Below, piece by piece: positions 1 through 36,800 of a stretch of 36,800 bases of DNA. Position numbers and translations under genes: made by a program. The notes under the pieces are model-generated. The model was not told the origin of the DNA and did not search any database. It was given only the letters and a program-made list of their open reading frames with translations. Origin of the DNA: Lachnospiraceae bacterium Zagget2 (GTDB lineage Bacteria > Bacillota > Clostridia > Lachnospirales > Lachnospiraceae); the NCBI GenBank assembly GCA_001941045.1, contig MSHD01000012.1, positions 1 to 36,800 of the forward strand. The letters are read 5' to 3'. The first letter of the stretch is position 1; every line of letters begins with the position of its first letter.

Positions 1-19
1 GTGCGCCCGCCGGGCGCAC
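1..19. repeat. perfect GC-rich inverted repeat at window edge
   Basis: Two 9-base arms (gtgcgcccg and cgggcgcac) are perfectly complementary around a single central base. The repeat lies just beyond the ackA terminator. It could be a second hairpin reinforcing termination or part of a neighbouring gene's 3' end. The window edge hides the rest, so no role is assigned. Confidence 0.4.
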
Positions 20-20
20 A

Positions 21-54
21 TAAAAACCTCGCCCGAACTGCTGATGTTCGGGCG
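21..54 (-). terminator. rho-independent terminator of pta-ackA
   Basis: On the minus strand a perfect 9-bp stem (cgcccgaac / gttcgggcg, plus-strand arms 30-38 and 46-54) with a 7-base loop is followed by a run of five T (22-26). It lies 27 bases beyond the ackA stop, the normal place for an intrinsic terminator. Confidence 0.88.
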
Positions 55-80
55 GGGCCTCTAAAAAAGCGATATACTGT

Positions 81-1274
81 TTATTTCACCAGTGCCAGCG
101 TCTCGCGCGCGATCGCAAGCTCCTCATTGGTCGGGATCACAGCGACCGTCACCTTGGAATCCGGCGTGGAGATGATGTTGTCCTCGCCGCGCTTCGCGTT
201 CGCCGCCTCATCGATCGTGACGCCGAGGTAGCCGAGGTTCTCGCAGATGCGGCTGCGCATCGAAGCGGAATTCTCGCCGATACCGGCTGTGAAGGCGATC
301 GCGTCCACGCCGTTCATCGCCGCCGCGTAGGCTCCGATGTACTTCAGTACACGGTAAGCGAAGACGTCGAGCGCGAGCTGCGCCTTGTCGTTGCCGGCCT
401 CCGCCGCCTCGTCGAGGTCGCGGAAATCAGAACTGACGCCGCCTGAAACGCCGAAGACGCCGGACTTCTTGTTCAGCATGTTCATCAGCGCCGCGATGTC
501 CATGTTCTCCTTCTTTGCAAGGAATTCCAGGATCGCCGGGTCGAGATCGCCCGAGCGGGTGCCCATCACAAGGCCTTCCAGCGGGGTCAGGCCCATCGAG
601 GTATCAACGGACTCGCCGTTCAGAACCGCGCTGACCGAAGCACCGTTGCCGAGGTGGCAGACGATGATCTTCATATCCTTCACGTTCTTGCCGAGGAACT
701 CCGCCAGTCTCTTGGAGACATAGCTGTGGCTCGTGCCGTGGAAGCCGTAGCGACGGACCTTGTATTTCTCATAATACTCATAGGGCAGGCCATAGGTGTA
801 AGCCTTGCCCGGCATCGTCTGATGGAAAGCCGTATCGAAGACCGCCACCATCGGCACGCCCGGCATCAGCTTCTCACAGGCCTCGATACCAATGAGGTTC
901 GCCGGGTTGTGCAGCGGCGCAAGGTCATTGCACTCCTCGATCGCTGCCTTGACCTCCGGTGTAATCACAACGGAGGAAGCGAACTTCTCGCCGCCATGAA
1001 CCACGCGATGTCCGACCGCGCCCACCTCAGAAAGGCTTTTGATAACACCGGTCTTCGCGTTCGTCAGCGCATTGATCACGAGCTGAATCGCCTCGGTATG
1101 CGTCGGCATCGCGTCGTCGGTCACTTCCTTCGCGCCGCCGGCCGGCTGATAGGTCAGTCTGCCGTCGATGCCGATGCGCTCGCAAAGACCCTTCGCGAGC
1201 ACCGCCTCGGTGTCGGAGTTGATTAACTGAAACTTCAAAGATGAGCTTCCGCAGTTGATAACCAGAATATTCAT
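81..1274 (-). CDS. ackA: acetate kinase
   Basis: Cytosolic acetate kinase converts acetyl phosphate plus ADP to acetate plus ATP, the last step of the Pta-AckA energy pathway. The 397-residue length is typical. The N-terminus carries the family signature [11 protein letters not shown]. Also visible are [47 protein letters not shown] and TAGIGENS, which supply the acetate-, phosphate- and nucleotide-binding residues of the ASKHA fold. It follows pta by 24 bases on the same strand and ends at a terminator, so the two are co-transcribed. No abnormal feature was seen. Confidence 0.98.
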
Positions 1275-1298
1275 TTTCTTAATCCTCCATCTATCCTT

Positions 1299-2369
<1,071 letters not shown>

Positions 2370-3431
2370 TTAAACGCTCTCGATCTCGGAGATCAGCACA
2401 CAGTTCGGCGTCTCCACCTTCAGCGGCTTTCCCCAGAGGCTGAAATACTTTTTCTCGTAATTGACCTGGAAGATCGTCATCGTGTTCGTCTCATGATTCA
2501 ACGCCATGATATGCCGGTTGTCCGGGAAGAAATCCGCCACCTTCGGATAATCGCCGCTGACCGGCAGGATGCAGATCTTCTCCAGCATACCGGTATTCTG
2601 ATCGACTCTGAAAATCCCGACACTGTTGTCACCGGCGTTCGAGCAGAGCACGTAATTCCAGTCGCGCGAAAAGCGCAGGATGCTGGCCGCGCTGCCCTTT
2701 GCGTGATAATCATTCAGCGTCGGCACCGTCTGAATCAGTTCAAACGACGGTCCCTTCGACGTATCCTCATAAGAATAGACGCTGATATAATTCTTCAGTT
2801 CACAGATCAGATAGGCAAAGCGCCCGTCCGGGCTGAATTTGATCGTCCGCGGCGCGCTCTCGAGCTCACAGCGCAGAATATCGAACAGACGGATCTTGCC
2901 GGTCTCATGATCGAAACGATAAATCTTCACCTGATCCACGCCCAGATCCACGGCACACAGGTACTTCTGATCCGGCGTCAGATTGACGCAGTTCACATGC
3001 GGACGGAAATTGCGTTCCGCAATGCTGCCGAGCCCTTTATGAAAAACCTCGTCTGTCATCTTTCCGACGCGTCCGTCCTCCAGAAGGCGCATGACCGTCA
3101 CCTTTCCGTCATGCCAGCCGGCTACAAAGAGATACCGGTCTTCCTTGTCGGTGGAGAGATAACAGCCTCTCATACCGCCGATCGAAGCCTTGTTCATCGG
3201 CTCAAGGTCTCCGTCCGGCAGAATACGGAAGGAGCGCACGCCCTCGTCGGCGATCGAGTAGAGATATTTCCCATTGTGTGATTTCTTTATGTAAGATGGA
3301 TTATTAATCGGGACGACCTTACGCTCCATGGCGCGCCCATTCTCCACATCCAGATCATAGATGTAAATACCGCGGCTGCTGCCATGCGTATAGGTACCCA
3401 CATATGCCACATAGCTTTTCTTTTTCAACAT
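2370..3431 (-). CDS. seven-bladed beta-propeller lactonase family protein (6-phosphogluconolactonase-like)
   Basis: A 353-residue protein of the Pgl/YbhE beta-propeller family (COG2706 type). It shows repeated blade motifs such as YVGTYTHGSSRGIYIY, PSYIKKSHNGKYLYS, TPDQKYLCAVDLG, FSPDGRFAYLICE and FSRDWNYVLCSNAGD. The characterised family member hydrolyses 6-phosphogluconolactone, but many homologues have no proven substrate. There is no signal peptide, so it is probably cytosolic. The start is the ATG at 3431 (MLKKKSYVAY), preceded by GGAGGTGGG; an ATG seven codons upstream has no such site. It sits 50 bases after hemL and 78 bases before pta, with no pentose-phosphate neighbours, so its job here is unclear. 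A second family member lies at 34362-35468. Confidence 0.85.
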   Translation of the reverse strand: MLKKKSYVAYVGTYTHGSSRGIYIYDLDVENGRAMERKVVPINNPSYIKKSHNGKYLYSIADEGVRSFRILPDGDLEPMNKASIGGMRGCYLSTDKEDRYLFVAGWHDGKVTVMRLLEDGRVGKMTDEVFHKGLGSIAERNFRPHVNCVNLTPDQKYLCAVDLGVDQVKIYRFDHETGKIRLFDILRCELESAPRTIKFSPDGRFAYLICELKNYISVYSYEDTSKGPSFELIQTVPTLNDYHAKGSAASILRFSRDWNYVLCSNAGDNSVGIFRVDQNTGMLEKICILPVSGDYPKVADFFPDNRHIMALNHETNTMTIFQVNYEKKYFSLWGKPLKVETPNCVLISEIESV

Positions 3432-3481
3432 GACCCACCTCCCGCGGGACATAAAAATAGTAACACATTTTTACAGCTTTG

Positions 3482-4762
3482 TTAAGCACTTTTAAGAAAA
3501 TCGCGAATCACATCCAGCGTAAAATCAATATTCTCATCTGTATGTGCCGCCGACAGGAAAATTGCCTCAAACTGAGACGGCGCAAGATAGATGCCCGCCT
3601 CCAGCATATGCCGGAAATATTTTCGGAAGAGCGCGGTATCCGCCGTCTTTGCGCTCGTGTAATCCCGCACCGGCTCCGATGTGAAGAACAGGCTGCCGAG
3701 CGAGCCGATGTGATTCACCCGGAAGGGAAGCTTCCGCTCCTCCAGCATCTCTTCCATGCCGCCGAACAGCCGCTCTCCCAGCTCCTCCAGACGCGTGTAG
3801 ACTTCCGGATGCTCATTGAGATAGCCCAGCTGCGCAAGCCCGGCTGCCATCGCGACCGGATTGCCGCTCAGGGTCCCCGCCTGGTAGACGCTGCCGACCG
3901 GAGAGACGACCTCCATGATCTCCCTCCTGCCGCCGTAAGCGCCGACCGGCATGCCGCCGCCGATGATCTTTCCATAGGTAACGAGGTCCGCTGTAATGCC
4001 AAAGTACTCCTGCGCACCGCCGCGCGCGAGACGGAAGCCCGTGATCACCTCGTCAAAGATGAGGAGCGAGCCGTTGTCCGTGCAGAGCTTCCGCAGCCCC
4101 TCCAGGAATCCGCTCTCCGGCAGGACAACGCCCATATTCGCGCCGACCGGCTCGAGAATCACCGCCGCGATCTCTTTCCCATATTTGTCAAATAACTGCT
4201 CCACGCCCGCAAGGTCATTGTAAGCGGCGAGCAGCGTATCCTGCGTCGCCCCTTTCGGCACACCGGAGCTGTCCGGCACACCCGCCGTCATGACGCCGGA
4301 ACCGGCCTTTACAAGCATCGCGTCCGTGTGGCCGTGATAGCAGCCTTCGAATTTGACAATCTTATCCCTGCCGGTGAAGCCGCGTGCCGCGCGGATTGCG
4401 CTCATGACCGCCTCCGTCCCGGAATTCACCATGCGCATCATCTCGACCGAGGGCACCATCTCGTGGATCAGCCGCGCCATATCGACCTCGGCCTCCGTGG
4501 CCGCGCCGAAACTTAAACCTTTCCGGCAGGCCTCCGCTACCTTTTCCAGCACAACCGGATGCGCGTGACCGAGAATCATCGGCCCCCAGGAACCGACATA
4601 GTCCAGATAGCGCTTTCCATCCGCATCGGTGAGATACGCGCCCTCACCGGAAGTGATGAAGCGCGGCGTCATGCCGACCGAACCGAAGGCCCGCACCGGA
4701 GAATTCACACCGCCCGGCATCAGGCATACCGCCTCTTGAAAAAGCTCTTCCGATCTGCCCAT
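3482..4762 (-). CDS. hemL: glutamate-1-semialdehyde 2,1-aminomutase
   Basis: This PLP enzyme converts glutamate-1-semialdehyde to 5-aminolevulinate in the C5 tetrapyrrole pathway. The 426-residue length is typical. It begins RSEELFQEAVCLMPGGVNSP as HemL does, and shows NSGTEAVMSAIRAARG, the PLP-binding FDEVITGFR, and the Schiff-base lysine in VTYGKIIGGGMPVGA. Its ATG shares one base with the hemB stop (TGATG), implying translational coupling. GluTR (hemA), which makes its substrate, is not in this window and must be encoded elsewhere. Confidence 0.97.
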   Translation of the reverse strand: MGRSEELFQEAVCLMPGGVNSPVRAFGSVGMTPRFITSGEGAYLTDADGKRYLDYVGSWGPMILGHAHPVVLEKVAEACRKGLSFGAATEAEVDMARLIHEMVPSVEMMRMVNSGTEAVMSAIRAARGFTGRDKIVKFEGCYHGHTDAMLVKAGSGVMTAGVPDSSGVPKGATQDTLLAAYNDLAGVEQLFDKYGKEIAAVILEPVGANMGVVLPESGFLEGLRKLCTDNGSLLIFDEVITGFRLARGGAQEYFGITADLVTYGKIIGGGMPVGAYGGRREIMEVVSPVGSVYQAGTLSGNPVAMAAGLAQLGYLNEHPEVYTRLEELGERLFGGMEEMLEERKLPFRVNHIGSLGSLFFTSEPVRDYTSAKTADTALFRKYFRHMLEAGIYLAPSQFEAIFLSAAHTDENIDFTLDVIRDFLKSA

Positions 4763-5751
4763 CAGCCGATCCTCCCCTCATCCATATAATATGCAAGCTC
4801 CTTTGCAAAATAGGACATGTAAATGTCCACGCCCGCACGATAAGCGCAGGCCGCCATCTCACAGAGCACCGCTGTCTCGTCAATGTAGCCGAGCTTTGCG
4901 CCGGCCTTCACCATCGCATACTCGCCGCTGACGCTGTAGGCCGCCATCGGCACGTCGGTCGCATCCTTGATCTCGCGCACCATGTCAAGATAGGACATCG
5001 CCGGCTTCACCATGATAATATCCGCACCCTCGTCGATGTCGAGCATAGCCTCCTTCATGCCCTCGCGGCGGTTGTGGTAATCCATCTGATAACTCTTGCG
5101 GTCGCCGAAAGCAGGAGCGCTGCCTGCCGCGTCGCGGAAGGGTCCGTAGAAAGCTGAGGCATATTTCACCGCGTAGGACATGATCGGCGTCGTGAAGAGT
5201 CCATTGTGATCCAGCGCCTCGCGAATCGCCTGGATATGTCCGTCCATCATGTCGGAGGGCGCGACCATGTCGGCGCCAGCCTGCACCTGGCTGACCGCGA
5301 TCTCGGCCAGCTTGTCGAGCGTCAGGTCATTGTCCACGTACTCGCCTTTCAGAATACCGCAGTGGCCATGGCTCGTGTACTCGCACATGCAGACGTCACC
5401 GATGTAATAGAGATCCGGCACTTCCTTCTTCGCCTTCGCAAAGGCCCGCTGTACGATGCCGTCGCAGGCATAGGCCTGGCTGCCGAACTCATCCTTCTTC
5501 GCCGGAATGCCGAAGAGCATGACAGAACCCACGCCTGCGTCCGCCATCTCATTTAAGATCTCCGGCATCCGGTCCACGCTGTAGCGGTACTGCCCCGGCA
5601 TCGTCGGAATCTCCTCCTTGATGTTCTCACCATCCATGACGAACATGGGATAGACGAGCGAGCTCTTGTCCATGCGCGTCTCACGCACGATCTTGCGCAG
5701 CGCCGCTGTCGTTCTGAGCCTTCTTGGTCTGAAAATCATATCTCTTTCCAT
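4762..5751 (-). CDS. hemB: delta-aminolevulinic acid dehydratase (porphobilinogen synthase)
   Basis: HemB condenses two 5-aminolevulinate molecules to porphobilinogen. The 329 residues match the family. Visible motifs are the zinc-type cysteine cluster DVCMCEYTSHGHCGIL, the first active-site lysine in SYAVKYASAFYGPFRDAAGS and the second in DIIMVKPAMSYLD. The zinc-type cysteines suggest a Zn-dependent enzyme. The start is slightly ambiguous: MERDMIFRPRR begins at 5751, but a second ATG four codons on also has a purine-rich stretch upstream. The 5' end overlaps the precorrin-2 dehydrogenase gene by 16 bases, and the stop touches the hemL start. The order dehydrogenase-hemB-hemL shows a tetrapyrrole operon. 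Confidence 0.97.
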   Translation of the reverse strand: MERDMIFRPRRLRTTAALRKIVRETRMDKSSLVYPMFVMDGENIKEEIPTMPGQYRYSVDRMPEILNEMADAGVGSVMLFGIPAKKDEFGSQAYACDGIVQRAFAKAKKEVPDLYYIGDVCMCEYTSHGHCGILKGEYVDNDLTLDKLAEIAVSQVQAGADMVAPSDMMDGHIQAIREALDHNGLFTTPIMSYAVKYASAFYGPFRDAAGSAPAFGDRKSYQMDYHNRREGMKEAMLDIDEGADIIMVKPAMSYLDMVREIKDATDVPMAAYSVSGEYAMVKAGAKLGYIDETAVLCEMAACAYRAGVDIYMSYFAKELAYYMDEGRIG

Positions 5752-6206
5752 TCTCCTGCCACCTCTTTTTGTATTTTCTCCGTCCAGCGCCTTGCCAGGC
5801 GATGGTCATTTCCTCCGGCGTTCACACCGACCACCAGATCATCCTTCCATGCAATCCCCGGAAACTGAAAATCGCAGAGCCTCCGATCGCTGCACACATT
5901 CACCAGAATTCCCTTCTGACGGCACTCGCGTCCGATCGCAGCGTTCACCTCCGCGTCGTCCGTCGCCGCCAGCACCATCCATGCGTCCGCCGGAATGCCG
6001 TCCGCCACATAGCAGGCCCTGCAATATGCCAGCTTTCCCTCCGTCTCCGCCTCCCGGATCTCCCCGGAAGCTTCCGGCGCAACCACGGTCAAAGACGGCG
6101 CGAAAGCCAGCAGGGTCTCCACTCTGCGCGTGGCGATCCTGCCGGCTCCATAAACGACAATCTTTTTATCCGTGATATCCAAAAACAAAGGAAATTTTCT
6201 ATGCAT
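5736..6206 (-). CDS. precorrin-2 dehydrogenase (CysG N-terminal/Met8p-like)
   Basis: A 156-residue stand-alone version of the NAD-binding domain of siroheme synthase, which oxidises precorrin-2 to sirohydrochlorin. It starts FPLFLDITDKKIVVYGAG, with the Rossmann glycine motif GAGRIATRR, then LAATDDAEVN and the segment NVCSDRRLCDFQFPGI. In characterised relatives this last segment usually reads NVVD or NVDD, and the first Asp is considered catalytic. Here that position is Ser106, followed by Asp107, so activity or the exact catalytic residue is open. There is no ferrochelatase-like C-terminal extension. It is first in the hemB-hemL run and overlaps hemB by 16 bases, so siroheme or corrinoid synthesis appears tied to this pathway. 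Confidence 0.88.
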   Translation of the reverse strand: MHRKFPLFLDITDKKIVVYGAGRIATRRVETLLAFAPSLTVVAPEASGEIREAETEGKLAYCRACYVADGIPADAWMVLAATDDAEVNAAIGRECRQKGILVNVCSDRRLCDFQFPGIAWKDDLVVGVNAGGNDHRLARRWTEKIQKEVAGEWKEI

Positions 6207-6243
6207 CTAACCGTCTCCGCCGGAAAATCTCTCAGTTCTTTTT

Positions 6244-6273
6244 ATTTTACAACCGGGCGATTTATAATGTCAA
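6244..6273 (-). promoter_or_regulatory. sigma-A-type promoter of the precorrin-2 dehydrogenase-hemB-hemL run
   Basis: On the minus strand TTGACA (6268-6273) and TAAAAT (6244-6249) are separated by 18 bases. The pair sits about 40 bases upstream of the first ATG at 6206. One mismatch to consensus in the -10 and a slightly long spacer. Confidence 0.6.
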
Positions 6274-6312
6274 TACCCGTCCGCAAGGCATTCACATAAT
6301 TTCACAGTTTCC

Positions 6313-6329
6313 CGGGCAGACTATGCCCG
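6313..6329 (+). repeat. short inverted repeat in the germination-gene leader
   Basis: Six-base arms cgggca and tgcccg flank a 5-base loop immediately upstream of the ribosome binding site of the 6341 gene. It could be a small leader hairpin influencing translation or chance. There is no T-run, so it is not a terminator. Confidence 0.35.
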
Positions 6330-6340
6330 AGGTGATATCC

Positions 6341-7738
6341 ATGAGCAAACTCTCTGATAACTTTGACGAAAACATTGCCGCTCTGAACGCACTTCTTGGC
6401 GTAGAGCGGAATTTTGATATTATGGAAAAGAAGATGAAACTCGGCGGGCGCGATGCGAGTCTCTTTTTCATCGATGGCCTGACGAAAGATGAGATTCTGG
6501 AAAAGCTGCTGGAATTCTTTTATGGGCTGCAGGAAAGCGATCTGCCCCGGACCCTGGAGGAATTTCAGATCGCAAGTCTGCCCTACGCGAAATCGGAGGT
6601 TCTCACCGAAACGGAAGATGTCACGAAGAACCTGCTCTCCGGGGTCCCCTGCCTCTTCCTCCGGGGCTATTCCGGCTGTCTCACGATCGACTGCCGCACC
6701 TATCCGGCGAGAAGCGTCGAGGAACCGCTGAAGGACCGGGCTCTGCGCGGCTCAAGAGACGGCTTTGTGGAGACGCTCGTCGCAAACACGGCGCTCATCC
6801 GCAGGCGCATTCGCTCGCCGAAGCTCTGTATGGAAATGCGCGAGCTGGGAAAAAGCAGCCGCACCGATCTCGCGCTCTGCTATATGGAGGACCGCGTCGA
6901 CTGGTCCTGTCTGGAAATGATCAAAAAGCGGATTCAGGAGATCGAGGTGGACGCCCTGACGATGAATCAGGAGAGCCTCGCCGAGCTTCTGCTGCCCGGG
7001 CACTGGTTCAACCCGCTGCCGCGCTTCCATCGATCCGAACGGCCCGACACCGCAGCGGCACAGATCCTCGAAGGAGATATCGTGATCCTCGTCGACAACT
7101 CCCCTGCCGCGCTGATCCTGCCAACCAGCCTCTTCGCGATCACGGAGGAGGCGAACGACTATTATTTCCCGCCAATCACCGGTACCTACCTCCGGCTCAC
7201 CCGGATGCTGATCATGCTCCTCTCGATCGTGCTGACGCCTCTGTTTCTGCTGTACTCGCAGCGCCCGGAGTGGATTCCGGAGGCGCTGCGCTTTATCGAG
7301 ATACAGGAGACGGTCCATGTCCCGCTGATCCTGCAGTTCCTCATCCTGGAGCTGGCGATCGACGGGCTGCGCCTGGCCGCCGTGCACACACCCGATATGC
7401 TGAGCACACCGCTCTCCGTCATCGCCGGTCTGGTGATCGGCGAATTTGCGGTAAATTCCGGCTGGTTCAACTCGGAGGTCATGCTCTATATGGCCTTCGT
7501 CACGCTCGCCGGTTACTCGCAGGCCAATATGGAGCTGAACTACGCGGTGAAATTTCTGCGCATCGTGCTGCTGCTCATGACCTGCTGGTTCGCTCTGCCC
7601 GGCTTTCTCATCGGACTTTTATTCATCGGCTTCTGCTTCCTTGGCTGCCGCACCTTTGCGGGACGCCCCTATCTGTACCCGCTGATTCCGCTCGACTGGA
7701 AAGTGCTGAAAAGGCAGCTGTTCCGGGTAAAGTTATAG
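6341..7738 (+). CDS. GerA-family spore germination protein, SpoVAF-like
   Basis: A 465-residue GerA/SpoVA-F family membrane protein. The soluble N-terminal half contains RNFDIMEKKMKLGGRDASLF, RGSRDGFVETLVANTALIRRRI and the conserved EGDIVILVDNSPAALI before the membrane part. The C-terminal half has about five hydrophobic segments beginning LTRMLIMLLSIVLTPLFLL. In Bacillus such proteins act in the spore inner membrane as germinant-receptor A subunits, or as SpoVAF with the SpoVA Ca-dipicolinate channel. No B or C receptor subunit and no other spoVA gene is adjacent, and the N-terminus resembles SpoVAF, so I favour a SpoVAF-like role. The start at 6341 is supported by GAGGTGAT seven bases upstream. 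It converges on and overlaps the HAD gene by six bases. Confidence 0.88.
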   Translation: MSKLSDNFDENIAALNALLGVERNFDIMEKKMKLGGRDASLFFIDGLTKDEILEKLLEFFYGLQESDLPRTLEEFQIASLPYAKSEVLTETEDVTKNLLSGVPCLFLRGYSGCLTIDCRTYPARSVEEPLKDRALRGSRDGFVETLVANTALIRRRIRSPKLCMEMRELGKSSRTDLALCYMEDRVDWSCLEMIKKRIQEIEVDALTMNQESLAELLLPGHWFNPLPRFHRSERPDTAAAQILEGDIVILVDNSPAALILPTSLFAITEEANDYYFPPITGTYLRLTRMLIMLLSIVLTPLFLLYSQRPEWIPEALRFIEIQETVHVPLILQFLILELAIDGLRLAAVHTPDMLSTPLSVIAGLVIGEFAVNSGWFNSEVMLYMAFVTLAGYSQANMELNYAVKFLRIVLLLMTCWFALPGFLIGLLFIGFCFLGCRTFAGRPYLYPLIPLDWKVLKRQLFRVKL

Positions 7739-8548
7739 CATGAACTTCTCGATGATCTCACGAACCGCATCGTGGTTATTGTCATTTTCCGTGATATAAT
7801 CCGCAGCGGCCTTCACTCCCGGAAGGGCATTCGCCACTGCGCAGCCGATGCCGGCGTCATGGATCATCGAGATATCGTTGCCCTCGTCTCCGGCGGCAAT
7901 GGAATTCTCAATCCGGATCCCGCGATCCTTGCAGAAGGCCTGCAGCGCAAGGCCCTTATTTACGCCCCTGGGAACAAACTCAAGGTATTCCCGGCAGCTC
8001 TTATAGATCTCAAGATCATCCCCGCACCAGCTCTCCACGCTCGCCTTCAGCTGCTCGAGCATACCGGTATCCTCAAGATCAATCGCCAGCATCTTGCAGG
8101 CCGGTTCCTTTACTTCGGTCACCAGATCCGATACGAGCTTCGCATCCATCGTCGTCTTGTTCGTATACTGTTTCAGGTTTGCATCGTCGCAATCCGTCAG
8201 CACGCACTCGCCCTCGTAAGTCTGGATGTAGACATTCAGTTTCCGCGCTTCCTGCGCGATTTTCTTCATATAGTCCAGCGACATCTCTTTTTTATAGAGA
8301 ACTTCGCCGGTCGTGATATCCACGATCATGGCGCCGTTGAACGCGAGCACGTAGCGAATACCGATATGATTCAGATTGCAGCGTTCCAGCAGCTTTACAA
8401 TGCTGGACGACGCGCGCCCCGTTGCGATGACGACATCATGGCCCGCCTTAATCGCACGCTCCATTGCATGATAATTTCCCTCCGATACGACTCTTAAGTC
8501 ATTCAGGGTCGTGCCGTCCATATCCAGAAATATTGCTTTCTTTTCCAT
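7733..8548 (-). CDS. HAD-superfamily hydrolase, Cof-type (IIB) phosphatase
   Basis: A 271-residue cytosolic HAD phosphatase of the Cof/YidA type. The nucleophile motif FLDMDGT is at residues 8-13 (Asp9 and Asp11), motif II is VIATGRAS, and motif IV is AAGDEGNDISMI near the C-terminus, with a C2B cap between. Relatives dephosphorylate sugar phosphates, nucleotides or flavin precursors; the sequence does not reveal the substrate. It lies four bases after ppk1 and ends the eight-gene minus-strand run, so a link to phosphate metabolism is possible but inferred. Its 3' end overlaps the convergent germination gene. Confidence 0.92.
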   Translation of the reverse strand: MEKKAIFLDMDGTTLNDLRVVSEGNYHAMERAIKAGHDVVIATGRASSSIVKLLERCNLNHIGIRYVLAFNGAMIVDITTGEVLYKKEMSLDYMKKIAQEARKLNVYIQTYEGECVLTDCDDANLKQYTNKTTMDAKLVSDLVTEVKEPACKMLAIDLEDTGMLEQLKASVESWCGDDLEIYKSCREYLEFVPRGVNKGLALQAFCKDRGIRIENSIAAGDEGNDISMIHDAGIGCAVANALPGVKAAADYITENDNNHDAVREIIEKFML

Positions 8549-8552
8549 CTTT

Positions 8553-10679
8553 TCACATCGGCTCCGCCGGGACGAATACTCTCCCGTGCGCCGGTTCCTC
8601 CTCTTTTTTGTTCAGTCGTTTTGCATATTCCATAAAATACTGCTGCGCGCAGAGCGCGCTCTGCCCGCGGCGTTTCACCTTCGCATAACTGCCGTCCGGC
8701 TGCTTCACCTGCGCCTTCAGCGTATCCTTCAGCTGAATATCCAGCACGTGCATCACCTCGCGCTTCAGTTCCTCCTTCTCCACAGGGAAGAGGATCTCGA
8801 CTCTGCGGTCCAGATTGCGCGGCATCCAGTCGGCGCTCGCCATATAGACTTCCTCCTCGCCGCCGCTGTTCAGGAAATAATAGATGCGCGTATGTTCCAG
8901 GAAGGTGCCGACGATCGAGCGCACCGTGATATTCTCGCTGATCCCCGGAATGCCGACCTTCAGGCTGCAGATGCCGCGCACGATCAGCTCAATCTTCACG
9001 CCCGCCGCGCTCGCCTCATAGAGCGCTGCGATAATCTCCTGATCGCAGAGCGAATTCATCTTCGCCACGATATGCGCCGGTTCCCCGTTTTTCGCGTTCA
9101 TCGTCTCCCGTCGGATCAGGAAAAGGAAACGGTCGCGCAGCCAGAGCGGCGCAAGCGAGAGCTTGTTCCAGCTCTCCGGCTCCGAATAGCCCGAGAGCAT
9201 GTTGAAGACCGCCGTCGCGTCCTCGCCGATCGGCTCGGCGCAGGTCAGCAGCCCCATATCCGTGTAGAGCTTTGCCGTCGAATCGTTGTAATTGCCTGTA
9301 CCAAGGTGAACATAGCGGCGGATACCGTCCTCCTCCCGGCGCACGACGAGCGTGATCTTGCTGTGTGTCTTGAGACCTACCAGGCCATAGATCACGTGGC
9401 AGCCGGCGCGCTCGAGCATCTTCGCCCAGGCGATATTATTCTCTTCATCAAAACGGGCTTTTAATTCCACAAGCACGGATACCTGCTTGCCGTTCTCCGC
9501 GGCCTGCGCGAGCGCCGCGATAATCGGCGAATTGCCGCTGACACGGTAGAGCGTCTGCTTGATGGCGAGCACGTCCTTGTCGCGCGCAGCCTGCCGCACA
9601 AAGTCAACCACCGGATCAAAGCTCTGGTATGGGTGATGCAGCAGAATATCTCCCTCGCGGATCGCCTCGAAGATATCGCTTCTCCCGCTTAAGCCCGGCA
9701 CCGGCTGCAGCGTGTATTTGGGCTCCTTATAAGCGCCGAAGCCCTTCAGTCCGTAGAGCTTCATCAGGAAAGTAAGATCCAGCGGTCCGTCGATCGGATA
9801 AATGCCGTCCGACTTGACTGCAAATTCTTTTTTCAGAATTTTCAGAAGCCTCTTGTCAACATTTTTGTCCACTTCAAGCCGGATGACCTCTCCCCACTGC
9901 CTGCGGCGAAGCTGCCGTTCAATCTCTTTCAGAAGATCGCCCGCCTCATCCTCGTCGATCGTAAGATCCGCGTTGCGCATAATGCGGTACGGATGGACGC
10001 AGAGCACATCATAGCTCAGGAAGAGCTTCTGCATGTTCCTTGCAATAATTTCCTCGAGTAGAATCACGGAATGCATCTCCTGCTCACGGTTCGGGATGGA
10101 GATGATCCGCGGCAGCACCGACGGCACCTGCACGGTTGCGAACTCGAGCTCGGCGTCCTTCTCATTTTTCTTTTTGAGCAGTGCGCCGAGGTTCAGCGTC
10201 TTGTTCACGATTAACGGGAACGGGCGCGAGGAATCCACCGCCATCGGCGTCAGCACCGGATACACATTTTCCATAAAATAATCGTCGACAAAAGCGGCCT
10301 GCTCTCTCGTGAGCTTTCGATGATCCTGAATGACCGTAAGGCCTGCCTGCTTCAGGCCCGGCAGCAGCGAGCGCTGCCAGGTCGAATACTGCAGCCGCAC
10401 CATGCTGTGCACGCGGCTGTGGATCGCGTCCAGCTGCTCCAGAGCCGTCATCCCGGAGATGTCTTTCCCCTGATAGTCCGCATTGACCATGTCGAGCAAA
10501 GACGCTACGCGAACCATGAAGAACTCATCCAGGTTCGACGCCGTAATGCTTAAGAATTTCAGACGTTCGAACAGCGGCGTCGTCTTATCACGCGCCTCTC
10601 CGAGTATCCGCTCATCAAAACTGAGCCAGCTCAGCTCCCTGTTCTCATAATATGCCGGATCTTTATACATATCCTTCAT
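8553..10679 (-). CDS. ppk1: polyphosphate kinase 1
   Basis: PPK1 reversibly transfers the gamma phosphate of ATP to inorganic polyphosphate. The 708-residue length is typical. The N-terminal domain begins with ENRELSWLSFDERIL. The head domain contains TPMAVDSSRPFPLI. The two phospholipase-D-like C-terminal domains include FVRQAARDKDVLAIKQTLYR, the presumed phosphorylated histidine His439 in YGLVGLKTHSKI, and YVHLGTGNYN. The start at 10679 has GGGAGA upstream. It follows ppx by 13 bases, so synthesis and hydrolysis of polyphosphate are encoded together, a common bacterial pairing. Confidence 0.97.
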   Translation of the reverse strand: MKDMYKDPAYYENRELSWLSFDERILGEARDKTTPLFERLKFLSITASNLDEFFMVRVASLLDMVNADYQGKDISGMTALEQLDAIHSRVHSMVRLQYSTWQRSLLPGLKQAGLTVIQDHRKLTREQAAFVDDYFMENVYPVLTPMAVDSSRPFPLIVNKTLNLGALLKKKNEKDAELEFATVQVPSVLPRIISIPNREQEMHSVILLEEIIARNMQKLFLSYDVLCVHPYRIMRNADLTIDEDEAGDLLKEIERQLRRRQWGEVIRLEVDKNVDKRLLKILKKEFAVKSDGIYPIDGPLDLTFLMKLYGLKGFGAYKEPKYTLQPVPGLSGRSDIFEAIREGDILLHHPYQSFDPVVDFVRQAARDKDVLAIKQTLYRVSGNSPIIAALAQAAENGKQVSVLVELKARFDEENNIAWAKMLERAGCHVIYGLVGLKTHSKITLVVRREEDGIRRYVHLGTGNYNDSTAKLYTDMGLLTCAEPIGEDATAVFNMLSGYSEPESWNKLSLAPLWLRDRFLFLIRRETMNAKNGEPAHIVAKMNSLCDQEIIAALYEASAAGVKIELIVRGICSLKVGIPGISENITVRSIVGTFLEHTRIYYFLNSGGEEEVYMASADWMPRNLDRRVEILFPVEKEELKREVMHVLDIQLKDTLKAQVKQPDGSYAKVKRRGQSALCAQQYFMEYAKRLNKKEEEPAHGRVFVPAEPM

Positions 10680-10692
10680 CGTACTTCTCCCT

Positions 10693-12240
10693 CTACACTG
10701 CCTTTTTGATCTTCAGCACCGGACGGATGCTGTATACTTTCTCAAAAAATTCTGTCTTTTCCCGGAACAGCGACTGTTCGAGCGTCAGATCCTCCAGACT
10801 GTTGACGTGAATATTCATCGTGTGCTCGTCCCGGAAGGTAATTCGTATGTCCTTGATCTTCTGCTGGTGACTGCGGTCCAGCGCGTTTGCGACACACAGA
10901 ATCGCCGTCAGCTTCGCGATCTTGACATACTCCGCCTGCACGAGCAGCGAACCTGCCGCCACCTCCTCAAAGGACAGAATGTCACCGCTGTTAAAGCGGA
11001 CAATATTTGCAATCATCTCCCGTTCCCGGTCAGAAATGCCGATAATCTCGGAAGCCATAATGATATTATAAGAGCACTCGGATGACTGCGACATATTGAT
11101 GTAGGAACCGCAGTCGTGGAGGATCACCGCAATCTGCAGCAGCAGCCGCTCACGCTTTTTCAGGCCATGGGCCTTCTTCATCTTGTCAAAGATCGTGAGC
11201 GCCATCTTCTCCATGGTGTGCGTATGCGCATGATCCGTGCGGTAGCGCTTTGCAATTCTCCTGGCCGACTCAATAATATCGTTCTCGAAATTATGATGAG
11301 GGATGATGATCTTCTTTCTCTCCGCGTAGTCGTAGGCCAGGCCGTCGCCGAGATCATTGTGCAGGATAATCACGTTCTGCGCGCCGGTCTCCTCGAGAAG
11401 ACGCTTGTAAATAACCATCGCCGGCGTCAGAAGCGTCCCATTCTCCGCCGGGATCCCCAGCCGCTGCGCGATCGCCTGATTCCCCGTCTCCATAAAATAG
11501 TCGTAGAGGCGCAAAAATTCCTTCTTTGCAAACTTATTCTCCCCAGGCTGCTTTTCGTGGATAAACTGATTGATATTGCCGAGGTAGCTTCCCATCATCA
11601 GGATATTGTTCACATCACGGTCTTTCAGATAGAGCTTGCGATAGGTCTTCAGCTCGTTGTCCAGCAGCTCCTCAATGACCGAGGCGTAGCGCACCGTCCG
11701 CTCCTCCACCTCGGTAAGCCGCTCCTTCAGGCGCAGCGTGCCCATGCGGATGTTCTGCGTCGTCACCAGATTCCCCTCGTCGAAAAGGGAAATCTGAATG
11801 CTGCCGCCGCCGACGTCAACGATGGCCGCGCCCTCCGCAATATAATCCCGGAAGCGCTCCTCATTGGAAGCGATGGATTTGTAGCCGAGAAAGCGCTGCT
11901 CCGCGTTGCTTAAAATCTCAAGCCGGATACCGGTCTCCACGTAAATCCGGTCCAGCAGGACCGGCGTATTGTGCGCCTCCCGGATCGCGCTGGTCGCACA
12001 GGCTCGATACTCATCGGCTCCGAATTCCCGCAGAATTTTCTTAAAATCGAGCAGCGTACCGCAGAGCTCGTCCTCCATCCGCACCCCGATATTACCTGTC
12101 TCGTAGGTATCGCTGCCGAGTTCCATGCGGTGCCGTACATGGTTGATGACATGCACGCCGCGTTCCGCGGATATCTCGTAGATCTTGAGATTCAGCTCAT
12201 AGCTGCCCACATCGATCGTCCCGAAAATCTTGTAAGCCAT
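10693..12240 (-). CDS. ppx: exopolyphosphatase / guanosine pentaphosphate phosphatase family (Ppx/GppA)
   Basis: A 515-residue Ppx/GppA protein that removes terminal phosphates from polyphosphate or converts pppGpp to ppGpp. The N-terminal actin-like domain shows FGTIDVGSYELNLKI, ACATSAIREA and the phosphate-binding AIVDVGGGSIQISLF. The C-terminal part (from about residue 310) carries HD-domain features, including AVILHDCGSYINMSQ. The conserved Ser of the usual DxGSNS motif is retained in part (DVGSYE), a slight variation. It starts eleven bases after dut with GGAGG upstream. The pairing with ppk1 supports polyphosphate turnover. Confidence 0.94.
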   Translation of the reverse strand: MAYKIFGTIDVGSYELNLKIYEISAERGVHVINHVRHRMELGSDTYETGNIGVRMEDELCGTLLDFKKILREFGADEYRACATSAIREAHNTPVLLDRIYVETGIRLEILSNAEQRFLGYKSIASNEERFRDYIAEGAAIVDVGGGSIQISLFDEGNLVTTQNIRMGTLRLKERLTEVEERTVRYASVIEELLDNELKTYRKLYLKDRDVNNILMMGSYLGNINQFIHEKQPGENKFAKKEFLRLYDYFMETGNQAIAQRLGIPAENGTLLTPAMVIYKRLLEETGAQNVIILHNDLGDGLAYDYAERKKIIIPHHNFENDIIESARRIAKRYRTDHAHTHTMEKMALTIFDKMKKAHGLKKRERLLLQIAVILHDCGSYINMSQSSECSYNIIMASEIIGISDREREMIANIVRFNSGDILSFEEVAAGSLLVQAEYVKIAKLTAILCVANALDRSHQQKIKDIRITFRDEHTMNIHVNSLEDLTLEQSLFREKTEFFEKVYSIRPVLKIKKAV

Positions 12241-12250
12241 CCTCTGCCTC

Positions 12251-12685
12251 CTACTGCCGTCCTGTGCTGCCGAAACCGCCGCGGTCCGATCCGGTCAGAC
12301 ACTCTGTCTCCTCAAATACGATCCGCGGCTGGTGTTCCATGATCCGGAACTGACAGATGCGGTCGTTCACGTGAATTACCGTGTCGCGCATGGCAAGCGC
12401 CGGGAAAAACCACTGGTCATTGTCGCCACAGTAACTCTCATCGATCAGCCCCATGCTGTTTGTCTGCAGGATCCCGAAATTCTTATAAGTGCTGCTGCGC
12501 GGAACGACATGCGCCTCGTAGCCTTCCGGGAGCTGCATTGCAACGCCCAGAGGGATCAGGCGGAACTCTCCCTGTTTCATGGAAATCTCCTGCGCGGCCC
12601 TTAAGTCAATCCAGTCGGATTTTCCCTCGATATAGGTCAGTTTTTCGATCTCCTCAGAAAAATATTTTATCTTGATCTTCTGCAT
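12251..12685 (-). CDS. dut: dUTP diphosphatase
   Basis: A 144-residue trimeric-type dUTPase that hydrolyses dUTP to dUMP and pyrophosphate, keeping uracil out of DNA and supplying dTMP synthesis. The five motifs are visible in order: [37 protein letters not shown] and the C-terminal GGFGSTGRQ arm. The CGDNDQW variant of motif 3 is common in Clostridia. The start at 12685 (MQKIKIKYF) has GGGAGGGG upstream; an ATG six codons earlier lacks one. It follows nrdG by 21 bases, coupling dNTP production and quality control. Confidence 0.95.
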
Positions 12686-12706
12686 TTTATGCCCCTCCCT
12701 CATCCG

Positions 12707-13195
12707 TCATGCGTAGAGCACGGTCTGCCCCAGTCTCTTCGTCGCGCGCACGTCGATCACCCGCTGATTGGAACTGCCCTTCCAGGGAAGATTATTATCC
12801 TTGAGCTCCTCGACAAAACGCCCGTCCACCAGAATATCAAGATCAGCGATCAGGGGAATATCCATGACCTCTTCCCAGAGGTAACCTGTATAGAGCCAGA
12901 TCGTCTTCTGCGGGTATTTTTCCCGGATCTCGTGGATCAGTGCCGTCAATTCCTCCCGGTTCGGTTCGTAGAGAGGGTCGCCGCCACTGAAAGTGACACC
13001 GCTCACGTACTCCTTCTCAAGCTCCGCCAGGAGCTCCTCTTTCGCCGCCTCGTCAAAGGGAAGTCCTCCCTCCGGATCCCAGGTAACCGGATTCTGACAG
13101 TTTTTGCAGTGATGTATGCAGCCCGCAAGCCATAATACAACGCGCAGCCCGTCTCCGTTCAACATATCGTCTTTCGTGATATTATGATATCTCAT
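12707..13195 (-). CDS. nrdG: anaerobic ribonucleoside-triphosphate reductase activating protein
   Basis: NrdG is a radical-SAM activase that installs the glycyl radical on the class III ribonucleotide reductase NrdD. The 162-residue length fits. The 4Fe-4S motif is AGCIHHCKNCQNP, followed by the SAM-binding GVTFSGGDPLYEP and WLYTGYLWEEV. NrdD is not in this window, so the partner is encoded elsewhere. Its ATG overlaps the cinA-like stop by four bases (ATGA). Confidence 0.95.
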   Translation of the reverse strand: MRYHNITKDDMLNGDGLRVVLWLAGCIHHCKNCQNPVTWDPEGGLPFDEAAKEELLAELEKEYVSGVTFSGGDPLYEPNREELTALIHEIREKYPQKTIWLYTGYLWEEVMDIPLIADLDILVDGRFVEELKDNNLPWKGSSNQRVIDVRATKRLGQTVLYA

Positions 13196-13932
13196 CCCTG
13201 ATTCCTCGGTATCTCATAGTGCTCCAGAATGCATTTGCGTAAAAATACGAGAGCGCTCATCGTCGCCTGCTCACGGATGCTCCTGCGGTCGCCCTGGAAA
13301 TGATGCTCCTCCACCGAGACGTCGCCGCGGACGCAGCAGCCGATATAGACAAGGCCGGGCTGTTCTCCGTTTTCTCCGGGTTCCGGACCGGCATAACCGG
13401 TAACGCTGAGGCACGCGTCCGATTCGCTCTTCTCCGCGCCGCCCTTCGCCATCTCCTCCGCCGTCTGTGCGCTGACCGCGGTGAAGGATTTCAGCGTCTT
13501 CTTGCGGACATTTACAAGCTTGCGCTTCGCGCGGTTGCTGTAGGTGACGAAGCCAAACTTGAACACCTGCGAGGAGCCCGGCACATCGGTGATCTTCGCG
13601 CTCACCATACCGCCGGTACAGGATTCCACCGTGGTCATCGTCATCTTCTGCTCTTTCAGAAGCGCGACCACATGTTCCTCGAGTGTCATCTCCGGGTCTG
13701 TCGTGTAAATATAGCTGCCGAGCCGCACCTTCAGCTCCCGCACAACGCTCTTCACCCGGTCGCGCGACTCCTTATTCAGCGCGTCCGGCGCACTCACGAG
13801 AATATCGACTCCCGCAAGAGTAGGCGTAAGCTGAAAGCTCTCCTGCCTGGTCGCTGTCAGCATGTCTGCAAGCTGCTCGCGCAGTTCACTGAGGCCAAGC
13901 CCGCAAACCTTCACAATCTTTTCTGCTTCCAT
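13192..13932 (-). CDS. CinA-family protein lacking the N-terminal molybdopterin-binding-like domain
   Basis: A 246-residue protein. Residues 1-85 match the middle KH-like domain of CinA. Residues from about 90 are the PncC (nicotinamide-nucleotide amidohydrolase) domain, with TVESCTGGMVSAKITDVPG, GFVTYSNRAKRKLV and DACLSVTGYAGPEP. Full CinA proteins are about 410 residues, with a COG1058 domain in front. Here pgsA ends two bases upstream, so that domain is absent, not missed. PncC recycles NMN to nicotinate mononucleotide, and that activity could be retained. The rimO-pgsA-cinA order is usual in Firmicutes. Confidence 0.88.
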   Translation of the reverse strand: MEAEKIVKVCGLGLSELREQLADMLTATRQESFQLTPTLAGVDILVSAPDALNKESRDRVKSVVRELKVRLGSYIYTTDPEMTLEEHVVALLKEQKMTMTTVESCTGGMVSAKITDVPGSSQVFKFGFVTYSNRAKRKLVNVRKKTLKSFTAVSAQTAEEMAKGGAEKSESDACLSVTGYAGPEPGENGEQPGLVYIGCCVRGDVSVEEHHFQGDRRSIREQATMSALVFLRKCILEHYEIPRNQG

Positions 13933-13933
13933 C

Positions 13934-14473
13934 TTAAATCTTTCCCTCCATAATCACATGGCCATTTTTTACAAGGTAATCTATCAGGGATACGACTGTC
14001 AGGATCAATGCGATCCAGACGAGAGCCGTCTCGATCATATCAAAAATTCCGCCTGGATGCAGGATCAGCGCAACGATCATCAGCATCTGAAACGTCGTCT
14101 TGAACTTTCCCCAGGCGCTCGCCGCAATGACGACGCCGTTGTCCGACGCGACCAGCCGGAAACCGCTGATAATGAACTCGCGGCTGATAATAATGATAAC
14201 AACCCAGGCCGCAAGACGCTCCATCTCCACAAGACAGATCATCGCGGCGCAGACCAGCAGCTTATCCGCCAGCGGATCCATAAATTTTCCGAAATTTGTG
14301 ATCAGATTACATCTTCTGGCAATCTGCCCGTCCAGAAAATCTGTCAGGCAGGCCGCTATGAAAATCACAGCGGCAATCAGATCGCAGTAGTCCGGAAAAT
14401 CACCGAGCAGCAGAATCACAAAAGGAATGATCAGAAACACCCGGAATATCGTCAGTTTATTCGGCAGATTCAT
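13934..14473 (-). CDS. pgsA: CDP-diacylglycerol-glycerol-3-phosphate 3-phosphatidyltransferase
   Basis: An integral membrane CDP-alcohol phosphatidyltransferase that makes phosphatidylglycerol phosphate. The 179 residues contain about five hydrophobic segments. The family signature D-x2-D-G-x2-A-R-x8-G-x3-D-x3-D is visible, running from DFLDGQIARR to GKFMDPLADK. The protein starts MNLPNKLTIFRVFLIIP, typical of PgsA. The gene overlaps the 3' end of rimO by 17 bases and lies two bases before the cinA-like gene. Confidence 0.95.
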   Translation of the reverse strand: MNLPNKLTIFRVFLIIPFVILLLGDFPDYCDLIAAVIFIAACLTDFLDGQIARRCNLITNFGKFMDPLADKLLVCAAMICLVEMERLAAWVVIIIISREFIISGFRLVASDNGVVIAASAWGKFKTTFQMLMIVALILHPGGIFDMIETALVWIALILTVVSLIDYLVKNGHVIMEGKI

Positions 14474-15794
14474 CTTCTATCTCTCCTATCAGGTCATATT
14501 CATCGGCGCCTGTCACGCGGACGCGCACGAAATCGCCGGTCATCAGCTCCTGCGCCGTCTGGACGAACAGAAATCCGTCCACATCGGGCGCGTCGCGGTA
14601 GGTTCTGGCCGCATAAGCATCCTCATCGGCCACCTTCCCCTCAATCATACACCAGAGGCTTTTCCCTACCATGTCCTCCGCTTTTTCAAAAGCAATCTCC
14701 TGCTGCAGTTCCATGATCTCATCGCGCCGTGCGCTTTTCAGCTCCTCCGGCACCTGATCCGGCATCGCAGCCGCGGGCGTATCCTCCTCCGCGGAATAGG
14801 CAAAGACGCCCAGACGGTCAAACTCCATCTCATCGACAAAATTCAAGAGCTCCTCATGGTCTTCCTCCGTCTCGCCCGGAAAGCCGCTGATCAGCGTCGT
14901 GCGAAGACAGATGTCCGGGATCTCCTCTCTGAGCTTTGCCACAATCCCGCGAATATCCGCCTGATCCGTCCTGCGGCCCATCCGCTTCAGAATCCGGTCC
15001 GAGGCATGCTGAATCGGCAGGTCGAGATAATGACAGATCTTCGGCTCCTCCTTTATCGTCTGAACCAGCTCGTCATAGATCTCTTCCGGATAGCAGTACT
15101 GTACCCGGATCCAGCGAATTCCCTTAATCTGACAGAGCTTCCGCAGCAGACGGTGCAGGCTCTTCTCTCCATAAAGATCGACGCCATAGAGCGTCGTCTC
15201 CTGGGCCACAAGAATGAGCTCCCGCACACCGCGCTCCGCAAGATCCCGTGCCTCCGCAAGAAGCCGTTCCATCGGAACGCTCCGGTACGAGCCCCGCAGC
15301 TTCGGAATGATACAGTAGGTACAGTGCTTGTCGCAGCCCTCCGCAATCTTAAGATACGCATAATGGCCGCCGGTCGTCAGCACGCGCCCGCCCTGAGGCA
15401 GCACCAGCCGGTCGATATCGTCGCAGATCAGCTGCGTCTGCCCGCCGAGCGCCTGTTCGACGGCTTCCACAATCCCATCATAAGACGCCGTGCCAAGCAC
15501 CGCGTCTACTTCCGGGATTTCGTCCAGAATCTCCTGCCGGTAGCGCTGCGCCAGACAGCCGGTCACGATCAGCGCCCTGCAGGAGCCTGCTTTCTTATAT
15601 TCCGCCATCTCGAGGATTGCGTCTACACTCTCCTCCTTCGCGTCAAGAATGAAGCAGCAGGTATTGATAACAATAATATCTGCCTCCGTCTCGTCGTCCG
15701 TAAAGCGATAACCCTTCTGCAGCAAAAGACCGAGCATGTGCTCTGAGTCCACGCGGTTCTTGTCGCAGCCGAGGGATACAAACATGATGTTCAT
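14457..15794 (-). CDS. rimO: ribosomal protein uS12 methylthiotransferase
   Basis: RimO is a radical-SAM enzyme that methylthiolates an aspartate of ribosomal protein S12. The 445-residue protein has the N-terminal UPF0004 domain (FVSLGCDKNRVDSE, INTCCFI, VTGCLAQRY), the radical-SAM motif GCDKHCTYCIIPKLRGSYRS and a C-terminal TRAM-like domain. LGCDKNRVDSE separates it from MiaB. I chose the ATG at 15794 (MNIMFVSLG), with AGGAGA upstream; a start nine codons earlier is possible but has no clear ribosome binding site. It is first in the eight-gene run that ends at 7733. Confidence 0.95.
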   Translation of the reverse strand: MNIMFVSLGCDKNRVDSEHMLGLLLQKGYRFTDDETEADIIVINTCCFILDAKEESVDAILEMAEYKKAGSCRALIVTGCLAQRYRQEILDEIPEVDAVLGTASYDGIVEAVEQALGGQTQLICDDIDRLVLPQGGRVLTTGGHYAYLKIAEGCDKHCTYCIIPKLRGSYRSVPMERLLAEARDLAERGVRELILVAQETTLYGVDLYGEKSLHRLLRKLCQIKGIRWIRVQYCYPEEIYDELVQTIKEEPKICHYLDLPIQHASDRILKRMGRRTDQADIRGIVAKLREEIPDICLRTTLISGFPGETEEDHEELLNFVDEMEFDRLGVFAYSAEEDTPAAAMPDQVPEELKSARRDEIMELQQEIAFEKAEDMVGKSLWCMIEGKVADEDAYAARTYRDAPDVDGFLFVQTAQELMTGDFVRVRVTGADEYDLIGEIEDESAE

Positions 15795-15842
15795 CGATTC
15801 CAGTTCTCCTGATCTGTTCATCGGGTAAAACCCATTTCATTT

Positions 15843-15872
15843 ATGATACCACGCCGGAGGGACAAAACGCAA
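15843..15872 (-). promoter_or_regulatory. candidate promoter of the rimO-pgsA-...-ppk1 run
   Basis: On the minus strand TTGCGT (15867-15872) and TATCAT (15843-15848) are 18 bases apart. The -10 is preceded by TGG, giving an extended -10 element. It lies about 50 bases upstream of the rimO start. Moderate match only. Confidence 0.45.
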
Positions 15873-15916
15873 CGTCCAGTTCCATCTGAGGGTAAAATGT
15901 GTGTAAAATTTTTCTG

Positions 15917-15956
15917 AAAAAAGTCGGGGTCGCTTCACTTTGCGGTCCCGACTTTT
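15917..15956 (-). terminator. terminator of the tryptophan ABC importer operon
   Basis: Arms aaaagtcggg (15919-15928) and cccgactttt (15947-15956) form a 10-bp stem, followed on the minus strand by a T-rich run. The A/T flanks on both sides also allow it to work on the plus strand. It lies just past the ATPase stop at 15970. Confidence 0.85.
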
Positions 15957-15969
15957 CTTTTCCTTTATT

Positions 15970-16773
15970 CTATTCCATGGAAAGAAGGATCCGGTCGTTG
16001 TCCAGATTCTTCCCTGCGCCCGTGCGAAATTTCTCGAGCAGGTCAGATACCGTCATACGGGAGCGTTCCTCCCCTTCTACATCAAAGACAATTTTTCCGT
16101 CGTCCATCATGATCGTGCGGTTGCCCAGGGTCAGCGCCTGCTGCATGTTGTGCGTGACCATCAGGCAGGTTGTGTGGTTCTGCGCGATGATCTTTTTCGT
16201 CAGATCCAGCACGATGTCCGCGGTGGCCGGGTCGAGCGCTGCCGTGTGCTCGTCGAGCAGCAGAATCTTCGGCGGCACCATCGTCGCCATCAGCAGCGTC
16301 AGCGCCTGCCGCTGTCCGCCGGAGAGCAGTCCGACCGGCTGTTTCATCCGATCCTCAAGCCCCATTTCCAGAAGCGCGAGCTGTTCCCGGAAGAAGGCTT
16401 TGTTCTTCGCTGAAATGCGGCTGAAAGGCGCCTTACCGTCCGAGGCGCGCAGGTAGGCGAGCGCCAGATTTTCCTCAATCGTCATATGCGGAGCGGTTCC
16501 CTTTAAGGGATCCTGGAACAGCCGCCCGATCACGCGGCTCCTCTTATAGTCCGGTGTGAAGGTGATATCCTTCCCATCCAGGATGACCGAACCCTCGTCT
16601 ACATAGAAGCTTCCTGCAATCGCGTTCAGCATCGTGGACTTCCCGGCTCCGTTCGAGCCGATCACCGCGGCAAAATCGCCCGGCTTCAGATGAAGGCTTA
16701 AATCCTGCACCGCGCATTTTTCATTGACTGTGCCCGGGTTGAAGGTCTTTTTGATCTTTTCCAGTCTCAGCAT
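15970..16773 (-). CDS. trpZ: tryptophan-type ABC importer, ATP-binding protein
   Basis: A 267-residue ABC ATPase. Walker A is GSNGAGKST, the signature is LLSGGQRQALTLL, Walker B is ILLLDEHTAALDP, and the switch histidine is in MVTHNMQQAL. Proteins of this type power importers with the ABC_sub_bind (PF04392) lipoprotein class. It begins one base after the permease stop, with GGGAGG upstream, and ends at a terminator. Substrate is inferred from the Trp T-box leader at 18839-19108, not from the protein itself. Confidence 0.85.
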   Translation of the reverse strand: MLRLEKIKKTFNPGTVNEKCAVQDLSLHLKPGDFAAVIGSNGAGKSTMLNAIAGSFYVDEGSVILDGKDITFTPDYKRSRVIGRLFQDPLKGTAPHMTIEENLALAYLRASDGKAPFSRISAKNKAFFREQLALLEMGLEDRMKQPVGLLSGGQRQALTLLMATMVPPKILLLDEHTAALDPATADIVLDLTKKIIAQNHTTCLMVTHNMQQALTLGNRTIMMDDGKIVFDVEGEERSRMTVSDLLEKFRTGAGKNLDNDRILLSME

Positions 16774-16774
16774 G

Positions 16775-17683
16775 TCAGTCGCCTCCCTTCCGGGACGCCT
16801 TCATCCTGCGCCCCTGGAACGCACTCCACTCTTTCAGCGTGGGGGCCGCGATCGCAAGCGCGACGACGATGGCCGTCACCAGCTTCAGGCACTCGATCGG
16901 CACGATACCGGTCTTCAGAATGACCGCGTAGATGAAGCGGTAAATCAGACTGCCGACGATAGAAGCAATCACGCCTTTGAGCACAGATCGTTTGCCCATT
17001 ACGGTCTCGCCGATGATCAGACAGGCCAGACCGATGACCACGATGCTCGAGCCGCCGTTGATGTCCGCAGACTTCTGATACTGTCCGACGACGGCTCCCG
17101 AGAGCGCGGTCAGCGAATTTGAAATGCACAGCCCGACTGTGATCGTCATGATCGGATTGACTGAGGAGGCGCGCACCATGTCCGCATTGTCGCCGGTCGC
17201 CCGGATGCTGAGACCCAGACGCGTCCCAAGGAACCAGTAGAGGAACGCCCCCGCCAGAATTGTGATACAGGCAGCCAGCAGGAGCTTATACCAGCCACCG
17301 CCGATCCCGGTCGCCTTGAGCAGGGTGAACATTGTCTCCTGCTTGAGCAGACTGACATTCGAGCTCCATCCCATCACCATCAGATTGACCGTATAGAGAC
17401 CGGTGTTGGTGACGATACCGGCCAGAATCGAAGGCACACCAAGCCGCGTCTGCAGAAACGCCGTCACAAAACCGGCGCAAGCGCCTGCCAGCATCGCCGC
17501 GAGCACCGCCAGAAACGGATGTCCCGTGGCAGCCACCGTCACCGACACCGCCGCTCCAAGCACGAAGCAGCTGTCCGTGGTAAGATCTGCGATATCGAGC
17601 GTGCGGTAGCTCAGATAAAGCGCCATGGCCACCAGCGCATACATAAAGCCCAGCTCCAGGGCTGTCTGAATCACATAAACCAT
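16775..17683 (-). CDS. trpY: tryptophan-type ABC importer, permease
   Basis: A 302-residue membrane permease with about eight hydrophobic segments, of the branched-chain/ribose permease superfamily used with PF04392 lipoproteins. Motifs include YRTLDIADLTTDSCF near the N-terminus, RATGDNADMVRASS in the coupling-loop region and GLACLIIGETVMG. A basic tail (GRRMKASRKGGD) follows the last segment. Only one permease gene is present, so a homodimer is expected. It starts three bases after the lipoprotein gene's stop, in a single operon. Confidence 0.85.
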   Translation of the reverse strand: MVYVIQTALELGFMYALVAMALYLSYRTLDIADLTTDSCFVLGAAVSVTVAATGHPFLAVLAAMLAGACAGFVTAFLQTRLGVPSILAGIVTNTGLYTVNLMVMGWSSNVSLLKQETMFTLLKATGIGGGWYKLLLAACITILAGAFLYWFLGTRLGLSIRATGDNADMVRASSVNPIMTITVGLCISNSLTALSGAVVGQYQKSADINGGSSIVVIGLACLIIGETVMGKRSVLKGVIASIVGSLIYRFIYAVILKTGIVPIECLKLVTAIVVALAIAAPTLKEWSAFQGRRMKASRKGGD

Positions 17684-17686
17684 ATA

Positions 17687-18775
17687 TTAATCCTCTGTTG
17701 TGATAACCTCTACCAGCTCACCCATGTCCGCGAACATCGAATAATCCGCGCCGATGGCCTCCGCCGTCTCGGTGTTGACCGTGATGATGCCGCCATCCAT
17801 CAGGTAATAGTCCTCCATGTCGGCCATACCGTTTATGATCGCCTCATAGGCCAGATCCGCGGTCTCATAGCCGAGCTCTGTATAGTTGACGCCGCAGGTC
17901 GCGAAAGCGCCGTTGCGGACGAAGGAGTCGGCTCCTGTATAATGAAGAATTCCCGCGTCAATCAGGTTCTCATAGATCGCGAGCTCCGCAGCCATGACCA
18001 CGTTGTCGGTCGGCGTGAAGATCGTGTCGACACCCTCCGCGATCAGTGCGCTCGCCGCCGTGATGACCTCATCGTTCGTATTGGCGGTCTTCTCCACATA
18101 CTCGATACCCGCCGCGTCGAGATACTCCTTCGCCTCCGCGATCGGGGTCGTAGAATTGTCCTCAGACAGGGAGTACAGAAGGCCAACCTTCTGGATATCC
18201 GCATTCTGCGCGAACATCATATCCATGATTAATTCGGTATTCAGAGCGTCTGAGGTGCCGGTCAGATAGTCGATATCCGTGAGCTCCGCGCCCTCCGGAT
18301 CGGAGATCGCCGCAAAGATCACCGGCGTCTGGCTCTCCTCCGCACAGGTCACCATAACCTGAGCCGCCAGCGTTGCAATCGGGATGATCGCGTCCACCCC
18401 CTCGGAAACGACCTGCGTTCCGATCTGGGTCAGTACAGACTGCTCGCCCTGTCCGGAGTAGGTCTCATAATTGATCGTCACGCCGTTCTCCTCAGCGATC
18501 ACGTCCAGCTCCGCCTCGATCGCCTCCGCGATCTCATCGAGGGAAGCGTGATCCATCTGCTTGACGATCGCGATGTTGTAGACCGCGCCTTCGGTGTCGG
18601 CCTCTTCGGCAGTCTCTTCCTCAGCGGCCTCTTCTGTCTCCTCTTCCGCTGTCTCCTCCTCTGTGGTCTCCTCCGTCGATTCGGCCTCGGTGGATGAAGA
18701 GCTTCCGCCGCATCCGGTCAGAAGCGCGCCCGCCATGGCAGCTGCCAGTAAGATACTCAATGCTTTCTTTTTCAT
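17687..18775 (-). CDS. trpX: tryptophan-type ABC importer, substrate-binding lipoprotein
   Basis: A 362-residue lipoprotein of the ABC_sub_bind family (PF04392). The signal peptide starts MKKKALSILLAAAMAGALLT and the lipobox is LLTGC, with Cys as the lipid anchor. An acidic Glu/Thr-rich stretch (about residues 30-65) acts as a surface spacer. The binding domain begins at VYNIAIVKQMDHASLDEI. The start at 18775 has GGAGG nine bases upstream; the ATG five codons earlier has none. It is the first gene after the T-box leader, so expression should rise when tRNA-Trp is uncharged. Tryptophan as ligand is an inference from that leader. Confidence 0.85.
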   Translation of the reverse strand: MKKKALSILLAAAMAGALLTGCGGSSSSTEAESTEETTEEETAEEETEEAAEEETAEEADTEGAVYNIAIVKQMDHASLDEIAEAIEAELDVIAEENGVTINYETYSGQGEQSVLTQIGTQVVSEGVDAIIPIATLAAQVMVTCAEESQTPVIFAAISDPEGAELTDIDYLTGTSDALNTELIMDMMFAQNADIQKVGLLYSLSEDNSTTPIAEAKEYLDAAGIEYVEKTANTNDEVITAASALIAEGVDTIFTPTDNVVMAAELAIYENLIDAGILHYTGADSFVRNGAFATCGVNYTELGYETADLAYEAIINGMADMEDYYLMDGGIITVNTETAEAIGADYSMFADMGELVEVITTED

Positions 18776-18838
18776 GTCTTTTTCCTCCATTTTTGATGCT
18801 TTTTATGATCTGTTTTCGTGCAGAGCCCGGCTCCGGAC

Positions 18839-18876
18839 AAAAACAAAACCGTCCCAGGTTTTATCCTGAGACGGTT
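18839..18876 (-). terminator. regulated terminator of the Trp T-box leader
   Basis: Arms cctgagacggt (18865-18875) and accgtcccagg (18848-18858) form an 11-bp stem with one G-U pair and a 6-base loop. TTTTGTTTTT follows on the minus strand. It lies 20 bases downstream of the T-box motif, as expected for the terminator that competes with the T-box antiterminator. Confidence 0.92.
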
Positions 18877-19108
18877 ATAATCATCAATTATAATCGCGGT
18901 ACCACTCAACTTGACTCTTGTGTCCACTTTTGCACGCACAACCATGCGCTCCTTATTGATAACGGGTCAGGTTCCCGGCAGCGCCTACTCTTTGCATTTC
19001 AGGCTGCCCTCGAAAGGCCATTCAGCAATCCACTCCATACCGCAATTCCACCATCTGCGGCTCTCTGTGATCTCGTGTGAGAGCTTACTCTTCTTTCTCA
19101 ACGGTTTC
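18839..19108 (-). ncRNA. T-box riboswitch, specifier TGG (tRNA-Trp)
   Basis: On the minus strand the leader carries the T-box core TGGTACCGCG (18895-18904), just upstream of a regulated terminator. Stem I is recognisable. AGAGAGC forms the distal bulge, and CCGCA/TGCGG encloses the GATGGTGGAA apical loop. The specifier loop CTGAATGGCCTTTCGAGG puts TGG at 19018-19020 in the codon position. T-boxes bind the matching tRNA, and uncharged tRNA favours antitermination. The gene that follows is a TrpX-like lipoprotein, agreeing with Trp. The discriminator-pairing base is T (TGGT), which would wobble with the G73 usual in bacterial tRNA-Trp. Confidence 0.9.
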
Positions 19109-19123
19109 TCTTGATTCTTGTTT

Positions 19124-19152
19124 ATCTTATGCCATCCGGCCGGATTTGTCAA
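19124..19152 (-). promoter_or_regulatory. promoter of the T-box trp importer operon
   Basis: On the minus strand a perfect TTGACA (19147-19152) and TAAGAT (19124-19129) are 17 bases apart. Transcription would start near 19117, right before the T-box stem I. The spacer holds a perfect palindrome, described separately. Confidence 0.85.
19134..19145. promoter_or_regulatory. 12-base palindrome inside the trp promoter spacer
   Basis: ATCCGGCCGGAT reads identically on both strands and lies entirely between the -35 and -10 elements of the trp importer promoter. Its position suggests an operator for an unknown repressor on top of T-box control. No regulator gene is adjacent, so this is inference only. 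Confidence 0.4.
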
Positions 19153-19180
19153 CCGATTTCTTTTCAAGAGTCGTGAATAT

Positions 19181-21589
19181 TTACAGTGTCTGCTCCGTCC
19201 TCGCGATGATATCGTCCTGCGTCTGCCGCGAGAGCACGTTGAAGAACGCGCTGTAACCCGCCACGCGCACGATCAGATCCTTGTGATCCTCCGGATGAAC
19301 CTGTGCATCCAGCAGCGTCTCCCGCGACACGACATTGTACTGTACATGATAGCCGTGAAGCCGGTTGAAGAATGTTCGCAACAGCGCGATCAACTTTGTC
19401 TTGTTCTCTTCCTTCGACAGGAGCTGCGGCGTCACCTTCTGATTCAGCAGAACACCGCCCGTGATTGCGCGGGTGTCCAGCTTTGATACCGACTTGAAGA
19501 CTGCTGTAGGACCGCTCTGATCCATTGAATGGCTGGGCGAGCATCCCTCCGCGAGCGGCTCACCGGCATGACGACCGTCCGGCGTGGCGAGCGTCCCTCT
19601 TCCCTGCCCCACATTTGCGGAGATGGAGGAAGTCCCCGCGTAGCGGATGCCTCCGATCGGTCCCCTCCCGAAGCGGGTATTGGGATACTTTTTGATCTCC
19701 TCAATGTAGGTCGCGTAGGCGTCCACGACAAGCTGATCCACATAGTCGTCGTCATTACCGTACTTCGGAGCCTCCTCGATCAGCATTTCCCGGATCCGTT
19801 CGCCTTCCTCGCCCTCAAAATCGGACATCAGCGCGTCCCAGAGCTGCTTCGTCGTCAGCTTCTTCTCTTCAAATACAAGTTTTTTGATCGCCGCCATGGA
19901 GTCCGCCAGATTTGCGATGCCCACCTGGAGGCCGCTGATGAAGTCATAGACCGCGCCGCCCTCCTTCAGAGTCAGGCCTCTGCCGATGCAGTCCTCGCAG
20001 AGTGCAGAGCAGAGTACATCCGGCACATCCTCCTCCAGCACCATATCGCAGGCATTCTCGATGATCACGCTCTGCCGGGTAAACTCTTTAATGATTTTGT
20101 CCCAGGCGGCTTTTACCTCATCATAACTCGTCATATCCTCAAAACGGCCCGCCCCGTCCATCAGTTTTGTCCCGGAAGCCGGATCAACGCCATCATTCAG
20201 TGCGATCAGGAACGACTTCGGGAAATTCAGGAAGCTCATTCCCGTACAGCGATAGCCCCATTTCCCCGGAACCGCGGTCTCAACGCAGCCGATCGCACTG
20301 TAATTGTACGCGTCCTCTTCCTTCACGCCGCGGTCGATGAAGGACGGAATGATGATCTCATCATTGTTAAAGGCCGGCATACCGAAGCCGAGCTTCACGA
20401 CCTCGATCGCCTCATTCATAAAGTCGTCGCTCAGTCCCGCGTGATAGCGCACCGTCAGGTTCGGCTGCGGCAGCCTTGTCTGTGCCACACTCTTAAGGAT
20501 CAGATAACTCATTGGATTGACTGCATCTTTCTTGTCCGGCGTCTGCCCGCCCACCGTCACATTCTGATAGAGCGGCGACCCCGCACTGAACTGCGTATGG
20601 CTCCAGCTGCGGATCTTGTTGATTGTAAATGTCTTGAGCCAGAGATTCGTCATCAGCTCACAGGCGCTCTCCTCTGTAATCAGACCCTTTTTCAGATCCG
20701 CCTCATAATAGGGATAGAGATACTGGTCCATGCGCCCATAGGACAGGGAGTGCCCGTTCGACTCGATCTGCAGCACGAGATGCACGAGCCACATGGACTG
20801 CACCGCCTCATGGAAAGTCTCCGCCGGGCCGTATGGCACCTTTCCCAGTATGCGCGCCATCTCCGTGAGTTCCGCCGCGCGGGAGGCGTCCGCGGTCTTC
20901 GCCTGCTCCATCGCCAGCTGCGCGTAGCGCTCCGCAAAGTGTTTCACCGCCTGGATCACGATCTGTATCGCCTCATAAAAATAATATTTTTTGAGCTGCT
21001 TATAATCTGTAAGATCGAGCTTCGCCTCCTCTTCCCGGGCGCGCCGTTCGAAATCCACAAGGCCCTTTTCCATCACGGCCGAGTACTCCACTGCAATGTG
21101 CGCGTCCCCCGACGTGATATTTCCCTCCGCCTTGATGATTCCCAGGTCATAGTACACGCGGCTCTCCGGCGGCAACGCCGCCAGCCCTTTGTCCAGAGTC
21201 GTATTATGCTCCCAATAGGGCGCGATCTCGCGAAGCGTCTGCTTCGTCTCCTCCGAAATATAGAAGACGTCCCCGTCCCGCTTTTCAAACTCATCCAGTT
21301 CCCTTATCACCCAGTCCATCGCATACTCCGGGAAAATCGGCGCGGAACGGTTGCTGGAGGCCTGATTTCCCGCCAGCAGGGTGTCATCCTCTATATAGAT
21401 CGTCATATGCTCCAGTATATTTTCGAGCATGTAAGCACGCTTCAAAATGACGGGCTTATCCGCGTGCAGCTTATAACTCTCCGTTGTCAGCACAGCTCTC
21501 TGCGCACAGACCTGCGGCTTTGCGTTCAACAGCTCCTCACGATAATGCTGCATCCTGGGCGTCAATGTTCCAAAATGTCCTTCCATCAT
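19181..21589 (-). CDS. glycyl radical enzyme, YbiW-like (candidate 1,5-anhydroglucitol-6-phosphate lyase)
   Basis: An 802-residue pyruvate formate-lyase superfamily enzyme. The active-site cysteine is Cys435 in SAIGCVETAVPGKWGYRCTG, with Glu437 as the dehydratase/lyase-type base. The glycyl radical site is Gly778 in VRVAGYSAFF. The C-x-E arrangement, not the Cys-Cys pair of true PFL, shows it is not a formate lyase. Motif by motif it resembles E. coli YbiW (GKWGYRCTGMSF, TSSISANV, QDDIIART). As I recall, YbiW cleaves the ring C-O bond of 1,5-anhydroglucitol-6-phosphate to 1-deoxyfructose-6-phosphate. A hydroxyproline-dehydratase-type or other diol-dehydratase activity is the main alternative. 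It is divergent from its presumed activase at 21854 and has AGGAGG upstream of the start. Confidence 0.9.
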   Translation of the reverse strand: MMEGHFGTLTPRMQHYREELLNAKPQVCAQRAVLTTESYKLHADKPVILKRAYMLENILEHMTIYIEDDTLLAGNQASSNRSAPIFPEYAMDWVIRELDEFEKRDGDVFYISEETKQTLREIAPYWEHNTTLDKGLAALPPESRVYYDLGIIKAEGNITSGDAHIAVEYSAVMEKGLVDFERRAREEEAKLDLTDYKQLKKYYFYEAIQIVIQAVKHFAERYAQLAMEQAKTADASRAAELTEMARILGKVPYGPAETFHEAVQSMWLVHLVLQIESNGHSLSYGRMDQYLYPYYEADLKKGLITEESACELMTNLWLKTFTINKIRSWSHTQFSAGSPLYQNVTVGGQTPDKKDAVNPMSYLILKSVAQTRLPQPNLTVRYHAGLSDDFMNEAIEVVKLGFGMPAFNNDEIIIPSFIDRGVKEEDAYNYSAIGCVETAVPGKWGYRCTGMSFLNFPKSFLIALNDGVDPASGTKLMDGAGRFEDMTSYDEVKAAWDKIIKEFTRQSVIIENACDMVLEEDVPDVLCSALCEDCIGRGLTLKEGGAVYDFISGLQVGIANLADSMAAIKKLVFEEKKLTTKQLWDALMSDFEGEEGERIREMLIEEAPKYGNDDDYVDQLVVDAYATYIEEIKKYPNTRFGRGPIGGIRYAGTSSISANVGQGRGTLATPDGRHAGEPLAEGCSPSHSMDQSGPTAVFKSVSKLDTRAITGGVLLNQKVTPQLLSKEENKTKLIALLRTFFNRLHGYHVQYNVVSRETLLDAQVHPEDHKDLIVRVAGYSAFFNVLSRQTQDDIIARTEQTL

Positions 21590-21646
21590 CTCAACCTCCT
21601 TGTAGTTCTTGTAAGCGAATCCGTCGTTGACCGCACGGTTTTTACG

Positions 21647-21664
21647 CTTTCTGTCAGTTTCGTG
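21647..21664. promoter_or_regulatory. candidate DeoR-type operator at the YbiW-like promoter
   Basis: CTTTCTGTCAGTTTCGTG lies just downstream of the -10 box. It shares CTTTCTGTCA with the region upstream of the DeoR gene (29453-29468). DeoR-family sugar regulators often bind CTTTC/TTTCGTT-type repeats, so this is a candidate operator. Confidence 0.35.
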
Positions 21665-21669
21665 TTTTT

Positions 21670-21698
21670 ATTATAATAAATATTTCATTTGAAGTCAA
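21670..21698 (-). promoter_or_regulatory. promoter of the YbiW-like enzyme gene
   Basis: On the minus strand TTGACT (21693-21698) and a perfect TATAAT (21670-21675) are 17 bases apart, about 80 bases upstream of the 21589 start. The region is far more AT-rich than the flanking genes. Confidence 0.85.
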
Positions 21699-21736
21699 TA
21701 TATATTTCGTTCGTAACTTATTTATTTTCTTTTTTA

Positions 21737-21765
21737 TTTACAGGATCACTTTTTTATGGTATACT
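21737..21765 (+). promoter_or_regulatory. promoter of the glycyl radical enzyme activase gene
   Basis: TTTACA (21737-21742) and TATACT (21760-21765) are 17 bases apart, 88 bases upstream of the activase start at 21854. Together with 21670-21698 it forms a divergent promoter pair in one AT-rich intergenic region. Confidence 0.8.
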
Positions 21766-21766
21766 G

Positions 21767-21786
21767 ACTATCATAATAGTAACTAT
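21767..21786. promoter_or_regulatory. three alternating ACTAT/ATAGT half-sites at the activase promoter
   Basis: ACTAT (21767-21771), ATAGT (21776-21780) and ACTAT (21782-21786) form two overlapping inverted repeats with 4- and 1-base spacers, directly after the -10 box near the expected transcription start. This is a plausible repressor site. I did not see it at the other promoters of the island. Confidence 0.4.
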
Positions 21787-21853
21787 TCAAAACAGCAGGC
21801 ATTGAAACCGCCTTCTTCGTCTGAACTGTTACTCAAAAAAAGGAGGCGTTGAC

Positions 21854-22624
21854 ATGGCTCTGACCGGACAGATTTTTAACATACAAAGATTCAGCATCAA
21901 CGACGGCCCCGGGATCCGATCGACCATATTTTTCTGCGGATGTCCCTTAAGCTGCCGCTGGTGTTCCAACCCCGAATCGCAGAACCGCTGCCGGCACGAA
22001 GCGCTCGCTTCCGGCGATCGCAAGCTTATCGGCCGCGAATGGACCGTCAGCGAGGTACTGGACGAGGTGGAGAAAGATCGTGATTTCTACGAGGAATCAG
22101 GCGGCGGTATCACGCTGTCCGGCGGGGAGGTTTTGCAACAGCACGCATTCGCTGAAGCGCTCCTTCGCGAAGCGGGCAGGCATTCCCTGCACCGTGCTGC
22201 CGAAACGACCGGCTACGCTTCCCACGAAATATTCGCGGAGTTTATACAGAACATTGATCTTCTTCTGTTTGACATGAAGCATTGCGATCGCGAAATTCAT
22301 TATCAGAAAACCGGCGTATACAACGATCAGATTGTGGAAAACATGCGCTTTGCCGTCAAGAACGATGTACCGGTCATCGCGCGGATTCCCGTGATTCCGA
22401 AGTTCAATGCAAATTTAAAGGCGGCAAGAGGCATGGCGGCTCTTCTCAGAGAAATCGGTATCCACGAAGTTCATCTGCTCCCCTTCCATCAGCTCGGAGA
22501 AAAAAAATATGAGCAGCTGAAGCTGCCCTATGAGATGAAGGGTGTCTCGCAGCTGCATCCGGAAAACCTTCAGAACTATCTTCAGGTCTTCCTGGATGCA
22601 GGGCTCGACTGTTCCTTTCATTAA
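21854..22624 (+). CDS. glycyl radical enzyme activase, radical SAM, short form
   Basis: A 256-residue activating enzyme that uses SAM and a 4Fe-4S cluster to make the glycyl radical on its partner. The cluster motif is C30-x3-C34-x2-C37 in CGCPLSCRWCSNPES. GGGITLSGGEVLQQ contributes to SAM binding. The N-terminal RFSINDGPGIRST is typical. Unlike most activases of C-x-E glycyl radical enzymes, including YbiY as I recall it, it has no ferredoxin-like insert with two extra clusters: only one cysteine (Cys46) follows in that region. It is therefore PFL-activase-sized. The presumed partner is the divergent YbiW-like enzyme. AGGAGG precedes the ATG. Its stop is seven bases from the convergent ROK gene's stop. 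Confidence 0.9.
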   Translation: MALTGQIFNIQRFSINDGPGIRSTIFFCGCPLSCRWCSNPESQNRCRHEALASGDRKLIGREWTVSEVLDEVEKDRDFYEESGGGITLSGGEVLQQHAFAEALLREAGRHSLHRAAETTGYASHEIFAEFIQNIDLLLFDMKHCDREIHYQKTGVYNDQIVENMRFAVKNDVPVIARIPVIPKFNANLKAARGMAALLREIGIHEVHLLPFHQLGEKKYEQLKLPYEMKGVSQLHPENLQNYLQVFLDAGLDCSFH

Positions 22625-22631
22625 GACTTAT

Positions 22632-23576
22632 TTACAATACCAGTTCCGCGGCGCCGATGATTCCAAAATCCTTTTTCAGTTCCGCGAAGCGAAACTCCAC
22701 AGGCATACCGATCTTGTCGTAGGAGTCAAACTCCGCGCGAACCTGATCGAACAACAGATTTCCAAAATTTGTCAGCCCGCCCCCGAGCACGAAGGTATTG
22801 ATATTCAGAAGCTGATAAATATTGTACAGGCATACTCCGATATAGTGAGCCATGGACTGTACCATCTCCTCTGCCAGCGGATCCTTTCGCTGCGCTGCAG
22901 CCAGAAGATGCTCGCAGCGAAGATCCGTGATCCCCTCCATCTCACTCTTTTCACCCTCCAACATCCGGATTTTCAGATGTCTGGGCACATATCGGCCACT
23001 CGCGTAAGACATAAAGCAGCCCCGGTTGCGGCAGCCGCACAGCACACCCTCATCCGGCGTCGCCAGCATATGTCCGCACTCTCCTGCCCATCCGTAACTT
23101 CCGCGGAACAGTTCTCCATTGATAATAAGGCCACTCCCGATGCCGGTGCTTACAGCCACATAAACCATGTGTTTCAGGCCGCGTCCGGCCCCTCTTCGAT
23201 ACTCGGCCAGCGCTGCGGCATTTCCGTCATTGTCCAGTACAACCCGGACGCCCAGACGCTCCTCAATATAATCTCTCATACCGAAGTCGCAGACCTTCGG
23301 AAGTGCGGAGGTCAGGAAAATGTACCCCTTATCGAACAAAATGTAGGAGGGCATGCAGATCCCAACGCCCTTCAGGTTCTGAATACTCAGATCGTTCTTC
23401 TCAAGAAGTTCCCGGATCGTAAGGATCAGTCTATCGGAGAATGCCGGGCCGTCCAGTTCCAGGTCGGAGGGATGCTGGACACGATCCGTCATCTCACCGT
23501 CTTCACCAAACAGACCGTAAGCCACCTTCGTGCCTCCCGCATCGATGCCGATCACATAGCCTTTGTCCTTCTCCAT
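22632..23576 (-). CDS. ROK-family sugar kinase
   Basis: A 314-residue ROK protein, probably a cytosolic sugar kinase. The ATP phosphate loop IDAGGTK is at residues 11-17, the catalytic Asp is in LDNDGNAAAL (Asp117), and the second phosphate loop is VSTGIGSGLI. The zinc site is present as GECGH (His169) plus C180-x-C182-x4-C187. The segment after it reads GCFMSYASG where family members usually have GCLExxASG. There is no helix-turn-helix N-terminus, so it is a kinase and not a ROK repressor. The start at 23576 shares one base with the previous stop (TGATG) and has GGGAGA upstream. It ends the long minus-strand run and probably phosphorylates the imported sugar. Substrate not shown. Confidence 0.9.
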   Translation of the reverse strand: MEKDKGYVIGIDAGGTKVAYGLFGEDGEMTDRVQHPSDLELDGPAFSDRLILTIRELLEKNDLSIQNLKGVGICMPSYILFDKGYIFLTSALPKVCDFGMRDYIEERLGVRVVLDNDGNAAALAEYRRGAGRGLKHMVYVAVSTGIGSGLIINGELFRGSYGWAGECGHMLATPDEGVLCGCRNRGCFMSYASGRYVPRHLKIRMLEGEKSEMEGITDLRCEHLLAAAQRKDPLAEEMVQSMAHYIGVCLYNIYQLLNINTFVLGGGLTNFGNLLFDQVRAEFDSYDKIGMPVEFRFAELKKDFGIIGAAELVL

Positions 23577-25369
23577 CAGTCGTGTCTCCCTTCCCTCTGC
23601 CAAAGTCCCAGACATCCAAAATAAATCGCGCCAACTGCCTGCGCAAACTGCGCCACCGTATAATCGGGATGCGCTTCCAGCTGCTGCATAAGCGGTGTGT
23701 TCGCCAGACTTTCATCCGCCGCGTACTGGCGCAGATCCGGCTCTCTCCTCGCGGCTCCCTCGCACATCAGCGCAAAGCAGGCGGGAGACTTCACAAGTCT
23801 TCCAAACAGGGAACGTTCCTTCGCCTCCGGGCGGAGAATATACTCGGTCTCCTCCCACGTCACCGCGAGATACTCGCCCACCTGACGAAAGATCTCCGCA
23901 CAGGCTCCCTGCTCCGCGTCCGAGGCCTTTTTCATGAAAAATTCCAGGCAGGGCTTTCGCATGTCTTTCGGCTCCGTCGGCACAATGATCCGCTCGCCGT
24001 TCCGGACAAACAGTCCCCGGTCAAACGCCTCCTTCAGCGCCCCCGGATCTCCTGCAGGCAAATCCTTCATGGCCAATCGGAAGACTCCGGACTGACAGGT
24101 GTATTTTTGCAGTGTCCCGGGAAGCTGCGTGTTGAAGTTGTTGACGCTGCGCACATCGTTTGAGTCGTATTCCCTCTGGCCGTAACTTCCCAGATCAATG
24201 ATAAAGTTGTAAACCTCGAGCGGAATCTCCGGTATGGAGCCATCCGGGCGCACCCAGCCGGTCCCCAGCTCCGTTCCAAGCGTGTGAGCAAAGAATCCAC
24301 GCGTAACATCCGCTCCGACCGCAGCCTGCTCTACCGCAGCCGTAAACGCAGCCATAGGGCCATCGTTTGTATTCATGACCACGCCGTCTTCCGTCACAAA
24401 CGCTCTGAGCATATCGCAAAGCGGCGTGATCTTCGCGAACTGTTTCTCGTAATCCAGCTCTTTATTTTCCCTCATGCCCCGGGTTTTGAATGTCTCTCCT
24501 CCGACGATAAGGTTCCGGATCACAACGTCCGGGAAGCTCAGTCCAATGGCATCAAAATTCGCGAGACATTCTCCCGCCTCCCGCTCCATCGCTTCGATAC
24601 CGAGGTTCATTTTCTCCGCCGACGCTTCCCTCCTGAGCGCCCTCTCATCCACGAGCGCTCCCTTCCCTGCACGCACAAGACTGGCCGCGGCGCGCATCAG
24701 CCGCACCAGCAGCAGCACCGGATCTATCAGCTGCTCCGCGCGCAGAAAAGCCGCCGGATACCAGTCAAATTCCTTGCAGACCGCAAGCTTTCCTTCTACG
24801 CTGGCCGTCAGCTTGATATCGGTTCCGCCAATATCGATACCCAGTATCATCTTATCCTTGGCAATCGCAGGCAGGGAGGTGAACACCGGTTCCTTCCCAC
24901 TCCCCGTTTCCGGCTCTGAAAGCTCCGGTTTTTCCCGGATATCGTTGATTTCAAAGCGAAAATGCTCCGAACCTCCGCTCAGCACCGCCAGCACTCTCTC
25001 ATTCACATTCAGGCACTTCCCATAACCGCTCCGCTCTTCCTTCGGGAGAAATGTCTGGAACACCTCGTCCAATCCCTCTGCAAGCGCAAGCGTCCGCGTG
25101 TCGTTCCGATCAAGATATACCCCGATCTTCACTGCGCCCAGCGCAGACAGAATGTTATAAAGCATGGCATATACAAAGGAAGCGACAAACTCCTCTTCCT
25201 CCTCATGGCAAACCTCCGGCAGAAGCAGCGGAAAATCCCGCCTGCTTCCGTCGTAGAGCATTACCAGCAGGTGAAACGGTCTCGTGCCGCTCTTCTGAAA
25301 CGCCGCACGTACATCCGTAATATAGACAGGCTCATCTTCTTTTGCCTGTTTCAAAAACTCTGCAAGCAT
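23576..25369 (-). CDS. large ROK-like (ASKHA-fold) protein with an unrecognised N-terminal domain
   Basis: A 597-residue protein. Residues 1-150 form a domain I do not recognise, with a Glu-rich stretch and a mixed alpha/beta look. A linker at 150-172 (PELSEPETGSG) leads to an ASKHA nucleotide-binding core. Phosphate loop 1 is LGIDIGGTDIK (176-186), NTNDGPMAAF carries the candidate catalytic Asp, and HTLGTELGTGW is phosphate loop 2. The ROK zinc motif is absent. The C-terminal 150 residues are helical and unassigned. It sits four bases after the activase gene and is coupled to the ROK kinase, so it is likely a second sugar kinase or an ATP-driven accessory factor. Function unknown. Confidence 0.75.
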   Translation of the reverse strand: MLAEFLKQAKEDEPVYITDVRAAFQKSGTRPFHLLVMLYDGSRRDFPLLLPEVCHEEEEEFVASFVYAMLYNILSALGAVKIGVYLDRNDTRTLALAEGLDEVFQTFLPKEERSGYGKCLNVNERVLAVLSGGSEHFRFEINDIREKPELSEPETGSGKEPVFTSLPAIAKDKMILGIDIGGTDIKLTASVEGKLAVCKEFDWYPAAFLRAEQLIDPVLLLVRLMRAAASLVRAGKGALVDERALRREASAEKMNLGIEAMEREAGECLANFDAIGLSFPDVVIRNLIVGGETFKTRGMRENKELDYEKQFAKITPLCDMLRAFVTEDGVVMNTNDGPMAAFTAAVEQAAVGADVTRGFFAHTLGTELGTGWVRPDGSIPEIPLEVYNFIIDLGSYGQREYDSNDVRSVNNFNTQLPGTLQKYTCQSGVFRLAMKDLPAGDPGALKEAFDRGLFVRNGERIIVPTEPKDMRKPCLEFFMKKASDAEQGACAEIFRQVGEYLAVTWEETEYILRPEAKERSLFGRLVKSPACFALMCEGAARREPDLRQYAADESLANTPLMQQLEAHPDYTVAQFAQAVGAIYFGCLGLWQREGRHD

Positions 25370-25373
25370 TCTC

Positions 25374-26267
25374 TCACTCCTTTATAATATGGGGGATGCC
25401 CTCCTCGCGGAGAATCGCATAATACACCGCCATTTCCTCGGCGGACAATATGCCGCCCTCCACAGGATACTCCTCCTCCAGCGCCGCATATTTACTGCGG
25501 CACAGCGGATTGAAATTCAGCAGTTCATATTCTGCGTCCGGGTCCACGCCGTAAATATAGTGGGCGATCCCACGGATATTGTCCTCGAAAGCCGTATAAT
25601 CGGGTATCAGCGGCGTGCGCACCAGAACGTCAGCTCCCCGCCTCACAAGCATTTCATAGTTTTCAAGAATGAGATGGTTATCTACACCCAGATACTTTCG
25701 ATGCAGTTCCGGATCCAGGATCTTGATATCGATCAGAAAATGATCTGTCACCGGAATCATCGCCTCAACTGCCTCGCGCGGCGCGTACAGACAGGTCTCC
25801 ACCGCAGTGTCCACACCCGCTTTTTTGCAGCGGGCGAGTACTTCCACGGCAAACTTCCACTGGGACAACGCCTCTCCTCCTGAGAGCGTCACGCCTCCAT
25901 GTTCTCCAAAAAAAACACGATCGCGCAGAAGTATCCTCGCGGCTTCCTCCGCCTCAATCTCCCGTCCCGTTCGCTCAAGCGCTCCTCCGGGGCAGGTCTT
26001 CTCACAGATTCCGCACAGATCACAGCGTTCCCGATTCACATGAATTCGATCATCCAGCGTCAGCGCGCCATGTGGGCAGGCAGCCACGCAGGTTCCGCAG
26101 CGCAGACATTCCTGCGGACTGTACCAGAGCCAGGGAGCTCGCTTCATACCCTCCGGATTCTGACACCAGGGACAGTGCAGCGGACATCCTTTCAGAAACA
26201 GGGTGCTGCGCAGCCCGCCCCCGTCATGAACCGCGAAGCGCTTGATATCAAAAATGACGCCGGTCAT
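25374..26267 (-). CDS. glycyl radical enzyme activase, radical SAM with ferredoxin insert (PflC-like)
   Basis: A 297-residue activase for the PflD-like enzyme encoded immediately upstream. The radical-SAM motif is C28-x3-C32-x2-C35 (GCPLHCPWCQNPEG). Two additional 4Fe-4S clusters are predicted by C54-x2-C57-x2-C60-x3-C64 and C82-x2-C85-x2-C88-x3-C92. GGVTLSGGEALSQ forms the SAM glycine motif. The N-terminus reads FAVHDGGGLRST where relatives usually have DGPGIR. Its ATG overlaps the glycyl radical enzyme stop by four bases (ATGA), a strong sign that the two work together. Confidence 0.95.
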   Translation of the reverse strand: MTGVIFDIKRFAVHDGGGLRSTLFLKGCPLHCPWCQNPEGMKRAPWLWYSPQECLRCGTCVAACPHGALTLDDRIHVNRERCDLCGICEKTCPGGALERTGREIEAEEAARILLRDRVFFGEHGGVTLSGGEALSQWKFAVEVLARCKKAGVDTAVETCLYAPREAVEAMIPVTDHFLIDIKILDPELHRKYLGVDNHLILENYEMLVRRGADVLVRTPLIPDYTAFEDNIRGIAHYIYGVDPDAEYELLNFNPLCRSKYAALEEEYPVEGGILSAEEMAVYYAILREEGIPHIIKE

Positions 26268-28624
26268 GCGGATTCGTAGGTTGTGCGGGCGATGATCTCA
26301 TCCTGCAGATCTCTCGCCAGCTCTGTAAAGTACGCAGTATAACCGGCCACGCGCACAGTCAGCCCCCGATAATTCTCCGGCTTCTCCTGCGCCGCGAGCA
26401 GATCCTCCTTATTCAGTACATTGAACTGAATATGGCTGATTCCCAGGCGGCACACCGCGCGGAGCAGCTCCGTAAATTTCCGGATTCCCGCGTCTGTTTT
26501 AAAAAACTGTGGCAAAAACTTCATATTCAGGAGCGTCCCGTTGCTGGCCTTCTCAAACGGAAGCTTCGCGACCGACTGAAGCAGCGCGGTCGGACCGTTT
26601 GTGTCCCGCCCGTACATTGCGGACACGCCGCCGTCCGCCAGCGGATCTTTCGCGCGGCGTCCGTCCGCAGAAGCGCCGACATTCTGCCCCATCGGCACAT
26701 GCGCGGAGACCGTGTAGAGACCCATCTGGTAAATGCCGCCACGTCCGTTTCTGTACTTTTTCAGACCGTCGGCGAAATAGTTCACCCACTTCACACCGAG
26801 TTCGTCGACCCAGTCCACATCGTTGCCGTATTTCGGAACCTTTTTGATAAGGGTCGAACGCAGCAGATCTTCGCCCTCGAAATTCGTTTGCAGGGCGTGC
26901 AGCAGTTCCTCACGGCTCACCCGCTTCTCGTCGTAAACCATGTACTTTATCGCTGCAAGCGAGTCCGCAACATTAGCGACCTGAATCGCCTGCACGCCGG
27001 CAAAGTTGTAATGTGCTCCACCCTGCGTGACATCCTGTCCCTTTGCGAGGCAATCATCGATGACCGCAGAGAGGAACGGCGTCGGCAGCAGCTTCTCATG
27101 CATGGTCTCCACCTGCGTCACGCACTCCACCATCCGGTCGGAAAAATAATCGATCTGTTTTGCGTAAGCTGCCTCAAGCTCCTCAAAAGTCTCATAGATC
27201 GTCAGATCTCCGAGATCAAGCCCTGTCTTCTCGCCGGTCAGAAGATCCACGCCGTGGTTCAGCGTCAGCTCCAGCGCCTTCAGAAGATTGAACATCGCGG
27301 CGTCACTCCATGCGAGCGTGTTCCCGTGCGTCGTCAGCTCCACGCAGCCTACGATTGCGTAGTTCACCGCATCCTCATGGCTGATCCCATGCGACTCAAG
27401 CGCCGGAATGACAGCCTCATCGTTGAACACCTGCGGCATTCCGCTTCCCAGGCTGATCACGCGCGTAGCCGTCTCAAGCAGCTCCTGCGGCGAATCCCTG
27501 TAAATCCGCAGCGACAGATTGGGCTGCGGCAGAAGCAGATGGGACTGTGCCTGCAAAAACAGATAACTCAGATCGTTGGAGGCATCGCTGCCGTCCTCCT
27601 TCTGCCCTCCGATCGCGACGTTGAAGCCAATCGGAAATCCGGCAAAATATTTTGCGCTGTTCGAATTGCGCAGATAGACCAGCTGGTTGAATTTCAGCCA
27701 CAGGCACTCTGTCAGCTCCAGCGCGTCGTCCAGCGTCATGCCCTGCTCCCTGCTGTGTTCATAGTAGGGATAGAGATACTGATCCATACGCCCGGGCGAG
27801 AAGGAGGAGGCGTTTCCTTCCCTCTGAAGAATCACATACAGGAACCAGGTCGACTGCAGCGCTTCCTGATAACTCTCTGCGGGAGCGACGGCGAGCTTTG
27901 CGCAGGCCCCGGCAACCTCTGCCAGATTCTCTTTTCCCGTCTCCTGATACAGCTTCCGCGCCAGTGCCGCATAGCGCTCCATAAACGCGCTCGCACCTTC
28001 CATGCTCAGCACAACGCTTTCGTAGAAATCCTTCTGTTTTCCTTCCGCATCCTTTAAATGGGACTGTGCTTCCTCCCGGAGGCCGGAGGGACCCAGGCGA
28101 AGCCATTTTTCCGTATTCGGGCAGATATGTCCCTGCGAATGATCCTTCTGGTTGACCTTGACGACCTTCGCGATCGCGTTGACCTTCGTTCCGACTGCTG
28201 CGCGCACCTGATCCTCCAGAGATCTCCCCTTCCAGTAGGGCATGATTTCACGGCGGAAGGTGTCAATATCCTCCGGATGCACCTGAAACTGATCCTGAGG
28301 CCGTGTCGGCAGCGTCTCAAACTCCCGGTCGATCCAGGAAGCTCCCGTTTCGGGGAACACAACGCCCCCGCGCACGCCCGCGGTGCGGTTTCCCACAATC
28401 CGCTCATCCGGTTCGATCCGGATCGCAATCTTTTCCAATGCGGCTTTCAGCGCCTTTGCCCTCTGGATGCAGCGCGGTTCGCCCTCTGACTCTTTATAGC
28501 TCTCCGTTACAATACATGCCTGCTCAATAGTAGCATATCTCGGCTCCTCCAGCATCTCTCGCTTCAGATCAATGATACGCCGGGAGCAGCTTAGACCGGC
28601 AATATGTTCCCTTTCTATCCGCAT
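26264..28624 (-). CDS. glycyl radical enzyme, PflD-like (candidate 1,5-anhydromannitol-6-phosphate lyase)
   Basis: A 786-residue glycyl radical enzyme. Cys427 and Glu429 lie in NYAIVGCVELTTHGN, and the radical glycine is Gly761 in VRVAGYTAYF. It is a C-x-E lyase, not a formate lyase. Its sequence follows E. coli PflD rather than YbiW: IVGNRTAGVRGGVVFPE, PTRPQDQF, NSAKYFAGFPIGFN, SDAAMFNLLKALE and YTVSAHVPMG all have PflD counterparts. As I recall, PflD opens 1,5-anhydromannitol-6-phosphate to 1-deoxyfructose-6-phosphate. The residues after the active-site cysteine (TTHGNTLAW) differ from E. coli (SIPGRTYGL), so the substrate may differ. It starts 25 bases after the DeoR gene, GGAGG upstream, and is coupled to its activase. 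Confidence 0.9.
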   Translation of the reverse strand: MRIEREHIAGLSCSRRIIDLKREMLEEPRYATIEQACIVTESYKESEGEPRCIQRAKALKAALEKIAIRIEPDERIVGNRTAGVRGGVVFPETGASWIDREFETLPTRPQDQFQVHPEDIDTFRREIMPYWKGRSLEDQVRAAVGTKVNAIAKVVKVNQKDHSQGHICPNTEKWLRLGPSGLREEAQSHLKDAEGKQKDFYESVVLSMEGASAFMERYAALARKLYQETGKENLAEVAGACAKLAVAPAESYQEALQSTWFLYVILQREGNASSFSPGRMDQYLYPYYEHSREQGMTLDDALELTECLWLKFNQLVYLRNSNSAKYFAGFPIGFNVAIGGQKEDGSDASNDLSYLFLQAQSHLLLPQPNLSLRIYRDSPQELLETATRVISLGSGMPQVFNDEAVIPALESHGISHEDAVNYAIVGCVELTTHGNTLAWSDAAMFNLLKALELTLNHGVDLLTGEKTGLDLGDLTIYETFEELEAAYAKQIDYFSDRMVECVTQVETMHEKLLPTPFLSAVIDDCLAKGQDVTQGGAHYNFAGVQAIQVANVADSLAAIKYMVYDEKRVSREELLHALQTNFEGEDLLRSTLIKKVPKYGNDVDWVDELGVKWVNYFADGLKKYRNGRGGIYQMGLYTVSAHVPMGQNVGASADGRRAKDPLADGGVSAMYGRDTNGPTALLQSVAKLPFEKASNGTLLNMKFLPQFFKTDAGIRKFTELLRAVCRLGISHIQFNVLNKEDLLAAQEKPENYRGLTVRVAGYTAYFTELARDLQDEIIARTTYESA

Positions 28625-28649
28625 CCTGTCCCTCCTTTTGCAGACCTTG

Positions 28650-29411
28650 TTATACTTCGACCATCTCCAGACGGATCCGCTTTTTTTTCAACGACTCCTC
28701 ATAGATTGAAGGTAAGTTCGAATCTGTCACGACCATATACACTTCTTCGGGATCAAACAGCTTCGCCACACTGCGCTTTCCGAATTTTTCCGATGGTGTC
28801 AACACAATGACCTTGTCGGCCTGGCGCGCGATATCGCGTACAGTACTACAGCGGGTATGATTCACGTTTGTAAATCCGCCCTCCTCCGTATAACCGTCAA
28901 TCCCAACAAATATTTTATCAACATGATATTCCCGTGCACACAGCTTTGTAACCGGTCCCGTCGTGACCTCTGCAACCACATCGTAATCACCGCCCAGCAA
29001 AACCACCTTCACAGTAGATACGCTTTTCAGATGCCGCGCGATATAGGCAGAATTTGTGATTACGGTCACATCGCTGACCACGGCCAGCTCCATTGCAAAC
29101 AGCGCACATGTGGAGCCGGACTCTATCATCACAGTTTCTCCCGGCTGTACCAGGGACACTGCTCTTCTGGCAATTTCTTTCTTCTCGAGAAAATTCACAG
29201 TCATCCGGGAGTCGATCGCATCTGAGGAAGCTTTCGCCGCGTATCCATGCTGCCTTTGCAGCAGTCCCTGCGACTCCAGTTCTATCAGATCCTTCCGGAT
29301 CGTGACCATGGAAATACGCAGCGTTTCCGAAAGCTCCTTTACGCTGATCCGTTCTTTTTCGTTTACCAGTTTCAAAATCTCGAGATGACGTTCCTTCATA
29401 TTTTGTGACAC
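28650..29411 (-). CDS. DeoR/GlpR-family transcriptional regulator
   Basis: A 253-residue DeoR-type regulator, usually a repressor relieved by a sugar phosphate. The N-terminal winged helix reads RHLEILKLVNEKERISVKEL, then SMVTIRKDLIELESQGLLQR as the recognition part. The C-terminal sensor domain has IESGSTCALFAMEL, a GGDYD segment and FVGIDGYTEEGGFT, typical of the ribose-isomerase-like effector fold. It is followed by the PflD-like enzyme after 25 bases and preceded by its own promoter. An effector such as an anhydro-sugar phosphate or 1-deoxyfructose-6-phosphate would fit the context, but this is inferred. Confidence 0.93.
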   Translation of the reverse strand: MSQNMKERHLEILKLVNEKERISVKELSETLRISMVTIRKDLIELESQGLLQRQHGYAAKASSDAIDSRMTVNFLEKKEIARRAVSLVQPGETVMIESGSTCALFAMELAVVSDVTVITNSAYIARHLKSVSTVKVVLLGGDYDVVAEVTTGPVTKLCAREYHVDKIFVGIDGYTEEGGFTNVNHTRCSTVRDIARQADKVIVLTPSEKFGKRSVAKLFDPEEVYMVVTDSNLPSIYEESLKKKRIRLEMVEV

Positions 29412-29435
29412 TCCTTGTCCTTTAGTCCTTATTTC

Positions 29436-29463
29436 TTCATAAAGGATACCGCCTTTCTGTCAA
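29436..29463 (-). promoter_or_regulatory. internal promoter ahead of the DeoR-PflD-like run
   Basis: On the minus strand TTGACA (29458-29463) and TATGAA (29436-29441) are 16 bases apart in the 96-base gap between permease and regulator. The region includes CTTTCTGTCAATTTTT (29453-29468), similar to 21647-21664. Autoregulation by the DeoR protein is possible. Confidence 0.5.
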
Positions 29464-29507
29464 TTTTTCAACAAGGTTGGCTCAAATATTACCAGCTGCC
29501 CCACTAA

Positions 29508-30476
29508 TCAGACACGCTCTCTTTTCAGCTTCCGTCCATAGCAGTCGCCTGCAATGATAAGCACGATCAGAATACCCTCAAAGAGTGTCTGGTAATAACT
29601 GTCTATTCCCAGCTGATTCATACAGTTGGTAAGCATCTGAATGACGAGCAGACCGATGAAGCTCTCCACAACGCCGCCGACGCCTCCCGCGAAGGACGTG
29701 CCGCCGATCACACATCCGCAGTTGACCAGCATGCCGGTCGAATCCCCGTACACGGAAGAACCGGTATTCATGCGGGACGCCAGCAGCACTCCAGCCAGCG
29801 TCGCGGTCACGCCGCTGATGACGAAAGCGGACCATTTGATCGGCACAACCTTGATTCCCGAATATTTCGCAACTTCATAATTTCCGCCGATAGCGTAGCA
29901 GTTCCGCCCATAGCTCGTGAAACGGAGCAGACAGAAGAAAATGACGAAGAGAATCGCCATATAGACGACCAGCGACGGGATTGACCCGAAAAACTTTCTG
30001 TTGGAAATCTGCATGAAATCCAAGCTTGTGCAGGTGATCGGATGTGCGTCCGTCAACTGCTGGCAGATACCTTTCAACAGCATGCCCATGCCGAGCGTGA
30101 TGATAAAGGGCTCTGTCTTCTGGTGCACGACCAGAAAGCCATTGATAAAGCCGACCACCGCGCCGCTCAGGAGCGCCACGACGAACGCCAGCCAGATCGG
30201 ATATCCGTTGTTCACGATCATGACTGCGAGAATACCGCCCAAGCACAGCGTACCGCCGACCGACAGATCGCAGCCTCCACAGAGAACCGCCACCGTCACG
30301 CCGAAGGCAACGATCTCAAGGATCGCCGTGGAGCGAAGCATATCCAGCCAATTGTACGCTGTATAGAAGGTCGTCTGTGGGAAAATCATGAAGATCATCA
30401 TCGCAAAGATGGCGATAACGGCCTTCTGTTTCGATATTACTTTCCACACTTTGTTTATACTTACATTTGCACTCAT
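29508..30476 (-). CDS. ribose-type ABC importer permease (second)
   Basis: A 322-residue RbsC-type membrane permease with about nine or ten hydrophobic segments. The N-terminus is cytosolic (SINKVWKVISKQKAV). Family features include CDLSVGGTLCLGG, INGFLVVHQKTEPFIITLGMG, NCYAIGGNYEVAKYSGI and CVIGGTSFAGGVGGV. I start it at 30476 because GGAGGGTGAGAAC precedes that ATG; the ATG 16 codons upstream lies inside the preceding gene. With the first permease it should form a heterodimeric channel. Substrate probably a monosaccharide or anhydro-sugar. Confidence 0.92.
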   Translation of the reverse strand: MSANVSINKVWKVISKQKAVIAIFAMMIFMIFPQTTFYTAYNWLDMLRSTAILEIVAFGVTVAVLCGGCDLSVGGTLCLGGILAVMIVNNGYPIWLAFVVALLSGAVVGFINGFLVVHQKTEPFIITLGMGMLLKGICQQLTDAHPITCTSLDFMQISNRKFFGSIPSLVVYMAILFVIFFCLLRFTSYGRNCYAIGGNYEVAKYSGIKVVPIKWSAFVISGVTATLAGVLLASRMNTGSSVYGDSTGMLVNCGCVIGGTSFAGGVGGVVESFIGLLVIQMLTNCMNQLGIDSYYQTLFEGILIVLIIAGDCYGRKLKRERV

Positions 30477-30489
30477 GTTCTCACCCTCC

Positions 30490-31458
30490 TTACAGTTCCT
30501 TGCGGTTGTCAAGCCAGATCGCAATCACCAGCACTGCGCCGCGCATGATCGTCTGCATGTAGGTAGACAGATTCAGCATGTTCATACAATTCCCAAGCAT
30601 CGTGATCAGCACAACGCCGAGCATTGTACGCAATACGCTTCCTTTTCCGCCTTTCAGCGTCGTTCCGCCGACGACCACGCACAGGATCGCGTTTGTCTCG
30701 TAGCCGCTGCCGCTCGTGGCCGTCGCGGTCGTAACACGCGAGAACAGCATGATGGAGGCAAGTGCCGCCATGATTCCCTCAATCGTATAGGCCAGACGCA
30801 TGGTTCCCTCCACATTGAAGCCGGCCAGGAAAGCCGCGTCCTTATTTCCTCCGAGGATGGAGATCGAACGCCCCCAGATCGTCCGGGTCAGGAAAAAGTG
30901 CATGATGACCAGTACAATGAGAAACACAATCAGCGAGACCGGGATAATGCCGATGCTCACGGAACCGAGCGTTGTGAAAATCGTATAGGGTTTGGTACTG
31001 CTCGTAATCCGAAGTGTTTCCGACTTCGTATACAGAAGCGCGAGAGCCGTGTACACGGAACTCATACCATAAGTGATAAAGAGCACCTCCGCCTGCGTCA
31101 TGGCACCGCACTTCGTCAGGATCAGGCCGTTCAGGTAGCCAAGCAGAGCGCCGAGCAGGATGCCGAAGATCAGCGCACCCACCTGTCCGAGAAAGCTGAT
31201 CATCCCCATCGTGAGGACACCCACGAGGCTGATCACGCCAACATTTGACAGATCGATGAACCCGGCGATGATCACGAAGGTCATACCGAGGGCAGCGAAC
31301 GGAAGAGGTCCGAGCTGACGCAGTATGTTATTCAGGTTGGCCGCGCCCAGAAACTTTGGTTCTACAATGGCCGTCACGACGATCAGCACAAGGATGCCGC
31401 ACAGGACCAGATTCTGCTGAAGAAGCTTCAGAGCGGAATTTGCATTGATTTTTTTCAT
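30490..31458 (-). CDS. ribose-type ABC importer permease (first)
   Basis: A 322-residue RbsC-type permease, the same length as the second one but clearly different in sequence. Motifs are FIDLSNVGVISLVGV, LNGLILTKCGAMTQAEVLFI, SISILGGNKDAAFLAGF and CVVVGGTTLKGGKGSV. It starts at 31458 (MKKINANSALK) with GGAGGG upstream; the longer reading frame from 31551 runs back into the ATPase gene and has no start support. The second permease begins 13 bases after its stop. No sign of damage. Confidence 0.92.
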   Translation of the reverse strand: MKKINANSALKLLQQNLVLCGILVLIVVTAIVEPKFLGAANLNNILRQLGPLPFAALGMTFVIIAGFIDLSNVGVISLVGVLTMGMISFLGQVGALIFGILLGALLGYLNGLILTKCGAMTQAEVLFITYGMSSVYTALALLYTKSETLRITSSTKPYTIFTTLGSVSIGIIPVSLIVFLIVLVIMHFFLTRTIWGRSISILGGNKDAAFLAGFNVEGTMRLAYTIEGIMAALASIMLFSRVTTATATSGSGYETNAILCVVVGGTTLKGGKGSVLRTMLGVVLITMLGNCMNMLNLSTYMQTIMRGAVLVIAIWLDNRKEL

Positions 31459-31474
31459 GTCTCTCCCTCCGTTC

Positions 31475-32953
31475 TCATCCGATTGCTTTGTCCATGATCT
31501 CTGTGGCGCTCGCTTCTTCGGGATTGAACTCGCCGGTGATGCGTCCGTCACAGATCGTCAGCACACGGTTGCTCATATTCAGCACCTCCGGGAGTTCGGA
31601 GGAGATCATGATGATCGCCCCTCCCTCTTCCACGATCTTATTCATCAGGACATAGATCTCATACTTGGCGCCGACGTCGATGCCTCTCGTCGGCTCATCC
31701 ATAATGAGAATCTTCGGGTCGCGCTCCATCCAGCGTCCCACGATACACTTCTGCTGGTTTCCTCCGGAGAGGGATACCACTTTCGTATCCGGGGACGGCG
31801 TCTTGATCCCCAGCGCCTCGATCTGACGCTCCGCGATCTCGCGCTCCTTCGAACTGTCCACGACTCCATGATGCGTCAGGTCTGACAGAGATGCCAGCGT
31901 GATATTGTTCTGCACGGAGAACGGCAGGATCAGACCTTCTCTCTTCCTGTCCTCCGGGACGAGCGCCATACCGGCCTTCTTCGCCTGCTTCGGTGACGAC
32001 ACCCTGACCGGCTTTCCCTCGAGAAGCGTCTCATGCCCTTTCACTTTGTCTGCGCCGTACACCGCGCGGATGATCTCCGTGCGTCCCGCGCCCACCAGGC
32101 CGACCAGACCGAGAATCTCGCCTTTATGTAATGTAAAGCTAATATTATGCAGTTTTCGTGTGTTCAGGTTCTTCACCTCGAGCAGTGGCTCGCCGACGAA
32201 ATGCGCCCTCGGCGGATATTCATTCTCAATCGTACGGCCGACCATCTTCGCGATCATCTCGCCTCTGGTCAGCTCCTCCACCGGCTTCACATCGATGACG
32301 CAGCCGTCGCGCATGATCGCAACGATGTTGCAGTACTCGAAGATTTCGTCCAGCTTATGACTGATATAGATAACGGACACGCCCCTGTCGCGCAGCTGAT
32401 TGATGATAATTCCGAGCTTTTTCAGCTCCTCCGACGTCAGCGAGCTGCTGGGTTCGTCCATAATGATCAATTTTGAGTCGAAAGAGAGCGCTTTCGCGAT
32501 CTCCACCATCTGCATCTCCGACGCGCTCAGATCTCCCACCAGCGAATTGGTATTGATCGAGCTTCCGATGCTGTCGAGCAGTTCTCTTGCTTTTTTATGC
32601 GTCCCGCGCATCCCATGATTCAGACTGAAACGGCCCAGGAAAATATTCTCTCCCACCGTCATCGTGTTCACCAGATTAAATTCCTGATAGATAATACTGA
32701 GCCCACGCTCAAGCGCCTGAATCGGCGTCGTGTGCTCGATCGTCTCACCGTTGAAAATAACGGTTCCCTCGTCCTTCTCATACACCCCGGACAGAATCTT
32801 CATCAGCGTGGACTTGCCCGCTCCGTTCTCCCCCACGATGCCGTAGACGACGCCCCGCGGTACGGAAAGGGACACGTGATCCAGCGCCTTCACCCCAGGA
32901 AAATATTTACAGATGTCTTTTACCTCAAGGATGTAGTCGTTTGCATTTTCCAA
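31475..32953 (-). CDS. ribose-type ABC importer, double ATP-binding protein
   Basis: A 492-residue RbsA/MglA-type protein with two fused ABC domains. The first has Walker A GENGAGKST, signature DLSASEMQMVEIAKAL and Walker B LIIMDEPSSSLT. The second has GLVGAGRTE in place of a normal Walker A (usual in this family), SGGNQQKCIVGRWM and ILIMDEPTRGIDVG. I propose the TTG at 32953 (LENANDYILEVK, read as Met) as start, because GGGAGG lies eight bases upstream. The ATG at 33031 has no ribosome binding site and would place a strong hairpin inside the gene. It energises uptake through the two permeases. Confidence 0.9.
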   Translation of the reverse strand: MENANDYILEVKDICKYFPGVKALDHVSLSVPRGVVYGIVGENGAGKSTLMKILSGVYEKDEGTVIFNGETIEHTTPIQALERGLSIIYQEFNLVNTMTVGENIFLGRFSLNHGMRGTHKKARELLDSIGSSINTNSLVGDLSASEMQMVEIAKALSFDSKLIIMDEPSSSLTSEELKKLGIIINQLRDRGVSVIYISHKLDEIFEYCNIVAIMRDGCVIDVKPVEELTRGEMIAKMVGRTIENEYPPRAHFVGEPLLEVKNLNTRKLHNISFTLHKGEILGLVGLVGAGRTEIIRAVYGADKVKGHETLLEGKPVRVSSPKQAKKAGMALVPEDRKREGLILPFSVQNNITLASLSDLTHHGVVDSSKEREIAERQIEALGIKTPSPDTKVVSLSGGNQQKCIVGRWMERDPKILIMDEPTRGIDVGAKYEIYVLMNKIVEEGGAIIMISSELPEVLNMSNRVLTICDGRITGEFNPEEASATEIMDKAIG

Positions 32954-32983
32954 CCTTGCTGCCTCCCCTCTTCCTGCTTGGAA

Positions 32984-33021
32984 ATCGGCTGGCCCCGGTT
33001 TCTGCGCCGAGGCCAGCCGAT
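32984..33021 (-). repeat. intercistronic stem-loop between binding protein and ATPase genes
   Basis: Perfect 11-base arms (atcggctggcc, 32984-32994, and ggccagccgat, 33011-33021) flank a 16-base loop. There is no good T-run after it. It lies between the binding-protein stop and the proposed TTG start of the ATPase. Such hairpins commonly stabilise the upstream mRNA or trim downstream expression so that more binding protein is made. Confidence 0.75.
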
Positions 33022-33058
33022 CATAAGTCATACTGATTCGGTTTTATTGATAAAACTC

Positions 33059-34120
33059 CTACCACTCCGGATACGGATAATCGTCGACCGTGTCAATCGT
33101 GATGATCTGCGGCTCGGTCCAGACAACGTCGCTCTCCAGCTCCTCGCCGGCCAGCAGAGTGGTGATGCAGTCAAATGCGTCGATCGTCATCTGCGAGAAG
33201 CTCTGGCCGATGCACAGTGCCTGCGTGCCTTCCTTCACCTGGTCAAATCCAATCGCGCAGCCGTCCACGCCGACGGAGTAGATCGTGGTCGGATCATAGC
33301 CCGCAGCTTTGATCGCCTCAATGCAGCCGGTCAGGCCGACATCCCAGTGGCAGTATACAGCGTCGATCTCATCGCCGTACTTCACGAGGAAGTCTTCCAT
33401 GATCGCCATGGCGTCGTCACTCGACCACTCCTCACAGTCCTTGGAATCCAAAACCGTGATGTTGCTGCCCTCGATCTCGTCCATGAAGCCGTCATGACGG
33501 TTGATCTGCGCAGCATGTCCGGACTGTCCACCGACTTCCACGATATTCGCTCCATCCGGGAACGCTTCCATCAGAGTCTGCGCGGCGATCTGGCCGAACA
33601 GATAGTCGTCGGTGCCGCACATAAAGTCACGGTAATCCGTGTTGTCATATCCATCCGGAAGTTCGGACGAATACAGGCCGATCAGCACGCCGGCCTCTCT
33701 CGCCTCCATGATGGACGGGATCAGCGCGCTCGGGTCAGTCGGATTCATGCAGATCGCCGCATAGCCCTGAGAAATACAGGTGCCGATCGCGGAAGCGCCG
33801 TTCTGCGCGTCGTAATCTTCCTCAAATACGGTAACCTCGAAGCCATACTCCTCGGCATAGGCCTGGAACTGGGTCCACGCATAAGCCTGGGAAGCATTCG
33901 ACAGGGACTGGGTCAGGAAAGCGACCTTCACGGTCTCTCCGGACGACGCCGTCTCAGTCTCCTCAGCCTCGGTACTCTCCTCGGCTTCTTCAGTCTCCTC
34001 AGCGGCCTCTTCCTCAGTCTCCTCGGTGGTGGTGGTCGTCGTGTCCGAGCTGCTGCTTCCACAGGCAACCAGGCTGAATACCATCGCCGCGGTGAGCAAC
34101 ATTGCTACACACTTCTTCAT
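33059..34120 (-). CDS. sugar-binding lipoprotein of a ribose-type ABC importer
   Basis: A 353-residue lipoprotein of the Peripla_BP_4 type (RbsB-like). The signal peptide starts MKKCVAMLLTAAMVFSL and the lipobox is SLVAC, with Cys anchored. A Thr/Glu-rich spacer (about residues 25-60) precedes the two-lobed binding domain, which begins TVKVAFLTQSLSNASQAYAW and includes AICMNPTDPSALIPSI, GQSGHAAQINRHDGFM and YSVGVDGCAIGFDQV. The start has AAGGAGG upstream. It heads the importer operon and its promoter lies about 110 bases upstream. The ligand is not known; context suggests a 1,5-anhydro-hexitol or related sugar. Confidence 0.92.
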   Translation of the reverse strand: MKKCVAMLLTAAMVFSLVACGSSSSDTTTTTTEETEEEAAEETEEAEESTEAEETETASSGETVKVAFLTQSLSNASQAYAWTQFQAYAEEYGFEVTVFEEDYDAQNGASAIGTCISQGYAAICMNPTDPSALIPSIMEAREAGVLIGLYSSELPDGYDNTDYRDFMCGTDDYLFGQIAAQTLMEAFPDGANIVEVGGQSGHAAQINRHDGFMDEIEGSNITVLDSKDCEEWSSDDAMAIMEDFLVKYGDEIDAVYCHWDVGLTGCIEAIKAAGYDPTTIYSVGVDGCAIGFDQVKEGTQALCIGQSFSQMTIDAFDCITTLLAGEELESDVVWTEPQIITIDTVDDYPYPEW

Positions 34121-34203
34121 CTTTTTTCCTCCTTATTTTGTGGTTTTTTATAATCAACAGGATTCTCCCGTTAATTACTGTTCATCAAAAGAATACAATT
34201 TTT

Positions 34204-34216
34204 CTTTCGTTTGCTC
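34204..34216. promoter_or_regulatory. candidate DeoR-type operator at the importer promoter
   Basis: CTTTCGTTTGCTC sits just downstream of the importer -10 box and resembles the CTTTC/TTTCGT element at 21647-21664. Such T-rich CTTTC sites are typical of DeoR-family operators, so both may be bound by the 28650-29411 regulator. Confidence 0.3.
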
Positions 34217-34230
34217 TTTTTTATTTATAC

Positions 34231-34259
34231 ATTATAAACAAATATAATTTCTTTTGAAA
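34231..34259 (-). promoter_or_regulatory. promoter of the ribose-type importer operon
   Basis: On the minus strand TTTCAA (34254-34259) and a perfect TATAAT (34231-34236) are 17 bases apart in a very AT-rich 241-base gap. This leaves a leader of about 100 bases before the lipoprotein start at 34120. Confidence 0.75.
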
Positions 34260-34325
34260 CCCACAAAACAAGACAAAAGGTATACAATCCTGAACTTCTC
34301 ATGCTTTCAAAAACAAATTTTCCAT

Positions 34326-34352
34326 AAAAAAACGCCCCTTACGGGCGCTTTT
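34326..34352 (-). terminator. terminator of the AraC-lactonase gene
   Basis: On the minus strand AGCGCCC-GTAA-GGGGCGT forms a compact hairpin followed by seven T. It starts ten bases beyond the stop at 34362, separating this gene from the importer operon that follows in the same direction. Confidence 0.9.
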
Positions 34353-34361
34353 AGAAGTCCA

Positions 34362-36278
34362 TCAGATTTTCCATAGTGCCAGAACGGTTACGCCGCCGAC
34401 ATCCCTCACTTCAGAATGATATGTCAATGCTCCGGAAAACAGATCAACCGCAAAAATGCAGATATTATCCGTATCCTGATTGCCCACCAGCAAAAATCTC
34501 CCGTCAGGCGACAGGACAAAATCTCTTGGAATCTCACCGCCGCTCGAAATATCCTGCACAAACTCCAGGAGACCGTCGGTTCGAACCGAAAAAACATACA
34601 GCCTGTTCACACCCCGCACGGAAACGTAAAGCCAGCGCCCACATGGATGGAGTCGAATGGCTGCGCCCAGACAGAAAGCCGCGTCTCCGGCTGAAACTGT
34701 CGAAAGCGTCTGCACAAGTTCCGCAGCTCCGGACTCCGGATTGTAATTGTAAACATTAATCTGGCATGCCATCTCCGTCATAACATACAGATGCTCTCCT
34801 GCTGCGTCAAAGACAGCATGGCGAACACCCTGCCCGGGAATCCCGGCGATATCCTGCCTGCCGCAGGGTATGAGCCAGCCATTTTTCCAATCTGCCTGAT
34901 AGCACAAAAGACGATCCAGCGCCAGATCCGTCACATATACATACCCGCCATCCGGCGAGCACAAAAGCTGATGCGGATGTGGACTTTCCTGGCGGGACAC
35001 GTCCATTCCGCGCCCGACATGGCGCAGCAGACAGGAGGCCGAACCCAGACGATGATCTGCTTCCAGCGGAAATACGCAAAAATTTCCTCCATGGTAATTC
35101 GTTGCCATCAGATAAGACCCGTCCGGGGACAGTGCAAGAAAGCAGGCGTCCGCACCACCGGTAAACTGTCTGTTCAGAAGCTGAAGCTCCCCGTTGTCCG
35201 CTTCGATATGGTATACGGAAACGGTGGAGCCCGGAATTCCGCCGTACTCCTTCAGTTCATTAACGCAGTAGAGATAAGGTGCCCGCGGATCAGCAAGGAT
35301 ATAGGAAGGATTCGGTGTGGATTTTGTGACAGAACACAATTTCATCATGCCGCTCTCCTCATCGAAAGAAAAGCAGGAAATTCCACGGCAGCGTCCCGGC
35401 ACTGTTTCCCCCGAACCCATCAGCGTCGGTTCCGTATACCCTCCTGTAAAATAAAAAAGTTCACTCATTTCAGTTCTCCCCCCCCGCAGGTTTTTACAGT
35501 TTCTGCGAAAAGCGGCCGGCGATTCCCCCACCTGCTCCTTGAATACGCGGTAAAAATATTTTGGATTTTCAAAACCAAGCTGATAGGCAATCTCGCTAAC
35601 GTCCAGATCCGTATCCACCAGAAACTGCTTCGCCCGTTCAACGCGCAGCCGGTTAATATAAGATATCACCGTGCTGCCGGTTCTCTGCCGGAATTTACGG
35701 GACAGCCAGGACTTGCTGACATGCTCGAGCTTTGCCAGCTCATCCAGACTGATCTTCTCAATACAATGATTTTGTATATATTCCAGCACACAATCCAGAA
35801 ACTGCCCCTCCTCCTTGGATTCCGATTCTGCGCGGAGGACTTCAATCAGCAGGATCTTGATCGCGTATTCAAGCAGGATCGAGTTGGGCTTCTCTCTCTT
35901 TGCCTCCTGATAGACCTTCAGAAACGCGTTTTTGAGAATACTGTCCTGTTCATGAATCCGCAGAAAATCCGGGATAATCAGCTCCGGAATATCAATCCAG
36001 AGACAGATGATCTCTCTCCTGCGGGCAGCTTCCTTTTCGTCAAGATGCTCCATGTGTGCCGGACAAAGTGTGACATCATAAAGAGAAAACGAGACAGTCG
36101 TCCCGGAAATATTCACTGCCCCTTTCCCATCTACAAAATAAATCAACTCAATATAAGGATGGGAATGGCGCGTAAAATTCCACAGACTGCTGCTCTCATC
36201 AAACCATTCGCAGAACTTCAGCTTTGGTCTGCTGTTATAGATCACCTCACACTGCTCGTCCAGATTCATATTCCTCAT
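34362..36278 (-). CDS. AraC-family regulator read in frame into a beta-propeller lactonase (apparent fusion)
   Basis: A 638-codon open frame with two parts. Residues 1-270 are an AraC regulator: an N-terminal cupin sensor (FTRHSHPYIELIYFVDGKG) and two helix-turn-helix motifs (ISLDELAKLEHVSKSWLSRK and DVSEIAYQLGFENPKYFYRV). Residues 271-638 are a complete 368-residue seven-bladed lactonase (COG2706 type) starting MSELFYFTGGYTEP, with ESPHPHQLLCSPDG and LSPDGSYLMATNYHGGN. The join is a run of eight G, and the lactonase has its own ribosome-binding sequence and ATG at 35468. With seven G the AraC frame would end in an ATGA overlap, so these are probably two coupled genes or a slippage-controlled pair. 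It is adjacent to the importer and may control it. Confidence 0.85.
   Translation of the reverse strand: MRNMNLDEQCEVIYNSRPKLKFCEWFDESSSLWNFTRHSHPYIELIYFVDGKGAVNISGTTVSFSLYDVTLCPAHMEHLDEKEAARRREIICLWIDIPELIIPDFLRIHEQDSILKNAFLKVYQEAKREKPNSILLEYAIKILLIEVLRAESESKEEGQFLDCVLEYIQNHCIEKISLDELAKLEHVSKSWLSRKFRQRTGSTVISYINRLRVERAKQFLVDTDLDVSEIAYQLGFENPKYFYRVFKEQVGESPAAFRRNCKNLRGGRTEMSELFYFTGGYTEPTLMGSGETVPGRCRGISCFSFDEESGMMKLCSVTKSTPNPSYILADPRAPYLYCVNELKEYGGIPGSTVSVYHIEADNGELQLLNRQFTGGADACFLALSPDGSYLMATNYHGGNFCVFPLEADHRLGSASCLLRHVGRGMDVSRQESPHPHQLLCSPDGGYVYVTDLALDRLLCYQADWKNGWLIPCGRQDIAGIPGQGVRHAVFDAAGEHLYVMTEMACQINVYNYNPESGAAELVQTLSTVSAGDAAFCLGAAIRLHPCGRWLYVSVRGVNRLYVFSVRTDGLLEFVQDISSGGEIPRDFVLSPDGRFLLVGNQDTDNICIFAVDLFSGALTYHSEVRDVGGVTVLALWKI
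35478..35485. other. homopolymer of eight C (G on the coding strand) at the AraC/lactonase junction
   Basis: The coding strand reads CTGC, then eight G, then AGAACTGAAATGAGT. As written, the frame runs through. One G fewer gives stop TGA overlapping the lactonase ATG (ATGA). One G more gives an earlier TGA (GAG AAC TGA). The same G-rich stretch also serves as the ribosome binding site for the internal ATG at 35468. The length of this run therefore decides fusion or separate proteins. Confidence 0.8.
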
Positions 36279-36360
36279 TTCTGTTTCACCATATTATAAA
36301 CTATATCCAACAAGTTTTCTATAATACAGTTATACTCTATCATGCCGGGGAAGCTTTTTC

Positions 36361-36375
36361 AAGCAACGCTTTCAG
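36361..36375. promoter_or_regulatory. weak cre-like site upstream of the AraC gene
   Basis: On the minus strand CTGAAAGCGTTGCTT matches the Gram-positive catabolite-response consensus except at two defined positions. It is located between the AraC gene and asnA. Catabolite repression of the sugar island would make sense, but the match is imperfect. Confidence 0.25.
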
Positions 36376-36434
36376 GCAAAAACCGGTCGCCTGACAATCT
36401 GATACTTCACCGGAAAATGAACCGGATGATTTTT

Positions 36435-36463
36435 TTGCAATACTCGTATTTTTATGCTATACT
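36435..36463 (+). promoter_or_regulatory. promoter of asnA
   Basis: TTGCAA (36435-36440) and TATACT (36458-36463) are 17 bases apart. The start codon at 36486 follows about 22 bases later with GGAGGTGG between, giving a short leader. Confidence 0.8.
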
Positions 36464-36485
36464 GGCGGGAGTATGGAGGTGGCAT

Positions 36486-36800
36486 ATGGAACATTTATAC
36501 ATACCTGAAAATTATCACTCAGAGCTGTCGCTCTACGATACGCAGGTCGCGATCAAGACCGTGAAGGATTTCTTCCAGCAGACGCTCTCGGAGCAGCTCT
36601 ATCTCCTGCGCGTCTCCGCGCCGCTGTTCGTCGCGCCGGAATCCGGTCTCAATGACAATCTGAACGGCGTCGAGCGCCCTGTAGCTTTTGGTATCCGCGA
36701 GCAGGATGAGCGCCAGGTCGAGATCGTGCACTCCCTTGCAAAGTGGAAACGCAACGCGCTCTTACAGTACGGCTTCCACGTGGGCGAAGGGCTCTACACC
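36486..36800 (+). CDS. asnA: aspartate-ammonia ligase (asparagine synthetase A), 5' part
   Basis: The first 105 codons of AsnA, which makes asparagine from aspartate, ammonia and ATP. The translation begins [20 protein letters not shown] and contains [20 protein letters not shown], then [20 protein letters not shown] and GEGLYT. These match the E. coli AsnA positions for the class II synthetase-like fold (SAKWKR and GEGLYT are hallmarks). The frame is open to the window edge, so about two thirds of the gene lies beyond. The start at 36486 has GGAGGTGG just upstream. Confidence 0.95.

Follow-up and report, generated by a model that had tools for sequence, protein, structure and literature searches.

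The question raised by this locus is on which compounds two different glycyl radical enzymes, encoded next to a sugar ABC importer and two ROK-type proteins, would act, and by what route those compounds would reach them in phosphorylated form. In E. coli, YbiW and PflD cleave 1,5-anhydroglucitol-6-phosphate and 1,5-anhydromannitol-6-phosphate to 1-deoxyfructose-6-phosphate, and FSA and GldA steps belong to the pathway. The E. coli anhydrohexitol lyase pathways start with a PTS, according to PMC12441222. We consider it fairly probable that the locus described here encodes a radical-mediated 1,5-anhydrohexitol pathway in a form that does not depend on a PTS.

The window, i.e. the whole analysed stretch of 36,800 nucleotides, is contig C12:1-36800 of a 3.34 Mb genome in 66 contigs, with an estimated assembly contamination of 3.35%. 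Read from the right, the minus strand of the locus carries an AraC regulator and 7-bladed lactonase in one ORF (34362..36278; PF12833, PF10282), the sugar-binding protein of the importer (33059..34120; PF13407, 161.5 bits), a double ABC ATPase of the XylG/AraG/RbsA type (31475..33031; 550/534/531 bits, all below the equivalog cut-offs), the permeases PERM1 (30490..31458; PF02653, 104 bits) and PERM2 (29508..30476; AraH/RbsC-type NCBIfam models, below their cut-offs), a DeoR-family regulator (28650..29411; YciT 199 bits and AgaR 163 bits, both below cut-off), the glycyl radical enzyme GRE2 (26264..28624), its presumed radical-SAM activase ACT2 (25374..26267), the 597-aa protein ROKL (23576..25369), and the ROK sugar kinase ROK1 (22632..23576). 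These are followed by ACT1 (21854..22624), presumably the radical-SAM activase for GRE1, which is the sole plus-strand gene of the locus and is divergent from the last gene, GRE1 (19181..21589, minus strand). The true starts of PERM1 (~31458), PERM2 (~30476), and ROK1 (23576) probably lie inside the listed ORFs, as judged from alignable starts. Every listed gene is a long, uninterrupted ORF and, with the exception of ROKL, matches a family in the Pfam, NCBIfam, and PDB comparisons, and the gene inventory of a preliminary description of this DNA is confirmed: the DeoR regulator and the ROK kinase (PF00480, 200 bits) are present, TIGR02494 is above its cut-off for both ACT1 (268 bits, with PF04055 in addition) and ACT2 (297.5 bits), and the importer consists of a single binding protein, a double ATPase, and the two permeases. 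In the same window, a T-box leader (18864-19110, minus strand; 95.5 bits vs a gathering score of 93) closely precedes an ABC transporter operon (15970-18790).

Both lyases proved to be C-x-E glycyl radical enzymes, as had been described, with GCVE in the cysteine loop and VRVAGY around the radical glycine. Both also retain the Cys433, Glu435, and Gly763 positions of glycerol dehydratase, together with those of His164 and Ser282; we take His164, Ser282, Asp447, Tyr339, and Tyr640 to be positions with roles in that enzyme. GRE1 scores 909 bits to 6xs4, 898 bits to each YbiW chain (8id7, 8yjn), and 611 bits to glycerol dehydratase, its identity to E. coli YbiW being 52.9%. In a 43-row tree, from which two duplicate rows were dropped (L033, same genome as L011/L012), it is placed with Ec_YbiW inside a 19-row fork having a support of 100/100. 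It carries the E. coli YbiW loops GKWGYRCTGMSF, GRGPxGG, and YAGTSSISANV together with the Cys, the Glu, and the radical Gly, and the 19 YbiW-clade rows agree at eleven checked positions, one of them at 18/19. With its place in the YbiW fork and an advantage of about 290 bits over glycerol dehydratase, GRE1 is by its sequence a YbiW-type enzyme, as the preliminary description had proposed, and a predicted 1,5-anhydroglucitol-6-phosphate lyase. Glycerol dehydratase, pyruvate formate-lyase, and choline lyase identities were rejected on the basis of the scores and the tree.

GRE2, for which a PflD-like identity had been suggested, has a higher score with PflD (8yjo; 640 bits) than with glycerol dehydratase (588 bits) and is located in a separate 18-row clade (100/100) that is sister to a 4-row PflD clade (100/100), with 100/98 at the joining fork, the depth and order of this join being less sure than the clade membership because long branches meet there. 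Its identity to PflD, 42.3%, is the same as that between PflD and glycerol dehydratase (42.3%). GRE2 and the PflD clade have 16 common columns that are missing from the YbiW consensus, glycerol dehydratase, and the CutC row, and retain the features NQxxxxQGHI and FAGFPxG; Ser281 (within NASS) and Gly339 of the PflD clade are kept in 16/16 core GRE2 rows, position 281 being Met in L051 and L074. On the other side, 27 columns are fixed differently between the 16 core GRE2 rows and the 4 PflD rows, including the position of His446 (Ser in 16/16 core rows, with the adjoining Asp447 kept in GRE2) and several positions of the loop that follows the catalytic cysteine, and the PflD active-site loop PGRTYGLHD is missing from GRE2, which has HGNTLAWSD there instead (xGNxLxWSD as the loop type of the clade). 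GRE2 is thus related to PflD as a member of its sister clade and not of the PflD clade itself; it probably works like PflD, and its clade looks like a new branch of radical enzymes. The sequence listed in the PDB as the formate C-acetyltransferase 8id0 is taken here to be 1,5-anhydromannitol-6-phosphate lyase. The proposal that both epimers are handled together has its YbiW-type half in GRE1; because GRE2 represents a sister clade of PflD, and not PflD, the other half is something that we infer.

As for the activases, ACT2 has two 4Fe-4S motifs, and ACT1 is without the ferredoxin-like insert that is present in its relatives of 298-335 aa; the SAM-cluster motif alone is kept in 8/8 sequences of the ACT1 lineage (window, L014, L029-L033, L035). 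The whole genome contains three matches to the pyruvate-formate-lyase-like family, the third of which, on contig C34, is a second copy of GRE1 with 94% identity (L014 10483-15614), accompanied by copies of ACT1 (91%), ROK1 (84%), and DeoR (79%). GRE2, ACT2, and ROKL were not found in this 20-kb C34 stretch, which, given the estimated contamination, might be foreign.

The ROK1 kinase, whose closest PDB sequence matches are ROK glucokinases, meets the PF00480 cut-off and has DxGGT, the catalytic Asp, and ExGH. The ROK family motif is given as CxCGxxGCx(E/D) in PMC5458393, and ROK1 reads GCFM where the family has GCx(E/D), the last position being Met. A survey of 20 sources (those for the window and L033 entered from a six-frame motif scan) gave 14 proteins with Met, 5 with Glu, and 1 without the motif: GC[FL]M occurs in 14/15 ROK proteins from lyase-bearing stretches, including three at ~40% identity, the exception being the likewise lyase-linked protein of L070 (26% identity to ROK1), and GCFE occurs in 5/5 ROK proteins that are located beside ROKL in stretches devoid of a glycyl radical enzyme. 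In NagK, Asp187 engages the 1'-OH of the sugar, as stated in PMC10031466, and the spacing suggests that this residue is the last position of the GCx(E/D) motif. The loss of Glu/Asp in ROK1 would be compatible with a sugar without a 1-OH, and the change to Met fits such a substrate.

For ROKL, no Pfam, NCBIfam, or PDB sequence match was obtained, and below the cut-off PF00480 gave no match in the window protein and one among 16 members, at an E-value of 0.22. In a structure model, the C-terminal part of the protein has a ROK fold, preceded by an extra N-terminal part of ~165 aa. The large ROK-like protein of the preliminary description therefore exists as a 597-aa ORF with a predicted ROK fold, although the family models do not match it, and one kinase of the locus looks like a new branch. 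D179, G181, K186, N335-D336-G337, and G365-T366-x-x-G369-x-G371 are invariant in 16/16 ROKL rows; neither ExGH nor the cysteine-rich zinc motif was seen in the ROKL sequence. The window genome has a single ROKL match. The protein is also encoded in stretches without a glycyl radical enzyme (L038-L043, L096-L103, some on short contigs). As a second context of the gene, ROKL adjoins a ROK kinase gene and a UroD-like gene in L096-L100, with no glycyl radical enzyme in the stretch.

The gene grouping itself recurs in relatives. A ROKL scan with one genome per species gave 15 loci, in 9 of which GRE2 (one a fragment) and ACT2 are directly upstream of ROKL, and the importer, GRE2, ROKL, and ROK1 are found together in 11 loci from four families (window, L029-L033, L035, L037, L046, L047 with L104, and L095; L012 and L094, from the same genomes as L033 and L035, were not recounted), with GRE1 seen in 9 of the 11. 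Since these four components recur in 10 other genomes from which stretches were fetched, the grouping is not due to chance. ROKL is present in at least 3/250 genomes of the family and at least 11/391 of the class, GRE2 (at E 1e-200) in at least 11/392 genomes of the order, and GRE1 (at E 1e-250) in at least 10/299 of the family; in many genomes the best two or three candidates were scored, and absences are accordingly soft. In L044, Fe-ADH, GRE2, ACT2, ROKL, FSA, a binding protein, and two permeases are encoded on one strand, with no ROK1 match in the 20-kb stretch. This neighbourhood pattern, together with the C34 copy, is the main reason for pairing ROKL with GRE2 and ROK1 with GRE1. An AroE-like gene follows PERM2 in 7/7 close-relative loci that cover that stretch (L029-L033, L035, L037) and also in L095 (example coordinates: L012 4207-5070); an ortholog of it was not found in the window genome, where the best matches are 36-37% identical. 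Among other recurring genes, one of the D-lyxose/D-mannose isomerase family is present in the locus in L029, L030, and L033, 1.1 kb past the window in L015 (1133-1912), and near the locus or beside ROKL in L038 and L071, and one for an RmlD-like reductase recurs with the lyase genes (L046, L047, L052, L053), adjoining FSA in L047, L052, and L053.

With regard to the step after the lyases, FSA genes are present in 8/19 GRE1 stretches (L047, L051, L067, L069-L071, L073, L074), the 19 including two from one genome (window, C34), and in 6/19 GRE2 stretches, counts of 19 omitting the GRE2 fragment on the 4-kb contig L034. They are next to the GRE2 genes in L044, L048, and L049 and nearer to GRE1 than to GRE2 in L047, L051, and L074. 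No aldolase gene was found in the locus, a point that the preliminary description had not raised; an FSA match is absent from the window and from L029-L037. The only FSA-type protein of the genome, encoded on another contig (C24), shares 30% identity with a linked FSA and reaches 112 bits on TIGR00875 vs a cut-off of 246. Among genomes with the same kind of locus, an FSA match at E 0.001 was missing from G836 and G989 and reached just 34 bits in G013.

No PTS match was obtained in the locus with Pfam or NCBIfam; PTS enzyme I is encoded elsewhere in the genome (588 bits vs a cut-off of 342). This rules out the argument that the kinases are needed since the genome has no PTS, and because of it our case does not rest on a missing PTS. 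The earlier suggestion of uptake by an ABC transporter with kinases replacing the PTS nonetheless fits the gene sets, in which the importer, ROK1, and ROKL accompany GRE2 in the 11 loci, in contrast to the GRE2 locus L050, which has frwB- and frwC-like PTS genes and no match to ROK1 or ROKL in the stretch.

Candidate DeoR operators were found in both promoter regions of interest, TTTCGTTCG at 21705-21713 in the divergent GRE1/ACT1 region (21590..21853) and TTTCGTTTG at 34205-34213 in the importer upstream region (34121..34361), so that TTTCGTTYG has two sites in the window, one per region. Two matches were also reached by 22/100 shuffles; the count is within chance, and the placement alone is suggestive. 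An alignment of 6 upstream regions shows the block around the 21705 site to be conserved, with one mismatch in C34 and two others. DeoR matches occur in related loci as well, and a search of the upstream regions for exact inverted repeats gave nothing consistent. The AraC/lactonase unit that had been described is a single 638-aa ORF in the window and two separate genes in L012 and L032. Because of this split, and since a separate ATG for the lactonase part is present at 35468, closely following an eight-G run (35478-35485), the fusion may be a read-through, with the eight-G run as a possible site of a frameshift, slippage, or an assembly effect; the link of the unit to the pathway is uncertain.

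In the model that we propose, 1,5-anhydro sugars would be taken up by the RbsABC-type importer and phosphorylated at O6 by two ATP kinases, ROK1 and ROKL, with ROK1 serving GRE1 and ROKL serving GRE2. Each activase would install the glycyl radical on its partner, an oxygen-sensitive enzyme. The ring opened by GRE1 would be that of 1,5-anhydroglucitol-6-phosphate, and GRE2 would act in the same way on a related compound, for which 1,5-anhydromannitol-6-phosphate is the likeliest candidate. Ring opening would yield 1-deoxyfructose-6-phosphate, from which an aldolase would form glyceraldehyde-3-phosphate and hydroxyacetone, and the DeoR protein would control the promoters of the importer and the lyase.

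It has to be noted that several observations count against this pathway reading, i.e. the FSA missing at the locus, with an unlinked FSA of 30% identity and no good match in G836, G989, and G013; the 42.3% identity of GRE2 to PflD, with 27 changed columns that include the His446 position; and the motif-free ROK protein of L070, the occurrence of ROKL without a glycyl radical enzyme, the presence of enzyme I, and the contamination of 3.35%. A serious, if minority, possibility is that the GRE1 half alone represents the known pathway and GRE2 and ROKL act on another anhydro-hexitol or polyol phosphate than the 1,5-anhydromannitol compound: GRE2 forms its own clade with the xGNxLxWSD loop and its differently fixed columns, FSA is directly beside GRE2 genes in just 3/19 stretches, and ROKL is found in other sugar loci. 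Set against that, GRE2 retains NASS, G339, NQxxxxQGHI, and FAGFPxG of the PflD clade, and the product would be one open to cleavage by FSA, to judge from the FSA genes that adjoin GRE2 in L044, L048, and L049. A bolder version, which we entertain only tentatively, is that GRE2 and ROKL are a new pair for an undescribed anhydro-sugar phosphate and that the FSA-free lineages use another route, perhaps through the AroE-like dehydrogenase; having lost HSxSP, this enzyme might accept 1,5-anhydrofructose or a cyclic ketone related to it.

The remaining alternatives to the PTS-independent anhydrohexitol pathway concern single components. That ROKL is a sugar-binding partner or sensor of ROK1 rather than a kinase would agree with its frequent position next to a ROK kinase gene, its extra N-terminal part, and the lack of ExGH and the zinc motif in its sequence; we regard this as unlikely, considering the invariant residues of the 16 rows (D179 to G371) and the L044 stretch, in which ROKL occurs without a ROK1 match over 20 kb. 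It is quite improbable that the importer and the kinases are an ordinary ribose, mannose, or allose operon merely located beside the lyases: the importer is RbsABC-like, the lyxose/mannose isomerase recurs nearby, and an allulose-6-phosphate 3-epimerase match exceeds its cut-off in L071, but the importer, both kinases, and GRE2 stay together in 11 loci of four families, ROK1 has the Met change, and the same short motif is present in the importer and GRE1 promoter regions. Hardly credible, finally, is the view of GRE1 and GRE2 as ordinary glycerol or 1,2-diol dehydratases, which belong to the same superfamily and give the 611 and 588 bits mentioned above, since GRE1 scores ~290 bits better with YbiW, in agreement with the tree, and the genes around both enzyme types include those of a sugar importer and of kinases, with FSA added in some relatives.

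If true, the proposed pathway would mean that a set of gut-type Clostridia has its own importer and kinases for anhydro sugars, widening the range of consumers; it would delineate a branch of ROK-fold kinases and a clade of glycyl radical enzymes, provide a kinase sequence mark for finding more such systems, and pose a clear question on the missing aldolase. Compared with known systems, GRE1 and GRE2 are like the B12-independent glycerol dehydratase (1r8w, presumably from Clostridium butyricum) in being C-x-E glycyl radical enzymes with the His164 and Ser282 positions kept, and unlike it in their lower scores with it than with YbiW or PflD and in their phosphosugar gene context. ROK1 is a member of the ROK family of sugar kinases (PF00480) that differs in having Met at the Glu/Asp of CxCGxxGCx(E/D), and ROKL shares with the family the modelled fold of its C-terminal part, differing from it in lacking the motif and a Pfam match and in its extra N-terminal part. 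The AroE-like protein of the relatives resembles shikimate dehydrogenase (TIGR00507, above the curated cut-off, with the Lys and NTD motifs kept), except that xENPG replaces HSxSP in 8/8 locus copies; the Ser residues of AroE hold the carboxylate, and 3/3 genomes checked have at least one other AroE with HSxSP besides the locus copy. With respect to E. coli YbiW/YbiY/FsaA, GRE1 groups with YbiW and FSA is a neighbour in 8/19 GRE1 stretches, whereas the window locus has an ABC importer and a ROK kinase, no PTS gene and no FSA, and an activase that lacks the ferredoxin-like insert and is encoded divergently from GRE1. In E. coli, fsaA is located by ybiW and fsaB by pflD. With respect to PflD/PflC/FrwBCD/FsaB/GldA, the likeness consists in the sister-clade position of GRE2, in FSA beside GRE2 in L044, L048, and L049, and in the Fe-ADH of L044, and the difference in the 42% identity of GRE2, its changed active-site loop, and the replacement of the PTS by kinases.
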